Assembly: GCF_017875235.1 (NCBI RefSeq)
Contig: NZ_JAGGMI010000013.1
Span: 1-64,000, forward strand
DNA: 64,000 nucleotides
Direction: 5' to 3'
Origin: Asticcacaulis solisilvae
GTDB taxonomy: Bacteria > Pseudomonadota > Alphaproteobacteria > Caulobacterales > Caulobacteraceae
In this document: one piece after another, positions 1 through 64,000 of the stretch
Layout of the letters: each line of letters opens with the position of its first letter
Position numbering within the stretch: position 1 is the first letter of the stretch
Notes under the pieces: generated by a model
The model's input: the letters and a program-made list of their open reading frames with translations, nothing else
Database searches by the model: none
What the model was told of the DNA's origin: nothing
Position numbers and translations under genes: made by a program

Positions 1-318
1 CTGATCGACGAGAATACGCCGGTCGTGGTCATCGCACCCGACGACGAGCTGTTCGAAAAGACGGCGTCCAATGTCCAGGAAGTCGCGGCGCGCGGCGGCC
101 GTGTGGTGATGATCACCGATGCACCGGACAAGGTTCCAGCGCTGTCCGGGGATGCCGCCAAAGCGTTGAAGGTCATCCGCAATCCGGCCTGCGATCCCTT
201 TATCGCCCCGCTGATCTATTCGGTGCCGATCCAGCTTCTGGCCTACCACACCGCCGTCCATAAGGGCACCGACGTCGACCAGCCGCGCAACCTCGCCAAG
301 TCGGTGACGGTGGAGTAG
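1..318 (+). CDS. glmS: Glutamine-fructose-6-phosphate aminotransferase, C-terminal end (partial)
   Basis: This is the last 105 codons of GlmS, which makes glucosamine-6-phosphate from fructose-6-phosphate and glutamine, the first step toward UDP-GlcNAc for peptidoglycan and lipopolysaccharide. The visible part is the end of the second SIS (sugar isomerase) domain. It finishes with the family's hallmark tail, D[12 protein letters not shown], ending in a TAG stop. The reading frame is open from base 1, so the start lies outside the window. GlmS is a core enzyme, so its position about 18 kb from a plasmid-type replication module matters for interpreting the replicon. No clear terminator follows. 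Confidence 0.95.
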
Positions 319-615
319 CTACTCCCTGTCACGCAACCGTTCAGGCCGCTGCGGAATCGGCTGGGCTGGATCAAGGACGATCTTTGTAAGCGATCGACAG
401 GGCGACGACTTCAACACCCGTTGCCCGCCTGAGTCTATCACTCCAAAAATGCAGAGCCTTCCGCGTCAGACGGATCAACATGCGATGCACGTCAGCTTGG
501 GGAATGCATGAGGCAAATCAAATTGACTTAGGACGTGTTTATCAGTTTAACGCAAAGAAGCGCAGTAAATTTTTCCCGGTAGACGACACCGGTAAAGACC
601 AATGCCAACCTGCCT
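319..615. other. Gene-free stretch between glmS and the lipoprotein gene
   Basis: About 300 bases with no convincing gene. The short plus-strand reading frame starting near 480 has no ribosome-binding site and runs into the opposite-strand lipoprotein gene, so I do not call it. Base composition falls from glmS toward the lipoprotein gene. I see no strong hairpin terminator. Confidence 0.5.
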
Positions 616-2856
616 CTAATTCAAATCGACCCGATACACGCTTCCCGATGCATTATGGAAGTATAGCTTTCCGTCTCCGGTAAATTTACGAGATGTAGGA
701 ACGCTGTCTAAGATCAAAGTCTTTTTACCGGTCGCAACCTGCCAGGTGTAGAATTTTCCTCCGTCTGAAAAAACAACATACCCTGAGTCGACGCGATAGA
801 GGCCGGGACCAAAGCTGTTGCTTATTTGAGTTGTAAGCCCGCCAATGGAAATTTTGACAGTTCTTTGATTATTTGTCCTGTCTTCCCAAGCCAGTACAGA
901 GCCGTCAAGACCGTAGGTCCCTACTTCCTCCGCATATACAACCTTACCCCCCCCCATCAGCGGCACACCGGCAAGCCGCGTCTCTCCTTCCAGCCATACA
1001 ACACGGTCTGCAGAGACCTGCGGATAAAGAGACTTTATACTTCCATCGGTGATAGCCGTGATCGTATTATCAACCGATGCCCACTTGTGGATGGCAAACG
1101 CTGACGACGTCCAGAAAAACACATCGACGTTCTCTCCAGACACAAGCAAATCATATCCGAAATTACCACTGTGAGCGCGAATTTTAGTAAATGTGTTTGC
1201 AGAGATATTGTAGAGAACCAGATCTTCTCCACCTACACCCGAATAAACAGACCAGAGCACGTAGCCGGATTTGGCTATCAAACCACCCTGATGTACCAAT
1301 GGTGTATAGCCAGGCGCCAGGCTCGACAGGTTCGTGATTGAGCCGTCCGTCGACCACTTATAGGCGCATGAATAAGCTAAACAATCCTCTCCCCGTCCCA
1401 TGGCGAAAACATAACCATTTTGAATAGTCCAATCCGTGGCGTAAGCCAAAGACCTTGCATCGGCCAGTACAACACTGGAGTTGGTGACGACATTGTGCAA
1501 GCGGATCTCTGAATCGCTGCCACTGCGATAAACTATTACATCTCCCGTACCTGCCAGCATTTCCGATTCGATGCCCATCGCAAAAACCTTTTCAGGCCGC
1601 GTCGACGATGAGGTCGTAACCGTTATCGTACTGTTTAGGACACTGGACTTGCCTGAGGCATCCATTGCCTGGACACTCAAAGTATACGTTCCGGCCGCCA
1701 ATCCTGAAATATCATAATTTGTCGTATAATTGCTTTCTGTAGTCTGAAAGATTTGAACATCCTGAAGCTTGACCGTTGTTGTGATCGTTTCGCCCCTGTC
1801 AGATGTTGAGGCTCCTTTGATCGACAACGTACCGAACGCAAGATCACCATCCAGTGGTGAGCTGAGCGAAATCCTCGGTGCATTTACAATGAAGAACAGA
1901 AAAGACGATGTCACAGTCTGCGCAGCCTTATCGGTAACTGTTAACGTCGCCGAATGAGAACCTGAAGCCAGACCCTGTGTGGAAAATCTGTAACTCGTCA
2001 ACGACGGGCCCTGGCAAACCTCGCCTTCACGACAACCGTTGCGCATGCTCAATGTCGTGACCGGTCCACCGTCTATTGAAAGGTAGACTGTTGCGATATC
2101 CGCGGGCGAGGTCGCCTTAACATAAATCGCTCCGTTCTCGACGAAGTACACCGCGCCGACCCCACCATTTGCAACCTGTACATTGCGGCCAATTTCCAAC
2201 GTCGTATCGCTAGAAGTCTGTATGCGCGCCATAACAGGGTGTAATCCCTCTGTAGACGTCCCGGTAGACCAATCAAATGAATTGCCAGGACCGGCACCAC
2301 CATCTCCGATCTTTGTGGAATCCGCATACCATTCGACTTTAGGATAACTAACGCCGCCGCTTAGAGAGACGGTCACGAGTCCAGAAACGGGTTCTGTCTG
2401 GTTGATGACAATTTGCGGCAGCGTAACCGGGACATCAGCTATAAGCGTCGTTGCGCCCGATGAGGTCCGCAGCAAAAACGATTGTCCGTCAACGTTCGCA
2501 TACAACTGATAAACAGCCGTGGATGAAATTGACCGCCGCCACGTCAGACGAAGACCGTTGCCGCCTGCGCCGCCAATCTTTTCCGTTAAGCTGAAACTGC
2601 CGTCCGCCTGCTTTGTCCTGACTTCATATGTTGCGGATGCTGGGAAAGTGTCGTTCCACGAAAGCGTAACATCATTATTGACGAGGTTAACAGTTGCCGT
2701 CGCGGACGCCGAGAGAGCCTGATTTGAATAATTAGCAGAAGATGATGAACTGCCGGAACCTCCACCGCCAGAATCATTTCCTCCCTTACCTCCACCGCCA
2801 CATGCCGCAAGAAGCGTAACACAGGCGACAAAAAACATGGTGGCTACCCGGCGCAT
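616..2856 (-). CDS. Large secreted lipoprotein with Ig-like and propeller-like regions, unknown function
   Basis: The 746-residue product begins with a lipoprotein signal (hydrophobic stretch, then L-L-A-A-C near residue 19). A Gly- and Ser-rich linker up to about residue 40 follows. Residues about 45-420 look like repeated beta-sandwich (Ig/fibronectin-like) domains: evenly spaced segments such as P-V-S-G-L-V-T-V-S-L-S-G and A-G-T-Y-T-L-S-V-Q-A-M-D. Residues about 425-746 are Trp/Tyr/Gly-rich strands with recurring W-x-x-x-x-G patterns, suggesting a beta-propeller. I do not recognise a catalytic motif. Base composition is clearly lower in GC than the flanking genes, which hints at transfer. 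A surface-exposed binding or adhesion role is possible, but that is inference from architecture only. Confidence 0.75.
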   Translation of the reverse strand: MRRVATMFFVACVTLLAACGGGGKGGNDSGGGGSGSSSSSANYSNQALSASATATVNLVNNDVTLSWNDTFPASATYEVRTKQADGSFSLTEKIGGAGGNGLRLTWRRSISSTAVYQLYANVDGQSFLLRTSSGATTLIADVPVTLPQIVINQTEPVSGLVTVSLSGGVSYPKVEWYADSTKIGDGGAGPGNSFDWSTGTSTEGLHPVMARIQTSSDTTLEIGRNVQVANGGVGAVYFVENGAIYVKATSPADIATVYLSIDGGPVTTLSMRNGCREGEVCQGPSLTSYRFSTQGLASGSHSATLTVTDKAAQTVTSSFLFFIVNAPRISLSSPLDGDLAFGTLSIKGASTSDRGETITTTVKLQDVQIFQTTESNYTTNYDISGLAAGTYTLSVQAMDASGKSSVLNSTITVTTSSSTRPEKVFAMGIESEMLAGTGDVIVYRSGSDSEIRLHNVVTNSSVVLADARSLAYATDWTIQNGYVFAMGRGEDCLAYSCAYKWSTDGSITNLSSLAPGYTPLVHQGGLIAKSGYVLWSVYSGVGGEDLVLYNISANTFTKIRAHSGNFGYDLLVSGENVDVFFWTSSAFAIHKWASVDNTITAITDGSIKSLYPQVSADRVVWLEGETRLAGVPLMGGGKVVYAEEVGTYGLDGSVLAWEDRTNNQRTVKISIGGLTTQISNSFGPGLYRVDSGYVVFSDGGKFYTWQVATGKKTLILDSVPTSRKFTGDGKLYFHNASGSVYRVDLN

Positions 2857-3254
2857 ATCAGTTCTCCCTACCTCTCATATACTCTGTTACCATACGCCTT
2901 GTGTCAAATCGCCCCTGCAACAAAAGCGAGTTCAACTATACCGTTATTCGTTGATGGCTCGCTGTCGTCGCAAGTTGTTTCAGAATAAGAAATTCGGGCA
3001 AGCGTACATCAGAGAAAGCCTGGATGTAGCCAAGATCGACCTAATACGCAGATGACTAAGGGATCGGAATTTCGCCGATAAGACAACCGAGACGATTAGG
3101 CCCAAACTCACAGCTTTTCAATCTCGCCCTTCCTCAAGGCGCGCAAAGCCATCCCTGTCGTTATGAAATAATTACACCGCGAAATCTTTTTTCATTCCTG
3201 CGCCGGGATTAGCCCTGTAAAGCGTTTTAGCCCTGTAACTATGAGGCTCCATTT
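2857..3254. promoter_or_regulatory. Intergenic region, divergent promoters of the lipoprotein gene and RND operon
   Basis: About 400 bases between two divergent genes, with no gene I can support. It must carry the promoters of the lipoprotein gene (leftward) and the efflux operon (rightward). No TetR- or MarR-type repressor gene lies next to the pump, which is unusual for an RND operon, and no obvious long operator palindrome is visible here. Regulation may come from elsewhere. Confidence 0.45.
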
Positions 3255-4412
3255 ATGTCCAACCGCGTCTTGCTTACTGCCTTCATTGCAGCGGCAACAC
3301 TTTTTCCCTTGTCTGCCTGTGACAAAAAGGAAGACGAAGGCAATGGCCGGGGCAATCGCGGTACGCAAAGCGTCGGCGTCATGGTGGCGCAGCCGCAGCC
3401 CCTCAACCTGACGCAGGAACTGACCGGCCGGACGTCGGCCTGGCTGGTGTCCGAGGTCCGCCCCCAGGTCGGCGGCATCATTAAGGCGCGCGAGTTCACC
3501 GAAGGCGCCGTCGTCACGGCCGGGCAGTCGCTCTATCGGATCGATCCGGCGACCTATCAGGCCGATTACGACAGTGCGGTGGCCGCCGAGCAACAGGCCC
3601 AGGCCGCCCTGGACGCCGCCCAGCTGCGCTTCGGGCGCGCCCAGCAGCTCATCACCATCAAGGCCATCAGCCAGCAGGACTTCGACGACGCCCGCGCGAC
3701 CGCGAAGCAGGCCGCAGCCCAGTTGGCCTCGCAGAAGGCCGCCGTCCAGCAGGCAAGGATCGCGCTCGACTATACCCATGTGGCGGCGCCGGTATCGGGC
3801 AGGATCGGCCGCTCAACCGTCACCCCGGGCGCGCTGGTCACCGCCAACCAGACGACGCCGCTGGCCACCATCCAAGACCTGTCGAAGGTCTATGTCGATA
3901 TTACCCAGTCTTCGTCCGAAATGGTCCGGCTGAAGCGCGATATCGCCGCCGGCACGGTCGGCGCCGTCGACCACGCCGACGTCACCCTGACCCTTGATGA
4001 CGGCTCGGCCTATCCGCTCAAAGGGCGCATCCAGTTTTCCGATGTCAGCGTCGATCCGGCCACCGGCTCGGTGACTCTGCGCGCCGTGTTCGATAATCCC
4101 GACGGCCTGCTCCTGCCTGGCATGTTCGTCCGCGCCCGCATCGTCAAGGGCACCGTATCGAACGGCATACTGGTGCCCCAGCCGGCCGTCATCCTCGATC
4201 CGAAGGGCGGCGCCAGCGTCATGCTGGCCGGTCCCGACAACAAGGCGCAGAAGCGCGATGTTAAGCTTGGTGAGATGATCGGCAAGGAGTGGCGTATCCT
4301 GTCCGGCCTCAATCCCGGCGACAAGGTGATTGTAGATGGCGCCGCCAACGTCAAGGACAAGGGGCCGATCAAACCTCGCGCCGTCACGCCGGCCCCGGCC
4401 GCGGAGCAATAA
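3255..4412 (+). CDS. RND efflux periplasmic adaptor (AcrA/MexA family)
   Basis: The 385-residue product is the membrane-fusion protein of a tripartite drug-efflux pump, linking the inner-membrane pump to the outer-membrane channel. It has a lipoprotein signal (L-S-A-C, Cys near residue 22). A barrel-sandwich half with V-R-P-Q-V-G-G-I-I-K follows, then a long Ala/Gln-rich helical hairpin (about residues 95-165), the second lipoyl half (V-A-A-P-V-S-G-R-I-G-R), a beta-barrel, and a membrane-proximal domain ending near K-V-I-V-D-G-A. Length and domain order are typical of the hydrophobe/amphiphile efflux class. It is the first gene of the operon; the pump gene starts 6 bases after its stop. Confidence 0.93.
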   Translation: MSNRVLLTAFIAAATLFPLSACDKKEDEGNGRGNRGTQSVGVMVAQPQPLNLTQELTGRTSAWLVSEVRPQVGGIIKAREFTEGAVVTAGQSLYRIDPATYQADYDSAVAAEQQAQAALDAAQLRFGRAQQLITIKAISQQDFDDARATAKQAAAQLASQKAAVQQARIALDYTHVAAPVSGRIGRSTVTPGALVTANQTTPLATIQDLSKVYVDITQSSSEMVRLKRDIAAGTVGAVDHADVTLTLDDGSAYPLKGRIQFSDVSVDPATGSVTLRAVFDNPDGLLLPGMFVRARIVKGTVSNGILVPQPAVILDPKGGASVMLAGPDNKAQKRDVKLGEMIGKEWRILSGLNPGDKVIVDGAANVKDKGPIKPRAVTPAPAAEQ

Positions 4413-4418
4413 AAGCCC

Positions 4419-7400
4419 ATGTTGTCGCGTTTCTTCATTGACCGGCCGATCTTCGCCTGGGTCATCGCCATTGTCATCATGCTGGCCGGTGCGCTGAGCA
4501 TTACCCGCCTGCCGGTCGAGCAATATCCCGACATCGCCCTGCCCCAGGTGCGCGTCAATGCCAGCTATCCGGGCGCCTCGGCCAAGACGGTCGAGGACAG
4601 CGTCACCCAGATCATCGAACAGGGCATGATCGGGCTCGACCGCCTGAAATACATGACGGCCTCCTCGTCGGACAACGGCGGCGCCAACGTCACCCTGGTC
4701 TTCGAAGCCGGCACCGATATCGACGTCGCCCAGGTTCAGGTCCAGAACCAGATCCAGTCGGTCATCAACCGGTTGCCGCAGGACGTGCAGGCCCAGGGCG
4801 TGCGCGTCAACAAGGCGTCGAACAACATGCTGATGGTCTTTTCGCTGTATTCGACCGACGGCTCGCTGACCAATGCCGACCTCGGCGACTATCTGGTGTC
4901 GAACATCCAGGACACGCTGGGCCGCGTCGACGGCGTCGGCGAAACCAATGTCTTCGGCTCGGGCTACGCCATGCGCATCTGGCTCGATCCCGGCAAGCTG
5001 GCCGGCTTCAACCTGACGCCCGCCGACGTGGTCACAGCCATTCGCGCCCAGAACGCTCAGGTCTCGGCTGGCCAGCTGGCGGCCCAGCCGGCGACCGACG
5101 ACGTCGCATTGAACGCTACCATCACTTCGCAATCGCGGCTGACCTCGCCTCAGGAATTCGCCAACATCATCCTGAAAAGCGACGCCACGGGCGCCACCGT
5201 CTATTTGCGCGACGTCGCCCGCGTCGAGCTGGGCCAGCAGAACTATGAATCGTTCAGCAAGATCAACGGCAAGCCTGCCAGCGGCATCGCCATCAGCCTG
5301 GCGACCGGCGCCAATGCGCTCAAAACCGCTGAACTGGTCAAGGCCAAGATGGCGGAGCTGGCCGAAAGCTTTCCTTCGAACATCGATTACGCCATTCCCA
5401 ATGACTCGACCGACTTCATCAAGCTGTCGATCAAGGAAGTCATCAAGACGCTGGTCGAGGCCATCCTCCTTGTCTTCGTTGTCATGTACCTCTTCCTGCA
5501 AAGCTGGCGCGCGACCCTGATCCCGACCATCGCCGTGCCGGTCGTGCTGCTCGGCACGATGGGGATACTTGCCGCCTTCGGCTTCTCCATCAACCTTCTG
5601 ACAATGTTCGGCCTGGTTCTGGCCATCGGCCTGCTGGTCGATGACGCCATCGTCGTCGTCGAAAACGTCGAACGCGTGATGCATGAAGAGGGCTTGTCCC
5701 CCAAGGAAGCGACGCGCAAGTCGATGGACGAGATCACCGGCGCACTGATCGGCATCGGCCTGGTGCTGGCCGCCATGTTCGTGCCCATGGCCTTCTTCGG
5801 CGGCACGCAGGGCATCATCTACCGCCAGTTTTCGATCACCATCGTGTCAGCCATGGCCCTGTCGGTCGTCGTGGCCCTGGTCCTGACCCCACCCCTGTGC
5901 GCCACCCTGCTCAAGCCGATCGACCACGAAAAGAAGGCCAAACGCAAGAACCTGTTCGACCGCTTCTTCGGCGGTTTCAACAAGGGCTTCGAGGTGACCG
6001 CCAACCGTTACCGCGGTGGGATCGGCGCCATGATCGCCAAGCCCATCCGCTACCTAGTCATCTACGGTGCGGTCATCGTCGCCTGCGGACTGATGTTCCG
6101 CATCCTGCCGACCTCCTTCCTGCCCGAGGAGGACCAGGGCATCGTGCAGACCATCGTCCAGTTGCCGCCCGGCACGCCAACCCAGGAGACGCGGAAGATC
6201 ATCGACAAGGTCGGCGCCTATCTCGAGACCGACCCGACCGCACGATACATCTTTGCCCGGACCGGCGGCTCGCAGAACCAGGGTCAGGTCTCGATCCGCA
6301 TGAAGCCGTTCGAGGAGCGCAAGACCGAGAACATGCGCGTGCCGGCCGTCATCGAACGCGCCCGCAAGGAGTTCGCCAAGCCTATATATGGCGGCGCGCG
6401 CATCATTCCGACCCAGCCGCCCGTCGTGCGCTCGCTCGGCGACGCATCGGGCTTCTCCTTTGTCATCAAGGACGTCGGCGGCGTCGGCCCGGCAGCGCTT
6501 CTGCAGGCGCGCAACGACTTCATCAAGCGCGCGGAAGAGGATCCACGTGTCGGCTCGGTACGTTCCGGCGGCCAGGATGTGACCCCGCAGCTTAAAGTGG
6601 ATATCGACAAGACCGCAGCCGGCGCCATGGGCGTCAATGTCTCCGACATCAACGCCATGCTCAGCGCCGCCTGGGGCGGGTCCTATGTAAACGACTTTAT
6701 CGACCGCGGCCGCGTCAAGCGCGTCTACGTCCAGGCCGACGCACCCTACCGCATGCGGCCGGACGATCTGAGCCGCTGGTATGTCCGCAACCGCGAAAGC
6801 CAGATGGTGCCATTTTCGGCTTTTGGGTCGTCGCGGTGGACGACCGGTACGCCGTCGCTGGAACGCTATCAGGGCTCGCCCTCGACCGGCGTCCAGGGCA
6901 TGCCCGCCGATGGCGTGTCGTCGGGTGACGCCATGACCGCCGTCGAGGAACTGGCGCGCGACTTGCCCCAGGGCACTGCGATCGAGTGGACGGGCATTTC
7001 GCTGCAGGAACGCGAGTCGGGCGCCCAGGCCCCTGCCCTCTACGCGCTTTCGATCCTGGTCGTCTTCCTGCTGCTGGCGGCGCTGTACGAAAGCTGGACC
7101 ATACCTTTCGCCGTCATCCTGGTCATTCCGCTGAGCGTCCTGGGGGCGCTGCTGGCCACATGGGCGCGCGGGCTCGACAACGATATTTTCTTCCAGGTCG
7201 GCCTGCTGACCACGATCGGCCTGTCGTCGAAGAACGCCATCCTGATCGTCGAATATGCCCGCCTGCTGCATCAGGAGCGTGGCATGACCCTGCTCAACGC
7301 CACGCTGGAAGCCGCGCGCATCCGCCTGCGGCCCATCCTGATGACCTCGTTCGCCTTCGTCTTCGGCGTCCTGCCCATGGCCCTGTCCGCCGGCGCCGGC

Positions 7401-7565
7401 TCGGGGGCCCAGCGCGCCATCGGCACCGGCCTGATCGGCGGCGTCCTGGCCGCGACCTTCCTGGCCATCTTCTTCGTGCCGTTGTTCTTCATACTGGTCC
7501 AGCGCCTGTTCAAGCACGACAACCTGCCCCAGGACATCGAAGCCAAAAAGGGAGTGAAGGCATGA
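4419..7565 (+). CDS. RND multidrug efflux permease (AcrB/MexB family)
   Basis: The 1048-residue inner-membrane proton/drug antiporter is full length. It opens with the family's M-L-S-R-F-F-I-D-R-P-I-F-A-W and has the usual plan: TM1, a large periplasmic loop (about 30-335), TM2-6, a second large loop (about 560-870) and TM8-12. The proton-relay aspartate pair is visible in TM4 ([13 protein letters not shown]). L-P-P-G-T in the porter domain and [10 protein letters not shown] in TM10 are also typical. It ends with an ATGA overlap into the outer-membrane factor gene, indicating translational coupling. Substrates cannot be told from sequence. Confidence 0.95.
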   Translation: MLSRFFIDRPIFAWVIAIVIMLAGALSITRLPVEQYPDIALPQVRVNASYPGASAKTVEDSVTQIIEQGMIGLDRLKYMTASSSDNGGANVTLVFEAGTDIDVAQVQVQNQIQSVINRLPQDVQAQGVRVNKASNNMLMVFSLYSTDGSLTNADLGDYLVSNIQDTLGRVDGVGETNVFGSGYAMRIWLDPGKLAGFNLTPADVVTAIRAQNAQVSAGQLAAQPATDDVALNATITSQSRLTSPQEFANIILKSDATGATVYLRDVARVELGQQNYESFSKINGKPASGIAISLATGANALKTAELVKAKMAELAESFPSNIDYAIPNDSTDFIKLSIKEVIKTLVEAILLVFVVMYLFLQSWRATLIPTIAVPVVLLGTMGILAAFGFSINLLTMFGLVLAIGLLVDDAIVVVENVERVMHEEGLSPKEATRKSMDEITGALIGIGLVLAAMFVPMAFFGGTQGIIYRQFSITIVSAMALSVVVALVLTPPLCATLLKPIDHEKKAKRKNLFDRFFGGFNKGFEVTANRYRGGIGAMIAKPIRYLVIYGAVIVACGLMFRILPTSFLPEEDQGIVQTIVQLPPGTPTQETRKIIDKVGAYLETDPTARYIFARTGGSQNQGQVSIRMKPFEERKTENMRVPAVIERARKEFAKPIYGGARIIPTQPPVVRSLGDASGFSFVIKDVGGVGPAALLQARNDFIKRAEEDPRVGSVRSGGQDVTPQLKVDIDKTAAGAMGVNVSDINAMLSAAWGGSYVNDFIDRGRVKRVYVQADAPYRMRPDDLSRWYVRNRESQMVPFSAFGSSRWTTGTPSLERYQGSPSTGVQGMPADGVSSGDAMTAVEELARDLPQGTAIEWTGISLQERESGAQAPALYALSILVVFLLLAALYESWTIPFAVILVIPLSVLGALLATWARGLDNDIFFQVGLLTTIGLSSKNAILIVEYARLLHQERGMTLLNATLEAARIRLRPILMTSFAFVFGVLPMALSAGAGSGAQRAIGTGLIGGVLAATFLAIFFVPLFFILVQRLFKHDNLPQDIEAKKGVKA

Positions 7566-8926
7566 CCAAGGCCCTTGTCTCCCTGATGACCCTGTCATTG
7601 GCCTTGTCGGCCTGTACGATGGCGCCTACCTACGAGCGTTCGGCCCTGCCCGTCGCCGCGGAGTGGCCGACAGCCGCACCACTGCCTGCCACCGGCAGCC
7701 TGAAATGGCGCGACCTGTTCACCGACCCGGCGCTGCAGGGCACGATCCAGCTGGCGCTCGACAATAACCGCGACCTGCGCGTCGCTGCGCTCAACATCGA
7801 ACGTGCCCGTGCACTTTACCGCATCCAGCGCGCCGATCTTCTGCCGACGCTCGATGCCTCTGCCGGCGGCAACCGCTCGCACAGCGATACTGCCGGCAAC
7901 AGCGACACCTATTCGGCGGACCTCAACCTCGACTGGGAACTCGACCTGTTCGGACGTATCCGGTCGCTCAACCGCGCCGCCCTGGAGGACTTCCTGGCGA
8001 CGCAAGAGACCCGCAAGGCCGTCGCGATCTCGTTGATCGCCGACACGGCCGACGCCTGGCTGACCCTGGCCGCCGACCAGGACCTGCTGGCCATTACGCG
8101 CCAGACCTTTGCCGCGCGTAGGGACGCCTACGACATCGCGCAGGGCCGCGCACGCCTGGGCGCCATCGACGACCTGGAACTGAATCAGGCGCGCGTCCAG
8201 TTTGAAGAAGCGCGCGAGGATATTGCCAATATCGAAACCCAGATCGACCAGGACAAGGCGGCTCTCACCCTGCTGGCTGGCGCGCCCCTGCCCGGCAATC
8301 TGCTGCCGGCCGCCTTGCACGACCAGGCGGTGACCGCCTCGCTGCCTGTCGGTGTTCCGTCGGACGTCCTGCTCAACCGCCCAGACGTGCTGGCGGCCGA
8401 GCACGACCTCAAGGCCGCCAACGCCAATATCGGCGCCGCGCGCGCAGCCTTCTTCCCCAGCATATCGCTGACCGGATCAGCCGACTCCGCCAGCAACGCC
8501 CTGGGTGACCTGTTTTCCAACGGCACCAATAGCTACTCCTATGGCGTGCGCCTGAACCTGCCGATCTTCTCCGGCGGCGCCAACCGGGCGGGCCTCAGAA
8601 GCGTCCAGGTCAATCGCGACATTGCCCTGGCGCAATATGAAAAGGCGATCCAATCCGCCTTCACTGACGTCTCACAGGCCTTGGCGGTGCGCGCGCGCAT
8701 CGATGAGCGTCTGTCGGCGCGCCAGGCCGCGACCGACGCCGCCCAGCGCAGCCTGACCTTGAGCCAGGCGCGTTATCGGAATGGCGCGGACAGCTATCTC
8801 GTGCTGCTCGATGCCCAGCGGACCCTCTATGGATCACAGCAAAGCTTGGTCAATCTCCGGCTGGCAAAGGCATCGAACCTGGTGGCGCTTTATCGCAGTG
8901 TGGCCGACACCGGCGGCGTGGACTGA
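7562..8926 (+). CDS. Outer-membrane efflux lipoprotein (NodT/OprM family)
   Basis: The 454-residue product is the TolC-like outer-membrane channel of the preceding pump. I chose the ATG at 7562, which overlaps the pump stop as ATGA; the longer open frame upstream is a shadow of the pump gene. The lipobox L-S-A-C places the acylated Cys at residue 18. Two internally repeated halves of coiled helices follow. Both halves carry recognisable family motifs: W-E-L-D-L-F-G-R-I-R, R-P-D-V-L-A-A-E-H-D-L and A-R-A-A-F-F-P-S-I-S-L-T-G. A homologous gene belongs to the second efflux operon at the right end of the window (60326-61726), so the two are paralogues. Confidence 0.93.
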   Translation: MTKALVSLMTLSLALSACTMAPTYERSALPVAAEWPTAAPLPATGSLKWRDLFTDPALQGTIQLALDNNRDLRVAALNIERARALYRIQRADLLPTLDASAGGNRSHSDTAGNSDTYSADLNLDWELDLFGRIRSLNRAALEDFLATQETRKAVAISLIADTADAWLTLAADQDLLAITRQTFAARRDAYDIAQGRARLGAIDDLELNQARVQFEEAREDIANIETQIDQDKAALTLLAGAPLPGNLLPAALHDQAVTASLPVGVPSDVLLNRPDVLAAEHDLKAANANIGAARAAFFPSISLTGSADSASNALGDLFSNGTNSYSYGVRLNLPIFSGGANRAGLRSVQVNRDIALAQYEKAIQSAFTDVSQALAVRARIDERLSARQAATDAAQRSLTLSQARYRNGADSYLVLLDAQRTLYGSQQSLVNLRLAKASNLVALYRSVADTGGVD

Positions 8927-8967
8927 ATTCAGGAATTTATGACCCGGCAAAAAATTAAAACTTGCCT

Positions 8968-8989
8968 CATATAAAGACATCTTTATATG
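8968..8989. promoter_or_regulatory. Perfect palindrome upstream of metK, candidate operator
   Basis: Arms CATATAAAGA and TCTTTATATG are exact reverse complements separated by CA, ending 29 bases before the metK start. The length and AT-rich arms fit an ArsR-type dimer site. Regulators of the S-adenosylmethionine cycle of that family (SahR) are known in Proteobacteria, so a methionine/SAH-responsive repressor site is a reasonable inference; I cannot confirm the consensus here. No SAM riboswitch fold was recognised in this leader, which is too short for the common classes. Confidence 0.6.
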
Positions 8990-9018
8990 ATTATGAGTTG
9001 CCAGCCGAGGGTTTCGTC

Positions 9019-10197
9019 ATGCGTCCGTCCTATATCTTCACTTCCGAAAGTGTTTCCGAGGGCCATCCCGACAAGGTCGCCGATCGCATTTCGGATGTTG
9101 TGGTCGATGCTTTCCTGAGCCGGGATTCCGAGGCGCGCGTGGCCTGCGAAACGCTGGTCACCACCAATCGCATCGTTCTGGCGGGCGAAGTCCGCGCCGA
9201 TGATGACCAAATTAGCGACATTATTGGCGGACTTGAAGACAAGGTTCGTCGCGCCGTCAAGGAGATCGGCTACGCTCAGAAGGGCTTCCACTGGGCGACC
9301 GCCGACTATGCCTGCCACCTGCATGCGCAATCCGCCGACATCGCTATGGGCGTTGACGCCGGCAGCAACAAGGACGAAGGCGCCGGCGACCAGGGCATCA
9401 TGTTCGGCTATGCGACCGACGAAACGGCGGAGCTGACTCCGGCACCGCTGCAGTGGTCGCATAATATCCTGCACCGGCTGGCCGAAGCGCGTCATGACGG
9501 CGAGCATAACCTCGAACCTGACGCCAAGAGTCAAGTCACCGTCCAGTACGAAAACGGCGTACCCAGCCGAATCCTGAAGATCCTGGTCTCGCATCAGCAC
9601 AAGGACGGCCTGACTCCCAAGGATGTCGAGGCCATTGTCAAGCCTTACGCTCTCGAAGCCCTGCCGCAAGGCCTGGTAAGCGCGGATACCGAATGGCTTG
9701 TCAACCCGACCGGTAACTTCGTCATTGGCGGCCCAGACGGCGACGCCGGCCTGACCGGCCGCAAGATTATCGTCGATACATATGGCGGCGCCGCGCCGCA
9801 TGGCGGCGGCGCATTCTCAGGCAAGGACCCGACCAAGGTGGACCGTTCCGCGGCCTATGCTTTGCGCTACCTCGCAAAGAATGTCGTTGCGGCGGGACTT
9901 GCGAAGAAATGCACGTTGCAGGTCTCCTACGCCATCGGCGTGGCCCGCCCCCTGTCCTTCTATGTAGATACCCATGGCACTAGCCAGGTTGACGTCGAAA
10001 AGCTGGAGAAGGTCCTGCCGGAACTGATCGGCGGCCTGACACCCAGGTCCATTCGCCTGCATCTGGGCCTCAACCGCCCGATCTATGAGCGCACGGCAGC
10101 CTACGGGCACTTCGGTCGCACGCCAGACGCTGAAGGTGGCTTCTCGTGGGAAAATACCGATCTGGTCGCAACCCTGAAATCGGAATTCGGCGCATAG
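9019..10197 (+). CDS. metK: S-adenosylmethionine synthase
   Basis: MetK condenses methionine and ATP to S-adenosylmethionine, the methyl donor of the cell. I start it at the ATG at 9019, which has GAGGG in front and gives 392 residues beginning [19 protein letters not shown]; the open frame extends upstream through the palindrome. Family signatures visible are [11 protein letters not shown] (about residues 118-128), the glycine loop [16 protein letters not shown], and Y-A-I-G-V-A-R-P. The second signature continues into A-A-Y in the usual way. It is a single-gene unit between the efflux operon and an opposite-strand small membrane protein. Likely repressed through the upstream palindrome. Confidence 0.95.
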
Positions 10198-10213
10198 TCC
10201 TTCGCCGGACGAT

Positions 10214-10513
10214 TCAGGCGTAGCACGGACGACTGAAGGCGCAGTTGTTGCTGTCCAGAGCGGTGACGCCCGGGATCAGTGAAAAATATTGAGATAGGTT
10301 CATATGTGCCCAGAGGTCGGTCTTTCGGGCCGTGGGGCCGAGGCATTGTGTCATTCCTGGCAGTACGAACCGCCAGCGGTCGTCGTCGGGTTCGGGACGG
10401 CGGGCCACTTCAACCACGGCAAGGCCAATAGCCGCGGGGATGTATAGAACAATCCCGCACACCGCCAGCGCCGCGCTTTGAATACCCTGTCCAATCCGTT
10501 GTGCAATACGCAT
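10214..10513 (-). CDS. Small membrane protein, unknown
   Basis: A 99-residue frame starting with ATG preceded by GGAG at a good distance. It has one clear membrane segment near residues 13-37 (A-A-L-A-V-C-G-I-V-L-Y-I-P-A-A-I-G-L-A-V-V). The rest is polar, with several Cys residues near the end (N-N-C-A-F-S-R-P-C). I recognise no family. It is convergent with metK (17 bases apart) and divergent from the GPDPase-membrane-domain gene. The start signal and membrane segment argue for a real gene, but homology is untested. Confidence 0.5.
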   Translation of the reverse strand: MRIAQRIGQGIQSAALAVCGIVLYIPAAIGLAVVEVARRPEPDDDRWRFVLPGMTQCLGPTARKTDLWAHMNLSQYFSLIPGVTALDSNNCAFSRPCYA

Positions 10514-10668
10514 GATAGACTCCGTAAAGCCGTATCATGGCATGCCGTCATTATGGCTTCAGTCGGCATTTTGGTTAAGAAACCAAAGAAGCCGTAAAGG
10601 CGTGTCCTGACGCTGGACGAAGCGGCGAACTGTGTTACGCTTTGCCGGCAACATGAGGGGGGATAGCC

Positions 10669-11478
10669 ATGCCGGCCTTCGATATCGGAACCGTGTTCAG
10701 CCGCTTCATCAGGCTTGTTGGTGAGAATTTCGCCATCATTGCCGCGCTGGGGTTTATCGGCGTCATCCTGCCGTCGGTCGTCGTGGCCTACGGCGTGACC
10801 TCCATGCTGGGCGGCCTGATCGGCGCGGCCAACCCCGCCGACGCCTATCTCGGCATGTTCACAGGTACGAATATGGGGATCTCTTTCGGCAGCGGCCTGC
10901 TGCTGTTCGTCCTCAACCTGATCATCCTGTCGATGATCACCGAGGTGACCATATTGCGCGCCATCGGAAAGCCGGTGGACGTCGGCACGATATTCGGTCA
11001 CGCCCTGCGCAACATCCTGCCCCTGCTCGCCATCTCCATCCTGGTGGGCATCATGGTCGTCCTGGGATTCATTGCCCTCATCATCCCCGGTATCTTCCTG
11101 GGACTGGCGACGTGCGTGGCGGTCCCCGCCTATGTCGGTGAGCCCGCACGCGGTATAACCGGCAGCATCTCGCGAAGCTTCGAACTGACCAAGGGCCGTC
11201 GCTGGTGGCTGCTGCTGATCTTCATTGTCCTGGGCATCGGGGCCATGGTCATCGGCGGGACGATCAGCTCGATGGCCATGCCCTTCATGTTCACCCCAGG
11301 CACGACACCGGATGCCGCCAGCATGGGCACGGCCATGATGCCCTATATGCTGGTCAATGCCGCCGTTGACGGCGTGATTCGCGTCCTCGGTACGGTTCTT
11401 GTCGCCGCCATCTATGTCTGCCTGCGCGAAACCCGCGAGAGGCTGACGCCGGAAACGACCGCGGAAGTCTTTAACTAA
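10669..11478 (+). CDS. Multi-pass membrane protein, glycerophosphodiesterase-membrane-domain-like
   Basis: The 269-residue integral membrane protein has about six hydrophobic segments and resembles the membrane domain found in front of some glycerophosphodiester phosphodiesterases (GPDPase_memb), without any phosphodiesterase part. Typical features are the loop T-I-L-R-A-I-G-K-P-V, the helix breaker L-I-I-P-G-I-F-L, and the R-S-F-E-L-T-K-G-R-R-W-W cytoplasmic loop before a long helix. ATG is preceded by GAGGGGG. Its 3' end overlaps that of the RDD gene by 8 bases, tail to tail. Proteins of this kind often lie near MoxR/DUF58/RDD clusters, so a shared envelope role is plausible but unproven. 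Confidence 0.7.
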   Translation: MPAFDIGTVFSRFIRLVGENFAIIAALGFIGVILPSVVVAYGVTSMLGGLIGAANPADAYLGMFTGTNMGISFGSGLLLFVLNLIILSMITEVTILRAIGKPVDVGTIFGHALRNILPLLAISILVGIMVVLGFIALIIPGIFLGLATCVAVPAYVGEPARGITGSISRSFELTKGRRWWLLLIFIVLGIGAMVIGGTISSMAMPFMFTPGTTPDAASMGTAMMPYMLVNAAVDGVIRVLGTVLVAAIYVCLRETRERLTPETTAEVFN

Positions 11479-12394
11479 GCGCCGGATCGTGCTTATCCTT
11501 GCGGCGCCGGCCCAGCAGCATCCGGGCTTCGAGGTGGGCGCGCAGGGCACTGTAATAGGCGCGCAGGAAGTCTTCGTCGCGCGGAACATCGGCCGGATTC
11601 TTCGGTTCCTGCCAGCCGATGCGCGCCTTGATCTTGTCGGCGACGGCCTTCATTACGGGGACCTTGCGTTCCCGCAGCACCTGCTCAAGCACGCCCAGCT
11701 CCATCTCGCCATAGGCCAGTTGCGCCGCCGTGAAGGTCAGCCCGAGGCGACGGTCGCTGTCGAGATCGGCCAGGTCGTAGCTGAGCTTGGCACGCGGCAT
11801 GTGGACGACGCGCGTGCCGGCGAAATAGTCGCCCAACCGCGCGTGCTGGCGATTGAACAGCGGCAGCAACAATACGCCCAGCGCCCATATCAGCGCCAGC
11901 CAGCCCAGGGAATTCTGCGCGGCCATCCCAGCGCCCGCCAGGGTCAATGGCAGGTAAAGCTCAACCTCTCGCATGGCGTTGCGGGTAAATACCGCCGCCG
12001 GTGTCAGACGCCCGCCGTCGTGAGCGATGACCCTTAGCTTCATCAGGCGCTTGCCCGGCGTCGCCGCCTTGGGCCCCATTTCGAAGAACATGAAATAGCC
12101 CGAGCGCAGAAAGAACATGAGGGCGATGATGGCGATCTGGAAAATCGCCGATGCCGTCGTATCGCTGTTCATCTGGTCACCCGGCAGGATGACCCAGGCG
12201 ATGAAGATCACTATCGGGGCCAGGACTACGATGATGAGGTCGATGATCAGGGCGCCCAGGCGCTCACCGAAGCTGGCGTTGATGAACGGCAGGACGACGC
12301 CTTCGGGCGTGACGATTTCCGTCGCCGTGCGGCCGTATTCGCCATAGGGCGCATCGCTCATCAGGTCGCGCCGGGCCTTATGCGTCTCAGCCAT
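11471..12394 (-). CDS. RDD-family membrane protein
   Basis: A roughly 307-residue membrane protein with an RDD domain: F-G-E-R-L-G-A-L-I-I-D-L-I-I (the R..D signature), a second long helix, then G-P-K-A-A-T-P-G-K-R-L-M-K-L-R-V. A soluble tail of about 130 residues is rich in charged helices. I prefer the ATG at 12394, preceded by AGGAAGG and overlapping the SpoIIM-like stop by 8 bases; the ATG at 12361 is an alternative without a good ribosome site. It is the last gene of the operon that starts with DUF4129. RDD proteins have been linked to ion transport in some bacteria; the role here is unknown. Confidence 0.8.
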   Translation of the reverse strand: MAETHKARRDLMSDAPYGEYGRTATEIVTPEGVVLPFINASFGERLGALIIDLIIVVLAPIVIFIAWVILPGDQMNSDTTASAIFQIAIIALMFFLRSGYFMFFEMGPKAATPGKRLMKLRVIAHDGGRLTPAAVFTRNAMREVELYLPLTLAGAGMAAQNSLGWLALIWALGVLLLPLFNRQHARLGDYFAGTRVVHMPRAKLSYDLADLDSDRRLGLTFTAAQLAYGEMELGVLEQVLRERKVPVMKAVADKIKARIGWQEPKNPADVPRDEDFLRAYYSALRAHLEARMLLGRRRKDKHDPALS

Positions 12395-13442
12395 CGGTCT
12401 TGGCCTTCCTGCCCACCATAAGGAAGTAGGCCAGCCACAGGACCAGCATGACAGCGCCGACGGCAATGCGGACCAAGCTGTCGGTTATGGTCTGGCGGCC
12501 TATGCCTTCCAGGCAGCCCGCGACCGTCAGCATCAGGGCGACCCCGATCATGACCGTGCCCGTCAGGCGGCCGGCCTGGCTCAAGGACGCCATGCGCGTC
12601 GCCTCGCCCGGGAACATCAGCCGCCGGCCGATGTGGAAACCACAGGCGCCAGCTATGATGATAGCGAACAGCTCGGTCGTACCGTGGATGGTCAGCCAGG
12701 CGCCGAACTCGAACCCCAACCCCTTGCGCGCGAACAGCCACAGCATGGCGCCCAGGCTTATGCCGTTCTGGATCAGCAGCATCAGGGTCGGCAGGCCGAA
12801 TATTGCGCCAAGCGCAAAGCACATGATCGACACCTGGGTATTGTGCGTCATGAGAAAGACCGCAAAGGGCGACAGGGCCGTGTCCTTGGGTCCGCTGCCC
12901 AGCGTCTCGCGCAGCGACTGCGCCGAAGCCGACAGGTCGCGGCCATCGGCCTGAGACGCGGGCACAAAGACGTCGTACCAGCTCGAGTCGCCGGCGCACA
13001 GGAGCCAGCCGATCAGTATGCCCGCCATCAGCGCCGCGAAGGCCAGCCACAGCTCCGTCGTCAGCCTGCGCACGCTTTGCGGCCACGCCTTGCCGAAGAA
13101 GTCGGCCGGCACGTCCTTGAGGCGTGAATGCGGGCCGTAGATATAGACATAGGCCCTGGCGCTCAGCGATTGCAGGTAGACGACCATGTTGCGGTCGAGC
13201 GAGATCGCCATGGCCATGCTGAGCGACGACATGGCCTGGCGGTAAAGCACCGGAAGGTTCAGAAGCTCGTCGATCGAGAAGCCGCCAAGCCCCTGGCGTT
13301 CGGCGCGGTCGAGCGCTCCATTGAGCGCGCGCCAGTCACCCTCGCGCGCTTCGCGGAACTTCTGGCTCTTGAGCTGAAGCGCAGGCTTGGACTGTGGAGT
13401 CCTGGACGCTGGGCTTTGGGACGCTGGATCTGGATCGGCCAT
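12387..13442 (-). CDS. SpoIIM-like (DUF95) membrane protein
   Basis: The 351-residue protein has a charged N-terminal helical part (about 1-120: R-E-A-R-E-G-D-W-R-A-L-N-G-A-L-D) and then the stage-II-sporulation-protein-M-like membrane region. That region has several helices including F-L-M-T-H-N-T-Q-V-S-I and I-H-G-T-T-E-L-F-A-I-I-I-A-G-A-C-G, both characteristic of the family. Non-sporulating bacteria carry it next to MoxR, DUF58 and RDD genes, exactly as here. The start follows the DUF58 stop by 12 bases. A role in membrane or envelope stress handled by the MoxR chaperone is inferred from context. Confidence 0.85.
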   Translation of the reverse strand: MADPDPASQSPASRTPQSKPALQLKSQKFREAREGDWRALNGALDRAERQGLGGFSIDELLNLPVLYRQAMSSLSMAMAISLDRNMVVYLQSLSARAYVYIYGPHSRLKDVPADFFGKAWPQSVRRLTTELWLAFAALMAGILIGWLLCAGDSSWYDVFVPASQADGRDLSASAQSLRETLGSGPKDTALSPFAVFLMTHNTQVSIMCFALGAIFGLPTLMLLIQNGISLGAMLWLFARKGLGFEFGAWLTIHGTTELFAIIIAGACGFHIGRRLMFPGEATRMASLSQAGRLTGTVMIGVALMLTVAGCLEGIGRQTITDSLVRIAVGAVMLVLWLAYFLMVGRKAKTDG

Positions 13443-13454
13443 GGCCTCCCTCCC

Positions 13455-14771
13455 CTACAACCGGTCGGCGCGCTTCAGCGCCAGGTATTTGGTGACGATG
13501 GCGGTTGCCAGGCCTTCGGTCGGCGCCTCCAGGACCTCGACGCCCTGGCGCCGCAGCTGGGTCAGGACGCGGTCGCGCTGGAGCGACAGGCGCTTGGCGA
13601 ATACGGCGCGCGTCACGTCCTCTGGCTGGTCCGGCCGGCGCGCGATCAGACCGTCGACGACCTCGTCCTTGAAGGCGACGAACATGACGAGATGCTTCTT
13701 CGACAGGCGGTTCAGCGCCTCCAGCATCAGGTCGGCCGAGATTTCGTCGATGAAGTCAGTGAACAGGATGATCAGCGACCGTCTCGCCACCTTCGCATTG
13801 AGGTCGGCGAGCGCCAGCGTGTGGTTCGATTCATCCTCGCTGTCCTCAAGCGCCGACAACTGGCCTTTGAGAATTTCGAACGCCTTGGTGCCCGAAATCA
13901 TGGGGGCGGCGTGATAGGGCCGTGATGAGAAGGCAAAGGTGCGGATATTGTCGCCGATCCTGAGAGCACAGTAGCCCAGCAGCAGGCCGGCATAGATGGC
14001 GCGGTCGAGGCGTTTCAGGCCGTGCAGCGGCTCGCCCATCAGCCGGCCGGTGTCATAGACCAGGACGATATGGTGGTTGCGTTCGGCCTGGTATTCGCGG
14101 CTGTAGAGTTTCATGTGCCGGGCGGACGAGCGCCAGTCGATGCGGCGATGGTCCTGCGAGGCGTCGTATTCGCGCAGCGCGTGGTATTCGGAACCATTGT
14201 GCAACTGGTTCTGGATGCGGACACCATAGATGTTGTCCATCGAGAACAGATCCGAAGCATCCTGCTCAACGCCCTTGAGGTCCGGGGTGACGACGACATG
14301 TCCGTCGATCCGGACCGCCTTCTGGACGTCGACCAGGCCGAGATAGCCTTGCCAGCGCACCCACGCCTTGTCGATGTCTCCGCGTCCACGCGTCCGCGCG
14401 TCGAGATGCAGACGGCCGCTGAAGCCCTCCGCCGTCCTGTCGAGCGTCCGGTCGTAGGGCGATCCGGCCAGTATCGTGTTCAGCCCCAGCCGGACTTCCA
14501 GCCTGGCCGGTTGCCTGGCCTTGGCGAAGCGGACGGAAAAGGGCACGGTCACGGCGCGGCCAACGCCGACCGTCCGCGGCAGGCGCATGACGATCGCAAG
14601 CCCCTGCCCCACCGGCGCGAAGACGCCGTCCAGGACGGCCAGGACAAACACCGCCAGCAGCACGACCGGCACCCACGGCCAGGCGTGCGGCGCGAAGAGA
14701 CCCACCGCGATCGCGGCGGGCAGGCCGAGAGCGAGCAAAACCAGCAGGCGTGTCGTGGGCGAGATGGACAA
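13455..14771 (-). CDS. DUF58 protein, MoxR partner with a von Willebrand-like domain
   Basis: The 438-residue protein starts with two membrane helices (about 7-50), continues with a beta-rich stretch, then the DUF58 signature Y-D-A-S-Q-D-H-R-R-I-D-W-R-S-S-A-R near residue 195, followed by a vWA-like fold (V-L-V-Y-D-T-G-R-L-M). The metal-binding D-x-S-x-S of classical vWA domains is altered to D-T-G-R. DUF58 proteins are the usual partners of MoxR AAA ATPases. Spacing to MoxR is 10 bases upstream and to the SpoIIM-like gene 12 bases downstream, so all sit in one transcript. Confidence 0.88.
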   Translation of the reverse strand: MSISPTTRLLVLLALGLPAAIAVGLFAPHAWPWVPVVLLAVFVLAVLDGVFAPVGQGLAIVMRLPRTVGVGRAVTVPFSVRFAKARQPARLEVRLGLNTILAGSPYDRTLDRTAEGFSGRLHLDARTRGRGDIDKAWVRWQGYLGLVDVQKAVRIDGHVVVTPDLKGVEQDASDLFSMDNIYGVRIQNQLHNGSEYHALREYDASQDHRRIDWRSSARHMKLYSREYQAERNHHIVLVYDTGRLMGEPLHGLKRLDRAIYAGLLLGYCALRIGDNIRTFAFSSRPYHAAPMISGTKAFEILKGQLSALEDSEDESNHTLALADLNAKVARRSLIILFTDFIDEISADLMLEALNRLSKKHLVMFVAFKDEVVDGLIARRPDQPEDVTRAVFAKRLSLQRDRVLTQLRRQGVEVLEAPTEGLATAIVTKYLALKRADRL

Positions 14772-14781
14772 GGTCAGAGGC

Positions 14782-15738
14782 TCAGCGCGGGATCTCGATG
14801 GTCTCGAGCAGGGTCTGCAGGACGCCGTCGACGTTCAGGCCCTCGATTTCGGCCGAGGGCGACAGCAGCACGCGGTGGCGCATGCAGGGCTTGTAGAGCG
14901 TCTTGATGTCGTCGGGCAGCACATAGTCGCGGCCATCGAGTACGGCGTAGGCGCGCGCGGCGCGCGCCAGCAGGGCCCCGGCACGCGGCGATGCCCCTAC
15001 CGACAGCTGCGCCGTTTCGCGCGTCGCCCGGATGAGCGCGACGATATAGTCGAGATTGGCGTCGTTGAGCCGGATGGCCGCCACTGTATCGATGGCCTCG
15101 GTCAGGGCCGCCGGCGTCAGGACGGCCGTGATGCCGGCGGTCGCCGGATCGGGTGAGGCGGAAGCATTGCCGGAGGTTTCGATGATCCGGCGTTCCTCCT
15201 CCTGGCTGGGATAGCCCAGGATGTGCTTGAACAGGAAGCGGTCGAGCTGGGCTTCAGGCAGCGGATAGGTGCCCTGCTGCTCGATCGGGTTCTGGGTGGC
15301 GATGACGGTGAAGTGCGCGCCCAGGTCATGGCGCACACCGTCAAGCGTCACGTGGCGCTCCTGCATGGCTTCCAGCAGGGCGGCCTGGGTCTTGGGCGGC
15401 GTCCGGTTGATTTCGTCGGCCAGCAGGAGGTCGCAGAAGATCGGCCCCTTGCTCAATGAAAACGCCGACGTCTGGAAGTTGAACAGGTTCGAACCCAGCA
15501 CGTCACCCGGCAGCATGTCCGGTGTGAACTGGATCCGGCCGTAGCGCAACGACAGCGATTGGGCGAAGGTGCGCGCCAGCAGGGTCTTGGCCGTGCCCGG
15601 CGGGCCTTCCAGCAGCATGTGGCCGCCCGAGAACAGGGCGGTCAGCATGAGGTCGAGCGTGTCCTTCTGGCCGACGATGACCTTGCCGATTTCGTCGCGC
15701 AGGCGTTGGGCCAGGGTATGAATGTCACTTATGTGCAC
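14782..15738 (-). CDS. MoxR-family AAA+ ATPase
   Basis: An AAA+ ATPase of about 318 residues thought to act as a chaperone for its vWA/DUF58 partner. Walker A (G-P-P-G-T-A-K-T), Walker B (L-L-L-A-D-E-I-N-R) and the sensor stretch [14 protein letters not shown] are all present. I chose the GTG at 15738, which has GGAG seven bases upstream and overlaps the end of the DUF4350 gene by 14 bases; it gives the start M-H-I-S-D-I-H. The open frame extends 13 codons further, but without a ribosome site. Tight overlap suggests translational coupling with its upstream neighbour. Confidence 0.9.
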
Positions 15739-17278
15739 GTTCGATCTCCGATCTTCCAATCTGTTCCTTCCAGGCATGCAGCCGTCGCGCGTAGTCGATC
15801 AGCTGATGCACGGTCAGAAGTTTGTCGGCGCCTGCCTTGAGGTCCGTATATGTATCCGAAGCACCGTAAAGCCGGCCGATGCGATCCGCCAGGTCGTCCG
15901 GCGCCTGCTGAAGGTTGCTTAAGCCATGCCCCCTCGCCTTCAGCACCTCGTCGCGCACCAGCTGGGCGTAGGCGGGCCCCAGCTTTGCTTCCTTGACGGC
16001 GATGGCCATGATACGCGCGGCATTGTCGGCCAGAACCTTTACCCCGCGTCCCAGCGCCGGGCCCTCCGCCACGGGCAAGGGCGGACCGAAGCGGCTGAAC
16101 GCCGCCCAGGTCAGGCCCAGGCCCAGCAGGATCAGGCTTAACGACAGACCCAGATAGGGCGGACGGCTGAGGGCATGCAGCAGGTCGCGGTCGACCGACA
16201 GATTGTTGAAGGTCAGGTTGAACACCACGGATGGGCGCGCTTTCGCCGGCGCCAGGGCCTGGATAATGCCGAGCGCGGCGATGACCTTTTTCGGGTCGGC
16301 CAGGATCTGGTTATTCAGCAGGTCGGGATCGCTGACCAGATAGACGGGGGCGATGGGTTGTGCGCGTCCCTGGGTGACCGAGACCTTTGATATCAGCGCC
16401 TCTCCGTTAGGTCCGACCAGGACCGGCGTCAGGTTGGGGCCCGTGATCGACTGAAGATCGGTGATCGTACCCACCGCGAGCGGTGTGCGAAACACCGTCT
16501 GTCCCGCCGCGCCCTGGACGGTAATCGGTCCCGCCAGGCGCGAATGGCGGATGGTGTAGACCGGGACGTCGTAGGTCAGCAGAGTCTGGCCGTCGTCATA
16601 GACCTCCTTGCCGGCCGGGGCCGTCGTCCGGACCCATTGCGCGTTCTCATCGTCTTCGTCGTAGTCCGCGTTCGGTGACGGACTGGAGGCAACGGGCGAC
16701 AGGACCATCAGCATCCGGCGGAGGACGTGTTCGGGATAGGGTTGCGGATCGCTGCCCCAGCGTGGCTTGCCGCGCGCCGGCCCCGATACCCACTTCGGCG
16801 CGACGACGATGACGACCTTGCCCAGCGGCTTATAGAGAATGTGGTCGGCACGGCGTTTTTCCGGGACATTCGCCTCCGTTGGCTGTTCCTCGGCCTGTGA
16901 GGAGGCGGACGCCGACGACGTCTCGGAGGAAGACGAGGACGATGCCGATCGCATTCGCCGTATTGCGCCCAAGCCATCATGATTAAGCGTGATGATCTCG
17001 ATATCGGCGTGCAGGGCCTGCGCCCCCTCCCCGCCGTCCTCGAAACGGTTGCTCGACACGGCATGGCCCTGGCGCAGCAACAATCGCTTCAGGCCCTGAT
17101 AGCCCTGCGCCGCCGTCGAGGTTGGCAGGGACGACGGCCCGCTTTCCGGATCCGCACCCACCGAGAACATGGCGACGGCCACCATGCCGAACATCGACAG
17201 GCACAGGATCAGGACCACGGCCGGCAGCCAGCGCCGCGCCTCGGGGACCGTCAGTTTCGGCAGGACAAAGCCGGGCAT
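15725..17278 (-). CDS. DUF4350-domain membrane protein
   Basis: The 517-residue protein has an N-terminal membrane helix (about 17-38), a large presumed periplasmic region with a Ser-rich acidic patch around 110-130, and a second helix pair near residue 380 ([20 protein letters not shown]). A cytoplasmic tail with [14 protein letters not shown] follows. The opening [17 protein letters not shown] matches the DUF4350 style of GATase-like domain. Its ATG overlaps the DUF4129 stop (TGATG). DUF4350 is a regular member of MoxR/DUF58/DUF4129 clusters; its molecular role is not known. Confidence 0.78.
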
Positions 17279-18045
17279 CAGGCAATTCCTTCCGCGGCGA
17301 CAAAGTCGACATAGGCCTGGCGGCAGGCGTCAAAGCCTGCCTGGCCTACGGAAAGACCAGCAAAATAACTCTTTTCCACCCACTCAACGATGCTGCGGAA
17401 GGCCGGTCGCGCCGCTTCGGGCAATAGCGGGTGGGTAAGAATGTCGCGTGACGAATAGTGCGGGCGCACCATGTCCGGCCGGAAGGCATTGATGTCGGCC
17501 ACCGAGCGCACCAGCAGCAGGTGGATGGCCTCGTCGTAGCGCCCCTCCCCCGCCAGGGCGTCGATATCGCTCAATATAGCCACCACGGCCGCTCGCGATG
17601 GCCGCCAGGCCGTGTCGGCACGCAGATGGTCACGGGCGATCAGCCGCTCGAACCGTGTGGTCAGGAACAGGCGCACGACCGGCGACAGCAGCAGCAGAAT
17701 GACGGCCAGGCCAAGCGCATATAAAAGATAGGGCAGGACCGGCGCGATCGGTGCAAACAGGTCGCTGGCGCCTTTGAAGAAGCTGCCAAACCCTTCCGCC
17801 AGCTTGCGCCAGAATTCGGCGACCGCTGGATCGGGCTTGGGCGTGTGGGCGAACGAGGTTTGGATATCCTTGTCGGCATTGATCGCCTGAATCAGCTTGC
17901 GCGCCTCTTCGACAGTCATGCCGGACTTCGGGGCGGACGCGAGGGCGTTGCCGGTCTGAGCCTGCACACTCGCTGCCTGAAGGCCGGAAGCTGACACGAT
18001 GACGGAATCCCCTTCAGGTCGTACACACCGGTCCCCTTCCGGCAT
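17278..18045 (-). CDS. DUF4129-domain protein, first gene of the MoxR operon
   Basis: Up to 255 residues, with one membrane segment near 104-125 (V-L-P-Y-L-L-Y-A-L-G-L-A-V-I-L-L-L-L) and a C-terminal DUF4129 part. The latter carries A-L-A-G-E-G-R-Y-D-E-A-I-H-L-L-L-V-R-S and the ending W-V-E-K-S-Y-F-A-G, typical of the family. The start is uncertain: ATG at 18045 has no ribosome site, whereas GTG at 17997 lies behind GAAGGGGA. It heads the six-gene operon, so the promoter must lie close to the iteron region on its right. The two features together place a core envelope operon directly beside the replication origin. Confidence 0.78.
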   Translation of the reverse strand: MPEGDRCVRPEGDSVIVSASGLQAASVQAQTGNALASAPKSGMTVEEARKLIQAINADKDIQTSFAHTPKPDPAVAEFWRKLAEGFGSFFKGASDLFAPIAPVLPYLLYALGLAVILLLLSPVVRLFLTTRFERLIARDHLRADTAWRPSRAAVVAILSDIDALAGEGRYDEAIHLLLVRSVADINAFRPDMVRPHYSSRDILTHPLLPEAARPAFRSIVEWVEKSYFAGLSVGQAGFDACRQAYVDFVAAEGIA

Positions 18046-18140
18046 GTTTGGCCAACTTAAGGGCCACTTATTAACAGCGTCAATAGCCGCCGCATTTATT
18101 GTGATTCCCTAAGGTCGCACACTCCGGCACTGTAATGCGC

Positions 18141-18174
18141 GCGGGCCCGGCCCTTCTTTAAGGCCAGGGCCCGC
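18141..18174. repeat. GC-rich inverted repeat beside the origin
   Basis: GCGGGCCC at 18141-18148 pairs with GGGCCCGC at 18167-18174; a further GGCC/GGCC pair lies inside, leaving a short loop. It sits between the DUF4129 gene and the AT-rich stretch. It could end transcription coming out of the replication module or simply flank the origin. Confidence 0.5.
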
Positions 18175-18189
18175 AGGCGCTCCGAAAGT

Positions 18190-18295
18190 AACAACACACC
18201 GCTTTTCGCTTAAGAGTCTTTTATAAGAATCCTTAAGTAAGTTAAGGCGGGTTAATTCGTCTTTTTTATTATCGTTTTCAATTGGTTGATGCGGC
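18190..18295. other. AT-rich stretch, candidate DNA unwinding element
   Basis: Compared with surrounding DNA this segment is strongly AT-rich, with runs such as TCTTTTATAAGAATCC, AAGTAAGTTAAG and CTTTTTTATTATCG. It lies immediately next to the tandem iterons and about 115 bases from a DnaA box, the usual arrangement of an iteron origin. Unwinding activity is inference. Confidence 0.55.
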
Positions 18296-18300
18296 GGGCA

Positions 18301-18384
18301 GTGTGCGATACCCCGTGTTTCAGTGGGTGTTCCCCCGCACCCGCGGCGGGTGTTCCCCCGATAGCGAAGTGGGCAATCCCCCGA
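18301..18384 (+). repeat. Tandem degenerate iterons with 22-23 bp period
   Basis: Four direct repeats of the type GGGTGTTCCCCCGA, with the final C-C-C-C-G ending at 18315, 18337, 18360 and 18383. The spacing is therefore 22, 23 and 23 bases, about two helical turns, as expected for initiator-binding iterons. Their right half (CCCCCGA) matches the better-conserved dispersed copies between 18458 and 18708. Confidence 0.8.
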
Positions 18385-18407
18385 GCATCACGGCGACGCA
18401 ATGGGAC

Positions 18408-18416
18408 TTATCCACA
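18408..18416 (+). promoter_or_regulatory. DnaA box
   Basis: TTATCCACA, a perfect match to the strong DnaA-binding consensus, lies between the tandem iterons and the dispersed iterons. A second similar block (TACCCACAG) follows at 18421. This supports DnaA participation at the origin. Confidence 0.8.
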
Positions 18417-18457
18417 ATTTTACCCACAGATGTACGTGCGATGTTCGCCTGGCCTTA

Positions 18458-18708
18458 GGTGTGTGATCCCCCGACGGTTACTCTCAAGCCCGTCTGAACA
18501 GCCCTTCGCGCGGCTTTTGGCTATTATCTGTCAGGCAGGCGCCCGGTAAGTCAGGTGTGCGATCCCCCGAAGACCGGGCCAAAAGGACATTTGATGGTCG
18601 CTTTGGCGAATCGGGTGTGTGATCCCCCGATGATTCGGGGTCGCTATCCCCCTCTCCTGCCTTGTTAATAAAGGGATCAGACCGCGAACGAGGTGTGCGA
18701 TCCCCCGA
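18458..18708 (+). repeat. Dispersed iterons downstream of repA
   Basis: Four near-identical 17-base repeats, GGTGTGYGATCCCCCGA, at 18458-18474, 18554-18570, 18614-18630 and 18692-18708, all in one orientation, plus a degenerate copy at 18637-18652. They fill the gap right after the repA stop. With the tandem block to their left they make eight to nine copies. This is the typical signature of an initiator-controlled origin or of copy-number-control (handcuffing) sites. Confidence 0.85.
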
Positions 18709-18718
18709 TAGATCACGC

Positions 18719-19687
18719 CTATGCAGGGGCCGCGGTTTTCGTGCCGGCCTTGGGCTTTGCCGGGGTTTTCCGCACCATTTTCTGAGGCTTGGCCGGTGGC
18801 GGAAGGCCGTCGCGGGCATTGAGGTGCGCCAGTTCTGCCGTTACCGCCCCTTCCAGGGCGGCCATGCGACTGATGACGAACAGGGCTGGCGAGCCATCCT
18901 GGGTGGTGGTCAGTTTCAGGTCGTATTCCGGCAGCTGATTGCGCTCGACCACCTTGCGCAGCATGCGGTTGAACTCTTTCGGTGGGCTGTCGGACCCGGT
19001 CTTGGTGTGCAATACCTCGATACGGCACAGCCAGCCTTCGGGTTGCACACCGGCGTGCTTGCGGGCGATGCGGTAGAGCGAGCGTTCCAGCCCACCCGTG
19101 AGCAGGAAGTAGTCGCCGTGCATGGTCAGCAGCGAGCGGTCGCCGACAATGCCTTCATAAACCCAGTTCGACAGCGTCAGGGTCATGCCGCGCGGCTGGC
19201 CGGTCGCCTGGTCGATTTCCAGCGTCCAGCCGTCGAGCCAGCCGAACTGGGCCTCGGTCCGCCGGGTGGGCGCGCGCAAGGAGGTGCGGATGGAGGTGGT
19301 TTCGAGCCTCTGAAGCGCCGCCTGAAGCTCCTGATAGGCCTTGCCGCCGGTGTCGCGCTTGATGGCACGCAGCAGGTCGTACGTCGTCGTCCGCAGCGTC
19401 CGGGGCAGATCGTTCACACCCTGGCTCTTCATTCGCGCCAGGGCCGACGCCGCCCAAATGAGGATGTCGGCGTCCCAGATGGTCGCCATGCCGTAGGCCG
19501 GCATGGCTTCGACCTTGACCCAGACCTCGCCGTCGGGCGATTTGTATTCGATGGGCTTGAGCCGCTTGCGCTTCTGGAGCGAGAAGAACGGCCGTTCCAT
19601 GGTCTCGCGCTGATCCTTCAGCGACACATCGTGCAGCAGCGGGATAAACAGGTCGAGTTCGGCGTTCGGGTCGCGACGGCGGGTCAT
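18719..19687 (-). CDS. repA: Plasmid-type replication initiator (RPA family)
   Basis: The 322-residue protein resembles replication initiator protein A of alphaproteobacterial plasmids and secondary chromosomes. Recognisable stretches are D-L-F-I-P-L-L-H-D-V, R-P-F-F-S-L-Q-K-R-K-R-L-K-P-I and T-I-W-D-A-D-I-L-I-W-A-A-S. Winged-helix repeats follow, around residues 95-260, then a Pro/Lys-rich tail (P-A-K-P-Q-K-M-V-R-K). It should bind the iterons found directly after its stop codon and open the origin. There is no repC, so this is not a repABC replicon. Its upstream region holds paired hairpins that could control expression. GC content matches the neighbours, so the module is long resident. Confidence 0.85.
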   Translation of the reverse strand: MTRRRDPNAELDLFIPLLHDVSLKDQRETMERPFFSLQKRKRLKPIEYKSPDGEVWVKVEAMPAYGMATIWDADILIWAASALARMKSQGVNDLPRTLRTTTYDLLRAIKRDTGGKAYQELQAALQRLETTSIRTSLRAPTRRTEAQFGWLDGWTLEIDQATGQPRGMTLTLSNWVYEGIVGDRSLLTMHGDYFLLTGGLERSLYRIARKHAGVQPEGWLCRIEVLHTKTGSDSPPKEFNRMLRKVVERNQLPEYDLKLTTTQDGSPALFVISRMAALEGAVTAELAHLNARDGLPPPAKPQKMVRKTPAKPKAGTKTAAPA

Positions 19688-19737
19688 AACGCGTCAGCCT
19701 GTCATGATTCCTTCGCAGGCAGGAGTCAATTGTTGGG

Positions 19738-19749
19738 CGTGTGGACACG
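19738..19749. promoter_or_regulatory. CGTGTGGACACG inverted repeat upstream of repA
   Basis: Arms CGTGT and ACACG around GG lie 51 bases before the repA start, followed at once by a related GGTGTGTGGACGG. The same 12 bases recur at 21225-21236 in the region upstream of parA, and a near copy is at 21018-21028. A shared regulator or partition protein binding both promoters would explain this; that is inference. Confidence 0.6.
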
Positions 19750-19773
19750 TCCGGTGTGTGGACGGGTAGGTCT

Positions 19774-19794
19774 GCAGGGGTCGCGGACCCCTGC
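19774..19794. repeat. Left outer hairpin of a three-hairpin array
   Basis: GCAGGGGTC and GACCCCTGC pair perfectly over nine bases around a three-base loop. A matching nine-base, three-loop hairpin lies at 19903-19923, with a longer hairpin midway between the two. Outer hairpins share the GCAGG...CCTGC ends. Confidence 0.7.
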
Positions 19795-19822
19795 ACCCCG
19801 ACACTCGGTAGTGATTACTTGC

Positions 19823-19874
19823 TTCAATAACAAAAAGCCGGGCCCGAAAGATGGCCCGGCTTTTTGTTATTGAA
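19823..19874. terminator. Bidirectional terminator between the par genes and repA
   Basis: Two 22-base arms (19823-19844 and 19853-19874) pair perfectly around an eight-base loop. The core is AAAAAGCCGGGCC with GGCCCGGCTTTTT, giving a U-rich end in both directions. It should stop transcripts coming out of the parA/RHH operon before repA, keeping the two units separately controlled. Confidence 0.85.
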
Positions 19875-19902
19875 ACGATTAAACGCTGTCGCGTTCCGAG
19901 GT

Positions 19903-19923
19903 GCAGGAGGCCGTGCCTCCTGC
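19903..19923. repeat. Right outer hairpin of the three-hairpin array
   Basis: GCAGGAGGC and GCCTCCTGC pair over nine bases with a CGT loop, six bases from the stop end of the ribbon-helix-helix gene. It mirrors the hairpin at 19774-19794 around the central terminator. Confidence 0.7.
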
Positions 19924-19928
19924 AAGCC

Positions 19929-20285
19929 TTAACGTTCCCCCATCGGATGCTTCCCATATTTATGAAGAATGGCGTCGAGCCCCTCCCCTATCAGCGCCTG
20001 CACCGTCGTGTCGCGTTCGACCGCCAGCAGCTTGACGGCCTTTGCCATCTGCGGGCTGAAATAGCCGGCGATCATAGTCTTGCCGTCACGCGCCTTGGGC
20101 GCGGCATCGGCCACCGGCGGCGGCGCCACGACGGCGACGGGCTTCGGCTTGACGCGCGGCGCCTGGACGACAGTCGAGGGCTCGGGCGCGGCTTCGCGGG
20201 CGATGATGGCGGCGGGCTGGACCTGGGGACCGGCGACGGCGGCCAGGCGTTCAGCGAGACTCGGGCGGGCGTTGGACTTGCTCAT
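19929..20285 (-). CDS. Small ribbon-helix-helix protein, probable centromere-binding partner of ParA
   Basis: The 118-residue product has a disordered Pro/Ala/Val-rich N-terminal half and a C-terminal ribbon-helix-helix-like fold: a beta strand (K-T-M-I-A-G-Y-F) then two helices (Q-M-A-K-A-V-K-L-L-A-V and T-T-V-Q-A-L-I-G-E-G-L-D-A-I-L). In type Ib partition systems a short ParA is followed by such a small DNA-binding protein, replacing ParB. Its start overlaps the ParA stop (ATGA). It probably binds repeats upstream of parA and represses the operon; this is inferred from the family plan. Confidence 0.75.
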   Translation of the reverse strand: MSKSNARPSLAERLAAVAGPQVQPAAIIAREAAPEPSTVVQAPRVKPKPVAVVAPPPVADAAPKARDGKTMIAGYFSPQMAKAVKLLAVERDTTVQALIGEGLDAILHKYGKHPMGER

Positions 20286-20974
20286 GCGGCACCTTTAAGC
20301 GGCTCGTTCGTAACTTTTTGTGGAGTGGTTGGCATGTCCAGGCGTCCACACACCCACGTGTAGAGCTTCTGGACCTCATCGGCGGCCTTGCCGGCCGGCT
20401 CGAATTCGGCCGCCGTCTGGCCGTTGATGACGGCGTGACGCAACGCTGCGCGGTCGACCAGACACACCGGCGCGATGTTCAGGTTGAGCGAATGGATGAC
20501 TGTCGCCACCTCTTCGATCAGGGCATTGGCGCGCGCCGGCACGGCATTCAGCAGCACGCTGGCGGGCTTCTGGGCGACGCGGACCAGCTCGGCCGTGGTC
20601 TTGATGGCGTGCAGATCGAAGGCCGAGGCGCGCGTCGGAATCAGCACCAGGTCGGCGATCTTGGCCGCGGCGACGGCGGCGGAATCGGCAGCCGGCGGTG
20701 AATCAAGGATCACCAGGTCGACCCCCATCTTGTCGGCTTCCTTGATCGTGGCGGCCAGACGGGCATGAGGTGCTGCGACCACGACCGGATTTTCGGCGGC
20801 GCCCTCCCCGCTTCCGGCGTTGCGCCAGTCCGACCACTGCGCGGCCGTGGCTTGCGGATCGAGGTCGATAATGGCGACGCTGTAACCGGCGGAGGCCGCG
20901 GCGACGGCGATGTGAACGGCGATGGTCGTCTTGCCGACGCCGCCCTTCTGCGAAACAATAGCCAGTGTTTTCAT
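20282..20974 (-). CDS. parA: ParA-type partition ATPase (short, type Ib)
   Basis: The 230-residue ATPase moves plasmid or chromid copies apart by patterned binding to the nucleoid. I start it at M-K-T-L-A-I-V-S-Q-K-G-G-V-G-K-T-T (20974). The deviant Walker A with signature lysine is at once visible, then D-L-D-P-Q-A-T-A-A-Q-W-S-D-W-R and the Walker B stretch L-V-I-L-D-S-P-P-A-A-D-S. It has no N-terminal helix-turn-helix, so it is the short type Ib kind rather than the type Ia or chromosomal type. The partner follows with an ATGA overlap. It is divergent from a 600-base repeat-rich region. Confidence 0.88.
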   Translation of the reverse strand: MKTLAIVSQKGGVGKTTIAVHIAVAAASAGYSVAIIDLDPQATAAQWSDWRNAGSGEGAAENPVVVAAPHARLAATIKEADKMGVDLVILDSPPAADSAAVAAAKIADLVLIPTRASAFDLHAIKTTAELVRVAQKPASVLLNAVPARANALIEEVATVIHSLNLNIAPVCLVDRAALRHAVINGQTAAEFEPAGKAADEVQKLYTWVCGRLDMPTTPQKVTNEPLKGAA

Positions 20975-21627
20975 AGGCTTACTACCTTCCAACTGCCGGA
21001 CCCGAGGACCGTTCAAGGTGTGGACACGCCAAAACGTAAAGGACTATGCCTAACGCATTGTTAAGATGCGGACGCATTGACCCGCCAATATGTGGATAAT
21101 CCTGCCCGCCCGCGCGCCCGCCTTCCTGCAAGCCGGCGGGTGGAAAATCCTGCGCGCGGCCATGCGGAGCTGACGACGGATCGTCACACCAACATGTGGG
21201 CATGCCCTCGCCTCGTCATCGCGGCGTGTGGACACGTCTGTCTGTTGACCGGCACGCCAGCCGACGTGCGGCCCTGCGGGCATATGGACCTGTCCCTGTG
21301 CGCGCCTGTCCTCGCGTCCGGTATCCGACACTTCTACATGCGGATGGGTCGAAACGCCGGAAAGGGGGCGGGCGGGCAGGTGGTTACGCTGACAGGTGGA
21401 TAGGCCGGCTTGCGGACATGCATGCATCCGCGACACGAAGACACGCCGTCGTCCCGGCACGCGGACGAATGGGCAGGACTACAGGTGGGCTGATTGGGTT
21501 AACCAAGGGTTAAGGAGCCGCGTGGCGGATCCGGCCAGCAAGGGGAGGGGGCACTTGCGTGACTGAAGCTTAAGTGTTTCAAATGTGAAAATTTGCGCCG
21601 TCTGGCGCTTTGACTTGCGGAAACCTG
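20975..21627. other. Gene-free, repeat-rich region upstream of parA, candidate centromere
   Basis: About 650 bases without a gene I can support. It is filled with short inverted repeats having a GG(A/G) centre: GTGTGGACACG (21018-21028), ATGCGGACGCAT (21066-21077), CATGTGGGCATG (21193-21204), CGTGTGGACACG (21225-21236), CATATGGACCTG (21281-21292), CATGCGGATGGG (21337-21348), TGCGGACATGCATG then CATCCGC (21411-21431), and CACGCGGACGAA (21458-21469). Type Ib systems carry their centromere as repeats in front of parA, so this fits. The ParA promoter must lie at its left end. Confidence 0.6.
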
Positions 21628-22323
21628 ATGCGGCGTACCCACGGAATGAGCCTGACCTTCGGGTTGCTGGAAACCCTCGGACAATCCATTGTCGCGGGTG
21701 AGTACGACAATTCGCCGTTTCCGACCGAAGCCGAGCTGGCGGTTAGATATTCGGCCAGTCGCACCGTGGCGCGCGAAGCCGTCAAGATGCTGGCGGCCAA
21801 GGGGCTTCTGACTTCGCGCCCGCGCCAGGGCACGCGTGTCGAGCCGGTGACGCACTGGAACCTGCTGGATCCTGACGTCACGCGATGGATGACCGAGCGC
21901 CCGTTCACTTCGAAAGTCTATCGCGACTATACCGAGGTACGGCTGGCCATCGAGCCGATCGCGGCATTGCTGGCGGCGAAGAGGGCCTCCCAGGCGGACC
22001 TGCGCGCCATCCGCAGCGCGCTTCAGACCATGGCGGATCAGGCCCATCACCACGACCTGGCCTTGCTGGCCGATATCGACTTCCACGTCGCCATATTGAA
22101 GGCGTCGGGCAATCCGTTCCTGATCCAGCTCAAGGAACTGATCCATACTGCGCTGACCATTTCGATCGGGCTGACCAACCGGATCGCTGGCCATACCGCT
22201 GATATCGGCGATCATGCCGCCGTGCTGACGGCGATCGAACGTGGCGACAGCGGTGCAGCCGAGACAGCCATGCGGCATCTTATTTCCGAATCTCTGGAAT
22301 TTATCGACTCGATGCCAGAGTAG
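21628..22323 (+). CDS. GntR-family regulator with FCD domain
   Basis: A regulator of about 231 residues of the FadR/GntR subfamily. The N-terminal winged helix is clear (F-P-T-E-A-E-L-A-V-R-Y-S-A-S-R-T-V-A-R-E-A-V), with the wing R-P-R-Q-G-T-R-V. The C-terminal all-helical FCD ligand domain has the metal/effector residues in D-I-D-F-H-V-A-I-L and H-A-A-V-L-T-A-I-E-R-G-D. Such proteins commonly sense sugar acids or organic acids. It lies 136 bases before the Gfo/Idh/MocA oxidoreductase in the same direction and could control it, but the palindrome in front of that gene looks LacI-type. I chose M-R-R-T-H-G; two other nearby ATGs are possible. Confidence 0.85.
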   Translation: MRRTHGMSLTFGLLETLGQSIVAGEYDNSPFPTEAELAVRYSASRTVAREAVKMLAAKGLLTSRPRQGTRVEPVTHWNLLDPDVTRWMTERPFTSKVYRDYTEVRLAIEPIAALLAAKRASQADLRAIRSALQTMADQAHHHDLALLADIDFHVAILKASGNPFLIQLKELIHTALTISIGLTNRIAGHTADIGDHAAVLTAIERGDSGAAETAMRHLISESLEFIDSMPE

Positions 22324-22358
22324 GATTTGGGCCGGACTGAAAGGGCAGGGGAGGGGAA

Positions 22359-22409
22359 AAGACGGCCTGTCCGCGTGTCCTGCACGAAGACGTGTCCACA
22401 TGCCGTCTT
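22359..22409. repeat. Inverted repeat after the GntR gene
   Basis: AAGACGGC at 22359-22366 pairs with GCCGTCTT at 22402-22409. The enclosed stretch holds CGTGTCCACATG (22391-22402), the reverse complement of the GGAC-centred repeat found around parA. It could be a weak terminator or an outlying partition site. Confidence 0.4.
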
Positions 22410-22420
22410 GCCTGCATGTG

Positions 22421-22434
22421 TGATAGCGCTATCA
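22421..22434. promoter_or_regulatory. TGATAGCGCTATCA palindrome, LacI-type operator
   Basis: A perfect 14-base palindrome with the central CG typical of LacI-family operators. It lies 26 bases before the start codon of the oxidoreductase gene, in a position to block its promoter or early transcription. No LacI gene is adjacent; the only one in the window is at 49585. Confidence 0.7.
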
Positions 22435-22459
22435 TGTGGCAAACAATATGGAGGGAATG

Positions 22460-23569
22460 ATGAGCCAGTTCGATATCAGCCGCCGCGGCCTGCTTATGGC
22501 CGCCGGCGCCATGCCGTTTGTGGGATCGGCTTGCGCCGCCACGCCATCGGACAAGCCGGCGCGCTGGGCCATGGTGGGCCTGGGCTCGTTTGCCGTGGGT
22601 CAGATCATGCCCACCTTCGCGCACACGAAACACTCGAAAATGACTGCCTTCGTCTCCGGCACGCCGTCGAAGCTGCAGGAGCAGGGCGCCAAGTACGGCG
22701 TCACTCACCACTACAGCTACGACAATTTCGATGACATTGCCGGGAACGCCGAAATCGACTGCGTCTACATCCTGCTGCCGCCGGGCCTGCACGCCGAATA
22801 CACCATCCGTGCGCTCAAGGCCGGCAAGCACGTCCTGTGCGAAAAGCCGATGGCGTCGACCGCCGCCGAATGCGAGGCCATGGTCGCGGCCGCCAAGGCG
22901 GCCAATCGCCAGTTGGGCGTCGGCTACCGCGTCCATTTCGAGCCGAACAATGTCGAGGCCCTGAAGCGCTTCAAGGCCGGCGAGGTCGGTGCGCTGAAGC
23001 ACGTGTCGGGGAAGGCGGGCTTTGAGATCAATCCGAACTACGGTCCGCACAAATGGCGCCTGGACAAGGAGATCGGGGGAGGGGGCTCGATGTACGATAT
23101 CGGCATCTATGCCCTGAATGGCGGGCTGATGTTCGTCGATGAGGCGCCCCAAAGCGTCTCGGCCGTCTATACCTACGACAGGAACGACCCGCGCTTTGCC
23201 GAGGTCGAGGGCGGCGTCGACTGGAAGATCAACTTCGCATCGGGTCTGAAGGTTGAAGGCCAGTCCTTCTATACCGGCTCATATGTCACGCGGCAGGTCG
23301 TGGACGGCGCGGGAGGACAGATCGTGCTCGACCCGGCTTCATCCTATGACGGCGTGAAAGCAAGCCTCCAGAAGGCTGGTGCTGCCTCCCAGGCCATATC
23401 CGCGGGCGAGTCTCGCCAGCAGTTCGCCGCTCAGATCGATGGCTTCTCGCTGGCGGCGCTCGGCAATACCCCGCACCGGACGCCGGGCGAGATGGGCTGG
23501 CGCGACCTGCGGCTGATCGAGGCTATCTACCGCAGCGCGGACAATGGCGGGCAGACGGTGAAAGTTTAA
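22460..23569 (+). CDS. Gfo/Idh/MocA oxidoreductase with Tat signal (glucose-fructose oxidoreductase-like)
   Basis: The 369-residue NAD(P)-dependent sugar oxidoreductase is probably periplasmic. A twin-arginine signal opens it (S-R-R-G-L-L-M-A-A-G-A), as in glucose-fructose oxidoreductase. The Rossmann part reads W-A-M-V-G-L-G-S-F-A-V-G-Q-I, and the family lysine is in C-E-K-P-M-A. The C-terminal beta-sheet domain has Y-D-I-G-I-Y-A-L-N, with the catalytic Asp and Tyr region. I start it at 22460, five bases after GGAGG; the ATG at 22457 is too close. The substrate is likely a sugar or sugar lactone. It lies between a GntR regulator and a repeat element. Confidence 0.88.
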   Translation: MSQFDISRRGLLMAAGAMPFVGSACAATPSDKPARWAMVGLGSFAVGQIMPTFAHTKHSKMTAFVSGTPSKLQEQGAKYGVTHHYSYDNFDDIAGNAEIDCVYILLPPGLHAEYTIRALKAGKHVLCEKPMASTAAECEAMVAAAKAANRQLGVGYRVHFEPNNVEALKRFKAGEVGALKHVSGKAGFEINPNYGPHKWRLDKEIGGGGSMYDIGIYALNGGLMFVDEAPQSVSAVYTYDRNDPRFAEVEGGVDWKINFASGLKVEGQSFYTGSYVTRQVVDGAGGQIVLDPASSYDGVKASLQKAGAASQAISAGESRQQFAAQIDGFSLAALGNTPHRTPGEMGWRDLRLIEAIYRSADNGGQTVKV

Positions 23570-23580
23570 CCCGTCTAAGG

Positions 23581-23748
23581 CCCCCTTCCGTCGCGGCGCA
23601 AACGCCGCGCCACCTTCCCGTGAACGGGGAAGGAATACAAATCATTGAGATAGCTGTTTTTACTGGAAATTGTTGGTTAGCCTCTAACAAGTCTTCCTTC
23701 CCCGTTCACGGGGAAGGTGGCATTTGCGAAGCAAATGACGGAAGGGGG
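23581..23748. repeat. Long intergenic inverted-repeat element
   Basis: The two ends are inverted copies: CCCCCTTCCGTC (23581-23592) matches GACGGAAGGGGG (23737-23748). The inner arms GCCACCTTCCC...GGGGAAGG (23609-23633) match CCTTCCCC...GGGAAGGTGGC (23696-23721). A small stem CATTTGC-GAA-GCAAATG is nested in the right arm. The middle about 60 bases are AT-rich. It has no gene and looks like a mobile-derived or RNA-folding intergenic element. Related CCCTCTCCCC/GGGGAGAGGG palindromes occur at 40087 and 58330. It could also end transcription of both flanking convergent genes. Confidence 0.75.
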
Positions 23749-23768
23749 ATACCGTCAGCATAGCGAGG

Positions 23769-24887
23769 TCACTGCGTCCCCGTTAGTTCCTTGATAATCT
23801 CGATTTCCCTTTGGCGGTAGGGTGTGCCGTCGGCGCGGAACAGGTCGTGGAACCACACGACCGGCTCGCGGTCGGTGTAAGGGTGGGCATAGGAATCCCA
23901 CGGAAAGCGCGTCTGCGTCTTGCCGTCGACCAGGCCCCAATTGTACATGGCGACCTTGTAGCGTTTGGCAACGGGCAGGATCGTATCCACGGTCGATCCG
24001 GCGCTGCGGGCCAGATATTCCGTGCACCAGATCGGCCGGCCATATCTCTGCAACTCCTTGATCCGGCGTTCGAAGTCCTCGGGCCAGCTGTAATTGTGGA
24101 AACTGACGATATCGGACCGGCTCAACTGCACCTTCTGGATGACATTGAGTTTCTCGAACCCGTCCGGTGACCAGTCGCCGCCGTCATAGACACCGCTGAT
24201 CAGGGGCTGGGTCGGGTCGGCCGACTGCGCCCAATCGAAGACTTTGGGCAGCAGGGCGGCCACCAGGGCGCCGGCACCGGCGGTGTGTATCGTATCTGCG
24301 CCACCGTCCTCGTGGGGTTCGTTCCAGACGTCCCAGCCAATGACGCGCTCGTCCCTGGCGAATGTGCCCACCACGCCCTTCACATAGGCTTCGAGGGCCG
24401 GATAGGTGGCCTTGTCCTTCAGACGGTCGATCCCGGGCCCCTGGACCCAGCCGGGATTATGCAGGCCGGGGCGGGGGAGGGGCTGTTTGCCCAGCTTCGG
24501 ATGCGCGTCCCAGCACGAGTCGAACAGGACGAACAGGGTCTTGATCCTGCGCCTCTCGGCTATGTCGAGATAGGTCCGGATGCGCTGCTCATAACCTTTC
24601 GGATCAGCTTCCCAAAGCATATCATGAAGATAGACGCGCATGACGCTCAGGCCCGCCTTTTCAGCATAGCCCAGCTCGCGGTCGATAAGGGCCGGATTGA
24701 AGCTGTCAGCCTGCCACATCTCCAGCTGGTTTATGGCGTCACTGGGGACGAAGTTGCTGCCGACCTGCCACGGCTGTTGCGCATACCAGGCGTTGGCCTG
24801 CGCAGGCGTCCATTGCGGCCGTGCTTCGCCGGTGACAGGAATGAGTCCCAGTAAGGCGACGATGGCCGTGAAAGCAGGAATGCGCAT
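23769..24887 (-). CDS. Secreted glycoside hydrolase, family 5-like
   Basis: The 372-residue enzyme has a Sec signal (M-R-I-P-A-F-T-A-I-V-A-L-L-G-L, cleavage near G-E-A-R). The TIM-barrel carries the two clan A glutamates: acid/base in W-D-V-W-N-E-P-H-E-D and nucleophile in I-W-C-T-E-Y-L-A-R. Other barrel hallmarks are V-M-R-V-Y-L-H-D and V-S-F-H-N-Y-S-W. Related proteins are annotated as 1,4-beta-xylanase or cellulase-like; the exact substrate cannot be assigned. The start at 24887 leaves the upstream in-frame 20 codons out, since the signal peptide begins there. It ends inside the neighbourhood of the intergenic repeat element and is convergent with the oxidoreductase gene. Confidence 0.82.
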   Translation of the reverse strand: MRIPAFTAIVALLGLIPVTGEARPQWTPAQANAWYAQQPWQVGSNFVPSDAINQLEMWQADSFNPALIDRELGYAEKAGLSVMRVYLHDMLWEADPKGYEQRIRTYLDIAERRRIKTLFVLFDSCWDAHPKLGKQPLPRPGLHNPGWVQGPGIDRLKDKATYPALEAYVKGVVGTFARDERVIGWDVWNEPHEDGGADTIHTAGAGALVAALLPKVFDWAQSADPTQPLISGVYDGGDWSPDGFEKLNVIQKVQLSRSDIVSFHNYSWPEDFERRIKELQRYGRPIWCTEYLARSAGSTVDTILPVAKRYKVAMYNWGLVDGKTQTRFPWDSYAHPYTDREPVVWFHDLFRADGTPYRQREIEIIKELTGTQ

Positions 24888-24961
24888 GGTGTTTCCGCCT
24901 GTGCTTTTTATTGAACCCAGCACATACTGAAACCGCGCACGCGTCAATGATGGAGGCTTTG

Positions 24962-25135
24962 GTGTCGGAAACGAAAGAAGTCATGGCGGCTCGGCTCGCC
25001 CTGCAGACCCGCAATGCGTCCATTCGCATGAGCGCGCGCATTACGCCGGCGGGACTTCTGGCCGTCGGCGGGCTGGTGGGAATGATCCTGCTGGCGACGG
25101 CCGTCCTGGTCCGGGCGTCACGCGCGCGGCGCTAA
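24962..25135 (+). CDS. Small single-pass membrane protein, unknown
   Basis: A 57-residue frame starting at GTG (24962) with GGAGG five bases upstream. An amphipathic N-terminal half (E-T-K-E-V-M-A-A-R-L-A-L-Q-T-R) leads into one membrane helix (A-G-L-L-A-V-G-G-L-V-G-M-I-L-L-A-T-A-V-L-V), with a basic tail R-A-S-R-A-R-R. It is divergent from the glycosidase gene. The good ribosome site and membrane helix make it plausible, but I recognise no family. Confidence 0.5.
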   Translation: MSETKEVMAARLALQTRNASIRMSARITPAGLLAVGGLVGMILLATAVLVRASRARR

Positions 25136-25205
25136 TCCTGGATCAGGATGCGTTTAAGTCGAACCACCATCATGCTCCAGGCTTTTGTTTTACCGCGATA
25201 TTTAG

Positions 25206-25229
25206 CCAAAACCGCTGCGCACTTTTTGG
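25206..25229 (+). repeat. Interspersed intergenic repeat, copy A
   Basis: Arms CCAAAA and TTTTTGG flank a GC-rich CCGCTGCGCAC centre. The following CATATCGCTTTAG and preceding TTTAG also match copy B. Copies B and C are at 36518-36542 and 55763-55787. It stands just after the c-di-GMP gene's stop codon (minus strand). Confidence 0.75.
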
Positions 25230-25238
25230 CATATCGCT

Positions 25239-28016
25239 TTAGCACGCCAGGCGGGACGGGGAGATATCCTCCTGCGGACGGCCTAGCAGGAAGCCCTGGG
25301 CCTGGTCGCAGCCTTCCTCACGCAGCAGCGCCATCTGGCCTTCGGTTTCGACGCCTTCGGCCAGGACGGGGATGTCCAGCGACCTGCCAAGCGCCAGGAT
25401 GGCGCGGACGATGGCGCGCGCCTGCTGGCTCTTGTCGGCCTCCATGAGGAAGGAGCGGTCGATCTTGATCTTGTCGAACGGGAAGGCGTTCAGCGTGTCG
25501 AGCGAGGCGTAACCGGTGCCGAAATCGTCGATGGCGATGGTCACGCCCAGCGCTTTGATCTGACGCAGGATGTGCAGGGCGCGGATCTTGTCCTCGATGA
25601 TAGTCGATTCGGTGATTTCCAGCTCCAGCCGGTGCGGGGACAGGCCGCTGTCCGCCAGGGCCGAATGCACGACCTCGATCAGGTTGACGTCGTTCAGCTG
25701 CACGGGCGACAGGTTGACCGCGATCTTCAGCCGGTCGTTCCACGACGCGGCCTCGTGACAGGCGGCGCGTAAGACCCAAGCCCCCATTTCGACGATTGCG
25801 CCGCTTTCTTCGGCCACCGAGATGAAATCGGCCGGCGAGACATAGCCGCGCACCGGATGCTTCCAGCGGACGAGCGCTTCATAGCCGGTGATTTCGCGTG
25901 TCCGGACGTCCTGCTGGACCTGGTAGAAGACGCGGAACTCCTTGTTCGCCAGGGCGCGTTGCAGGTCCTTGGCCAGGGCACGGCGGTCGCGCGCGGCTTC
26001 GTCCATGCCGGGCTCGTAGAAACAGATCTTGTCGCCGCCGGGTGTCTTGGCGCGATACAGTGCAAGGTCGGCATTATTGAGCAGGGTTTCGCGTAGACTT
26101 CCGTCCTGCGGATAGACGGCGACGCCGAGCGAGGCCTGCAGCGTGACTTCGATGCCGTCGACGAGGATCGGCTCGCAGATGCAGTTGTAGAGCACGGCGA
26201 CGCAGGCGGCGATATCGGTATCCTGGTCGAAGCGTTTGACCGCCGCGAATTCGTCGCCGCCCAACCGGGCCACGAAGCGGCCGTCGCCGCCGGTCAGCGC
26301 CGCCAGGCGCTCAGCCAGGATTTTCAAGGCTTCGTCGCCGATTTCGTGGCCGCGTTGGTCATTGATATCCTTGAACCGGTCGAGGTCGATGGTGACGACG
26401 GCGACCTGTTCGCCGTGACGGGCGGCCCAGCCGAGTTCGGTGTCGAGATGTTCATTGAAATGGACGCGGTTGGGCAGTCCGGTCAGGCCGTCGTGGCGCG
26501 CCATGTGGGCGATGCGCTGTTCCGAGGCGCGGCGTTCGGTGATGTCATCGAAGGTTGTCACCCAGCCGCCGGACGGCATGGGGCGGTGCGCGATCGACAG
26601 GGTGCGGTTGGCCAGCAGCTCCGATACGATAATGCCGCCACCCGGTTGGAAAATGACGGCGCGGTGCTTGGCGTGGAAGGCTTCCAGCTTGGCTTCGTCG
26701 GGCGCATGGCCTTCGCGTAAGGTTATGATGCCGGCCAGAAGGTCGCGCAACGACAAGCCCGGCTTCACGAAATCGCTGTCGAGGCCGTAGATGCTGTTGA
26801 AACGCGAATTGCTGAGAACCAGTTTTTCATTGGCGTCGAACAGGCAAAGGCCGTGCGACATATGGCTCAGCGCGGCGTCGAGGTTGCGCGATACCTCCAG
26901 GATCTGGTCCTGAGCCGCCTTCTGGGCGGTGATGTCGCGGGTGACATTGGCGAAGCCCAGCAGCTTCTGCTGGTCGTCATACAGCGGGGTGATGACGGTA
27001 TGGGCCCAGAAGGTCGACTCGTCCTTGCGCCGGTGCAAACCCTCGGCCTCATAGCGGCCGGTTTCCAGGGCGGTCTTCAGGCCCGCTGCGGCGGTGACCC
27101 GGGCGGCGGCGTCGATCGCCGACACTTCGGCGAAATGCCGGCCGATGACCTCATCGCCGGTGTAGCCCTTGATGCGTTGCGCGCCCTTGTTCCAGTTGGC
27201 GATGCGTCCATCGGGATCGAGCATGAAGATGGCGTAGTCCCGCACACCTTCCAGTAGGGTCGAGAAGCGGCGATCATTTGCTGCCTGCATGTCGTCCATT
27301 TGCCGTCCCCAGCGCACGGCGGCGGCGCACAGGCCCATTACGCCGGCTGCCATGATGGCCAGGATCAGCGACATGGTGTCGGGGGAAAGGGCAAGGCCGG
27401 TGGGCAGGTGGCGCGGATCGGGCACGACCGTGACGGCGCCCATGGCCGTGAAGTGGTGGGCGACGATGCCGAGGACCAGCAGGCCCGCCGCGCCGGTGCG
27501 CGTCCAGGCCGTCTTTTTTTCGAAAACCCACATGGCGACGGCGCCGACGGCAAGACCCGCGACGATCGAGGCGATGACCAGGTCCGGGGCCCAGCGCAGG
27601 TAGCCGTGGGTGCTGACGGCCATCATGCCCAGATAATGCATGGTGCATACGCCGGAACCCATGACGGCGCCGCCGGCCAGCGCCGAGCCTTTGAAACCGC
27701 GCGAAATAGCGACTTCCGCGCCGCCGGCGGTAATGGCCATGGCAGCCAGCAGCGAGATCAGGGTGAGCGGAAGATCGAAGGCCAGGGGCAGGCCCGGATC
27801 AAACGCCAGCATGGCGATGAAGTGGGTCGCCCAGATACCGAAACCGCCGGCCGCGCCGGCCGTCAGTATCCAGCGCAGGCGCCCGCGGCCCCGTATGGTG
27901 CGCGCGCGGCCGAGGACAAGGATGGTGACGGCGCACGAAACGATGCAAACCAGAGCGGCCAGGAGGACCAGCTTCCAGTCATGGGCGGTTTCGAGACAGG
28001 AGAGAATGCGATACAT
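25239..28016 (-). CDS. MHYT-PAS-PAS-GGDEF-EAL c-di-GMP protein
   Basis: About 925 residues starting at M-Y-R-I-L-S. Seven membrane helices form an MHYT sensor, with the repeated motif visible three times (T-H-F-I-A-M-L-A-F, M-H-Y-L-G-M-M-A-V, H-H-F-T-A-M-G-A-V); this domain is proposed to sense O2, CO or NO through copper. Two PAS regions follow (about 245-370 and 375-500). The cyclase domain has an intact G-G-D-E-F near residue 590 with the Arg inhibitory site not obvious. The phosphodiesterase domain has E-A-L-V-R-W, T-E-S-T-I-I and D-D-F-G-T-G-Y-A-S-L and looks complete. Both activities may therefore work. It is a single gene flanked by a repeat and a toxin-antitoxin pair. Confidence 0.93.
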   Translation of the reverse strand: MYRILSCLETAHDWKLVLLAALVCIVSCAVTILVLGRARTIRGRGRLRWILTAGAAGGFGIWATHFIAMLAFDPGLPLAFDLPLTLISLLAAMAITAGGAEVAISRGFKGSALAGGAVMGSGVCTMHYLGMMAVSTHGYLRWAPDLVIASIVAGLAVGAVAMWVFEKKTAWTRTGAAGLLVLGIVAHHFTAMGAVTVVPDPRHLPTGLALSPDTMSLILAIMAAGVMGLCAAAVRWGRQMDDMQAANDRRFSTLLEGVRDYAIFMLDPDGRIANWNKGAQRIKGYTGDEVIGRHFAEVSAIDAAARVTAAAGLKTALETGRYEAEGLHRRKDESTFWAHTVITPLYDDQQKLLGFANVTRDITAQKAAQDQILEVSRNLDAALSHMSHGLCLFDANEKLVLSNSRFNSIYGLDSDFVKPGLSLRDLLAGIITLREGHAPDEAKLEAFHAKHRAVIFQPGGGIIVSELLANRTLSIAHRPMPSGGWVTTFDDITERRASEQRIAHMARHDGLTGLPNRVHFNEHLDTELGWAARHGEQVAVVTIDLDRFKDINDQRGHEIGDEALKILAERLAALTGGDGRFVARLGGDEFAAVKRFDQDTDIAACVAVLYNCICEPILVDGIEVTLQASLGVAVYPQDGSLRETLLNNADLALYRAKTPGGDKICFYEPGMDEAARDRRALAKDLQRALANKEFRVFYQVQQDVRTREITGYEALVRWKHPVRGYVSPADFISVAEESGAIVEMGAWVLRAACHEAASWNDRLKIAVNLSPVQLNDVNLIEVVHSALADSGLSPHRLELEITESTIIEDKIRALHILRQIKALGVTIAIDDFGTGYASLDTLNAFPFDKIKIDRSFLMEADKSQQARAIVRAILALGRSLDIPVLAEGVETEGQMALLREEGCDQAQGFLLGRPQEDISPSRLAC

Positions 28017-28142
28017 AAACTTGGGCCAGGCCTTTTGCACAAAGGACCACGCCTTCTGGCGCGGCTATTCAGGTGCTCACCTTAGGCTGACGACGTTTTT
28101 TTCCCGTTAATTCCAGTATTTTGCGTAAGGCGGTGCCTTATT

Positions 28143-28553
28143 TTAAACGCTTGCGGTAACGTTTGCACTGTCGACCGGAACGATGTGGCCGCGTATCCAG
28201 CTGGCAAAGGCTTCGGCGCTCAGTTCCCCGTTGGCGACGACGCCGAAGCCCAGATAGCAGGTCGTGTCGTCGGCGACGAGGCGGTAGCCGTTCTGCGATA
28301 GGAAGACTTCAATCGTAAGCAGGGCGGTCGTCAGGTTGTGGCTCATGAAGAGCTCGTCATGGGCCAGGCCAAAGCCGTAGCAGGCGGCCAGGCTGGCCAG
28401 GTCGGCGGTCCGGCTTTCGCTCAAGGCCTCGGTGCGCGCCATGAGCATCTTAAGCATGCTGAGTTCGCGCAGGCCCGCAGGCCCGCCATATTCGGCGGCC
28501 AGTTCGGCCTGAATGGCCGCGATGATGCCGTCTTTCAAAAGTACGAACGCCAC
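28143..28553 (-). CDS. Doc-like (Fic-fold) toxin with degenerate active site
   Basis: The 136-residue product matches the death-on-curing toxin plan: I-A-A-I-Q-A-E-L-A-A-E-Y-G-G near the start, then a helix L-A-S-L-A-A-C-Y-G-F-G-L-A, and A-L-L-T-I-E-V-F-L-S-Q-N-G-Y-R-L. The catalytic Fic loop, normally H-x-F-x-D-x-N-K-R, reads E-L-F-M-S-H-N-L-T here (residues 67-75). The His, Asp, Lys and Arg positions are all changed. It begins with GTG four bases after the antitoxin stop. A weakened or repurposed toxin is possible. No frameshift is seen. Confidence 0.75.
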   Translation of the reverse strand: MAFVLLKDGIIAAIQAELAAEYGGPAGLRELSMLKMLMARTEALSESRTADLASLAACYGFGLAHDELFMSHNLTTALLTIEVFLSQNGYRLVADDTTCYLGFGVVANGELSAEAFASWIRGHIVPVDSANVTASV

Positions 28554-28556
28554 GGC

Positions 28557-28778
28557 CTATTTGCTCAGTTCGTTGAGGACGTTGCGGCGTTTGCGCATCA
28601 GGGCCCGCGCCGTCTGCATCTGCTCGGCAAACTGGGGATCCAGCGCCGACATGCGGAATCCCTCGGGCGTCTCGGTGATGAAAATGCTGTCGCCCTTGTC
28701 CAGCTTCAGCCGGATTAGCAGTTCGCGCGGCAGGATGACGCCCAGTGAATTCCCGATCTTCGTGACCTTGAGTTCCAT
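28557..28778 (-). CDS. AbrB/MazE-type antitoxin
   Basis: The 73-residue protein has a swapped-hairpin DNA-binding domain, V-T-K-I-G-N-S-L-G-V-I-L-P-R-E-L-L-I-R-L, nearly textbook for the AbrB/SpoVT superfamily. A C-terminal basic helix (R-A-L-M-R-K-R-R-N-V-L-N-E-L) probably wraps the toxin. It is first in the two-gene unit and should autoregulate it. The AbrB plus Doc pairing is a known combination. Confidence 0.85.
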   Translation of the reverse strand: MELKVTKIGNSLGVILPRELLIRLKLDKGDSIFITETPEGFRMSALDPQFAEQMQTARALMRKRRNVLNELSK

Positions 28779-28949
28779 GAAAAATAACGCCTTCGTGTCG
28801 ATTATACTAATGTATTAACATCAATTTGCGCAAGTGCCGAGGCATGCGTTCCAACGCGTGTGGGACGCAAAATCGACGCACGGCCATGATGGCGTCCGAA
28901 AGGTACCAAATCATGGCTTAACACTTGGTTGAGCATATCAAAGGAAGGC

Positions 28950-30551
28950 TTACGCCCGCTTGGACAGGGCGACGTAATTTTCTTTCGGCTTTTCGATGAA
29001 GCCGCTGGCATAGACCTGTTCGATGAGGGCGCGGTGGGTCGGCAGCTCCTGGGTCGCCTGTTCGCCGAAGCGGATGATGCGCGCAAAAGTGGCGTCGGCC
29101 GCCGCCTGACGCGGGGTGAAACCGCCGGCCTTGGCCGAAATATCCGTGCGGAAATTCATGCCGTACAGGATGTACTGGTAGTTGAAGTAGGCAAAGGTAT
29201 CGACGTCCTCCAGGAAGTCGAAGCGCGATGGCGGCCGGTACTTCCACATGGCCAGCAGTTCGTTCAGTTCGTCCGGAATGGTGCGGCTATCGGCATTGTC
29301 GCGCCAGAAGGGCTCATGCCGTTTGGTCACGCAGTAATGCAGTTTGAGGAAGTTGACGGTCTTCTCGTTGCGCAGCGTCATCAGTGTGTTGAAGCGCTTC
29401 GCCTGGGCATCAATCGGGCCGTCGTGCGGGAAGAACTCGGTCAGCATGCCGATGGCGACTTCGATCATCATGATGCCGGTCGCTTCCAGCGGTTCGAAGA
29501 AGCCGCCCGACAGACCGATAGCGACGCAGTTTTTGACCCACTGGGCTTCGCGATAGCCGGTATCGAACTTGATCACCCGCGTCGAATAGTCGGTGCCCTT
29601 GGGGCCTACGTAGCCGCGCAGGACCTCTTCGGCGCGGGCGTCGCTGGTATGGGCGGACGAATAGACATAGCCGACGCCGCGCCGGCTGTTGAGTCCAATA
29701 TCCCAGGTCCAGCCCGCCTCGTGGCCGGTGGAAACCGTATAACTTTCAATGGGGGCATCCGGTGCATCATAGGGCACCTGGCAGGCGATGGCGCTGTCGG
29801 TCAGCAACTGGTGCTTGACGGATTTATATGGCGACTTCAGCGCCTTGCCGATCAGTACCGCCGCGAAGCCGGTGCAGTCGATATAGAGGTCGGCGTCCAG
29901 CTCACCCTGGCTGTCGGTCATGAGCGAGGCAATGGCCCCGTCGTCGCCCAGCCTTACATCAGTGATCCGGCCCTGGAGGTGGGTAACCCCCAATGAGACG
30001 GCGTGCTTCGACAGGAGCCTGGCCAGCTTGGTGGCGTCGAAATGGTAGGCGTAGTTGAGCGGGCCGGCGTAGCCGCCCTGGTGCAGGCGCTTGGGGGCTT
30101 TCTGCGCCTCGGCAACGCGTTTCTGGAAGGTAACGGCCTGGGCGAACGGCACACGCGTCGCTTCGTCCTCAAGCAGCCAGTAGGGCAGGAGGCCGGCGCC
30201 GTCGACGAAGTAGGGCGGGTCGAACGGGTGGAAATAGTGGGCGTGCCGGCCGTTTTCCGGCGTGAGCTCCCAGTCGGCGAAGCGGATGCCTTGTTTGAAC
30301 GTCGCCGTCGCTTCGCGCAGGAAGGTCGCTTCGTCGATGCCGAGCGTCTGGAGCGTCGTGCGGATAGTGGCGAAACTGCCTTCGCCGACGCCGATAATGC
30401 CGATGTCCGGACTTTCGATCAGGGTGATGCGGGGGCAGGTCGCGGGGTTCTGGCCCAGGACCTTGGCCAGATAACAGGCTGTCAGCCAGCCGGCGGTGCC
30501 ACCGCCCGCGATCAGGACGCGGCGAGGCTGTAAAGAATGATGCTGTTCCAC
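28950..30551 (-). CDS. Flavin-dependent tryptophan-halogenase-like protein 1
   Basis: The 533-residue FAD-binding protein belongs to the tryptophan halogenase family. The N-terminal Rossmann motif is G-G-G-T-A-G-W, then G-V-G-E-G-S-F; F-K-Q-G-I-R-F holds the lysine region expected for halogenation. The halogenase WxWxIP motif is changed to W-T-W-D-I-G (residues near 270). I start it at GTG 30551, because no ATG precedes the nucleotide-binding motif. It is last in the run symporter, GH16, halogenase 2, halogenase 1, and is closely related to halogenase 2 (30624-32201). Real substrate is unknown; relatives are frequent in TonB-receptor sugar loci. Confidence 0.85.
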   Translation of the reverse strand: MEQHHSLQPRRVLIAGGGTAGWLTACYLAKVLGQNPATCPRITLIESPDIGIIGVGEGSFATIRTTLQTLGIDEATFLREATATFKQGIRFADWELTPENGRHAHYFHPFDPPYFVDGAGLLPYWLLEDEATRVPFAQAVTFQKRVAEAQKAPKRLHQGGYAGPLNYAYHFDATKLARLLSKHAVSLGVTHLQGRITDVRLGDDGAIASLMTDSQGELDADLYIDCTGFAAVLIGKALKSPYKSVKHQLLTDSAIACQVPYDAPDAPIESYTVSTGHEAGWTWDIGLNSRRGVGYVYSSAHTSDARAEEVLRGYVGPKGTDYSTRVIKFDTGYREAQWVKNCVAIGLSGGFFEPLEATGIMMIEVAIGMLTEFFPHDGPIDAQAKRFNTLMTLRNEKTVNFLKLHYCVTKRHEPFWRDNADSRTIPDELNELLAMWKYRPPSRFDFLEDVDTFAYFNYQYILYGMNFRTDISAKAGGFTPRQAAADATFARIIRFGEQATQELPTHRALIEQVYASGFIEKPKENYVALSKRA

Positions 30552-30597
30552 GGATTCCCGGCCGCATTGGAGTACAATTCCAGCCAGGTTAGCATGG

Positions 30598-30623
30598 ATT
30601 GGTATTATATCAATAGTACCAAT
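30598..30623 (-). promoter_or_regulatory. Inverted repeat with promoter-like element between halogenases 2 and 1
   Basis: ATTGGTA and TACCAAT are exact reverse complements separated by 12 bases. On the minus strand the spacer contains TTGATATAAT, a good sigma-70-like -10 hexamer (TATAAT). It sits right after the stop of halogenase 2 and 47 bases before halogenase 1, so halogenase 1 may have its own regulated promoter. Confidence 0.5.
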
Positions 30624-32201
30624 TTAAGCTTTCTTGCTACCGATCTTGTCCTTCTGGCGGTCGATAAAGCCGTTGCGATAGACCTGTTCGATCAGTTCAC
30701 GGTGGGTGGGCAGGTCCTTGACGGCGTGCTCGCCAAAGGTGCGGACCTTGTCGAAAATGCGCTGCGCGGCCTCGAGATTGGGATAGGAGCCGCGCGCCGC
30801 CGTCAGGTCGGTATCGAAGTCCATGCCGTAAAGGATATACTGATAGCTGAAATAGGGGAAGGTCTCGACATCGGTGAGGAAGTCGAAGCGCGACGGCGGG
30901 CGATGCTTCCACATCTCGAGCATCTGGCGCAACTCGGAGGGAATGGTCTCGTCCGCCGTGTTGTCGCGCCAGAACGGTTCGTCGCGCCGCGTCAGGCAGT
31001 AGTGCAGTTTCAGGAAGTTGACGATCTTCTCGCAGCGCTGGCGCATCAGCCGGTTGAACAGGTCGGCCGGGGCGTCGACGCGTCCCGCATGCGGGAAGAA
31101 TTCCGCGATCATGCCGGCGGCGACTTCGATCATGATGATGCCGGTGGCCTCGAGCGGTTCGAAGAAGCCCGCCGACAGGCCGACGGCGACGCAGTTCTTT
31201 ACCCACTGGGTTTCGCGATAGCCGGGATCGAACCTGATGATGCGCGTGGCGACGTCCTTCGCCATCGGGCCGGCATAGGCGCGGACGACCTCTTCGGCGC
31301 GCGTGTCGCTGGTATGATCGGAACTGTAGACATAGCCGACGCCGCGCCGTTCGCTCAGGCCGATGTCCCAGGTCCAGCCGGCCTCATGGGCGGTTGCGAC
31401 GGTATAGGAATGGATCGGGCTTTGCGGCGCTTCGTAAGGCACCTGGCAGGTGATGGCGCGGTCGGTGAACAGGTACTTGCGCACCGAGGTCTGGGCGACG
31501 CCCATAGCCTTGCCGATCAGAAGCGCAGAAAAACCGGTGCAGTCGATATAGAGGTCGGCCTCGAGCGCCCCGTGTTCGGGCGAGGTCACCTGGGCGATTG
31601 CGCCATCGTCGTCGAGTGTCACATCGCCGATCGTGCCGCGCAGGTGACGCACGCCGAGCGTAACGCCGCGCTGCTCCAGCAGCCGGGCGAACTTCACTGC
31701 ATCGAAGTGATAGGCGAAATTCAGAGGGCCCGAGAAGTTGCCCTCATAGGGACGCTTTGGCGCCTTGTCGGCATCCGCGACCCTGGGCTGAAAGGTGACG
31801 GCCTCGGCGAACGGCGCGCGGGCGGCCTTGTCCTGCAGCAGCCAGTAGGGCAGGAGGCCGGCGCCTTCGACCCAGTAGGGCGCGTCGAAAGGGTGCAGAT
31901 AGTGCGAATGCCCGCCGTCCTTGGGCGTGCGCAGCCAGTCGACGAACTTGATGCCCTGTTTGTAGGTCGCCGTCGTCTCGCGCAGGAAGGTCGCTTCGTC
32001 GATGCCGAGCGTCTGAAGCGTCGTGCGGATGGTCGGGAAGGTGCCCTCGCCGACGCCGATGACGCCGATCTCCGGACTTTCGATCAGGGTGATGGCGGGC
32101 GTGCGGCCAGGATCATTGCCCAGGACCTTTGCCAGGTAGCACGCCGTCAGCCAGCCCGCCGTTCCGCCACCGGCGATCAGGATGCTGCGTGGCGATGTCA
32201 T
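30624..32201 (-). CDS. Flavin-dependent tryptophan-halogenase-like protein 2
   Basis: 525 residues with G-G-G-T-A-G-W-L-T-A at the N terminus, G-V-G-E-G-T-F-P-T-I-R-T, and T-Y-K-Q-G-I-K-F. Like protein 1 it has W-T-W-D-I-G in place of WxWxIP. The C-terminal half shares W-V-K-N-C-V-A-V-G-L-S-A-G-F-F-E-P-L-E-A-T with protein 1, pointing to recent duplication. The start is 98 bases after the GH16 stop, in the same direction. Whether it halogenates anything is uncertain; both copies keep the FAD-binding parts intact. Confidence 0.87.
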   Translation of the reverse strand: MTSPRSILIAGGGTAGWLTACYLAKVLGNDPGRTPAITLIESPEIGVIGVGEGTFPTIRTTLQTLGIDEATFLRETTATYKQGIKFVDWLRTPKDGGHSHYLHPFDAPYWVEGAGLLPYWLLQDKAARAPFAEAVTFQPRVADADKAPKRPYEGNFSGPLNFAYHFDAVKFARLLEQRGVTLGVRHLRGTIGDVTLDDDGAIAQVTSPEHGALEADLYIDCTGFSALLIGKAMGVAQTSVRKYLFTDRAITCQVPYEAPQSPIHSYTVATAHEAGWTWDIGLSERRGVGYVYSSDHTSDTRAEEVVRAYAGPMAKDVATRIIRFDPGYRETQWVKNCVAVGLSAGFFEPLEATGIIMIEVAAGMIAEFFPHAGRVDAPADLFNRLMRQRCEKIVNFLKLHYCLTRRDEPFWRDNTADETIPSELRQMLEMWKHRPPSRFDFLTDVETFPYFSYQYILYGMDFDTDLTAARGSYPNLEAAQRIFDKVRTFGEHAVKDLPTHRELIEQVYRNGFIDRQKDKIGSKKA

Positions 32202-32299
32202 AAGGCACTATCCCCGTTGGCTTTTCGGGAACAGCTAACATGAGCGGACAGGCGGCGACAAGCGCGCCGTGCACCTTATCGTTGGAAAGCGGAGTGTGT

Positions 32300-33217
32300 T
32301 CAGGGCTTGGTGTAGACCCGGACGTAGTCGACCTTGAACTGCCAGGGCAGGGATGCGTCGTCAACGCCGTTGACCCCGCCGAAATCGCCGCCGACCGCCA
32401 GGTTGAGGATCAGGAACTGCGGGTGGGTGAAGGGCCACTTGGTGTAATCGCCCGAGCCGTCATTGCGGAAACTGAAATAGTTACGGCCGTCGATACCCAT
32501 GGTGATGCGGTCGGCGGTCCAGGTCATTTCATAGACGTGCCAGGTATTGCAGACATTGGGTACGTCAGTCAGTACGTTCTTTTGCGTATTGATCGAATGG
32601 TAATAGGCCTTGGTATGGACGCTCTGATAGATCTTGTCGACGTTCCAGCCGACATATTCCATGATGTCAATCTCACCGTCGTCCGGCCATGAATTATAAG
32701 GCGCCGACGGCAACTGCCAGATGGCCGGCCATGAGCCTTTCGGGCAGGTGACAAGTGCGCGGCTTTCGACGTGTCCGTACTGATAGCTCATCTTCGACAG
32801 CAGACGCGCGGAAGTATAGGTCTGTCCGCCCCAATCGGCATTGCCGCTCAAGGATTCCTTACGCGCTTCTATGATCAGGTTGCCGCCTTCGACGCGGGCG
32901 TTCTCCGGGCGGTTGGCCGAATAGTATTGCTTTTCGTTGTTGTACCAACCGTCCTTGTTGCGGACAGTGTCATAGCTCCACTTGGCGGGATCGGGCAGGC
33001 CGTCGATATTGAACTCGTCCGACCAGTGCAGCGAATAGCCGGCGGGTACGCCGCCCGGTTCGTTGATCTGGGTCGGGCCAGGGCCCGTGGCGGAAGAGGA
33101 ACTGCTGCTGGCTGTTCCGCCGCCGGAGGTCTGGGCCGAGCCTCCGCCGCAGGCCGCAAGGGCGGCGAAGCTGAAAACGATGGCGATGGTGGTGCGCAGG
33201 GAATCGGCGGATGTCAT
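32300..33217 (-). CDS. Secreted GH16 beta-glucanase lipoprotein
   Basis: The 305-residue endo-glucanase (laminarinase/lichenase type) cuts beta-1,3 or mixed beta-glucans. A lipobox (L-A-A-C-G-G-G) and a Ser/Gly linker tether it. The GH16 core has W-S-D-E-F-N and the catalytic E-I-D-I-M-E near residue 180, where the extra Met marks the beta-bulge type common to 1,3-glucanases. Also visible are W-P-A-I-W-Q-L-P and H-V-Y-E-M-T-W-T. I chose the ATG at 33217, preceded by GAGG. An operator-like motif lies 21-38 bases upstream. It sits between the symporter gene and the halogenase genes. Confidence 0.93.
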   Translation of the reverse strand: MTSADSLRTTIAIVFSFAALAACGGGSAQTSGGGTASSSSSSATGPGPTQINEPGGVPAGYSLHWSDEFNIDGLPDPAKWSYDTVRNKDGWYNNEKQYYSANRPENARVEGGNLIIEARKESLSGNADWGGQTYTSARLLSKMSYQYGHVESRALVTCPKGSWPAIWQLPSAPYNSWPDDGEIDIMEYVGWNVDKIYQSVHTKAYYHSINTQKNVLTDVPNVCNTWHVYEMTWTADRITMGIDGRNYFSFRNDGSGDYTKWPFTHPQFLILNLAVGGDFGGVNGVDDASLPWQFKVDYVRVYTKP

Positions 33218-33238
33218 GGCGTGTCCTCTTTTCTTAAC

Positions 33239-33256
33239 TAATGACATCGATGACAT
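33239..33256. promoter_or_regulatory. Shared operator-like motif, GH16 copy
   Basis: AATGACATCGATGACATT. On the other strand it reads AATGTCATCGATGTCATT, of which 17 bases recur exactly upstream of the TonB receptor gene (49250-49266). A CG-centred near-palindrome like this is typical of LacI-family operators. It lies between the symporter stop and the GH16 start. Confidence 0.75.
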
Positions 33257-33291
33257 TTTGCCGCAACGTGTTTTTCACATGGTGGGATGGT

Positions 33292-34881
33292 CTAGAAGAA
33301 GGCGATGACGACGGCGCCCGTGACGATCAGCAGGCCTATCGAGAGGACGCGGTAGTTCTGATACCATTTTACCGTCTTCAGGTGGGCCGTTTCGGCGTCC
33401 CATACATCTTTCGAGAACATCAGAGGCATGATGCGGTCGGGATCGGGCGCCGGGCCGTAGCGGTTGCCGACGAACAGCGCGGCAAGGCTGACGGCGAAGA
33501 TGACGATCGCCGCCAGCAGGAAGTGCAGGTTGATGATCTTGAATGCGATGTCATCGGCGAAAAGGATGACGCTGGCGGCGGTGCCGAAGGCCAGGGCCGC
33601 GGCAGCCCCGGTGGAATTGGCGCGCTTCAGGAACAGCCCGCAGATAAAGACCGCGGCGATCGGCGGCACGAAATAACACAGTATGGCCTGCAGGTACTGC
33701 CACAACGTGTCCTTGAAATGGATGATCTGCGGCGCCCACAGGATCGAAAAGGCCATGACCGCCACCGTCGTCACCTGGCCAGTCCGCACCAGGCCGATCT
33801 CGCTCATGTCAGGTTTCAGCCGGCGGATGAAGTCCATGGTCACCAGCGTCGACGTCGCATTGTAGATGCCCGACAGCCCCGACAGGACCGACACCAGGCA
33901 GGCGGCGACGATCAGTCCGATCAGTCCGTGCGGCAAAATATCGAAGACGATGTGCGAGAAGACCTGGTCCGGCTTGTCGAGGTTGGGGAAGAGGGCAATG
34001 GTCGCCGCACCGGGCAGGACGACGAGGAACAGGGTGGTCAGTTTCAGCGCGCCGCCCATCAGGCTGCCCCACCGGCCGTCGTCGAGCGTACGGGCGGCGA
34101 GCACGCGCTGGACCATGGTCTGGTTGGTGCACCAGAAGTAGAAGCCGATCAGGGGCACGCCGGTCAAAAGCCCTGTCCACGGCATGGACGGATCGTCGGC
34201 CGGCTTGATCAGCTTCAGATTCTCAGGCGCGACATTGCTGAGCGCCGTCTGCCACCCGCCGGCGGCATTGAAGGTGAACCACGCGATCGCCGCGCAGGTC
34301 ATGACGAGGACAAGCCCCTGCACCGACTCGACCATCAGGACTGCGCGCAGGCCTCCCGCGACGAGAAAGCCGCCGGCCAGCAGGGCCAGAAGTACGCACA
34401 CCTGCCATAGCGCCCAGCCGGGAAACAGGAGCTGAAACAGGACGGCGCCGGCGAACAGGCCGCCGGCGGCATCGAGGAAGATGCCGAGCACGATCGATAA
34501 CGCCGACACGTAGGTGCGGACGAAACGGCCGTAGCGCAGTTCCAGGAACTCCGGCACGGTGAAGACCTGGCTGCGGATATAGGTCGGCAGGACGAAGGCG
34601 CAGAAGACGGTCAGGACAACGGCCGCGCTCCATTCGTAGTTGAAGACGGAGATGCCGTGGGCATAAGCGCTGCCGGTCAGCCCGACCAGCGAGGTTACCG
34701 ATATGGTCGAGGCATAAAGCGAGAAGCCGATCTTGGGCCAGGTCGCCGAATTGCCGCCCAGGAAGTGGTCGCGCGCCTTCAGCGTCCGGCGCTTGTCGAA
34801 CCAGCCATAGGCGAGCAGCCCGGCAAAATAGGTGAGTATGATCCCGATATCGAGCAGGCTTAAGGCGGATGCCTGAAACAT
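33292..34881 (-). CDS. Sodium/sugar symporter (SSS family)
   Basis: The 529-residue transporter has about 14 membrane helices and brings glucose or a related sugar across the inner membrane with sodium. Family signatures include G-G-N-S-A-T-W-P-K-I-G-F-S-L-Y-A-S, then G-G-L-R-A-V-L-M-V-E-S-V-Q-G, and G-L-S-G-I-Y-N-A-T-S-T-L-V-T-M-D with the sodium-site Ser/Thr residues. I start it at M-F-Q-A-S-A; the longer frame has no ribosome site. It heads the GH16/halogenase arm. The sodium/glucose SglT group is the nearest fit; specificity is inferred. Confidence 0.9.
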   Translation of the reverse strand: MFQASALSLLDIGIILTYFAGLLAYGWFDKRRTLKARDHFLGGNSATWPKIGFSLYASTISVTSLVGLTGSAYAHGISVFNYEWSAAVVLTVFCAFVLPTYIRSQVFTVPEFLELRYGRFVRTYVSALSIVLGIFLDAAGGLFAGAVLFQLLFPGWALWQVCVLLALLAGGFLVAGGLRAVLMVESVQGLVLVMTCAAIAWFTFNAAGGWQTALSNVAPENLKLIKPADDPSMPWTGLLTGVPLIGFYFWCTNQTMVQRVLAARTLDDGRWGSLMGGALKLTTLFLVVLPGAATIALFPNLDKPDQVFSHIVFDILPHGLIGLIVAACLVSVLSGLSGIYNATSTLVTMDFIRRLKPDMSEIGLVRTGQVTTVAVMAFSILWAPQIIHFKDTLWQYLQAILCYFVPPIAAVFICGLFLKRANSTGAAAALAFGTAASVILFADDIAFKIINLHFLLAAIVIFAVSLAALFVGNRYGPAPDPDRIMPLMFSKDVWDAETAHLKTVKWYQNYRVLSIGLLIVTGAVVIAFF

Positions 34882-34950
34882 GAGGCGGGACCCTGTGACT
34901 TTGTTATGATTCTTTACCCCTTTTGCTGGGGCATTTGCGGGCTGAGTACA

Positions 34951-34963
34951 CCACATAATGTGG
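34951..34963. promoter_or_regulatory. CCACAT-A-ATGTGG palindrome between symporter and Nudix genes
   Basis: Six-base arms around one base lie in the 182-base divergent promoter region, 70 bases before the symporter start and 101 before the Nudix start. A candidate operator for either gene. No further copy was seen. Confidence 0.45.
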
Positions 34964-35063
34964 AATTTGGAAGCATAAATCCTGAAGCTTTACGGTGTGT
35001 GAAACCCCGATAGTTGTGCCGTGGCCAAACCGGGGTATAGGTACCGCGATCAAGGGAGCCGAC

Positions 35064-35915
35064 ATGTCAGAAACTGTAATCCGTGGCCGTTTCGCGCCGC
35101 CGACATTCGACGCCGTCGCTGTCATTCGACGTGCGTTGTCATCAGGCAGCGTGCAGGTTGTCGTGACCGGCGCGGACCTGGCGAGATCGAGCCGCCTGCC
35201 TTGGACGGTGGCCGAACGAACGGACATGCTTCGCCTGGCCTTGGGCGAGGACGCGGGACGGGTGACAATTTCGGTGGCGGACGGTCGCAACGGCGAATCG
35301 ATCGCGCATGTTCCGGCTCTGGTCTCCGCCTTTCTTGACGGCGAGGATGTGCCGGCGCCGGCAGCTGTTGCCGGATGGCTTGATGGGTTCCGTCAAACGG
35401 AAGAGTTTGCAGGGATGGTCGAGGAGGCACGCTATGTCGAGGACTATAAGCGGGCCTGGGCGATGGCGCCCTATCCGGTAATTCTGGTGAGCGTCGATAC
35501 TGTAATCGTACATGCCGATCCGCGCGGTATGCCGCATGTGCTGCTGATCCGGCGGGGCGGCATCCCGGGTCGGGGAAACTTTGCCATTCCGGGAGGGTTC
35601 ATAGAGCCGGATGAATATCTTCTGAACTCAGCCCTGCGCGAACTGCGCGAAGAGACGGGCCTGGTGTTATCCGATGCCGAGGCCATGGCGCGGCTGAAGG
35701 GGAGGCACGTCTTCGACGATCCGGAACGTTCGTCGCGCGGGCGTGTCATTACGCATGGCTTCCATTTCGAATTTCCTGCGGGCCCCTTACCAGGCGTCGA
35801 AGGCCAGGATGATGCCGCCGAGGCGCGCTGGGTGCCGGTCGCGGACCTGGCGCAATATCATGGCCAATTCTTCGAGGACCACGGTGCGATCCTCAGGCAC
35901 TTCCTGGGCGATTAA
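35064..35915 (+). CDS. Nudix hydrolase with vestigial nucleotidyltransferase domain
   Basis: The 283-residue protein resembles the bifunctional NMN adenylyltransferase/Nudix proteins of NAD metabolism. The Nudix box is complete: G-G-F-I-E-P-D-E then R-E-L-R-E-E-T-G-L. The N-terminal part starts V-I-R-G-R-F-A-P-P-T-F-D-A, where active adenylyltransferases carry R-F-x-P-x-H-x-G-H. Both histidines are missing, so that domain is probably inactive. I start it at M-S-E-T-V-I-R. Likely an ADP-ribose or nucleotide pyrophosphatase. Its end overlaps the ParE-like toxin gene end by 4 bases, tail to tail. Confidence 0.85.
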   Translation: MSETVIRGRFAPPTFDAVAVIRRALSSGSVQVVVTGADLARSSRLPWTVAERTDMLRLALGEDAGRVTISVADGRNGESIAHVPALVSAFLDGEDVPAPAAVAGWLDGFRQTEEFAGMVEEARYVEDYKRAWAMAPYPVILVSVDTVIVHADPRGMPHVLLIRRGGIPGRGNFAIPGGFIEPDEYLLNSALRELREETGLVLSDAEAMARLKGRHVFDDPERSSRGRVITHGFHFEFPAGPLPGVEGQDDAAEARWVPVADLAQYHGQFFEDHGAILRHFLGD

Positions 35916-36187
35916 GTCCGGCGCGACGTATGGCGGAAGTGCAGGATCTGGATATTCTCGCCGATGATGCGGTAGGTGACGACGAAGGGCGTGCGATTGA
36001 TCGACAGGTCGCGTGTATTCTTCTTACGCCCCGGACGGCCGAGGTGAGGGTGAGTCAGCAATCGGGTTGTCTGCTTCTGAACCTCAGCCAACTGGCTAAG
36101 TGCCGCACGAATGCTTGAGCGCGCGGTATGTTCCAGCGCCGCGTCGCGGGCCTCGCGCGCGTCTTCGTTCCAATAGAGTGCGCTCAT
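35912..36187 (-). CDS. ParE/RelE-family toxin
   Basis: The 91-residue protein has the ParE pattern: helix D-A-R-E-A-R-D-A-A-L-E-H, then L-L-T-H-P-H-L-G-R-P-G-R, R-D-L-S-I and the beta pair F-V-V-T-Y-R-I-I-G-E-N-I-Q-I-L-H-F-R-H. Such toxins act on gyrase or on ribosome-bound mRNA; the sequence fits ParE better because of the final H-x-x-R. It overlaps the antitoxin stop by 4 bases (ATGA), the standard coupling. Confidence 0.87.
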   Translation of the reverse strand: MSALYWNEDAREARDAALEHTARSSIRAALSQLAEVQKQTTRLLTHPHLGRPGRKKNTRDLSINRTPFVVTYRIIGENIQILHFRHTSRRT

Positions 36188-36489
36188 TCGGCGTCAGGAT
36201 TTTCCGCAAGGCGTTTCAGCAGGGACTGGCGTTGCCGCTCCATATCGGCGACGACCTCTTCATGCGGAATCCATTTCGTATTAGGATCGTCCGCAGCCTT
36301 GATGGCGCGGTCAAGGTCGGCGTCCAGCCATTCATCGTATGCGCGCTGTTCTTGCTGCTTCTTGACGAATTCGCGCATGAAGTCACGGACGATTTGGGAG
36401 GCGGGACGGTGGCTTTCGGCGGCCTCCTTCATGAAGGCGTCGCGCAGGTCCGCTTCGAGCTTGAGCGTAAAGACGGCTTCCTTGGACAT
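36184..36489 (-). CDS. Ribbon-helix-helix antitoxin of the ParE pair
   Basis: About 101 residues starting at M-S-K-E-A-V-F, with AGGAGG in front. The N-terminal beta strand and helices (F-T-L-K-L-E-A-D-L-R-D-A-F and R-P-A-S-Q-I-V-R-D-F-M) form a CopG/RHH DNA-binding fold. A charged C-terminal part (D-E-W-L-D-A-D-L-D-R-A-I) should bind the toxin. An intergenic repeat (copy B) begins 29 bases upstream, close to the promoter, so the pair may have arrived next to it or be controlled by it. Confidence 0.85.
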   Translation of the reverse strand: MSKEAVFTLKLEADLRDAFMKEAAESHRPASQIVRDFMREFVKKQQEQRAYDEWLDADLDRAIKAADDPNTKWIPHEEVVADMERQRQSLLKRLAENPDAE

Positions 36490-36517
36490 GGCGGGCCTCC
36501 TGAACCAGAGCAATATG

Positions 36518-36542
36518 CCAAAAAGTGTGCAGCGGTTTTTGG
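36518..36542 (-). repeat. Interspersed intergenic repeat, copy B
   Basis: In the inverted orientation to copy A; CCAAAAA and TTTTTGG arms around a GTGTGCAGCGG centre (CCGCTGCACAC on the minus strand). The flanks TTTAG and CATATTG also match copy A. It lies just upstream of the RHH antitoxin gene. Confidence 0.75.
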
Positions 36543-36601
36543 CTAAATATTGCGATAAAATTATGTACTGACGACGTATATACCACGTCAGTACCTAAAT
36601 T

Positions 36602-37420
36602 TCAATTCGCCGCCATGGATCCAAACTGGAAAGCGCTGAGGGCAATGCCCGTCGGGCCCAGGCTGTCTTCGTGATAGGTGACGGTGGCGCCATCACCATT
36701 GGCGGCGCCGGCGACGACCATGAGGGGAACCAAGTGATCTTCGCGCGGGTGACAGTCGTGCGCATTGGGCGCCGATGCCCAGTTCATAAGGCCCTTCGGA
36801 TCGGACAGGACGGTATCGCGCAGCCAGCGATCGAAGGCATGCGAGGCTGGGCCGCTGTTGTTGGCCGGGTCGCGGCCCATCAGGCGGGGAATGCTGTGAA
36901 AGCTCATGCCGCTGCCGATGATCAGCACGCCTTCATCGCGCAACGGAGCCAATGCGCGGCCGAGCGCCATGTGCTCGGCGGGATCAAGCGGCGCCTTCAT
37001 CGACAGCTGGATGGTCGGGATGCCGGCTTCGGGGAAGGCCATCAGCATGGGTATAAAGACGCCGTGGTCGAAGTCGCGGCTGTCGTCGGCCTTGACCGTG
37101 ATGCCGGCCCGGCCCGCCAGCTCCATGACCCGGGCGGCAAGATCCGGCGAACCCGGCGCCGGCCAGTTCAGCCGGTAGGTATGTTCGGGAAACCCGTAAT
37201 AGTCATAGAGGAGGCCAGGGGTGGGCTTCGTCTGGACGGTGAAATCCGCCTGTTCCCAATGGGCCGAGATGATGAGCAGGGCTTTCGGCGCGCCGGTATC
37301 TCCTGGCAGGCGCTTCAGATAGGCGCCCATTTCATCCCACATGTGCGGCGGGTTCCAATCCATGAAGAAGCACGGACCGCCACCATGCGGAATATAGACG
37401 GTAGGCATCCGCGAAGACAT
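36602..37420 (-). CDS. DODA-type extradiol ring-cleavage dioxygenase
   Basis: The 272-residue non-heme metal enzyme belongs to the YgiD/4,5-DOPA-extradiol dioxygenase group. Metal and active-site histidines are visible in V-Y-I-P-H-G-G-G-P, I-I-S-A-H-W-E, R-D-F-D-H-G-V-F-I-P and H-P-R-E-D-H-L-V-P-L. It probably cleaves a catechol-like compound; the natural substrate in such bacteria is unknown. I start it at M-S-S-R-M-P with AAGGA upstream. It follows yceI by 57 bases in the same direction, so the two probably share a promoter and a GTAAC-N7-GTTAC box. Confidence 0.88.
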   Translation of the reverse strand: MSSRMPTVYIPHGGGPCFFMDWNPPHMWDEMGAYLKRLPGDTGAPKALLIISAHWEQADFTVQTKPTPGLLYDYYGFPEHTYRLNWPAPGSPDLAARVMELAGRAGITVKADDSRDFDHGVFIPMLMAFPEAGIPTIQLSMKAPLDPAEHMALGRALAPLRDEGVLIIGSGMSFHSIPRLMGRDPANNSGPASHAFDRWLRDTVLSDPKGLMNWASAPNAHDCHPREDHLVPLMVVAGAANGDGATVTYHEDSLGPTGIALSAFQFGSMAAN

Positions 37421-37477
37421 GTCGGTATTCCTTAAAAGGTTCGGGGGCGGTGTATGCCGCCCCCTGATACGCAAATC

Positions 37478-38056
37478 TTACTTCGGCAGGTTCAGTTCCG
37501 ATGAGATTTCCAGGTCGATCTCGTCGCTGACCGCCGGGATGAAGCGTGAAATGCCAAAGTCGCTGCGCTTGATGGTGCCGCGGGCATTGAAGCCGGCCTT
37601 CTTCTTGTCGTCGGCGATCTTGTTGAGTGTGACATCAAGCGTGACTGGCTTGGTGACGCCGTGCAGGGTCAGGTCACCGGTGACCTTGGCGGTCTTGGCG
37701 CCGGTCACTTCGACCTTGGTGCTCTTGAAGGTGGCGGTCGGGAACTGCGCGGCGTCGAAGAAATCCGGGGTCTTCAGGTGACCGTCGAGCGCGGCGACGC
37801 CGGTATTGATGCCGTCGATGGCGAACGAGACCTCGACCTTGGAGGTCGCCGGAGCGGCTTCGTCGAGCACGACCGTGCCGACGGCATTCATGAACTTGCC
37901 GTTCATGCGCGACAGGCCGCCGCCATGGCCCCAGAAGAAGGTCACCGAAGTGTGGGTCGGTTCGATATTATAGGTCACCGGCGCGGCAAAGGCGGCTGTG
38001 CCGGCAAAGGCGAGGGCGACGGCGGAGGCGGCAAGTAGGGATTTGATGGCATTCAT
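37478..38056 (-). CDS. YceI-family periplasmic protein
   Basis: The 192-residue protein has a Sec signal (A-V-A-L-A-F-A-G-T-A-A-F-A) and a lipocalin-like YceI barrel binding polyisoprenoids. Hallmarks are Y-N-I-E-P-T-H-T-S-V-T-F, D-F-F-D-A-A-Q-F-P-T-A-T-F, and D-L-T-L-H-G-V-T-K-P-V. It ends with I-D-L-E-I-S-S-E-L-N. YceI proteins are often induced by osmotic, pH or quinone-type stress. It leads the two-gene unit with the dioxygenase. Confidence 0.92.
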   Translation of the reverse strand: MNAIKSLLAASAVALAFAGTAAFAAPVTYNIEPTHTSVTFFWGHGGGLSRMNGKFMNAVGTVVLDEAAPATSKVEVSFAIDGINTGVAALDGHLKTPDFFDAAQFPTATFKSTKVEVTGAKTAKVTGDLTLHGVTKPVTLDVTLNKIADDKKKAGFNARGTIKRSDFGISRFIPAVSDEIDLEISSELNLPK

Positions 38057-38106
38057 GGCGGGTCTCTCTCATCTGGGCATCGGCGCCGAGGACAGCGCCG
38101 TCATCC

Positions 38107-38123
38107 GTAACAATAATAGTTAC
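38107..38123. promoter_or_regulatory. GTAAC-N7-GTTAC box upstream of yceI
   Basis: Inverted arms GTAAC and GTTAC are separated by AATAATA, 51 bases before the yceI start. The same arms with the same seven-base spacing occur upstream of wrbA (39971-39987). HxlR-type redox regulators use boxes of this shape, so one such regulator may control both operons; this is inference, and no HxlR gene is in the window. Confidence 0.6.
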
Positions 38124-38346
38124 TGTTTGGCCTTTCAAGGGGGGCTTTGCGTACCCCCTGAAATTTTTCGCACGAGGATACGGCCTGAGAATTGAGTCGA
38201 TCCTGTGGCGCAACCGTCCACATCCTTCGGTGGAGCGCGAAATTCGATCGCAAGAAAATGCGTTACGCGCCTTATAACCGTAACAGTGTCTCCTATATAT
38301 CGGCGGCGATCCATCGCATCATCACCTGACCACAGAGAGGGTTTCC

Positions 38347-38886
38347 ATGTCCCAGGCATCCGCAGTTCTCGAACACGACACCGCACAGATCAACATGTAT
38401 GCGGCATCCGTACCCGTCGTGCTGAACGCGCTCAACAATCTCAAGAAGATCCTGGCCAAGGCCGAAGCCTGGGCGGCGGAAAAAGGCGTCAAGGAAGAGA
38501 CGGTCCTCAATGCGCGCCTGGCGCTTGACATGCTGCCCTTCGCAAAACAGATCCAGCTCGCCAGCGACAATGCCAAGGGCGTGGCGGCGCGTCTGGGCGG
38601 CGTCGAGGTCCCAAGCTATGCCGACACGGAGAGCACCTTTGCCGAGTTGCATGAGCGCCTGCAAAAGACGATCGACTTTGTGAAGTCGGTTGATGCCAAG
38701 GGCTTCGTGGGCTCGGAGACCCGCCAGATCGTGATGAAGTTCCCGAACAGGACTTTTGAATTTACCGGCCTGGCCTACCTGACCGGCTTCGCCATTCCGA
38801 ACTTCTTCTTCCATGTGACCACGGCCTACGCCATTCTGCGCCATTCGGGCGTGCCGCTGGGCAAGCCGGACTTCCTGGGCGGTTAA
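38347..38886 (+). CDS. DUF1993-family protein
   Basis: The 179-residue soluble helical protein matches the DUF1993 family: M-Y-A-A-S-V-P-V-V-L-N-A-L-N-N-L near the start, R-L-A-L-D-M-L-P-F-A-K-Q-I-Q, and the ending F-F-F-H-V-T-T-A-Y-A-I-L-R-H-S-G-V. The His-rich tail resembles DinB-like four-helix bundles that bind metal. GAGAGGG precedes the ATG. It is a single gene with its own strong terminator. Confidence 0.88.
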   Translation: MSQASAVLEHDTAQINMYAASVPVVLNALNNLKKILAKAEAWAAEKGVKEETVLNARLALDMLPFAKQIQLASDNAKGVAARLGGVEVPSYADTESTFAELHERLQKTIDFVKSVDAKGFVGSETRQIVMKFPNRTFEFTGLAYLTGFAIPNFFFHVTTAYAILRHSGVPLGKPDFLGG

Positions 38887-38904
38887 GCAGCGATTGTTGA
38901 AAAG

Positions 38905-38940
38905 AACCCTCCGGACACGAACGTCCGGAGGGTTTTGTTT
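38905..38940 (+). terminator. Rho-independent terminator after the DUF1993 gene
   Basis: AACCCTCCGGAC pairs with GTCCGGAGGGTT over 12 bases around ACGAAC, then TTGTTT follows. It separates this gene from the convergent osmC operon. Confidence 0.92.
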
Positions 38941-38949
38941 ATTCCAATG

Positions 38950-39336
38950 TCAGCCGCGTGACGTATTGATCGTCAGGCCGGTCTTCAGGGTCTTGGTCAC
39001 CGGCGTACGTTCACAGACATCGAGCAGGCGCGCGATCTGCGCCTCATCGAGATCGCCGGTCAGGGTCACGACCCGGTCGATGATCTCCTTGTCCTCGACG
39101 CGGTAGAAGTGCAGGGCGACATCGGCGGCCTTGAGGTCCCAGCCCTTGCGCTCGGCATACATGCGCAACGTAATAGCCGTGCAGGCGCTCAAACTTGCGA
39201 GCAGCAGGTCATAGGGCGCGGGCCCGACATTCTTGCCGCCATTGTCGGACGGCTCGTCGCTGGTCAGCTTGTGACCGCCCGCGACGATTTGGGTGGCGTA
39301 GTCGTCCGTGCCGATATGAGCCGTGGCGCGGGCCAT
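38950..39336 (-). CDS. OsmC-family peroxide-reducing protein
   Basis: The 128-residue OsmC/Ohr-like thiol peroxidase has the peroxidatic cysteine in L-S-A-C-T-A-I-T-L-R-M-Y-A and the downstream sequence K-G-W-D-L. The second conserved cysteine sits in L-L-D-V-C-E-R-T-P-V-T. The start ATG shares one base with the wrbA stop (TGATG), so it is translated after wrbA. It likely removes organic hydroperoxides. Confidence 0.92.
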   Translation of the reverse strand: MARATAHIGTDDYATQIVAGGHKLTSDEPSDNGGKNVGPAPYDLLLASLSACTAITLRMYAERKGWDLKAADVALHFYRVEDKEIIDRVVTLTGDLDEAQIARLLDVCERTPVTKTLKTGLTINTSRG

Positions 39337-39935
39337 CAACCGTGAACCTTGATGGCGACCTCGGCGACCTTGCGGCCCTGATAGCGGGCGCCGTCCAGTT
39401 CATTGGCGCTGGGTTGGCGCGAACCGTCGCCGCCGGTAATGGTGGTCGCGCCGTAGGGCGAGCCGCCGGTGACTTCGTCGAGCTTCATCTGGCCGGCAAA
39501 GCCGTAGTTCAAGCCAACGATCGTCATGCCGTAATGCAGCATGTTGGTGATGATCGACAGCAGCGTCGTTTCCTGGCCGCCGTGCTGGGTGGCCGTCGAC
39601 GAGAAGGCGCCGCCGATCTTGCCATGCAGTGCGCCACGTGCCCACAAGCCGCCGGTCTTGTCGAGGAAGGCGGTCATCTGCGACGCCATGCGGCCATAGC
39701 GCGTGCCGACGCCGATAATGATGGCGTCGTAATCGGCCAGTTCATCGACGGTGGCGATCGGGGCCTCCTGGTCCAGCTTGTAGTGTGACGCCTTGGCGAT
39801 GTCGTCCGGTACGGTTTCGGGTACGCGCTTGATGATGGCTTCGGCGCCGGCTTCGCGCACGCCGTCGGCAACGGCCTTAGCCATGGTCTCGATGTGGCCA
39901 TAGGCGGAATAGTAGAGAACGAGGACCTTGGTCAT
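39336..39935 (-). CDS. wrbA: NAD(P)H:quinone oxidoreductase, WrbA type
   Basis: The 199-residue flavodoxin-like enzyme reduces quinones by two electrons, avoiding semiquinone radicals. FMN-binding loops are visible: [11 protein letters not shown] near residue 10, G-V-G-T-R-Y-G-R-M near 76, and [12 protein letters not shown] near 110. Length and ending are typical. It is the first gene of the wrbA-osmC unit, with a GTAAC-N7-GTTAC box 36 bases upstream. Confidence 0.94.
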
Positions 39936-39970
39936 GGCTTGGTATCCTTTTGCTATAAGACGCGCGGGCC

Positions 39971-39987
39971 GTAACTAATTCAGTTAC
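39971..39987. promoter_or_regulatory. GTAAC-N7-GTTAC box upstream of wrbA
   Basis: GTAAC, seven bases (TAATTCA), GTTAC; the inner bases extend the palindrome to GTAACT and AGTTAC. It matches the box before yceI in arm sequence and spacing and lies where a repressor would cover the wrbA promoter. Confidence 0.65.
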
Positions 39988-40086
39988 ATATAAGATTGCA
40001 AGCTCGCTTTTCAGTGATCACAAGGATGTTAGGGGAGGCGGCTTGAAGCCCCTCACCCGATCGCCTTCGTTTCACTCGGCTCTCGT

Positions 40087-40110
40087 CCTCTCCCCTCAAG
40101 AGGGGAGAGG
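40087..40110. repeat. CCTCTCCCCTC palindrome, intergenic
   Basis: CCTCTCCCCTC and GAGGGGAGAGG pair over 11 bases around AA. Similar to the palindrome at 58330-58355 and to the ends of the element at 23581, this appears to be a common extragenic palindrome of the genome. Confidence 0.65.
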
Positions 40111-40112
40111 TG

Positions 40113-40145
40113 AAAAACAAAACGCCGCCCGTGGAACAGGCGGCG
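40113..40145 (-). terminator. Terminator of the halogenase/GH3 operon
   Basis: Read on the minus strand, CGCCGCC pairs with GGCGGCG around a nine-base loop, followed by TTTTGTTTTT. It lies 23 bases past the GH3 stop codon. Confidence 0.85.
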
Positions 40146-40168
40146 CTTTCATTTTGGGGACGCCTGAC

Positions 40169-42487
40169 TTACTGGCCGCGAACGTTGAGCGTCTGCTGCG
40201 AAAGCGTGACGGTCGCTGTCTGGGTCAGGTCGGTGGCCGAATTGCCGGTCAGGACCTTGTACTCGCCGGCCTTGACCGTCCAGGTTTTGGAAGCCGAGTC
40301 ATAGGTTGCCAGCAGGCGCGGATCGACGTCGAGCGACAGGTCCTTCGACTCGCCGGGCTTCAGGTCGACCTTGGCAAACGCCCCGAGGCGTTTGGGCGCT
40401 TCCCAGCCCGCATCCGCCGAAGGCGAGACATAGACCTGGACAGCGTCCTTGCCGACGACCTTGCCGGTATTGGTGATGCGCACCGACACCTTCACACCCT
40501 TGCCCGACGGCTGCGCCGACAGGTTGGAGGTGGCGAAGGTCGTGTAGCTGAGGCCGTGGCCGAAGGCGAAGAGGGGCTTCAGACCCTTCTTGTCGAACCA
40601 CTTATAGCCGATGGCCGCGCCTTCGATATTGTAGTCGCTCATCGGGTGAGAGTCGTGGTCGAGCTTCGGATCGCCTTCCAGGACCGGACGTGGTGTCTGG
40701 GCCAGCGAGGCCGGGAAGGTCGCCGGCAGGTGGCCCGACGGATTGACTTCACCGGTCAGGACACGGGCTATGGCTTCGCCGCCGGCCGTGCCGGGATACC
40801 AGGCTTCGAGCACGGCACCGACCTTCGACAGCCACGGCATAACGACCGGGCCGCCGGTTTGCAGAACGACGACGGTCTTCTTGTTGGCGCGGGCGACCGT
40901 GTCGATCAGCTTGTCCTGGTTGTCCGGCAGGTTCAGGTCCGGCGCATCGATCGACTCGCCCGTCCACTGCTCGGCGAAAACCAGCACGACATCGGCCTTC
41001 TTGGCGGCAGCGGCAGCCGCCTTCAGGTCCTTGCCGTCGAGATAGGTGACGGTGGCCTGCGTGCGGGCCTGAATGCCCTTCATCGGCGAAGACGGATACC
41101 AGGTCTTCGGACCAGGGAAGCCTTTGCCGAATTCGTCGGCGACGGGCGAGCCGCCGACCGGATAGACCTGGCTGGAGCCGCCGCCGGACAGGACGCCGAC
41201 ATCGGCGTGGGCGCCGACGATCAGGATCGACTTGGCGGTCTTCGACAGCGGCAGCAGGCCCGGCGTATTCTTCAGCAGGACGATGGCTTCTTCGGCATCG
41301 GCTTGCGTGATCGCGGCGTGCGCCTTGAAGTCGATGGTCGCCGACTGGTCGCCCTTGACCGGATTGTCGAACAGGCCGGTGTCGAACATGGCCCACAGGA
41401 TGCGGCGCGCCATGTCGGTGGCGCGCTCTTGCGAAACATAGCCGTTGTTGACGGCTTCGCGCAAAGGTCCTTCGAAATAGTTCGAGCGGTCAAATGCCCA
41501 GCCCGACTGCTGGTCCAGGCCCTGGTTGGCGGCCGGGATGGTCGAGTGGACGGCGCCCCAGTCGGACAGAACATAGCCCTTGTAGCCCCAGTCGGTCTTC
41601 AGGACTTCGTTGAGCAGCCAGTTGTTTTCGCAGGCATAGAAGCCGTTGACGCGGTTATAGGCGCACATGATCGAGGCCGGCTTGCCGATCTCGTTGGCGA
41701 TCTGGAAGGCCAGCAGATCGGATTCGCGCGCAGCCTTGTCCGAAATCTGGTGGTCGATGTTGAAGCGGTTGGTTTCCTGGCCGTTGAAGGCGAAGTGCTT
41801 CATGGTCGAGATGACATTGTTCGACTGGATGCCGGCGATTTCCTTGCCGGTGATGACGCCGGCTAACAGGGGGTCTTCGCCGCCATATTCGAAGTTGCGG
41901 CCGTTACGCGCGTCGCGCATCAGGTTCATGCCGCCGGCTAGCTGGACATTGAAACCGGAAAGGAAGGCTTCGCGGCCGATCATGGCGCCGCCGGCGTAGG
42001 CGAGGTCCGGGTTCCAGGTCGCGGCCGTGGCGATGCCCGACGGCAGGGCGGTGCGTCCACGCGGCAGGTCGGCGGCCTTGTCGGCGGCCGGAACCGTCTG
42101 GGTGGCGACGCCGACGCCGGCATCGGTCTGCCACTGGTTCGGGATGCCCAGGCGCGGGATGCCCGGGACGAAACCGGCCGAGAAGGGCAGGCCTTCTTCA
42201 GGCACGGCGAAATTCTTGATCTTGTTGACCTGCCACGGCGCCTTGGTCGAGAAGTAGCCAAAGGTCAGCTGCAGCTTTTCCGCCAGGGTCATTTCCTTGA
42301 GGAGGAGGTCGACGCGCTGGTCGGCGCTGAGGCTCTTGTTCATCCAGGGACGTTCGGCCGGGCCATCGGTCGGCGCGGCCGCGGCCTTGGGGGCATTGTT
42401 CGTCGTATTGGTCTGCGCCACAGCGGCCATAGGGCCGAAGGCGATCAGGGCCGAGGCACTCAAAAGGGCGAGTTTGTTCAGGGTCAT
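40169..42487 (-). CDS. GH3 beta-glucosidase, secreted
   Basis: The 772-residue enzyme has a Sec signal (L-L-S-A-S-A-L-I-A-F-G-P-M-A-A-V-A-Q) and removes glucose from beta-linked oligosaccharides, probably in the periplasm. The GH3 nucleophile Asp is in Y-V-L-S-D-W-G-A-V-H. The N-terminal barrel has K-H-F-A-F-N-G-Q-E and the second domain has G-G-G-S-S-Q-V. A fibronectin-III-like C-terminal domain ends the protein (V-Q-V-Y-V-S-P). It follows halogenase 3 by 28 bases in the same direction, so it is the third gene of that operon. Confidence 0.94.
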   Translation of the reverse strand: MTLNKLALLSASALIAFGPMAAVAQTNTTNNAPKAAAAPTDGPAERPWMNKSLSADQRVDLLLKEMTLAEKLQLTFGYFSTKAPWQVNKIKNFAVPEEGLPFSAGFVPGIPRLGIPNQWQTDAGVGVATQTVPAADKAADLPRGRTALPSGIATAATWNPDLAYAGGAMIGREAFLSGFNVQLAGGMNLMRDARNGRNFEYGGEDPLLAGVITGKEIAGIQSNNVISTMKHFAFNGQETNRFNIDHQISDKAARESDLLAFQIANEIGKPASIMCAYNRVNGFYACENNWLLNEVLKTDWGYKGYVLSDWGAVHSTIPAANQGLDQQSGWAFDRSNYFEGPLREAVNNGYVSQERATDMARRILWAMFDTGLFDNPVKGDQSATIDFKAHAAITQADAEEAIVLLKNTPGLLPLSKTAKSILIVGAHADVGVLSGGGSSQVYPVGGSPVADEFGKGFPGPKTWYPSSPMKGIQARTQATVTYLDGKDLKAAAAAAKKADVVLVFAEQWTGESIDAPDLNLPDNQDKLIDTVARANKKTVVVLQTGGPVVMPWLSKVGAVLEAWYPGTAGGEAIARVLTGEVNPSGHLPATFPASLAQTPRPVLEGDPKLDHDSHPMSDYNIEGAAIGYKWFDKKGLKPLFAFGHGLSYTTFATSNLSAQPSGKGVKVSVRITNTGKVVGKDAVQVYVSPSADAGWEAPKRLGAFAKVDLKPGESKDLSLDVDPRLLATYDSASKTWTVKAGEYKVLTGNSATDLTQTATVTLSQQTLNVRGQ

Positions 42488-42515
42488 TCGGGCGTTTCCG
42501 TCTCTCTTATGGGGT

Positions 42516-44093
42516 CTATTCGGCGGCGAAATGGGCTGTTGACGATGTCATGGGATCGGCTGGACAATAGGTTCTAAGGAAGTCTGACAGCGCTGGCAAG
42601 GTTTGCACAAAACTCTGCAGTTGCGGCTTCACTTCGTTCAGCAAATGATGCAACTGGGCACTATCCAGCCGGTCGGTGAGGAAGTTGTAGCGATAGGGTC
42701 TGACCCCCATGCCTTCCAGCACCGAATACCACGACGGCTGGCGGAACAGCTCTTCCGGACCGGTTTCGCGCAAGGCGCCGGACGCACGGAAGACATCGAG
42801 CTTGGCCCGCAAGCTATCGGGGATCGGGTCCGACTTGACGCGCCGCCAGAACTCCGTGTCGTCGCGCTGCGTCACGCAATAGTGCAGGATGATGAAGTCC
42901 TTGATCTCGTCGTAGTCATTATAGATACGGCGGTTGAAATCGGCCTGCAGGGCCGGATTGAACGACTTGTCCGGGAAGTAGCGGAAGAAGAAGTCGAGCG
43001 TGCGGTAGACGAGGTGAATGGCCGTCGATTCCAGCGGCTCGATAAAGCCTGAGGCCAGGCCCAGCGACAGAACGTTCTTCGACCAGACCTGCTTGCGGAT
43101 GCCGGTTGTGAACGGCACGATCATCGGACCGGCCACGACCTTACCCTCGACCTGGCTGAGAAGGGTCGCGGTCGCTTCGTCATCGGAGATATAGTCCTTG
43201 CAGAAGACGTAGCCGTTGCCCGAGCGGTGCTGGAGCGGGATGCGCCAGCGCCAGCCATAGTCCTGCGCTTGCGCAAGCGTATAGGGGGCGGGCTCACCTA
43301 CGTTCTCGGTCTGGCAGACGACGGCGCGGTTGCACAGAAGCTGGTCGGCCCAGCTTTCGTATTCGACGCCCAGGGTCTTGCCAATCAGAAGCGCGCGGAA
43401 GCCGGTGCAGTCGACGAACAGGTCGCCGCTGATCTCCTCGCCGGACTTGAGCACCAGCGAGCGGACATTGCCGTTGGGCGCCTGGTTGACGGTTTCGATC
43501 AACCCCTCGGTGCGGATGGCGCCGAACTTTTCGGCGTGGCTTCGGAGATATTGCGCCACCAGCTTGGCGTCGACGTGCAAGGCGTAGTTGGCGGAGGCGA
43601 TCGGCGTGCGCGGCGCCTTCTGCGGCAGCATGAACCGGCCCTCAGCCGCCATGACCGAGGCGGGGGCGAAGTCCTGGAGCGCACTGTCATGGCCTTCGAG
43701 CCTGGCCTTCAGCCAGCAGTGGTAGAAGTCGTTGCCCTCTATGGCCGCGCCGATCTGGCCGAACGGGTGGAAGTAGCTGTGGCGCCTGGTCAGCCAGTTC
43801 TCGAAGCGGATGCCGAGCTTGAAGCTGGCTTGCGTCTTCTGGATGAAGTCCTGTTCGTTGATGCCGAGATTGGCAATCAGGCCCAGGAAGGGCGGGATGG
43901 TCGATTCGCCGACGCCGATCGTGCCGATCTCTTCCGATTCGATCAGCCGGACGCGGGCGCCAGGCATGTGCACGGCGAACAGGGCGGCCGCCATCCAGCC
44001 GGCCGTGCCGCCGCCGCAGATGACGACGTCGCGGATCTCGTTCGGATCTTTCATCAGGCTCTCTGGCATTTGCGGTTCTTTATGCGGAGACAC
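42516..44093 (-). CDS. Flavin-dependent tryptophan-halogenase-like protein 3
   Basis: 525 residues when started at GTG 44093, which has a strong AGGAGG five bases upstream and overlaps the halogenase 4 end by 14 bases; the ATGs at 44069 and 44054 have weaker sites. FAD motif G-G-G-T-A-G-W-M-A-A-A, G-V-G-E-S-T-I-P-P-F, F-K-L-G-I-R-F-E-N-W with the conserved lysine, and a canonical W-R-W-R-I-P (WxWxIP). By motif it is closer to protein 4 than to 1 and 2. It sits between protein 4 and the GH3 gene in one operon. Confidence 0.88.
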   Translation of the reverse strand: MSPHKEPQMPESLMKDPNEIRDVVICGGGTAGWMAAALFAVHMPGARVRLIESEEIGTIGVGESTIPPFLGLIANLGINEQDFIQKTQASFKLGIRFENWLTRRHSYFHPFGQIGAAIEGNDFYHCWLKARLEGHDSALQDFAPASVMAAEGRFMLPQKAPRTPIASANYALHVDAKLVAQYLRSHAEKFGAIRTEGLIETVNQAPNGNVRSLVLKSGEEISGDLFVDCTGFRALLIGKTLGVEYESWADQLLCNRAVVCQTENVGEPAPYTLAQAQDYGWRWRIPLQHRSGNGYVFCKDYISDDEATATLLSQVEGKVVAGPMIVPFTTGIRKQVWSKNVLSLGLASGFIEPLESTAIHLVYRTLDFFFRYFPDKSFNPALQADFNRRIYNDYDEIKDFIILHYCVTQRDDTEFWRRVKSDPIPDSLRAKLDVFRASGALRETGPEELFRQPSWYSVLEGMGVRPYRYNFLTDRLDSAQLHHLLNEVKPQLQSFVQTLPALSDFLRTYCPADPMTSSTAHFAAE

Positions 44094-45615
44094 GGTGTCC
44101 TCCTGAAAGGCGATTGCAATGGTCAAGGAAGGCACGGTGCGGAGGCGCGGCCTTTACCGTCGCGTCAATTTCCTGGCGGATATGCAGCAGGCGCGAACGC
44201 ACCTCGGCTGGCGTCAGTTGCCCGACCGCGGGATCGATGCTGTCGGGCCAGACATCGAAGCCGGCATAGATGGCCAGCCAGGACGCCGGGTGGAACATCT
44301 CCCAGCGGTAGCGGACAAAGTGGCCGCGGCGCTGATAGAGGTCGATCTTGCGCTGGAGCGTATCGGGCAGGTCCATGGCGGCGGCCTCTTTCCAGAAGTC
44401 GCTGTCGCCGCGCTGATTGAGCTTGTAGTGCAGGATGATGAAGTCGCGGGTCCGTTCCATCTCGCGCTTCGCCATGTCGTTATGCTCGTCGACCAGCATC
44501 TCGTCGAAGCCATCAACGGGCAGCAGCATCTGGAGACGTTCGATGCCGGTCTGGATGAGGGCGATCGAGGTCGACTCCAACGGTTCCAGAAAACCGGAAC
44601 TCAATCCGACGGCGATGCAGTTCTTCTCCCAGGCCTTGGCGCGCCGGCCTGGACGGAAGCGAATCACGCGCGGCTCGGTGATAGGCTTGCCGGGCAGGCT
44701 GTCGGCCAGAACGCCGATGGCTTCGTCGTCCGACATGTGGGCCGATGCATAGACGTGGCCGTTGCCGGAGCGGTGCTGCAACGGGATATGCCATTGCCAG
44801 CCCGCAGGGCGCGCCGTGACGTCGGTATAGACATTGGGAACGCTGACGCGCTCGCTCTGCTGGGCAACGGCGCTGTCGCAGAACAGCCATTGGCCGTAAT
44901 CCTCGTAGCCGACGCCCAACGCCTTCCCGATGAGCAAGGCCTGGAAGCCCGAGCAGTCGATGAACAGATCCCCCTCGATTGATTGGCCATTGTCGAGGTT
45001 AAGCGACGTGATGTGGCCGTTTTCAGGGTCGAGCGTGACGTCCTTCAGCACCGCATCGATATGTCGGACGCCGCGCGCTTTCGCGAAATCGCGCATATGG
45101 TTGGCGAACAGGCTGGCGTCGAAATGCAGCGCCCAGTCGAACTGGGTATAGGAATCTATGGTCGGCGAGGGCAGGGCGAATTTGCCGGCCTTGGCCAACG
45201 CCGCGCCCATGGCGAAGTCGTCGAGGTCCTTCAGGCCGAAGGCGTCGCGGTACTGGTTCCAAAAGTGATGGAAGCCAACGCCGCCGAAGTCGTGGCCGAA
45301 GGCGCCGAAGGGATGGATGAAGCTTTCGCCTTCGCGCTTCCAGCCGTTGAAGCGGATGCCGAGCTTGCACGAGGCCTGCGTGGCGGCGATGACGTCGTAA
45401 TCGGTCATGCCCAGAGCCGCATAGAAACGGCGCAATGTTGGAATGGTGGCTTCGCCGACGCCGATCGTGCCGATGGCCAGCGATTCGACCAGAGTAATCG
45501 CGATCGGTGTATTGCGGTAATGGTTAACCAGAGACGCGGCGGTCATCCAGCCGGCGGTTCCCCCGCCCAGAATGACGATACGAGACAGGCGCCTGTCGCC
45601 CCCGATGCTTGCCAT
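44080..45615 (-). CDS. Flavin-dependent tryptophan-halogenase-like protein 4
   Basis: 511 residues, started at M-A-S-I-G-G-D with GGGGAG in front; the 83 in-frame codons upstream have no such site. It has G-G-G-T-A-G-W-M-T-A-A-S, G-V-G-E-A-T-I-P-T-L, C-K-L-G-I-R-F-N-G-W with the conserved lysine, and canonical W-Q-W-H-I-P. The halogenase motifs are therefore complete here, unlike proteins 1 and 2. It is first in the operon with protein 3 and GH3 and lies downstream of the TonB receptor gene. Confidence 0.88.
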   Translation of the reverse strand: MASIGGDRRLSRIVILGGGTAGWMTAASLVNHYRNTPIAITLVESLAIGTIGVGEATIPTLRRFYAALGMTDYDVIAATQASCKLGIRFNGWKREGESFIHPFGAFGHDFGGVGFHHFWNQYRDAFGLKDLDDFAMGAALAKAGKFALPSPTIDSYTQFDWALHFDASLFANHMRDFAKARGVRHIDAVLKDVTLDPENGHITSLNLDNGQSIEGDLFIDCSGFQALLIGKALGVGYEDYGQWLFCDSAVAQQSERVSVPNVYTDVTARPAGWQWHIPLQHRSGNGHVYASAHMSDDEAIGVLADSLPGKPITEPRVIRFRPGRRAKAWEKNCIAVGLSSGFLEPLESTSIALIQTGIERLQMLLPVDGFDEMLVDEHNDMAKREMERTRDFIILHYKLNQRGDSDFWKEAAAMDLPDTLQRKIDLYQRRGHFVRYRWEMFHPASWLAIYAGFDVWPDSIDPAVGQLTPAEVRSRLLHIRQEIDATVKAAPPHRAFLDHCNRLSGGHRVSA

Positions 45616-45703
45616 AACACTCCCCGAGCGTTTCACTGTGCGCGGTCCGGTCTGACGCCTGATCCGCGAAAGGTCTGTAGTTGCGCGTCCTCGAACGCGC
45701 TGC

Positions 45704-45749
45704 GAAAAAAAGCTCCCGTGCAAAAGTCTTAAGCCATTTTGCACGGGAG
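45704..45749 (-). terminator. Rho-independent terminator between TonB receptor and halogenase operon
   Basis: On the minus strand CTCCCGTGCAAAA pairs with TTTTGCACGGGAG (13 bases) around an 11-base loop, followed by C and seven T. It lies about 235 bases after the receptor stop and about 90 bases before the halogenase 4 start, so it either ends the receptor mRNA or acts as an attenuator for the downstream operon. Confidence 0.85.
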
Positions 45750-45946
45750 GGAAATCACGTCCCCGGCAAGGGGCCCGAGACCTGTCAGTTGGGGAAGACA
45801 GAAACCAATGGGGCGGAAGAACCACGCCCAACATGTTCCTGGACCGCATATCCGGTACGTCCACACCCAGGGAGCAATGTTCGCAGGCGGATATGGGACT
45901 TCTGTGCGCGCCGGTCCCCGCCGGCTTCGCAATCTCTTAGGTGACA

Positions 45947-45971
45947 CCGGATGCGGACCTGCCGCATCCGG
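45947..45971 (-). repeat. Stem-loop just after the TonB receptor gene
   Basis: CCGGATGCGG and CCGCATCCGG pair over ten bases around ACCTG, 13 bases beyond the receptor stop. No T-run follows, so it may protect the mRNA 3' end rather than terminate. Confidence 0.6.
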
Positions 45972-45983
45972 CGCCGTTTCAGC

Positions 45984-48900
45984 TTACCACTTGGCGCGGA
46001 CGCCCAGGGTGTAGCGCGGTTCGAACTGGTTCTGGAACGCGTACTGCTTCGAGTCGCCGAAGTGATAGTTATACGTTTCCGTTTCGCCCGTGACGTTCGA
46101 GCCGTTGAAGTACAGCGACACGCGGTCGGTGACATCGTAGGTGGCGTTGACGTCGATGAAGTTGGTGGCTTCGGCGAAGATCGGAATCTTCGAGTTGTCC
46201 ACCAGGCTGGCGATGTTCTGCAGGCGCTCGCTGCGGTAGTTGTAGGCGACGCGGATCTGCAGCTTGTCGTCCTGATACCAGCCGATCAGGTTGAACTGAT
46301 CGCGCGAGTTATTGAAGAAGGGCAGTTTTTCGCCATCGAGGCCGACATCGCCGGATTCGGACGGCGAATAGGTGTAGTTGGTGTCGACGCCCAGGTTGGA
46401 CAGGAAGCCGCCGTCGACAAAGTCGGCAAGGGCGATCTTGGCGCCGAGTTCGAGGCCCTGGACCTTGCCGCTGTCGCCCTGGATGGGCAGGAAGATCGGC
46501 ACGGCGCCGGCGGGCGAACCGTCGGAGTTGACGAACTGGCCCGGTGCCGACAGGATTTGGCCGCCGACGACGAAGCTCTTGATCTGCATGTCGAAGATGG
46601 CGGCGCTGAGGACCGAGCCGCGGCCGAGGTAGTATTCCGCCGACAGGTTGGTGTTGGTCGAGCGCCACGGATCGAGGTACGGGTTGCCGTTCGAGTTGGC
46701 CGAGGTGACCACGCGGCGCGGCGGGACGTGACCCGGATCGTCATTGGTGTTGATCTTGATCGAGCCGCCGTAGTTGCCCAGGTCCAGCGGCTGCATGGTC
46801 TTGGCATAGCCGAAGCGCACCTTGAACTGGTCGGTGACATCGGCATTGATGTTCAGCGACGGCAGGACGTCGGTGTATTTGCGGTTGGTGACCGTGTCGC
46901 CGGTATCGGCATTGGTGTCGCCATAGGCCAGGGTGTCGCCAGTCACGTTCTGCTTGACGTTCAGTTCGGTCTGGATGACACGGACGCCGACATTACCCGA
47001 GAAGATGCCGACTTCGAATTCGCCCGAAGCGTAGACATTGTTCTCGTACATGTTGACTTCGTAGGTTTGGCCCGGAACCGTGATCGGAACCGCGCCGCCG
47101 AAGACCTTCTCGTGGAACGAGCGGACATCGTCGAAGTCCTTGGGATCGACGGCCCAGAAGCCCGGAATGCCGGAGGCGGTGTCGCCGCCCAGGCCTTCGA
47201 CGAAGACGACATTGTTGAATTCGTCAATGCGCGTCGGCTTGTTGACCGTATAGCCCTGGAAGACCATGACGGCCGGGTTGGTGGCCGACGGCACCATTTC
47301 GCCGGCGGAGCACTGGCCCTGATCCATCACGACGTCGATGGCCTTCCACTGGGCAAGGCAGCCCGTGGCCGGAACCGGCTGGCCGTTGGCCTGGACGCCC
47401 TTGCCGGCATAGAAGTTCGAGAACAGGTGGAACTGTTCGATGTCGGTCGTACGCTGGCTGACGCGGACACCGGCATCGAGTTTGGTGAAGATACCCAGCG
47501 CCTTTTCGTCGAAGCGGTAATGGCCGTCTGCACGGGCCACGTTGAGCGTCGACGACGCATCGTTATTGCCTTCCGACGAGAAGGCGCCGACGCGGTAGGA
47601 GTTCAGGTTGGCCATGTAGTCGGCGGTCGTCTTGCCGGCGCCCAGGCCGCCTGCGCGGGCCATGACGTCGCCAAAGCCGTCGAACACCGCATTGCCGCCT
47701 GCGAAGTCGACGTGCAGGAGCGGGTTGGAGTTATAGCCTTCCGGGTTCGGGTTGAGGTAGCAGCCGCCGGCCGAACCGGTGATGGCGTTCGAGCGCTGAG
47801 AGGCCGGGAATTTCGAACAGATGTCTGCCGGATAGAAGGTGCCGCGCGAGCGGTCATCCGGATTGCGGAACAGAGTGAATTCACCCGGGGCCGCCGCATC
47901 ATACTGCCAGTTCGACAGGTCGCCCTGGACCTGGCCGTTCATGCTGAGGCGGCTGGCGCGGGCGCTGATGAAGCGGGTTTCGGCAGTGAACTTGCCGCCG
48001 TTGTCGTACTTCAGCTCGAGGTTATAGTTGGTCGATTCCGAATTGTTGGTCCGGTTGACGGTGAACGAATTCAGCCACTGGGCGTTGATGTCGTAAGACG
48101 ACACGTTCCACCACGGCGTGCCGTTCGAATCATCCAGGCCGGTATCGGTGTGCTCATCGGGCGTCAGCCAGGTCGCGAACGCGCCGCCGTCCCAGCGGTT
48201 GGAGATGTTCAGGCCCATGGCGCGATTGTGTTCTTCGAGCTTGGCGTAGAACACGTCGCCGGTCAGGGTCCAGCCGTCGTCCAGTTTAGCCTGGAACGAC
48301 AGGTTGGCGCCGGTGCGCTTGCGCTGGATCGAGCGGTTGTAGACTTCGAAGCCGTGCGGCGCGATGAAGTTCTGCGGCTGGCCCGCGCCCCAGTCGTTCT
48401 GCGAGAAGACGCCGCCGCCGGAACCGGAGTAGTTGTTGCCGTTGGTCGTGTCGCCGATGGCGACGCTGGCCAGGATGCCGATACGGTCATTGCGCCATGA
48501 GGCGAGCCCGTTGACCATATAGTCGTTTTCTTTGGTGTAGTCGCCGCGCGAGGCTTCGGCCGCGCCCGTCAGGCTGAGGCCCTTCGGCATCTGGAACGGG
48601 CGGCGGGTCTGCAGGTCGATCGTGCCCGAAATGCCGGCCAGCGGCGTGCGCGGGTCGACCGACTTATAGACGACGACGCCGCTCATCAGCTGGGACGGCA
48701 CGTCGAGGAAGTTGGCCTGGGCCTGGCCGATATTGCCGGCTGACAGGTACTGTTCCCCGTTCATCAGGGTGTAGGTCTGGCCCAGACCGCGGATCTGGAC
48801 GCTGGCGCCTTCACCGGCTTCACGGATGATCTGGATGCCGGGCACGCGCTGCAGCGAGTCGGCGATGGTGGTGTCCGGCAGCTTGCCGATGTCTTCGGCC

Positions 48901-49130
48901 GAGATGCCGTCGACCTGGGCGATCGCCCGCTTCTTGATGTCGACCGCGCGCAACTGCGAGCCGCGCACGCCCTTGACGATGACAACCTGGTCTTCCACGG
49001 GCTCCGCGGCGGGCGCCGCCGTGTCCTGGGCGATCGCGCCCGAAGACAGCGCGAGCATGGAAACGCCCGAGCAGAGCAGCGTGCTGAACGCCAGCTTCAA
49101 CGCCTTCTTACCATTAAGGTGTGATGACAT
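45984..49130 (-). CDS. TonB-dependent receptor, carbohydrate type
   Basis: The 1048-residue outer-membrane receptor imports a ligand, here most likely a beta-glucan oligosaccharide. A Sec signal (to about A-I-A-Q) precedes a TonB-box-like D-Q-V-V-I-V-K-G. The plug has L-P-D-T-T-I-A-D-S-L-Q-R-V-P-G-I-Q-I and R-G-L-G-Q-T-Y-T-L-M-N-G. The barrel ends with the aromatic Y-T-L-G-V-R-A-K-W. The plug and barrel motifs are those of the caulobacterial/xanthomonad sugar receptors that have LacI and tryptophan halogenase genes as neighbours. No FecR/sigma pair is present. An operator motif lies about 120 bases upstream. Confidence 0.93.
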   Translation of the reverse strand: MSSHLNGKKALKLAFSTLLCSGVSMLALSSGAIAQDTAAPAAEPVEDQVVIVKGVRGSQLRAVDIKKRAIAQVDGISAEDIGKLPDTTIADSLQRVPGIQIIREAGEGASVQIRGLGQTYTLMNGEQYLSAGNIGQAQANFLDVPSQLMSGVVVYKSVDPRTPLAGISGTIDLQTRRPFQMPKGLSLTGAAEASRGDYTKENDYMVNGLASWRNDRIGILASVAIGDTTNGNNYSGSGGGVFSQNDWGAGQPQNFIAPHGFEVYNRSIQRKRTGANLSFQAKLDDGWTLTGDVFYAKLEEHNRAMGLNISNRWDGGAFATWLTPDEHTDTGLDDSNGTPWWNVSSYDINAQWLNSFTVNRTNNSESTNYNLELKYDNGGKFTAETRFISARASRLSMNGQVQGDLSNWQYDAAAPGEFTLFRNPDDRSRGTFYPADICSKFPASQRSNAITGSAGGCYLNPNPEGYNSNPLLHVDFAGGNAVFDGFGDVMARAGGLGAGKTTADYMANLNSYRVGAFSSEGNNDASSTLNVARADGHYRFDEKALGIFTKLDAGVRVSQRTTDIEQFHLFSNFYAGKGVQANGQPVPATGCLAQWKAIDVVMDQGQCSAGEMVPSATNPAVMVFQGYTVNKPTRIDEFNNVVFVEGLGGDTASGIPGFWAVDPKDFDDVRSFHEKVFGGAVPITVPGQTYEVNMYENNVYASGEFEVGIFSGNVGVRVIQTELNVKQNVTGDTLAYGDTNADTGDTVTNRKYTDVLPSLNINADVTDQFKVRFGYAKTMQPLDLGNYGGSIKINTNDDPGHVPPRRVVTSANSNGNPYLDPWRSTNTNLSAEYYLGRGSVLSAAIFDMQIKSFVVGGQILSAPGQFVNSDGSPAGAVPIFLPIQGDSGKVQGLELGAKIALADFVDGGFLSNLGVDTNYTYSPSESGDVGLDGEKLPFFNNSRDQFNLIGWYQDDKLQIRVAYNYRSERLQNIASLVDNSKIPIFAEATNFIDVNATYDVTDRVSLYFNGSNVTGETETYNYHFGDSKQYAFQNQFEPRYTLGVRAKW

Positions 49131-49249
49131 GTGTGATCCGTCCCTAATCCTTGTCCGAGTTATTGCTTATGAGTCACCGTTCTTTGCCGGTGTGTACGCC
49201 TACTGATATCCCGGTTCCGCCTGTCGGATTGTCTTTCCGGACATATGGC

Positions 49250-49266
49250 ATGTCATCGATGTCATT
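49250..49266. promoter_or_regulatory. Shared operator-like motif, TonB receptor copy
   Basis: ATGTCATCGATGTCATT, identical over 17 bases to the opposite strand of the motif before the GH16 gene. The right half overlaps a further inverted repeat reaching 49277. It lies 120-136 bases upstream of the receptor start codon. Confidence 0.75.
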
Positions 49267-49394
49267 TATAATGACATTGATAAACATATGATATTATGAA
49301 CATACCCTGCTATTTTTGCTGTTATGCTCGGTAAAATCGACAAAACCGGCATTGGCACACTTGGCGAATGGACAAAAAGATGTCAAGCATTTTG

Positions 49395-49414
49395 TCCATC
49401 GATGTCATTTGTAG
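49395..49414. promoter_or_regulatory. Shared operator-like motif, LacI-side copy
   Basis: TGTCCATCGATGTCATTTG. It shares ATCGATGTCATTT with the receptor copy but has one extra base in the left half. It is about 170 bases before the LacI start, so it may serve autoregulation or act as an auxiliary site for looping with the receptor copy about 145 bases away. Confidence 0.6.
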
Positions 49415-49584
49415 GCATGAAATGTTCAGCTTTGTCTGTCAGGATGTTGCAAGCTTGCATCACATGGGGTTGCGTCTATAAAATGCACGTTATGGTGGTC
49501 GACCAAAGGGGCCATTGGCATGTTAGCGCAACCACGTTATGAATTGGTCGGCCGTTCCGGCACCGGGAGTTATAAAGCTAAATT

Positions 49585-50607
49585 ATGTCGACCATCTATG
49601 ATGTGGCCGAACTGGCCGGGGTTTCGGCAAAGACGGTGTCGCGTGTCCTGAATGAGGACCGGGCCGTCAAGGACAATACGCGCGAACGCGTCCTCGAGGC
49701 CATGAGCAAGCTCGACTACCGGCCCAACACTCAGGCCCGGTCGTTGCGCCTGGGCAAGACCAAGACGTCCGTCGGCATGCTGCTCGAAGATCCGGCCAGC
49801 GGTTATCAGGGCCGTTTCCACCACGCCATGCTGATGGCCTCCATGGAAACCGGCAACTACGTCGCCATGGAACTGTTCGAACACGGCCAGCCGGACTATC
49901 TCGCCGATGTTGACCGCTTCATCACCGACGCCCAGATTCGCTCGATGGTTCTCTTGCCACCGCTGTGCGACTTCGGACCGCTGAAGGCGCTCCTGAAGAC
50001 GCGCAACATTCACTGTGTGCTGATCTCACCGACGACGCCCGACAGCCACTATCCTTCTGTCGCCATGGACGACCGCGTGGCTGCGCGCGATATCACGGAC
50101 TACCTGCTGTCGCTGGGGCACACGAAAATCGCTCATATCGCGGGGCATCCCGACCACGCCGCGGCCTTGTTGCGCCGGCAGGGATTCCACGAGGCTTTCG
50201 ACGCGTCGGGCCGCCCGCGGCCGCCAAAGGACTATTTCGCCGAAGGCCTGTTCACCTTCAAGACCGGCATTGCCGCGGCCGAAAAGCTGCTGAGCCTGCC
50301 GGAGCGCCCGACCGCCATCTTTGTCTCCAACGACGAGATGGCGGCGGCGGCCTGTTCGGTGGCGCACAGGATGGGGTTGCGTATTCCCGAAGACCTGTCC
50401 GTCGTCGGCTTCGACGACGCGCCGATTGCGTCGGCCATCTGGCCGGCCCTGACCACGGTTCGCCAGCCCTATCTCGACATGGCGCGTCGCACGTTGCAGA
50501 TCCTCAATGCGGCCGGCGACACGGTGCGGGCCTCCGATATCCAGCCGCGCCACATTATACCGCACGAACTGATCGCGCGGGAATCGACCGCGCCCCTCAA
50601 GGGCTGA
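49585..50607 (+). CDS. LacI-family transcriptional regulator
   Basis: The 340-residue repressor has the standard helix-turn-helix (I-Y-D-V-A-E-L-A-G-V-S-A-K-T-V-S-R-V-L-N) and hinge helix region (Y-R-P-N-T-Q-A-R-S-L-R). A periplasmic-binding-protein-like sensor follows (I-F-V-S-N-D-E-M-A-A-A and V-V-G-F-D-D-A-P-I-A). It is divergent from the TonB receptor gene and is the likely controller of the beta-glucan locus through the TGTCATCGATGTCATT motif; the effector would be a glucose or glucan-derived sugar. This assignment rests on gene position and motif sharing. Confidence 0.93.
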   Translation: MSTIYDVAELAGVSAKTVSRVLNEDRAVKDNTRERVLEAMSKLDYRPNTQARSLRLGKTKTSVGMLLEDPASGYQGRFHHAMLMASMETGNYVAMELFEHGQPDYLADVDRFITDAQIRSMVLLPPLCDFGPLKALLKTRNIHCVLISPTTPDSHYPSVAMDDRVAARDITDYLLSLGHTKIAHIAGHPDHAAALLRRQGFHEAFDASGRPRPPKDYFAEGLFTFKTGIAAAEKLLSLPERPTAIFVSNDEMAAAACSVAHRMGLRIPEDLSVVGFDDAPIASAIWPALTTVRQPYLDMARRTLQILNAAGDTVRASDIQPRHIIPHELIARESTAPLKG

Positions 50608-50613
50608 AAAACC

Positions 50614-50641
50614 AAAGGCGGCCTCCCGGGAGGCCGCCTTT
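50614..50641. terminator. Bidirectional terminator between LacI and BlaR1-like genes
   Basis: AAAGGCGGCCTCCC pairs perfectly with GGGAGGCCGCCTTT. The A and T ends give a U-tail in both directions, serving the convergent LacI and BlaR1-like genes. Confidence 0.9.
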
Positions 50642-50665
50642 ATTATTTCCGGTATTTCGCCAGTA

Positions 50666-52594
50666 TCAGCCGATCGTGACCTTACGCTCGACGCTGACGA
50701 CACTGGGCCTGGGCATGGGATTTGGCGTTGCGCCAATATTTTGCACCTGCACGACGACCTTTCCATTCGGCAGAGCAACGACCTGCGTCTTGACCGAGAT
50801 CATCGCCATAGGCTTGGCCGGTGGAGCAGGTGGCGCCGGAGGGGCTGGGAACGCGGCTGGCGCAGGCGGTGCCGCAGGTGCGGGCGGGGCGGGCGGTGCA
50901 GGGGGGGCAGCCAATGCCGGTTCGGCCGGAAGGGCGGGGACGGCAGGCGGTGCGGGCGGCTCAGGGACGTTCCACGTCTGACTGAACTCGCCTTTGCGGA
51001 ACTTGGCCTCGATCTTACGGGCGATCTTTTCCGCCTTGCGGGCTTCGCGCTCCGCGTGCTTCTGGATCGCTTCCGCGTCAATGGCTCGCGCCGCGGCGGC
51101 ACGTCCCATGATCTCCGCGTGACGGGCCATGGCTTCGGCGTGCTGCGCGTGCGCGGCGGCGTTGTCCTGGGCGATGCGGGACTGGGCGTCCAAACGGTCG
51201 GCGGCTTTGCGCATCTGCTGGGCCCGGACGGGGTCGGAACCCTTCAGCTGCTCGGCCTCGCGGCGCACATCTTCGGCAGCCTCGGCCAGACCTTCAATTT
51301 GCGCGCGGGCGATTTCTTCGTGATCGATGTGGGGCTCGAGGTCGGCGACCCACGTCCAGGTCGAGTCGCGATCGCCTTCGTCCTCTTCTTTTTGCGGGCT
51401 GGCCATGATCAGGCCCGACCAGAAATCCTGGGGCTCGACATCGCCGGCGGTTGCCTCGGCAGCGGGGGTTTCGGGGCCCGCGACTTCGGACGTGTCGCCC
51501 AGGGCGAGGCTCGACGCCAGGCCGGACGAACCTGTGACCGATTCACGCGACTTGATATTGCAGATCTTGGCCAGGGCGCCGTCCGTGCCGGCCACGACCT
51601 GGGCGGCGGGGATGGCCAGGGCGGCGAGGGTGATCAGGACGACCGGGGCGGCCAGCAGGGCCGGGCGCGATGCATTGCGCGGTGACATGGGTTGAGCTCC
51701 TTTCGGCGTATCGCCCAGGATCCGGCGGACGCGGGACAGAAGGGTCGGGCCGGAACCATCGCCATTGAGGGCGACGGCGAGATGGGGCGTCGTGCGGCGT
51801 TGTTCTTCCAGGCGTAGCAGGGCGGTGGCGTAGGTCAGCGGGTCGCTGCATGAGCGCACGGCCGCATCGTCACAGGCCAGCTCGCGCTGCTCACGCAAGG
51901 TCCGGCCCAGCCACCAGACGGCGGGATGGTAAAAGAAGAGTGTCTCAAGCACGGTCTGCAGCAGGTTCCAGGCGAAGTCGGCGCGGCGGATATGCTCCAG
52001 TTCATGGGCCAGGACGGCGTCGATCTGATCGGGTGACAGCGTCATGACGGCGGACACCGGCAGGTAGACGATCGAGCGGAAGATGCCGACGACGAACGGG
52101 CTGTCGATGCCGGGATGCATGCGGATATGGACGTTGCTGAGCCCGAGGATGCGGGCGGCGCGGGCAAAGCGGGCGGCCAGAGCCTCGGGCACGGCTTGCG
52201 CCTTGGCTTTGAGACGATGGATGGCCCACAGTCCGCTGAGTGTACGTGAAGCAAGGAACAGAACGCCCAGGGCCCAGGCGGCATCGATCCACGGCAGCAG
52301 GCTCATCGGGTCCAGGCTTTGCGGCATGATGGCGGCGCCGGCGGCGACAGCCTCCTGGCTGAGAGCCGTTTCGCCTCGGCTGAGCCGTACCTGCTCCCAG
52401 GCGAAGGTTGCTGTCGCTACGGCCGCCATGGCCAGCATGGCGGCGAGGCTGACCGCATATTGTACGCGGGGGCGGAGGCCGGGAAGGGCGGCGGACACCA
52501 GTTTCGCGGCCAGGGCGATAATGGCGCCCTGCCAGCAGAAGTGCAGCAGGGTCAGGCCCAGCGCCTGGAATAGAATTTGAACCTGTTCAACCAT
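50666..52594 (-). CDS. BlaR1/M56-type membrane metallopeptidase
   Basis: The 642-residue protein has about four membrane helices in the first 320 residues and the gluzincin motif H-E-L-E-H at 197-201, as in BlaR1/MecR1 sensors that cleave their BlaI-type repressor. The C-terminal 300 residues hold a charged, Ala/Glu/Arg-rich helical part (about 425-550) and a run of Pro-Ala repeats (about 560-610). No penicillin-binding sensor domain (S-x-x-K) is visible, so the stimulus is probably not a beta-lactam captured the classical way. It follows the BlaI-like gene by 39 bases. Confidence 0.88.
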   Translation of the reverse strand: MVEQVQILFQALGLTLLHFCWQGAIIALAAKLVSAALPGLRPRVQYAVSLAAMLAMAAVATATFAWEQVRLSRGETALSQEAVAAGAAIMPQSLDPMSLLPWIDAAWALGVLFLASRTLSGLWAIHRLKAKAQAVPEALAARFARAARILGLSNVHIRMHPGIDSPFVVGIFRSIVYLPVSAVMTLSPDQIDAVLAHELEHIRRADFAWNLLQTVLETLFFYHPAVWWLGRTLREQRELACDDAAVRSCSDPLTYATALLRLEEQRRTTPHLAVALNGDGSGPTLLSRVRRILGDTPKGAQPMSPRNASRPALLAAPVVLITLAALAIPAAQVVAGTDGALAKICNIKSRESVTGSSGLASSLALGDTSEVAGPETPAAEATAGDVEPQDFWSGLIMASPQKEEDEGDRDSTWTWVADLEPHIDHEEIARAQIEGLAEAAEDVRREAEQLKGSDPVRAQQMRKAADRLDAQSRIAQDNAAAHAQHAEAMARHAEIMGRAAAARAIDAEAIQKHAEREARKAEKIARKIEAKFRKGEFSQTWNVPEPPAPPAVPALPAEPALAAPPAPPAPPAPAAPPAPAAFPAPPAPPAPPAKPMAMISVKTQVVALPNGKVVVQVQNIGATPNPMPRPSVVSVERKVTIG

Positions 52595-52633
52595 GGTCAG
52601 CCTCTCTTGACCGTATTGATCTTGGTACTGATC

Positions 52634-53029
52634 TTACTTGGACTTCGCAGCGATCAACGCGCGTATCTGCTCCAGTTCGTCCTCGCTGGCTGGCTGCAGC
52701 GACAAGGCGTGCATGGCCAGGAGTGCTGGCGAACCGGAAAACAGCTTTTCGCTCAGGTCCTTCAGCAGTTGCGTCTGCATGTCGGCTTCGCGCATGGCCG
52801 GCGAATAGATATGCGCCTTGCCGGCCTCCTCACGCTCGACCAGGCCTTTTTCGGTCATGATCTGCAGCGTCTTGAGCACGGTCGTATAGCCCGTGGCGCG
52901 GGTGTCGCTGAGGACGTCGTGGATGTCGCGCACGGTCGCGGGGCCCTTGGCCCACAGGACGCGCAGAATTTCCAGCTCGGCCTCGGTCGGCTTTTTCAGC
53001 GGTGCATGAGTAGCAGAAGATAGTGTCAT
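52634..53029 (-). CDS. BlaI/MecI/CopY-family repressor
   Basis: The 131-residue winged-helix repressor has the characteristic start P-T-E-A-E-L-E-I-L-R-V-L-W-A-K-G-P-A-T-V and recognition region R-A-T-G-Y-T-T-V-L-K-T-L-Q-I-M. The wing is G-L-V-E-R-E-E-A-G-K-A-H-I-Y. In the C-terminal half the usual BlaR1 cleavage region is replaced by L-L-K-D-L-S-E-K-L-F. Its own promoter carries two TACGAAG/CTTCGTA-type palindromes, so it should repress itself and the peptidase gene. Confidence 0.9.
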   Translation of the reverse strand: MTLSSATHAPLKKPTEAELEILRVLWAKGPATVRDIHDVLSDTRATGYTTVLKTLQIMTEKGLVEREEAGKAHIYSPAMREADMQTQLLKDLSEKLFSGSPALLAMHALSLQPASEDELEQIRALIAAKSK

Positions 53030-53039
53030 GGGATACTTA

Positions 53040-53077
53040 TACGAAGGACTTCGTAACGAGTCAACGAAGAACTTCGT
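53040..53077. promoter_or_regulatory. Two BlaI-type operator palindromes
   Basis: First: TACGAAG-GA-CTTCGTA (53040-53055), perfect arms. Second: ACGAAG-AA-CTTCGT (53064-53077). The centres are 23 bases apart, about two helical turns, so two dimers could bind side by side. The first starts 11 bases before the BlaI-like start codon. The second reaches toward the topoisomerase gene. Confidence 0.85.
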
Positions 53078-53175
53078 AGATCGTCAGAATGGCAATAATG
53101 TGTCACGGATTTTTTACGCCCTCTTGTGGCCTTCCTCATCGCCTTGCGATGGGGTTGCGTCTTAGCCTCAAGGCC

Positions 53176-54252
53176 ATGAACGTCATCCGTTTCGACAGCC
53201 ACGATTACCGTCAGCAGGCCCGCGAGCAGGGGCTGCGCTATGTCACCGATACGCGGCCGGGCTATACCCGCCGGCGCTTCGGCAAGCATTTCGCCTATTT
53301 CGATTCAACGGGCGAACGCATCCGCGACGATGACGAGATCATCCGCATCCGCAAGCTGGCCATCCCGCCAGCCTACCGCAATGTCTGGATCTGTCCGTTG
53401 AAGAACGGCCATATCCAGGCGACGGCGCTCGATGCCAAGGGGCGCAAGCAGTACCGCTACCACCCCGACTGGCGTGCCGCCCGCGACGCCACCAAGTTCA
53501 ACCATATCCTGGCCTTCGGTGAGGCGTTGCCGCGCATCCGCGCTATGGTGAAACAGCATATGGCGCAGCGGGGCCTGAGCCGCGACAAGGTTCTGGCGAC
53601 CGTCGTCGCCCTGCTGGAAAAGACCCTGATCCGCGTCGGCAATGACGAATATGCCCGCAAGAACCAGTCCTATGGTCTGACGACTTTGAAGGACGAGCAC
53701 GTCGAGGTCACCGGCTCGACCTTGCGCTTCCGCTTCAAGGGCAAGTCCGGGAAGGAGTGGAACCTCAAGCTCAGCGACCGGCGCATTGCCCGCGTCGTGG
53801 CGGCCTGCGCCGATATCGAAGGGCAGGAGCTGTTCAAATATGTTGATGAAGAGGGACGGGTGCGCGATGTCTCTTCGGGTGACGTCAACGCCTACCTGCG
53901 CGAAATCAGCGGCCAGCCATTCACCGCCAAGGACTTTCGCACCTGGACGGGGACGGTCCTGGCGGCGATGGCGCTGAAAGGGTTGGAAGCCTTCGACACG
54001 CAGACGCGGGCAAAGAAAAACATCGTTGAGGCCATCGAGGCCGTCGCCAAACGTCTGGGCAACACGCCAAGTGTTTGCCGCAAATGCTATGTCCACCCGG
54101 AAATCCTGAATGCCTATCTTGATGGCGATCTGGTCTCGCAACTCGGGACCGCCATCGACGAAAGGATGGACGATGAAGGCCTGAGCGGTGACGAGCTGTG
54201 TGTCCTCAGCTTCCTTAAAAGCCGTCTGGAACCGCGTGCCGCCGCGGAATAG
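53176..54252 (+). CDS. DNA topoisomerase IB (poxvirus-like)
   Basis: The 358-residue enzyme relaxes supercoils through a 3'-phosphotyrosyl bond. I start it at M-N-V-I-R-F-D-S. Residues P-P-A-Y-R-N-V-W-I-C and K-G-R-K-Q-Y-R-Y-H-P-D-W-R are typical of the family's N-terminal part. The catalytic Arg/Lys residues lie in F-R-F-K-G-K-S-G-K-E and A-K-D-F-R-T-W-T-G-T. The active Tyr is in V-C-R-K-C-Y-V-H-P near the end. It is divergent from the BlaI-like gene. Confidence 0.94.
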   Translation: MNVIRFDSHDYRQQAREQGLRYVTDTRPGYTRRRFGKHFAYFDSTGERIRDDDEIIRIRKLAIPPAYRNVWICPLKNGHIQATALDAKGRKQYRYHPDWRAARDATKFNHILAFGEALPRIRAMVKQHMAQRGLSRDKVLATVVALLEKTLIRVGNDEYARKNQSYGLTTLKDEHVEVTGSTLRFRFKGKSGKEWNLKLSDRRIARVVAACADIEGQELFKYVDEEGRVRDVSSGDVNAYLREISGQPFTAKDFRTWTGTVLAAMALKGLEAFDTQTRAKKNIVEAIEAVAKRLGNTPSVCRKCYVHPEILNAYLDGDLVSQLGTAIDERMDDEGLSGDELCVLSFLKSRLEPRAAAE

Positions 54253-54310
54253 GCTGAAATTTTATCAAAAACTTATTTTGCATGCGGCCTAAGTCGCGCT
54301 ACGTCGGGAT

Positions 54311-54688
54311 ATGACCGACGGCGTCATTCCAGGCGACGCAAGGCAGTTTCTTTTGCGCAATATCGATTCGGTGGCGCAGTGGGAGGGGCTATTGTGGCTG
54401 CGCGGCCATCCCGATAGATCTTGGGATGCGGCGGATGTCGCACGCCATCTCTATATCTCCGAAGGTGAAACGGCGGTGCTGCTCAACGGCCTGGCCGAGC
54501 GGCACATCCTGGCCGTCGAGGACGGCAAGCTTTATCGTTACGCGCCGGAAAAGCCCGAGACGGACGCACTCATCGGCGTGTGCGCCGACCTTTACCGGCA
54601 ATATCTCATTCCGGTGACGAAGATCATCCATTCGAAACCCAAACGCGTCCAGGCCTTTGCCGACGCCTTCCGGATCAGAAAGGACTAG
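54311..54688 (+). CDS. Small soluble protein with winged-helix-like part, unknown
   Basis: The 125-residue product contains a segment resembling a winged helix: W-D-A-A-D-V-A-R-H-L-Y-I-S-E-G-E-T-A then L-N-G-L-A-E-R-H-I and a short wing. The C-terminal K-I-I-H-S-K-P-K-R-V-Q-A-F-A resembles membrane-close amphipathic helices. It is one base in front of a pair of membrane-protein genes and probably forms one operon with them. It may regulate or accompany them; the function is unknown. Confidence 0.7.
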   Translation: MTDGVIPGDARQFLLRNIDSVAQWEGLLWLRGHPDRSWDAADVARHLYISEGETAVLLNGLAERHILAVEDGKLYRYAPEKPETDALIGVCADLYRQYLIPVTKIIHSKPKRVQAFADAFRIRKD

Positions 54689-54689
54689 G

Positions 54690-54950
54690 ATGGCCGCCAT
54701 TATCTATGCCCTGTGCGCGTTGATGGCCTTTGTCTGCGCCTGGCTCCTGCTGGCGGCCTATTTCCGCAGTCGCTATCGCCTGCTGTTGTGGGGCGGCCTG
54801 TGCTTCTGCGGCATGACGGTGTCGAACGCGCTTCTGATGGTCGACAAGGTGATGCTGGGGCCGGAAACCGACCTGTCGATGGTCCGGCACGTCATCACCG
54901 GCATATCGCTTCTCATCTTTCTTTATGGCCTTATATGGGACACGGAATAG
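54690..54950 (+). CDS. DUF5985-like small membrane protein 1
   Basis: 86 residues with three membrane helices: A-L-C-A-L-M-A-F-V-C-A-W-L-L-L-A-A-Y, L-L-W-G-G-L-C-F-C-G-M-T and I-T-G-I-S-L-L-I-F-L-Y-G-L. The R-S-R-Y-R-L-L-L-W loop after TM1 fits the DUF5985 family. It follows the winged-helix gene by one base and precedes a second protein of identical length by one base. The function is unknown. Confidence 0.78.
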   Translation: MAAIIYALCALMAFVCAWLLLAAYFRSRYRLLLWGGLCFCGMTVSNALLMVDKVMLGPETDLSMVRHVITGISLLIFLYGLIWDTE

Positions 54951-54951
54951 C

Positions 54952-55212
54952 ATGAAACTTATGCTTCTCGGCGCCACCGCCATGGCGTGTTTCACCATAG
55001 CGCTCCTGCTCGCCCGGTCGTGGACGACGACGCGCGACCGCTTTTTCCTGTTTTTCGCGGCCGCCTTTGTGGTCGAAGGCATAGACAGGGTTGTGCTGGG
55101 GCTGACGCAGACAAGCGACCAGAGCCCGCTGATCTACCTGATCCGGCTGTTCTCGTTCCTGCTGATCGTCATTGCCATCATCGACAAGAACCGGTCGATG
55201 AAAGGAAGTTAG
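54952..55212 (+). CDS. DUF5985-like small membrane protein 2
   Basis: Also 86 residues, with the same three-helix plan: A-M-A-C-F-T-I-A-L-L-L-A-R-S-W, then R-F-F-L-F-F-A-A-A-F-V-V-E-G, and I-R-L-F-S-F-L-L-I-V-I-A-I-I-D-K. It looks like a diverged duplicate of the preceding protein and may form a hetero-complex with it. The gene is convergent with the next one (8 bases apart). Confidence 0.78.
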   Translation: MKLMLLGATAMACFTIALLLARSWTTTRDRFFLFFAAAFVVEGIDRVVLGLTQTSDQSPLIYLIRLFSFLLIVIAIIDKNRSMKGS

Positions 55213-55219
55213 GCGCCGC

Positions 55220-55549
55220 TTACGCGTCCATATGGATGTAGTTGAGCACATCCGGGTTGTTGGCCACGGCCGCCATCAGCACCTTGTTCAGGTCGATCTG
55301 GGCATTGCGCTGGTCCATCTCGCCGCTGCGGTATTGCGAGGTGACGCGGCGCAGGTAGGCCCTGAGCGCCACCCGGTCCTCATCGCCAAGGCGCAATGAT
55401 GTCTGCGATTCGATCTGGTCCTGAAGGCCGGACACCACCCGATCTTCGGATTCGCTGCTGTCGAGCATCTGCATTTGCTCGGCCAGATAATCACGGCGGG
55501 ATTGCTGATTCATGCCATTGATCGGCGCGGGAATCGTGTCGGTCGTCAT
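55220..55549 (-). CDS. Conserved hypothetical soluble protein
   Basis: About 109 residues starting at M-T-T-D-T-I-P, with GGAGG not far upstream. Mostly charged helices (R-R-D-Y-L-A-E-Q-M-Q-M-L-D-S and R-V-A-L-R-A-Y-L-R-R-V-T-S-Q-Y) and an ending N-N-P-D-V-L-N-Y-I-H-M-D-A. I do not recognise a family. No signal or membrane segment is present. Confidence 0.6.
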   Translation of the reverse strand: MTTDTIPAPINGMNQQSRRDYLAEQMQMLDSSESEDRVVSGLQDQIESQTSLRLGDEDRVALRAYLRRVTSQYRSGEMDQRNAQIDLNKVLMAAVANNPDVLNYIHMDA

Positions 55550-55762
55550 GGGAGCCTCCGTCCTGAAAACTGCATTAAGCGTCTCATCAATGCCGTGGCG
55601 CCGCAACAAAACTCGTTTCACATGCGCGGCATCTCAATTCGCCTGAAAAGTGAATTCACAATGGCTTGATCCGATGCTTATTCATCGGCGTCAAGGCCCG
55701 CACCGTCATTTTGCAACGGGGCTGTTACGGTTGCACCAAATGTTTGTGTGGCGCGATACTAT

Positions 55763-55787
55763 CCAAAAACCGCTGCACACTTTTTGG
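55763..55787 (+). repeat. Interspersed intergenic repeat, copy C
   Basis: CCAAAAA and TTTTTGG arms around CCGCTGCACAC, then ATATCGCTT as in copy A. It lies 26 bases before the start of a small membrane-anchored protein gene. Confidence 0.75.
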
Positions 55788-55812
55788 ATATCGCTTGAGA
55801 GGAGCAATCGCC

Positions 55813-56061
55813 ATGGCCACTGCCACACAATCTTCCGGTAACAACACCGCCATCATCATTCTTGCTGTCCTGATCATCGCTGCCCTGGCTGTCGGCGCCG
55901 TATTCATGATGCAGGATAACCGTTCCGGCAGCGAACGCCTGGGCGATGCCGTCGAGGCCCTTCCGAACGGCGTCGACAATGCCGCCGATAAGCTGGGCGA
56001 TCAGTCGCCGGCCGAAAATGTTCAGCGTAACGCCGAAAAGGCCGTTGACCGGGTAAACTAA
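55813..56061 (+). CDS. Small membrane-anchored protein, unknown
   Basis: 82 residues with one helix (A-I-I-I-L-A-V-L-I-I-A-A-L-A-V-G-A-V-F-M-M) near residues 13-33, and a hydrophilic acidic tail containing R-L-G-D-A-V-E-A-L-P-N-G-V-D-N-A-A-D. The start ATG has GAGAGGAG upstream. Small one-helix proteins with similar tails occur in Caulobacterales; the function is unknown. A terminator follows its stop. Confidence 0.72.
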   Translation: MATATQSSGNNTAIIILAVLIIAALAVGAVFMMQDNRSGSERLGDAVEALPNGVDNAADKLGDQSPAENVQRNAEKAVDRVN

Positions 56062-56086
56062 AATCCCGCTACACATTCTCGTGACG

Positions 56087-56118
56087 ACGCCGGAGACATC
56101 CTTTGTCTCCGGCGTTTT
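56087..56118 (+). terminator. Rho-independent terminator after the small membrane protein gene
   Basis: ACGCCGGAGACA pairs with TGTCTCCGGCGT around TCCTT, followed by TTT. It separates this gene from the prp operon. Confidence 0.88.
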
Positions 56119-56242
56119 GATTTGCCAGCCTTTTGATTTGACCTCGATGTTGACGCATGCGTAAATTTCATCACTTGACTTGATTTGTTGCAAAAGATAC
56201 GACTTCTGAAAAAATATACAGGTCAGAAACACAGGGATGCCA

Positions 56243-57127
56243 ATGCCGACCACTTCCGCCGGCCGTAACTTCCGTGACGCCCTGGCGGCCGAAAAGCCGT
56301 TGCAGGTCATCGGCGCCATCAATGCCAATCATGCCTTGCTGGCCAAACGCGCCGGCTATCGCGCCATCTATTTGTCAGGTGGCGGCGTGGCGGCCGGATC
56401 GCTCGGCATGCCGGACCTGGGCCTCAATACGCTCGACGACGTGCTGATCGATGTCCGACGCATCACCGATGTCTGCGACTTGCCGCTCATGGTCGATATC
56501 GACACCGGTTTTGGGCCGTCAGCCTTTAATATCGAACGCACGGTCAAGGCGTTGATAAAGGCGGGCGCCGCCGCTTGTCATATCGAGGACCAGGTCGGCG
56601 CCAAGCGTTGTGGTCACCGTCCCGGTAAGGAGATCGTACCTGCGTCCGAGATGGTCGATCGTGTCAAGGCCGCGGCCGACGCCAAGATCGATCCCGACTT
56701 CTTCCTGATAGCCCGCACCGACGCGATCGCGGTCGAAGGCATCGATGCCGCCATTGAGCGCGCCATAGCCTGTGTCGAAGCCGGGGCCGACGGCATCTTC
56801 GCCGAGGCCGCCCACGACCTCGATACCTACCGCAAATTCGTCGATGCCGTGAAGGTGCCGGTCCTGGCCAATATCACCGAATTCGGCAAGACGCCCCTGT
56901 TCACGCGCGATGAACTGGCCTCCGCCGGCGTCGCCATCCAGCTCTATCCGCTGTCGGCCTTCCGCGCCATGAACAAGGCCGCCGAAGCCGTCTACGAAGC
57001 TATCCGCCGCGACGGCCACCAGAAGGCGGTGCTCGACACCATGCAGACGCGCGAAGAGCTCTACGACCGCATCGGTTACTGGGATTTCGAACACCGGCTC
57101 GACACCTTGTTCAGCGGCCAAAAATAA
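56243..57127 (+). CDS. prpB: 2-methylisocitrate lyase
   Basis: PrpB splits 2-methylisocitrate to pyruvate and succinate, the last step of the 2-methylcitrate cycle for propionyl-CoA. The 294-residue TIM barrel carries the catalytic [18 protein letters not shown] and D-I-D-T-G-F-G with the metal-binding residues, and I-E-D-Q-V. Two ATGs occur: 56237 and 56243; AGGG fits the second better. It leads the operon prpB-prpC-prpD-UTRA. Confidence 0.94.
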
Positions 57128-57154
57128 CAAACAAGATGACCAGAGGAAATGAAC

Positions 57155-58315
57155 ATGGATACGGCAGGAGACCCCACCACGGGCTTTAAGCCCAAGAAAT
57201 CCGTAGCCCTTTCCGGAACGGTGGCCGGCAATACGGCGCTGTGCACGGTCGGGAGGACGGGCAATGACCTGGCCTATCGCGGCTATGATATCCTGGACCT
57301 TGCCAACACGTCCGAGTTCGAGGAAATCGCCCATCTGCTGGTCCACGGCAAGTTGCCGAACCGGGCCGAACTGGCGGCCTATAAAGCCAAACTCAAGGCG
57401 CTGCGCGGCTTGCCGGCGGCAGTCATGGCGGCGCTGGAAAGCCTGCCGGCTTCGGCCCACCCCATGGATGTGATGCGCACCGGCGTGTCGATCCTGGGCT
57501 GTGTCCTGCCGGAAAAGGACGATCACAACACCGCCAATGCGCGTGACATCGCCGACCGGCTGATGGCGTCCCTGGGTTCGATGCTGCTCTATTGGTTCCA
57601 CTTCAGCCATCACGGCCGGCGTATTGAGGTCGAAACCGATGACGACACGATCGGCGGGCATTTCCTGCATCTGCTGCACGGGGAACGTCCACGCGAGTCG
57701 TGGGTCAGGGCGATGCACACCTCGCTGATCCTTTATGCCGAGCATGAGTTCAATGCCTCGACCTTCGCCGCGCGTGTGATCGCGGGCACAGGATCGGACG
57801 TCTATTCGTGCGTCGCCGGGGCTATTGGCGCCTTGCGTGGTCCCAAGCATGGCGGCGCCAATGAGGTCGCCCATGACATTCAGAAACGCTACGACACGCC
57901 TGATGAAGCCGAGGCCGACATCCGGGAGCGCGTAGCCCGCAAGGAGGTCGTGATCGGTTTCGGCCATCCCGTCTACACGACCGGCGATCCGCGCAACAAG
58001 GTTATCAAGGAGGTGGCGCGGTCATTGAGCCGTGAAGCCGGCAGCCTCAAGATGTTCGACATCGCCGAGCGGCTGGAGACGGTGATGTGGGGTATCAAGG
58101 CGATGTTCCCGAACCTCGATTGGTTCAGCGCCGTCAGCTACCACATGATGGGTGTACCGACGGCAATGTTCACGCCATTGTTCGTCATTTCCAGAACGTC
58201 CGGATGGTCGGCGCACATCATCGAGCAACGCCAGGACGGTAAGATTATCCGCCCCAATGCCAACTATACCGGCCCCGAAAACGTGCCGTTTGTTCCCTTG
58301 GATCAACGCCCGTAA
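57155..58315 (+). CDS. prpC: 2-methylcitrate synthase
   Basis: PrpC condenses propionyl-CoA with oxaloacetate. The citrate-synthase fold is recognised from [11 protein letters not shown] near the start, the catalytic H in [17 protein letters not shown], and the C-terminal [13 protein letters not shown]. The smaller length (386 residues) fits methylcitrate rather than hexameric citrate synthases. I start at 57155, seven bases after AGAGGA. It follows prpB by 27 bases and precedes prpD by 75 bases with an extragenic palindrome between. Confidence 0.93.
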
Positions 58316-58329
58316 GCCCCTTACCCTAT

Positions 58330-58355
58330 CCCTCTCCCCGCACGCGGGGAGAGGG
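58330..58355. repeat. Extragenic palindrome between prpC and prpD
   Basis: CCCTCTCCCCGC pairs with GCGGGGAGAGGG over 12 bases with AC in the loop. It resembles the palindrome at 40087 and the ends of the 23581 element. Within an operon such a stem can adjust the amount of downstream transcript. Confidence 0.7.
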
Positions 58356-58390
58356 GACGACACCGCGTCCGTCGCTACAGAAGGCTATCC

Positions 58391-59842
58391 ATGTCTGCCC
58401 ATATCTCCAATGTCCGCCCCGAACCCGATAGCGTGCTGGTCGATATCGCCGACTATGTGCTGAACTATGAGGTCAAGTCCGACCTGGCCTATACGACGGC
58501 GCGCAACTGCCTGATCGACACGATCGGCTGCGGGCTCGAAGCGCTGGAATACCCGGCCTGCACTAAGCATCTGGGCCCGGTCGTGCAAGGGACGGTCGTA
58601 CCCAATGGCGCCAAGGTCTTCGGCACGCAGTTCCAGCTCGATCCTATCAAGGCGGCCTTCGATATCGGCGCCATGATCCGCTGGCTCGATTTTAACGACA
58701 CCTGGCTGGCGGCGGAGTGGGGCCATCCCTCCGACAATCTCGGCGGTATCCTGGCGGTCGCCGACTGGCTGAGCCGCAATGCGGTCGCGGCCGGCAAGGC
58801 GCCCCTGACCATGCGCGATGTCCTGACCGCCATGGTCAAGGCGCACGAGATCCAGGGCTGCATCGCTTTGGAAAACAGCTTCAACAAGGTCGGCCTCGAC
58901 CACGTCATACTCGTCAAGGTCGCCTCGACCGCTGTGGTCGCCGAGATGCTGGGCCTGACGCGTGATGAGATCATCGATGCCGTGTCATTGGCCTGGGTCG
59001 ACGGACAAAGCCTTCGCACCTATCGCCACAGTCCCAATACCGGGTCGCGCAAGTCTTGGGCGGCGGGTGACGCGACTTCACGTGCCGTGCGTCTGGCCCT
59101 GATGGTGCAGAAGGGTGAGATGGGTTATCCCAGCGTCCTGACCGCCAAGACCTGGGGTTTTTACGACGTATCGTTCAAGGGCCAGCCGTTCAAATTTCAG
59201 CGTCCCTATGGCAGCTACGTCATGGAAAACGTGCTGTTCAAGATCAGCTTCCCGGCCGAATTCCACTCACAGACCGCCGTCGAAGCAGCCATGACCTTCC
59301 ACGCCAAGCTGGCCGAATTAGGCAAGACAGCCGACGATATCGCCAGGGTGACGATCCGCACGCATGAGGCCTGTGTCCGCATCATCGACAAGAAGGGGCC
59401 GCTCAACAATCCGGCCGACCGCGACCACTGCATCCAGTACATGGTCGCCGTGCCGCTGATCTTCGGCCGCCTGACGGCGTCGGATTACGAGGATTTTGTG
59501 GCCTGCGATCCGCGCATCGACGCCCTCCGCGACAAGATTTCCTGCGTCGAGGAACCGGAATTCACCCGCGATTATCACGACCCGGACAAGCGCTCGATCG
59601 CCAACGCCATGACGATCGAATTCCATGACGGCACCAAGACCGACGAACTGCGCGTCGACTATCCGATCGGCCATCGCCTGCGCCGCGCCGAGGGCATTCC
59701 CGTACTCGAGGAAAAGTTCCGCCAGAACCTGAAACGCCGCTTCCCAAAGAAACAGCAGGACCGCATCCTGGCCGTCAGTCTCAATCAGTCGGCCCTTGAG
59801 GCCATGCCTGTAAATGAGTATGTCGATCTCTATGTGATTTAG
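58391..59842 (+). CDS. prpD: 2-methylcitrate dehydratase
   Basis: PrpD dehydrates 2-methylcitrate to 2-methylaconitate. The 483-residue product has the MmgE/PrpD-family signatures: [16 protein letters not shown] near the start, [21 protein letters not shown] with the catalytic aspartate/histidine region, K-A-H-E-I-Q-G and [10 protein letters not shown]. The aconitase-type isomerisation partner (AcnD/PrpF) is not next to it, so PrpD with a general aconitase may complete the cycle. Confidence 0.95.
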
Positions 59843-59852
59843 AGGATCCGAC

Positions 59853-60362
59853 ATGGCCGTGCAGGCGGAGGTCGAGGACGATATCGAGGCCGAAGTCCGG
59901 GCGCGCGGCGAACTCTACCGCTATGAGCTGATGTCGCGCTCGGCCTATGCCGCGTTCCGTGTCGATGAGATCGCCCTGGCCGGCAAGGGTGGGCGTGTGC
60001 TGTATCTGAGCGGTGTGCATTTCGCGTCGGAAAAACCGCTGGCAGTCGAACAGAGGCTAATCAACCTGACCCTCCTGCCGGACGCCGAGACCGCTGATTT
60101 CTCGCGGACCTCTCCGGGTCATTGGCTGGCTCAGACCGTGAGGGCCACACATGCGGAGATGCATATCTCCGCCGACCTGGCCGATCCGGAAACCCTGCGC
60201 CTGTTGAAAGCCGAAGGGCCCCTGGCTTGCCTGATGGTGCGGCGCCGAGTCCGCAAGGACGGACACGGCATTACCTCTGGAGTGCAGGCCTTGATTGGCG
60301 ACAGCTATAAGCTGACGCTCCGCAGCTATTCCGCGTCGAATCCGCCGCCAGCCGAAGCATAG
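59853..60362 (+). CDS. Stand-alone UTRA-domain protein
   Basis: The 169-residue product matches the UTRA effector-binding domain of GntR/HutC regulators: R-F-R-V-D-type core A-A-F-R-V-D-E-I-A-L-A, then V-L-Y-L-S-G-V-H-F-A, P-L-A-V-E-Q-R-L-I-N-L, and the tail L-L-K-A-E-G-P-L-A-C-L-M-V-R-R. There is no winged helix: the start lies 10 bases after the prpD stop, and no coding space remains for one. It may sense a cycle intermediate and act through another protein, or be a decayed regulator. The 3' end overlaps that of the second efflux operon by 37 bases. Confidence 0.75.
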   Translation: MAVQAEVEDDIEAEVRARGELYRYELMSRSAYAAFRVDEIALAGKGGRVLYLSGVHFASEKPLAVEQRLINLTLLPDAETADFSRTSPGHWLAQTVRATHAEMHISADLADPETLRLLKAEGPLACLMVRRRVRKDGHGITSGVQALIGDSYKLTLRSYSASNPPPAEA

Positions 60363-61726
60363 AGGTTGATCAGGTTGATGGCGCGGACAAGGCGCACACC
60401 GATCTGAGCCTGTTGCGCGCCGTAAAGCGTGCGTTCGGCATCCGTCAGTGTCAGTCGTGAATCGATGCCTTCGCGGAAGCGCTGCTGTGCCAGGCGATTG
60501 CCGTCGGCGGCCGCCGCGACAACCCGGTCCGTGGCGGCCAGACGCTCATCGATGGTGGCGCGCACGGCGAGCTGATCCGAAACATCGCGGAAGGCGGCCT
60601 GGACTGCGCCTTCATACTGGGCCAGGGCGATATCGCGGCTCGTCCGGCTGGCGCGGAGGTTCGCCAGGTTGGCGCCGCCGGCAAAGATCGGCACCGAGAT
60701 CGATGGCGCGAATGTCCATGTATCCGTGCCGTCGAACAGGCCGTCGAGGTCGCCGGACGCCTTGCCGACTGAGCCGGTCAGCGAGATGCGCGGGAAGAGG
60801 GCGGCGCGTGCCGCGCCGATGTCGGCGTTGGCGGCCTTGAGGCTGTATTCGGCAGCCAGGACATCAGGACGCTTCAGCAGGATGTCCGACGGCAGGCCCA
60901 CCGGCAGATCAGCCAGCACGGCGTTGTCCGGGAAGGTCGATGGCAGGTTATCCGCCGCCACTTCCGAGCCGACGAGAAGACGCAGGGCATTGCGATCCTG
61001 CTGGACCTGGGCAACCAGGGCGGCGACATCGGCGCGGGCTTGCTCAGCGAGCACCTCGGTCTGGCGCAGGGTCAGCTGATCCGACGCACCGGCTTCGAAG
61101 CGCTGACGCATCAGCCCCAGGCTTTCGTCACGCAGGCGCAGGGTTTCACGCGACAGGCGCAACTGGTCTTCATCGGCGGCCAGGGCGAGCCATGAAGACG
61201 CCACGGCGCTGATCAGGCTGATCTGTGCCGCCTTGCGGTTTTCACCCGCGGCGAAGAAGCGCTGCTGCGCGCCGCGGCTCAGCGAGCGAACCCGGCCGAA
61301 CAGGTCGAGCTCCCATGACGCGCCGATATCGGCCGTATAGGATTCGGTTTCGCCGATGGGAGCACCGGTGGCCGGATTGACCGAGCCGGTATCGCCGCGG
61401 AAACCGGAGACCGTGCCCTGGAACGCCGGGACCAGGCTGGCGCGCTGGATACGGTATTGCGACCGGGCGCGCTCGACGTTCAGTACGGCGACGCGGAGAT
61501 CGCGGTTGTTCTCCAGCGACTGGGCGATGACGGCTTGCAGGCGCGGGTCGAGGAAGACCTGGCGCCAGGCGAGCGTTTCCGCCGATGCGCCAGACGACAC
61601 TTGCGCGGTCGGGAACTGGCCGGGCACTGGTAAGGCGCTGCGTTCATAGCGCGGCGCCATGGTGCAGGCGCTAAGCGTTAGGGCGCCGGCGGCGGCCAGA
61701 AGGGTGATTTTGACGGTCGGGGTCAT
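60326..61726 (-). CDS. Outer-membrane efflux lipoprotein (NodT family), second system
   Basis: The 466-residue TolC-like channel has a lipobox (L-S-A-C, Cys at 21), then C-T-M-A-P-R-Y-E-R-S-A-L-P like the first copy at 7562. Family motifs W-E-L-D-L-F-G-R-V-R, R-P-D-V-L-A-A-E-Y-S-L and A-R-A-A-L-F-P-R-I-S-L-T-G are all present. I start it at 61726, one base beyond the pump stop; the 72 in-frame codons upstream are a shadow of the pump gene. It is the last gene of the second efflux operon. Confidence 0.92.
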   Translation of the reverse strand: MTPTVKITLLAAAGALTLSACTMAPRYERSALPVPGQFPTAQVSSGASAETLAWRQVFLDPRLQAVIAQSLENNRDLRVAVLNVERARSQYRIQRASLVPAFQGTVSGFRGDTGSVNPATGAPIGETESYTADIGASWELDLFGRVRSLSRGAQQRFFAAGENRKAAQISLISAVASSWLALAADEDQLRLSRETLRLRDESLGLMRQRFEAGASDQLTLRQTEVLAEQARADVAALVAQVQQDRNALRLLVGSEVAADNLPSTFPDNAVLADLPVGLPSDILLKRPDVLAAEYSLKAANADIGAARAALFPRISLTGSVGKASGDLDGLFDGTDTWTFAPSISVPIFAGGANLANLRASRTSRDIALAQYEGAVQAAFRDVSDQLAVRATIDERLAATDRVVAAAADGNRLAQQRFREGIDSRLTLTDAERTLYGAQQAQIGVRLVRAINLINLYASAGGGFDAE

Positions 61727-61727
61727 A

Positions 61728-64000
61728 TCAGTGTCCCTTCGGATCGGAGTCGGTGCGGTTGAGATAGGCCATGGCTTCGCGCTGTTCGGCCAGCTTCCTG
61801 AGGTGCTTTTCGTCCGCCTTGAACATCTTTTCGATGATGACGAAGAACAGCGGGATGAAGAAGACGGCCAGGAAGGTAGCGGACAGGATGCCGCCGACCA
61901 GGCCGGTGCCGATGGCGTTCTGGCTGCCCGACCCCGCGCCATTGGCGAAGAAGAGCGGCAGGATGCCGAAGGTAAAGGCCAGCGAGGTCATGATGATCGG
62001 GCGAAGGCGGACGCGGGCAGCTGTAAGCGTGGCGTCGATCAGGCTCATGCCGTTTTCGTGGTTATGCTTAGCGAATTCCACGATCAGGATGGCGTTTTTG
62101 GCGCTGAGGCCGATGATGGTGAGAAGCGCGACCTGAAGGTAGATGTCATTCGACAGTCCGCGCAGCATGGTGGCCAGAAGCGCACCCAAAACCCCCAGCG
62201 GGATGACCATGACGATGGCGACCGGGATCGACCAGCTTTCGTACAGGGCGGCTAGCAGGATGAAGACGATGAAGATCGACAGAGCGTACAGCATCGGGGC
62301 TTCGGCGCCGGACTGCTTTTCCTGGAGCGACAGGCCGGTCCATTCGTACGAGATGCCGGGCGGCAGCTGGGCGATGATCTTTTCCATCTCGGCCATGGCC
62401 TGGCCCGACGACTGGCCGGGGGCGGCCATGCCTTGGATGTTCATCGACGGCGAGCCGTTATAGCGTTCCAGGCGCGGCGAGCCGTATTCCCAGTGCGAGG
62501 TGGCAAAGGCCGAGAATGGCACCATCTGGCCCTGGTCGTTGCGGACGTACCACTGGTTCAGATCCTCGGGTTTCATGCGGAAGGGAGCATCGGCCTGGAC
62601 GAAGACCTTTTTGACGCGGTTGCGATCAATGAAGTCGTTGACATAGGCGCCGCCCATGGCGGTGGACAGGGTGGCGTTGATGTCGGACAGGCTGACCCCC
62701 ATGGCGCCGGCGGCAGCCTGGTCGATCTCAAGCTTCAGTTCCGGCGTGTCTTCCATGCCATTCGGGCGCACGCCCATCAGGCTGGGGTTCTGCGATGCCA
62801 TGCCCAGCACCTGGTTGCGGGCGTTGAGCAGGGCGCCATGACCTAAACCACCCACATCCTTGAGCTGGAGGTCGAAACCCGAAGAATTACCGAGCTCGGT
62901 CACAGCCGGCGGCACGATGGCGAAGGCCATGGCGTCGCGGAACTGGCTGAAGCGGCCCATGGCGCGTCCCGCGACGGCCGGCGCCTTTTCGTCGGCTGTC
63001 TTGCGGTCGTGGAAATCCTTGAGGCGGACGAAGGCCATGCCGGCGTTCTGGCCGGGACCCGAGAAGGAGAAGCCCGAAACAGTGAAGGCGGATTCGACGG
63101 CCGGATCCTTCTTGAAATGGTCGGCGATTTCGTCGAGCACGACATTGGTGCGTTCTTCGGTGGCGCCGGGCGGCAGTTGAACGATGGTGAAGAGGATGCC
63201 CTGGTCTTCTTCGGGGAGGAAGGAGGTCGGCAGACGCGTGAACAGGAAGGCCATCAGGGCGACGATGGCGGCGAACACCACCATCCAGCGCACGCTCTGG
63301 CCGAGGATCTTGCCAACCGTGTTGCGGTATCCATTGGCCAGGCCGTCGAAGCTCTTGTTGAACCAGTTGAAGAAGCCGCCCAACGGACCCTTCTTCTTGG
63401 CGTTGTGGTCGATCGGCTTGAGCAGGGTGGCGCACAGGGCGGGCGTCAGGACGAGGGCGACGATGACCGACAGGGCCATGGCCGAGACCAGGGTGATCGA
63501 GAACTGACGGTAGATGACGCCCTGCGAGCCGCCGAAGAAGGCCATCGGGATGAACACGGCCGACAGGACCAGCGCGATGCCGATCAGGGCGCCGGTGATT
63601 TCTTCCATCGACTTGATGGTGGCGGCCAAAGGCGGCAGTTTCTCTTCGTGCATGACGCGTTCGACGTTTTCGACCACGACGATGGCGTCATCGACCAGAA
63701 GACCGATGGCCAGCACAAGGCCGAACAGCGTCAGCGTGTTGATCGAGTAGCCAAACGCCGCCAGAACACCAAAGGTGCCGAGCAGGACGACCGGGACGGC
63801 GATGGTCGGGATGATGGTCGCGCGCCAGTTTTGCAGGAAAATGAACATGACGACGAAGACGAGCACGACAGCCTCGACGAGCGTCTTGACCACTTCCTCG
63901 ATCGAAAGCTCGATGAACGGCGTGGTGTCGAAGGGCACGACGTAGTGATAGCCCTTGGGGAACTGCTTCTTGAGCTCGTCCATCTTGGCCTTGACGGCCT
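61728..64000 (-). CDS. RND multidrug efflux permease, second system (partial)
   Basis: About 757 codons of an AcrB-type pump; the N-terminal part lies beyond the window end. Visible are the TM4 proton-relay pair ([13 protein letters not shown]), L-P-P-G-A in the porter domain, the second large periplasmic loop, and the TM10 signature [11 protein letters not shown]. The tail ends in a hydrophilic stretch ([15 protein letters not shown]). It is clearly homologous to the pump at 4419 but not a recent duplicate. An adaptor gene should lie further right. Confidence 0.94.

Follow-up and report, generated by a model that had tools for sequence, protein, structure and literature searches.

Halogenase-like flavoproteins of a bacterial sugar locus track a class of TonB-dependent receptors and may tailor a polypeptide

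Halogenases of the BrvH type attract interest as biocatalysts, and free indoles served as test substrates for BrvH of Brevundimonas BAL3 (6frl) and Xcc4156 of Xanthomonas campestris (6y1w). According to the excerpted papers, it is unknown what BrvH and three Xanthomonas enzymes act on natively, and the authors of the BrvH and Xcc4156 work proposed peptide-size substrates because the active site is open (excerpts of PMC5945002 and PMC7336383), a proposal that favors the receptor tailoring considered below. The brvH gene adjoins a second halogenase gene whose product is 42.7% identical (excerpt of PMC5945002); the word “TonB” is absent from both structure papers. CUT loci of Xanthomonas and Caulobacter unite a receptor, an inner-membrane transporter, a glycosidase and a regulator, as defined in the excerpted part of PMC1790865, and the text of that paper does not contain the word “halogenase”. 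For the sucA receptor, a phenotype was seen with 1 mM but not with 3 mM sucrose (excerpts of PMC11909599).

We analyzed a 64,000-nucleotide stretch of Asticcacaulis solisilvae DNA (hereafter, the window) whose sugar locus has the composition of a CUT locus, with a TonB-dependent receptor (TBDR), an SSS transporter, the degrading enzymes GH3 and GH16 and a LacI regulator. It also encodes four PF04820 flavoproteins (HAL1 to HAL4). We infer that the locus handles a glycan. Its features are as follows.

28950..30551, minus strand: HAL1, tandem relative of HAL2, 67% identical, 533 aa, with WTWDIG
30598..30623, no strand: 26-bp inverted repeat in the HAL2-HAL1 gap
30624..32201, minus strand: HAL2, 2PYX-like PF04820 flavoprotein, 525 aa; WTWDIG replaces WxWxIP
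32300..33217, minus strand: GH16 glucanase, N-terminus lipoprotein-like, unit B gene 1 behind the operator
33241..33256, no strand: operator copy between SSS and GH16
33292..34881, minus strand: SSS sodium/solute symporter, upstream of operator copy 33241..33256
40169..42487, minus strand: GH3 glycosidase, N-terminus signal-peptide-like, final unit A gene
42516..44093, minus strand: HAL3, BrvH-like PF04820 flavoprotein, 525 aa from GTG 44093; Lys, Glu and WRWRIP intact
44080..45615, minus strand: HAL4, BrvH-like PF04820 flavoprotein, 511 aa from ATG 45615; Lys, Glu and WQWHIP intact
45984..49130, minus strand: TBDR of the TIGR01782 class (profile matches), unit A gene 1
49250..49265, no strand: operator copy upstream of the TBDR
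49585..50607, plus strand: LacI-family regulator, divergent from unit A

A sequence-only reading of this DNA had described four tryptophan-halogenase-like proteins with complete FAD motifs, next to a GH16, an SSS symporter, a GH3 and a TonB receptor and under an apparent common operator. Our analysis bore this out: all four ORFs match PF04820 (E 1e-128 to 1e-170), the neighbors are as named (32300, 33292, 40169 and 45984, respectively), and the shared operator is real, with two exact copies of ATGACATCGATGACAT. The four copies that it placed in one sugar locus are present, but they belong to two separately recurring units that lie adjacent, namely unit A (TBDR-HAL4-HAL3-GH3) and unit B (SSS / GH16-HAL2-HAL1), with about 5 kb between them that encodes NUDIX, LigB, YceI, DUF1993 and a WrbA-type quinone oxidoreductase. 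In the 5.0-Mb assembly, 33241-33256 and 49250-49265 are the only exact operator sites, and one further site with one mismatch lies on contig C20; within the window the two sites each match on both strands, versus 0.10 matches expected. Judging from the sequence, GH16 probably starts at 33217, which places the operator just upstream of it, and SSS probably starts at 34881, upstream of operator 33241-33256. HAL4 most likely starts at ATG 45615 (the listed ORF begins at 45864), and HAL3 most likely starts at GTG 44093, behind AGGAGG (the listed ORF begins at 44135), so that its first 14 nt are shared with the end of HAL4.

All four HALs carry the GxGxxG FAD motif as GGGTAGW, and all four keep the equivalents of K79 and E346 of PrnA, which are catalytic residues (excerpt of PMC5945002). 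The proteins fall into two types. HAL4 and HAL3 are an older, overlapping, BrvH-like pair with WxWxIP (WQWHIP and WRWRIP, respectively), and the solved structures nearest HAL3 are BrvH 6frl, Xcc4156 6y1w and 9luq. HAL1 and HAL2, both 2PYX-like, form a tandem duplication and lack WxWxIP, for which reason we class them as PF04820 homologues and not as proven halogenases; the structures nearest HAL2 are 2pyx, 9lu2 and 9ltb. By inspection of the sequences no signal peptide is visible, from which we infer that the HALs are cytoplasmic.

Four copies are unremarkable in this genome, which carries 30 PF04820 genes; the control genome of Caulobacter vibrioides has PF04820 matches as well. Of the 30, 25 have a TIGR01782 receptor no more than 5 kb away versus 3.5 expected, an analysis in which one HAL- row (C11:80152, also used in this genome's plug-residue count and in one tree) is an antisense ORF produced by the gene caller. 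This proximity argues for receptor tailoring; against it, contig C8 has three HALs without a TIGR01782 receptor inside 40 kb, and HAL1-type genes stand apart from receptors in four relatives that share HAL1's unit. HAL- in this genome means that the nearest HAL is more than 5 kb away, the distance being 8.1 and 9.1 kb for two such receptors. The counts leave out G072:C1:337652 and G145:C1:995599, whose HALs lie 6.3 and 8.4 kb away, and the partial receptor G150:C1:1850000. On a tree of 175 receptors (182 minus two unlabeled, L052 and four short rows), the HAL label changed 10 times versus 48.2 in shuffles, with 0/500 shuffles as low, so that HAL presence is linked to receptor lineage, as expected of a receptor-tailoring set. 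The order TBDR-HAL4-HAL3 was kept in 8/9 of the nearest loci examined, from alpha- and gammaproteobacteria, the ninth being cut at a contig end; together with the intact catalytic residues, this recurrence supports the earlier suggestion that the proteins have a real job. Glycan enzymes at HAL-bearing receptor loci vary (GH13, GH97 and GH3), which also speaks for receptor tailoring. These results suggest that HAL presence tracks the outer-membrane sugar receptor class and not one particular sugar, so that the target is better sought in a protein, for example the receptor, than in the sugar.

Companion genes point in a similar direction. Cupin_8 occurs in 25/122 HAL+ loci versus 1/52 HAL- stretches, SapC in 14/122 versus 0/52 and DUF6445 in 12/122 versus 0/52, counts that are inflated because HAL+ stretches are frequently longer, and for which families were defined by single-linkage clustering, each taking its name from a single member. 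The top PDB matches of the Cupin_8 profile are FIH, JMJD5, JMJD7 and TYW5. DUF6445 keeps HxD...H...R in 12/12, and its predicted model resembles 2-oxoglutarate oxygenases, so that DUF6445 models as 2-oxoglutarate oxygenase-like. For SapC, PDB matches were no better than E 0.19. Each of the three families is found in a minority of HAL+ loci, an observation that counts against receptor tailoring, as does our failure to identify a flavin reductase partner of the HALs.

HALs occur singly, as close pairs and as triples, and the triples often include a catalytically dead relative. In total, 30/262 HALs are dead (L138 was excluded for an alignment gap at Lys), and all of them adjoin a live HAL: 0/30 dead HALs are solitary versus 114/232 live ones, although 80 contig loci in this set were found by live-HAL motifs. 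Without those 80 loci, 0/11 dead and 44/86 live HALs are solitary (p 0.0008). The predicted fold of dead HALs beside live ones is intact.

We favor, tentatively and at somewhat under even chances, a reading in which the HALs tailor a polypeptide oxidatively in the cytoplasm. Using FADH2 and O2 with halide, or O2 alone, they would modify aromatic side chains in a polypeptide of the uptake system, the likeliest substrate being the receptor precursor, still unfolded, ahead of export. Tryptophans that stack on sugar rings are possible targets, and because binding residues differ between receptors, a separate HAL would be required for each. Pairs, like live-dead-live triples, could form mixed complexes with one subunit for catalysis and another for recognition. 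HAL4-HAL3 would serve the unit A receptor; for HAL1/HAL2, a second type under the same operator, the target is less clear. A fuller version, in which live/dead HAL assemblies, FIH-like and DUF6445 oxygenases (and SapC) form a dedicated set that modifies precursors of sugar-class TonB-dependent receptors before export, is possible but more doubtful.

We searched the receptors for a modified residue. Among Trp, Tyr, His and Cys columns, none combined a conservation of at least 75% in HAL+ receptors with a clearly lower frequency in HAL- ones, a result that counts against receptor tailoring. The best of 340 tests in this genome was a plug-domain position that is Y/F in 18/18 HAL+ versus 6/28 HAL- receptors. 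The same position was Y/F in 33/39 HAL+ versus 7/30 HAL- receptors (p 3.7e-7) of 11 genomes of another order, where the underlying HAL search stopped at E 1e-50, and in 54/58 contig and 6/7 plasmid loci; this reading-frame-based count of other-order, contig and plasmid loci corrects the C11:80152 miscall. As a modified residue it was rejected: Phe occupies it in 17/58 contig loci, and across eight independent pairs it differed in the same way as HAL presence in 0.7, the other way in 0.3 and not at all in 6.9. The plug aromatic proved to be a lineage marker that did not follow HAL gain or loss. No receptor residue came and went with HALs, a search of low power that used only eight pairs and assumed one shared site. 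Trp content was higher in HAL+ than in HAL- receptors of both sets (1.83 versus 1.49% and 1.36 versus 1.03%, p 0.006 each, uncorrected for ten residues tested, with Gln also higher); independent pairs gave it no support as a HAL-linked trait (2.0 versus 1.0 of 8).

Receptor tailoring has competitors, of which the strongest, though in our view rather unlikely, is that the HALs do not halogenate and serve mainly as flavin monooxygenases, or as redox/sensor proteins, to tune uptake expression or activity. WxWxIP has been suggested to block monooxygenase activity (excerpt of PMC5945002), and HAL1 and HAL2 lack it; LacI genes often accompany HALs (36/122 HAL+ loci versus 2/52 HAL- stretches), and dead HALs are incapable of the usual catalysis. 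However, HAL3, HAL4 and 207/232 live HALs retain the Pro of WxWxIP, and the related BrvH brominates indole in a Lys-requiring reaction (excerpt of PMC5945002). A redox function without halogenation may apply, above all to HAL1/HAL2.

It is improbable, we think, that the HALs act on a small aromatic entering with the sugar, such as phenolic esters, aryl glycosides or indoles, which develops the sequence-only proposal that they modify an aromatic part of the substrate. Phenolics can occur on plant cell-wall glycans, and the chemistry of the family fits. BrvH and the Xanthomonas enzymes accept free indoles (excerpts of PMC5945002 and PMC7336383), but the BrvH authors doubt indole as the natural substrate given the low activity (excerpt of PMC5945002). 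Moreover, HALs also accompany receptors in GH13/GH97 loci, where an aromatic is not expected, relatives of the HAL4-HAL3 pair adjoin GH3 or GH97 (GH97 among close unit A relatives), and each receptor has one diverged HAL. For one receptor-SapC-cupin-HAL cassette (L111), no glycoside hydrolase is annotated in the 17.5 kb covered, although its gene table is incomplete. These observations give no support to substrate modification.

Less probable still is tailoring of something secreted that these loci produce, be it a small peptide or another product: the peptide halogenase MibH, which acts on a peptide, is a PF04820 relative (excerpt of PMC7336383), and its structure 5uao is among the PDB matches of HAL3 and HAL2, but no biosynthetic family is prominent among the neighbor clusters that were annotated. 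Receptor-HAL co-phylogeny was rejected as proof of a receptor target, since a correlation of r 0.38 (122 pairs) vanishes below 35% receptor identity and may merely reflect orthology. Within the genome the correlation of HAL and receptor distances is weak (r 0.17, p 0.08, 18 pairs). This counts against receptor tailoring and, with the HAL1-type copies apart from receptors, would suit duplicated passengers without a job in uptake, but conserved catalytic residues, gene order conserved across classes, HAL status inherited along the receptor lineage and dead relatives of intact predicted fold retained beside live HALs leave that idea only a slim chance.

If such a dedicated set exists, it would be an unrecognized kind of protein modification in outer-membrane transport and would give a native role to BrvH-type orphan halogenases. 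Receptor tailoring would also offer a reason for 30 such genes in one genome. The receptor-class link, the protein-hydroxylase-like oxygenases and the retained dead HALs turn an “unknown aromatic” into a question that proteomics can decide. In the open-access literature we found no paper joining halogenases with TonB-dependent receptors in Caulobacter, sugar operons, glycoside hydrolases or SapC, none on flavin-dependent halogenase pseudoenzymes and none linking JmjC/2-oxoglutarate enzymes with TonB-dependent receptors. PMC11337851, PMC3377617 and PMC3684763 contain both “tryptophan halogenase” and “TonB-dependent”; excerpts of the first two draw no link between the terms.

Among known systems, BrvH and Xcc4156 share motifs with HAL3, as well as a short substrate loop and the absence of the free-tryptophan lid. 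LooH's longer loop is missing in HAL3, which is shorter at this point and aligns with BrvH (an alignment of HAL3 only); BrvH has been described in the same way relative to RebH (excerpt of PMC5945002). The free-tryptophan halogenases, among them PrnA, RebH and Thal, share the fold family and the catalytic Lys/Glu with the HALs. The structures 2pyx (from Shewanella), 9lu2 and 9ltb resemble HAL2 in having a WxWDI-type stretch in which G or A replaces the motif Pro; for 2PYX-like proteins we found no function. Further protein-modifying relatives are QhpG and the GoxB/LodB maturases; QhpG and GoxB, which act on peptide-bound residues, have models that match the HALs weakly (1e-6 to 1e-10), far from the NCBIfam cut-offs and thus without membership. 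For the Cupin_8 companion, FIH and JMJD5 are protein-modifying counterparts, and FIH is its best PDB match.

Profile search of the window placed HAL1, HAL2, HAL3 and HAL4 in the halogenase-type flavoprotein family PF04820 (Trp_halogenase; HAL). The complete FAD motifs described in the sequence-only reading were confirmed in all four, as were the catalytic Lys and Glu, and all four are thus live (both residues kept), none dead (either missing). The HAL genes form two minus-strand units, A and B. The neighbours named in that reading (GH16, SSS, GH3 and a TonB-dependent receptor, TBDR, here of the TIGR01782 class) are present around them, together with a LacI gene.

45984-49130, minus strand, TBDR of unit A
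44080-45615, minus strand, HAL4 of unit A
42516-44093, minus strand, HAL3 of unit A
40169-42487, minus strand, GH3 of unit A
33292-34881, minus strand, SSS of unit B
32300-33217, minus strand, GH16 of unit B
30624-32201, minus strand, HAL2 of unit B
28950-30551, minus strand, HAL1 of unit B

HAL3 starts 14 nt inside the HAL4 3' end, after AGGAGG, and the two are therefore probably co-translated. The suspected common operator was borne out: exact copies of ATGACATCGATGACAT occur in the whole assembly only upstream of TBDR and upstream of GH16, one at each. The sole other near-copy, with one mismatch, lies on contig C20 (26594-26609). A perfect inverted repeat, ATTGGTA-N12-TACCAAT (7-bp arms; 30598-30623), occupies part of the HAL2-HAL1 gap; such a repeat arose in 2 of 100 shuffles, and it may be an operator, a terminator or chance. 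The interval between the units (34995-39935) carries NUDIX, LigB, YceI, DUF1993 and WrbA-type genes without evident link; WrbA is a flavoprotein, and nothing connects the WrbA-type gene to the HALs.

The two units recur separately elsewhere. TBDR-HAL4-HAL3 order was kept in eight of nine examined loci among those nearest to HAL4 (the ninth is cut), in Caulobacter, Niveispirillum, Sphingomonas, two Microbulbifer, a Cellvibrionaceae bacterium and two MAGs, with GH3 relatives adjacent in four and GH97 in two. SSS-GH16-HAL1-LacI was found in 4 of 18 HAL1-type stretches, all from genus relatives and all with a single HAL copy and no receptor across 19.5 kb; in another of the 18, SSS adjoins a HAL2-like gene, and the rest differ. 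This separate recurrence, with one HAL in unit-B relatives, argues that the window joins two units of separate histories and that HAL1/HAL2 are a doubled gene of unit B. Four copies in one sugar locus had been proposed; the four copies stand, but the single locus does not. HAL1 and HAL2 (67% identity) share a long branch in the HAL tree and have WTWDIG at the WxWxIP position. The solved structures nearest to HAL2 are 2pyx, 9lu2 and 9ltb, and those nearest to HAL3 are Xcc4156, BrvH and 9luq. HAL4 clusters in the genome's HAL tree (support 91/91, not starred) with the HAL of locus L021, whose receptor is the closest in the genome to the window TBDR; HAL3 falls in a different, weakly resolved group. 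By eye, signal peptides were evident in the window receptor, GH3 and GH16 and were not seen in the HALs.

Across the Asticcacaulis solisilvae genome, HALs and receptors are solidly associated. There are 30 PF04820 genes and 46 TIGR01782 receptors (split matches merged, sub-cut-off matches excluded); 25 of 30 HALs lie <5 kb from a receptor, versus 3.5 expected, and 18 of 46 receptors have a HAL within 5 kb. The remaining five lie farther off: HAL1 at 15.5 kb, HAL2 at 13.8 kb, and a trio on contig C8 (137250-141760, locus L044) that includes one dead copy and has no TIGR01782 receptor for 40 kb around it.

We compared 122 receptor loci with a nearby HAL (HAL+) with 52 stretches holding 58 HAL-free receptors (HAL-). 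This genome contributed 18 HAL+ loci, 11 genomes from a different order within the class 39, the set of 80 named contig loci 58 and plasmids 7; the HAL- stretches were drawn from this genome and the 11 genomes only. Enriched in HAL+ loci (p 9e-5 to 0.02, uncorrected) were LacI (36 vs 2), Cupin_8 (25 vs 1), GH3 (23 vs 2), GH13 (17 vs 1), SapC (14 vs 0), GH97 (13 vs 0), MFS (12 vs 0) and DUF6445 (12 vs 0), while a histidine-kinase cluster showed no clear difference (12 vs 6). The two sources giving both kinds yielded a similar picture overall (Cupin_8, 15/57 vs 1/52, p 0.0002; SapC, 10 vs 0, p 0.001; DUF6445, 6 vs 0, p 0.03), with significance lost for GH13 and GH97 (p 0.06 each). In Shewanella sp. 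SG41-4 (L185), LacI, receptor, HAL, SapC, Cupin_8, HAL, DUF6445 and GH3 follow consecutively on one strand. On a Sphingomonas parapaucimobilis plasmid (L111; NZ_CP155750.1, 231686-249185), a receptor-SapC-cupin-HAL cassette adjoins type VI secretion genes, and no glycoside hydrolase is annotated in the stretch.

HAL+ and HAL- receptors differ at many columns. One of them is a plug position (residue 155 of the window TBDR and its column in 182 receptors), where Tyr/Phe precedes the plug lysine in 18/18 HAL+ versus 6/28 HAL- receptors of this genome and in 33/39 versus 7/30 of the 11 genomes. This residue does not change along with HAL on the receptor tree; it is therefore a handy, non-causal marker of HAL-linked receptor lineages. 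No Trp, Tyr, His or Cys column was both universal in and specific to HAL+ receptors, and their somewhat higher Trp content lacked support in independent pairs.

Lys or Glu was apparently missing in 31 of 263 HALs; once one case was discarded as an alignment gap, 30 dead HALs out of 262 remained (those of L037, L038, L044, L046 and 26 more). None of the 30 dead HALs is solitary, versus 114 of 232 live ones; 22 sit between two HALs and 8 have a HAL on a single side, with a live neighbour in every case and often a live HAL to either side. Contig loci had been found by live-HAL motifs; with these excluded, the difference persisted (0/11 vs 44/86, p 0.0008). A dead-HAL profile search of 22 genomes (loci L278-L307), in which weak solitary dead HALs could be missed, placed a dead HAL centrally in 13 loci among the best 30 matches, two already in the earlier set; all 13 had a live neighbour, 12 of them on both sides. 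Dead HALs are apparently well folded, as a high-confidence model of one from Asticcacaulis sp. AC466 adopts the BrvH fold (pLDDT 92.7; TM 0.93 to 6frl). Three dead HALs of this genome branch in the same order as the live HALs next to them, a match that chance can produce with only three pairs.

What might the HALs act on? The Cupin_8 profile matches FIH, JMJD5, JMJD7 and TYW5, which are mostly protein hydroxylases. DUF6445 (PF20043), a family of unknown function, is likely 2-oxoglutarate/Fe(II) oxygenase-like, judging from an HxD...H...R motif kept in 12 of 12 sequences (L185:11495-12253 and 11 relatives) and from a model (pLDDT 81, built from 5 sequences) resembling 2-oxoglutarate oxygenases (TM about 0.3-0.5), with OGFOD1 amid many small-molecule enzymes. 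These companions point to polypeptide substrates, suggestively only, because the 2-oxoglutarate oxygenase fold serves both protein and small-molecule substrates. Our tentative proposal is that the HALs act on a polypeptide and tailor it, with the receptor precursor as the most likely target. A role as monooxygenases or in regulation seems a less probable account. Action on small aromatics is unlikely: HAL presence tracks receptor lineage (10 changes on a tree of 175 receptors vs 48.2 in shuffles) and glycan enzymes vary among HAL-bearing loci, which argues against the sugar-borne aromatic target that the sequence-only reading offered as one of two options. It is quite improbable that HALs tailor a peptide product, and equally so that they have no job in uptake.

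The open-access literature searched yielded no description of receptor-linked HAL sets that include dead members. HAL enzymes are already known at the family level, and tailoring of a polypeptide would accord with the peptide-size substrates proposed in the structural papers on BrvH and Xcc4156 (PMC5945002, PMC7336383).

Follow-up and report, generated by a model that had tools for sequence, protein, structure and literature searches.

A receptor-linked pair of halogenase-family flavoproteins in a probably LacI-controlled locus of beta-glucan type, and its possible part in nutrient uptake

Why should a locus that looks devoted to sugar uptake carry four genes for tryptophan-halogenase-like flavoproteins? 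The genes (lettered A to K here) lie in a window of 64,000 nucleotides, the whole stretch of DNA analyzed, from an Asticcacaulis-like genome of 5.0 Mb. An earlier note had placed four such proteins there, and all four are present: A, B, H, and I, on the minus strand, match PF04820 with 428–569 bits against a cut-off of 21 (Pfam profile search), and all keep the FAD motif GGGTAGW and the catalytic lysine and glutamate. The catalytic glutamate of EPLES/AT is presumably the one assigned from PrnA/RebH; both glutamates are present in these proteins.

The neighbors listed in the same note (a GH16 protein, an SSS symporter, a GH3 enzyme, and a TonB receptor) are borne out by Pfam. In the first group, all on the minus strand, A (28950–30551; 432.8 bits, best PDB matches 9ltb and 2pyx) adjoins its tandem paralogue B (30624–32201). 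They are followed, in order of position, by C, a GH16 beta-glucanase-type protein (32300–33217; 66 bits, motif EIDIME), and by D, an SSS sodium:solute symporter (33292–34956; PF00474, and over the cut-off of TIGR00813). The reading frame of C opens at 33256; a start near 33217 is preferred from the ribosome-binding site and homologue length. C is a possible lipoprotein, judged from its LAAC sequence. The second group, also on the minus strand, comprises the GH3 glycosidase G (40169–42487; motif SDW, N-terminus signal-peptide-like by eye), H (42516–44093), its partner I (44080–45615), and the TonB-dependent receptor J (45984–49130). By the same two guides, the likely start of H is near 44093 (frame open from 44135), giving a 14-nt overlap with the end of I, and that of I is near 45615 (frame open from 45864). 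J is of the Xanthomonas-Caulobacter type (TIGR01782, 501.5 bits against a cut-off of 310), with both plug and barrel domains found by Pfam. Its structure model (pLDDT 83.8) matches TonB receptors in the PDB; these are receptors for siderophores, haem, and others, and give no hint of the substrate of J. Divergent from J on the plus strand is K, a LacI-family regulator (49585–50607; PF00356, PF13377).

The two groups appear to be under common control. The 16-bp operator WTGWCATCGATGWCAW occurs exactly twice in the whole 5,007,880-bp genome, and its reversed control pattern not at all. One copy (33241–33256) lies between the stop of D and the preferred start of C and precedes GH16-B-A; the other (49250–49265) stands in the intergenic region between LacI and receptor-I-H-GH3. 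A longer 18-mer form, with up to three mismatches, gives two matches in the window against 0.02 expected. The element recurs between LacI and the receptor in six other loci (L154, L156, L157, L159, L170, and L177). With up to three mismatches, four weaker operator-like sites are seen in other loci of the same genome (L033, L045, L059, and L078). The common operator that had been suspected thus holds, with one site for each operon, and K would be the protein that binds it. There are two operons rather than one, with NUDIX, LigB, YceI, DUF1993, OsmC, and flavodoxin-like genes and small ORFs between them. By eye, a hairpin with a T-run separates the GH3 gene from the OsmC and flavodoxin-like genes, and the latter were therefore set aside as a flavin partner.

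We hold this anatomy to be nearly certain. Receptor, glycosidase, transporter, and shared operator are all found, the make-up of a LacI-controlled glucan utilization locus. It is only from GH16 and GH3 that we infer beta-glucan as the substrate; neither C nor G scores above cut-off for any NCBIfam equivalog. All four halogenases appear to be co-regulated with a system that seems to serve beta-glucan uptake.

The two pairs belong to different subfamilies, with 34–36% identity between A/B and H/I, 68% between A and B, and 39% between H and I. H and I retain WxWxIP, whereas A and B have WTWDIG instead, a form, WxWDI(G/A)L, that is shared with the putative tryptophan halogenases 2pyx, 9ltb, and 9lu2. 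Among solved structures I is closest to BrvH (6frl; 666 bits, the next structure scoring 452). The closest structures to H are Xcc4156 (6y1w; 427 bits), BrvH (421), and 9luq (411), and those to A are 9ltb (397), 2pyx (393), and 9lu2 (376). No signal peptide was seen in the halogenases.

The linkage of the halogenases was traced in relatives. Among 249 genomes of the family, the present one included, orthologs of J were found in 58, of H in the same 58, and of I in 57 of them; no J was found without at least one of I and H. The spacing of J and I is 93–457 bp in the 56 pairs that share a contig, one further pair being split over two contigs. A hidden peptide gene in this gap was considered; none was judged conserved, the gaps being as small as 93 bp. 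An H ortholog follows I in all 36 I-ortholog loci, Gammaproteobacteria included, with the receptor upstream. In a survey of about 10 kb around 20 loci chosen from the 58, all 20 carried H and 19 carried I, while a K-like LacI was found in 16 and a G-like GH3 in 11; some module loci have SSS or MFS transporters. One stop codon interrupts the matched span in 4 of the 58 H matches. Among halogenase loci of relatives, two of 20 (L110 and L122) have no receptor in the stretch covered, and in three loci (L112, L114, and L118) a halogenase is paired with a receptor of another type. Judged by gene content, J-I-H is a conserved, co-inherited unit: a receptor, then two different FAD halogenases. The regulator and the glycosidase, which come and go, are less tightly linked to the receptor than the halogenases are.

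Nor is this locus exceptional within its genome, as might have been supposed: the genome holds 30 PF04820 genes in 20 clusters, and for 25 of the genes a TonB receptor is no more than 5.4 kb away. At this distance, which was chosen after the distances were known, 18 of the 20 clusters are near a receptor, against a mean of 4.0 on random placement over 22 of the 34 contigs (4.88 of 5.01 Mb). As a rule, a halogenase-linked receptor has one or more halogenase copies to itself. For A and B, no TonB receptor lies closer than 13 kb, and for three C8 halogenases none lies closer than 42 kb. Distances among halogenases correlate weakly with those among receptors (Mantel r 0.20, p 0.043, n=18). Companions at other receptor loci include JmjC-type Cupin_8 and DUF6445; in the latter HxD...H and R are invariant in eight sequences.

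Not all copies are intact. Seven PF04820 copies (four in this genome, three in relatives) lack the catalytic lysine, and each sits beside active copies. The glycine FAD motif is gone as well in six of the seven, the one at C14:75970 of this genome retaining it; these counts do not change when the second glutamate of EPLES is scored. Against these stand 26 intact paralogues in the genome and, in the loci of relatives, 112 of 117 frames with FAD motif, lysine, and glutamate, a sample picked from strong matches and so favoring intact copies. Two of the remaining five frames are pieces of one broken gene. Inactive copies beside active ones are expected if the unit has two subunits.

It is likely that the halogenases have a real job, as the note proposed, because the operator is shared with a beta-glucan-type uptake system, the catalytic residues are kept, and the genes are kept together. 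The conserved receptor-halogenase unit points to a job in nutrient uptake. The proposal that they modify an aromatic part of the substrate is less favored, since the receptor's link to the halogenases is tighter than its link to the glycosidase and most linked receptors have their own copies.

We prefer the view that I and H, and also A and B, act as a pair, probably a heteromer; that they work in pairs is in our judgment probable. The pair would reside in the cytosol, as no signal peptide was seen. It would use FADH2, O2, and halide, with bromide preferred as in BrvH, to modify an aromatic group, electron-rich and dedicated to the receptor system. The likeliest class of target would be a polypeptide, either the receptor precursor before its export or a peptide handled by the receptor. 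We put the chance that the target is a polypeptide at somewhat under two in five, and a polypeptide, possibly the receptor, seems a more likely target than a sugar. Consistent with this are the co-occurrence of J, H, and I, the nearness of most halogenase clusters to receptors, the weak correlation of halogenase and receptor distances, the inactive copies beside active ones, the traits of BrvH and Xcc4156, and the want of a condensation domain in the genome. A precedent is QhpG (PMC7876137), a peptidyl-tryptophan dihydroxylase; working in the cytoplasm, this flavoprotein oxidizes a tryptophan residue of an exported protein whose gene lies alongside its own. The counter-evidence is that no target residue was found and that co-inheritance fits a shared small-molecule pathway as well. 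The halogenases far from any receptor, the loci of relatives with another receptor type or none, and the H matches with a stop codon also count against it.

Such a pathway might concern a small aromatic, for instance a phenol or indole aglycone, either taken up together with beta-glycosides or cleaved from them after import, the halogenases detoxifying it or making of it a halogenated signal or inhibitor. We regard this as possible but on the unlikely side. GH3 and GH16 share the operator with the halogenases, some module loci have the transporters mentioned, and BrvH brominates free indole, although slowly, at 2.5 mU/mg (PMC5945002). The GH3, however, accompanies the unit in 11 of 20 loci against 20 of 20 for H, and 26 intact paralogues in a genome seem more than common detoxification needs. 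It is rather unlikely that, in line with the note's other proposal, the enzymes do not halogenate in vivo and apply their FAD-hydroperoxide or HOX chemistry as monooxygenases, hydroxylating or oxidizing a protein or ligand. In favor of this, FADH2-type halogenases are structurally related to protein-tryptophan monooxygenases (PMC7876137), the proline of WxWxIP is lost in A and B, and other receptor loci have Cupin_8 and DUF6445 companions. Yet all four proteins keep the lysine needed for halogenation, the K83A change abolishes the activity of BrvH (PMC5945002), and scores to the NCBIfam models of the peptidyl-tryptophan monooxygenases QhpG, GoxB, and LodB (19–39 bits against cut-offs of 240–400) are far too low for membership and no better than those of other flavoproteins.

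A role as sensors or structural subunits, in which the catalytic residues would be of little importance, is improbable: the lysine-less copies persist beside active ones, as this would have it, but the motifs are kept in the great majority of frames in relatives, within the sampling noted above. Relatives of PrnA and RebH act in natural-product pathways, and a pathway of this kind encoded elsewhere in the genome could be served by the halogenases; we consider this very improbable. The earlier note had held that a partner aromatic biosynthesis cluster would speak against its proposal. One neighbor protein matches PhzC-PhzF by name, but no NRPS condensation domain (PF00668) was found in the genome, and the 25 commonest of the 157 neighbor Pfam families show no sign of an aromatic biosynthesis cluster. 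These 25, tallied without a control set, include LacI (5 of 105), GntR (4), and GH43, GH3, GH2, and ROK (2 each). The strict linkage of H and I to the receptor also argues against a hidden pathway.

Returning to the preferred reading, a polypeptide target, we searched the receptor for an acceptor residue. The column of Tyr155, in the [YF]K motif of the plug, is the one that follows halogenases most closely: it is aromatic in 33 of 33 halogenase-neighbor receptors against 7 of 35 others; it was picked after a scan of all columns of the genome's own receptors, so that the full-set test is post hoc. In the independent part of the test the counts are 15 of 15 for relatives and 1 of 7 for G017, a genome free of halogenases (best 30 of 70 plugs, 27 aligned, 7 kept), with shared ancestry remaining. 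The count leaves out receptors that lack K immediately after this column or that have the classical plug pattern, and one of the 80 own receptors was not recovered as a gene. Five halogenase neighbors are among the dropped rows: C12:91986 and C19:18587 of this genome, whose halogenase also neighbors a K-type receptor, and those of L112, L114, and L118, which are true exceptions. A fit of correlated evolution between Tyr155 and halogenase gave a likelihood ratio of 26 (p 3e-5), with rates at bounds and few independent changes. Tyr155 cannot be the acceptor, since many of the module's own receptors, in Brevundimonas, have Phe at this position; it is kept as a marker of halogenase-linked receptors, not as a target. 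Tryptophan enrichment was not found in halogenase-neighbor receptors (p 0.28). In G438, the sole genome that lost I, all receptor tryptophans that 52 or more of the 56 sequences have in common are still present, and D662N is the only receptor change found alongside the loss.

For BrvH and the Xanthomonas halogenases, structures or indole activity are known and the native substrate is not (PMC5945002, PMC7336383). The present analysis names a likely working unit for these enzymes: a specific TonB receptor, a co-retained second halogenase, and an operator through which both join a sugar regulon. If the receptor is the target, outer-membrane proteins would be subject to a novel type of modification, occurring across Caulobacteraceae, Sphingomonas, and some Gammaproteobacteria. 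If a small molecule is the target, there would be a link between sugar uptake and halogen chemistry that we did not find described; a literature search, with subscription papers and preprints mostly outside its scope, found no explanation of the halogenase-receptor linkage. A wider conjecture, doubtful as it stands, is that a large class of “tryptophan halogenases” serves to mature TonB receptors: FAD halogenases of two subunits (sometimes one dead) would chemically modify the receptor or a bound peptide before export. The glycan receptor would work, or be recognized, only when modified, and a parallel modifying role would fall to Cupin_8/JmjC, DUF6445, and SapC at other receptors.

Among the closest known systems is BrvH from Brevundimonas BAL3. 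It is an indole brominase that prefers bromide and refuses free tryptophan, its FAD, lysine, and WxWxIP motifs are as in I, and its gene is adjoined by a second halogenase gene at 42.7% identity, compared with 39% for H and I (PMC5945002). The accessible text of that paper contains neither an assay of BrvH with its neighbor gene nor a receptor or regulator context. Xcc4156, close to H as noted, likewise refuses free tryptophan; the active sites of both are open, and peptides have been proposed as substrates (PMC5945002, PMC7336383). Xcc4156 is perhaps monomeric in solution, which counts against a heteromer (PMC7336383). Caulobacterales metagenome-assembled genomes have been reported in which halogenase genes stand out; TonB goes unmentioned in the text of that report (PMC10919026). 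QhpG and GoxB are structurally closest to the halogenase CmlS (PMC7876137), and the likeness of QhpG to the present proteins is at superfamily level only. The free-tryptophan halogenases PrnA, RebH, and PyrH (243, 240, and 288 bits to I) share fold family and catalytic lysine and glutamate with I and are much more distant than BrvH. As to the locus itself, the TonB carbohydrate utilization (CUT) loci of Xanthomonas combine a receptor, glycosidases, an inner-membrane transporter, and a LacI-type regulator, and the present locus has the same make-up. A paper on CUT loci (PMC1790865) makes no mention of the term “halogenase” in its text; in J-I-H, by contrast, it is the halogenases that show the tightest linkage.

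The four halogenase-family flavoproteins (PF04820) that the earlier note placed in this locus were all recovered at the places named by a profile search of the window. A (28950-30551) and B (30624-32201) lie downstream of a GH16 protein (C) and an SSS symporter (D); I (44080 to about 45615) and H (42516 to about 44093) lie between a TonB-dependent receptor (J) and a GH3 glycosidase (G), and the LacI-family gene K is divergent from J. The FAD motifs are complete, as had been claimed: GGGTAGW and the catalytic Lys and Glu are retained in all four. A and B read WTWDIG at the site of WxWxIP in H and I. Elsewhere in the window, two proteins (4419-7565 and 61728-63983) group solely with each other among 294 proteins compared.

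At the sequence level, the common operator that had been proposed is confirmed. In the whole 5.0-Mb genome of this Caulobacteraceae member the 16-mer WTGWCATCGATGWCAW has only two sites (control pattern, zero). One, at 33241-33256, lies in the gap that separates D from the likely start of C; the other, at 49250-49265, falls in the J-K intergenic region. The same genome-wide search found no site at the genes separating the two operons (NUDIX, LigB, YceI, DUF1993, OsmC and flavodoxin-like). Six further Asticcacaulis loci (L154, L156, L157, L159, L170 and L177) carry the same element between LacI and receptor. GH16-B-A and J-I-H-G are therefore likely to be controlled as one regulon. The GH16 (EIDIME) and GH3 (SDW) motifs suggest a beta-glucan substrate; in NCBIfam neither protein has an enzyme name above cut-off.

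Sequence comparison indicates a core unit made up of the receptor and two halogenases. I belongs to the BrvH type (6frl, 666 bits; second-best structure, 452), and the nearest structures to H are Xcc4156 (427 bits), BrvH (421) and 9luq (411). Searching named genomes with I yielded 41 loci, a set that overlaps the family genomes below and is not additive with them. Of these, 36 hold an I ortholog (51-74%) with an H ortholog behind it, always with a receptor upstream and often with LacI and GH3; the other five have more distant halogenases only. The best match (74%) is in an Asticcacaulis MAG, and on such named matches our genome is taken to be Asticcacaulis, of the family Caulobacteraceae. Hosts include Asticcacaulis, Brevundimonas, Sphingomonas, Hephaestia, Niveispirillum and Azospirillum, and the Gammaproteobacteria Seongchinamella and Paraglaciecola. 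In one locus (L191) the receptor and I are each split into two frames. Among 249 family genomes, our own included, orthologs number 58 for J (E<=1e-200), 58 for H (E<=1e-160) and 57 for I (E<=1e-170), and they mark an identical set of genomes except G438, which lacks I. The distance from J to I is 93-457 bp in 56 of 57 genomes; in G396 they are on separate contigs, J at a contig end. One stop codon falls inside the matched span in 4 of 58 H matches. In 20 of the 58 loci, picked by us, the genes within about 10 kb were H (20), I (19), LacI (16) and GH3 (11). In G393 an SSS symporter of D's family comes after H. In G438 (L247), where J and H are kept, only one of the nearly invariant aromatic and charged residues of the receptor is altered (D662N), three residues from the invariant Trp659.

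The window locus is one among many halogenase-receptor loci of its genome, which has 80 receptor barrels and 30 PF04820 genes, 26 with FAD motif, Lys and Glu intact. These genes form 20 clusters, 18 with a receptor within 5.4 kb, a distance chosen after inspection of the distances; random placement gave a mean of 4.0 (maximum 13, never 18, in 20,000 trials). Counted per gene, 25 of 30 have a receptor that near, the exceptions being A, B and three genes on contig C8. At C8:137-142 kb (L044) three halogenases, one of them dead, have no TonB receptor within 42 kb. The commonest of 105 neighbour proteins, counted with no control set, were LacI (5), DUF6445 (4), GntR (4) and Cupin_8 (3); GH43, GH3, GH2, aldose epimerase and ROK occur twice each within the top 25 of 157 families. 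The DUF6445 (PF20043) proteins of receptor-halogenase loci (L037 5829-6524 and 6607-7320; L038 12072-12770; L042 10838-11599; L046 3144-3818; L119; L120; L123) share an invariant HxD...H and R (8 of 8 sequences), a pattern resembling the active site of a 2-oxoglutarate Fe(II) oxygenase. Two families of the order retain a receptor-SapC-Cupin_8-halogenase module (L041, C1:551-558 kb; L108). No NRPS condensation domain was found in the genome. PF04820 matches occur in 49 of 61 genomes (60 relatives and our own). Of 24 same-genus relatives, 22 have 9 to 23 reported matches, the high counts being lower bounds since about 22 candidates at most were scored per genome; G011 has 3. G017, with 70 plug domains and no PF04820 match, is a natural control. 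In a freshwater Sphingomonas, a 'Tryptophan halogenase' gene hit by one transposon insertion is tabulated with the genes affecting colony morphology (PMC11340318).

Of the 299 genomes searched across the order, 53, our own among them, carry relatives of A and B (E<=1e-100 to B). Among 20 such loci the fetched stretch contains a receptor in 12, directly adjoining the halogenase in 6, and the same-genus G021 repeats the cassette as SSS-GH16-halogenase-LacI.

Among receptors with a Lys aligned to J K156, an aromatic residue (Tyr155 in J) comes just before it in 33 of 33 halogenase neighbours vs. 7 of 35 others. The position was chosen post hoc and then checked on new material, where it is aromatic in 15 of 15 halogenase-neighbour receptors of relatives vs. 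1 of 7 in G017. We considered this residue as the halogenase substrate and rejected it because Tyr and Phe interchange freely; by these alignments it is a marker of the receptor class that takes halogenases.

Four PF04820 copies of our genome (L037 8860-10374; L038 8971-10629; L044 10789-12363; L046 8672-10144) have no catalytic Lys, and Asp or Thr replaces the Glu. In three the glycine FAD motif is gone and reads GRDxxxW; the L038 copy (C14:75970) keeps GGGLAG. The closest PDB match of the L037 copy is still BrvH (280 bits). Three copies in relatives (L104 6422-7870; L109 7560-9191; L110 11396-12727) have lost Lys, Glu and glycine motif, the L109 copy reading GRDxxxW, and lie between active copies (L110 by eye). 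Each of the seven dead copies thus adjoins an active one, which, with the I-H and A-B pairs, points to a working unit of two subunits, probably a heteromer. PMC7336383 describes a recurrent crystal dimer in halogenases of this family, and Xcc4156 that may be a monomer in solution.

No signal peptide was seen by eye on the halogenases, and they would therefore be expected to work in the cytosol, using FADH2 and O2 as halogenases of this family generally do. Halogenases of their own accompany many receptors, H and I persist where the glycosidase and regulator vary, and the J-I gap leaves no room for a peptide gene; for these reasons the receptor polypeptide is the sole partner always encoded alongside H. 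On this ground we prefer a polypeptide as the target, at a probability of about 0.38. According to PMC5945002 and PMC7336383, BrvH and Xcc4156 refuse free Trp and accept indole (BrvH slowly), the active site of Xcc4156 is open, and peptides are suggested as substrates. Against a polypeptide target, comparisons of receptor residues found no acceptor residue, and a small aromatic common to the pathway would yield the same gene linkage.

Halogenase genes near TonB receptors had been noticed before, and the halogenase family, the receptor family and the locus type are all known. In the literature searched we found no statement of the receptor-halogenase-halogenase unit, with which the native role of BrvH-type enzymes becomes testable. 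The I-H pairing agrees with the second halogenase gene reported to adjoin brvH (PMC5945002). For modification of a polypeptide, a precedent is QhpG, a flavoprotein described in PMC7876137 as acting in the cytoplasm on a Trp of a co-encoded exported protein.
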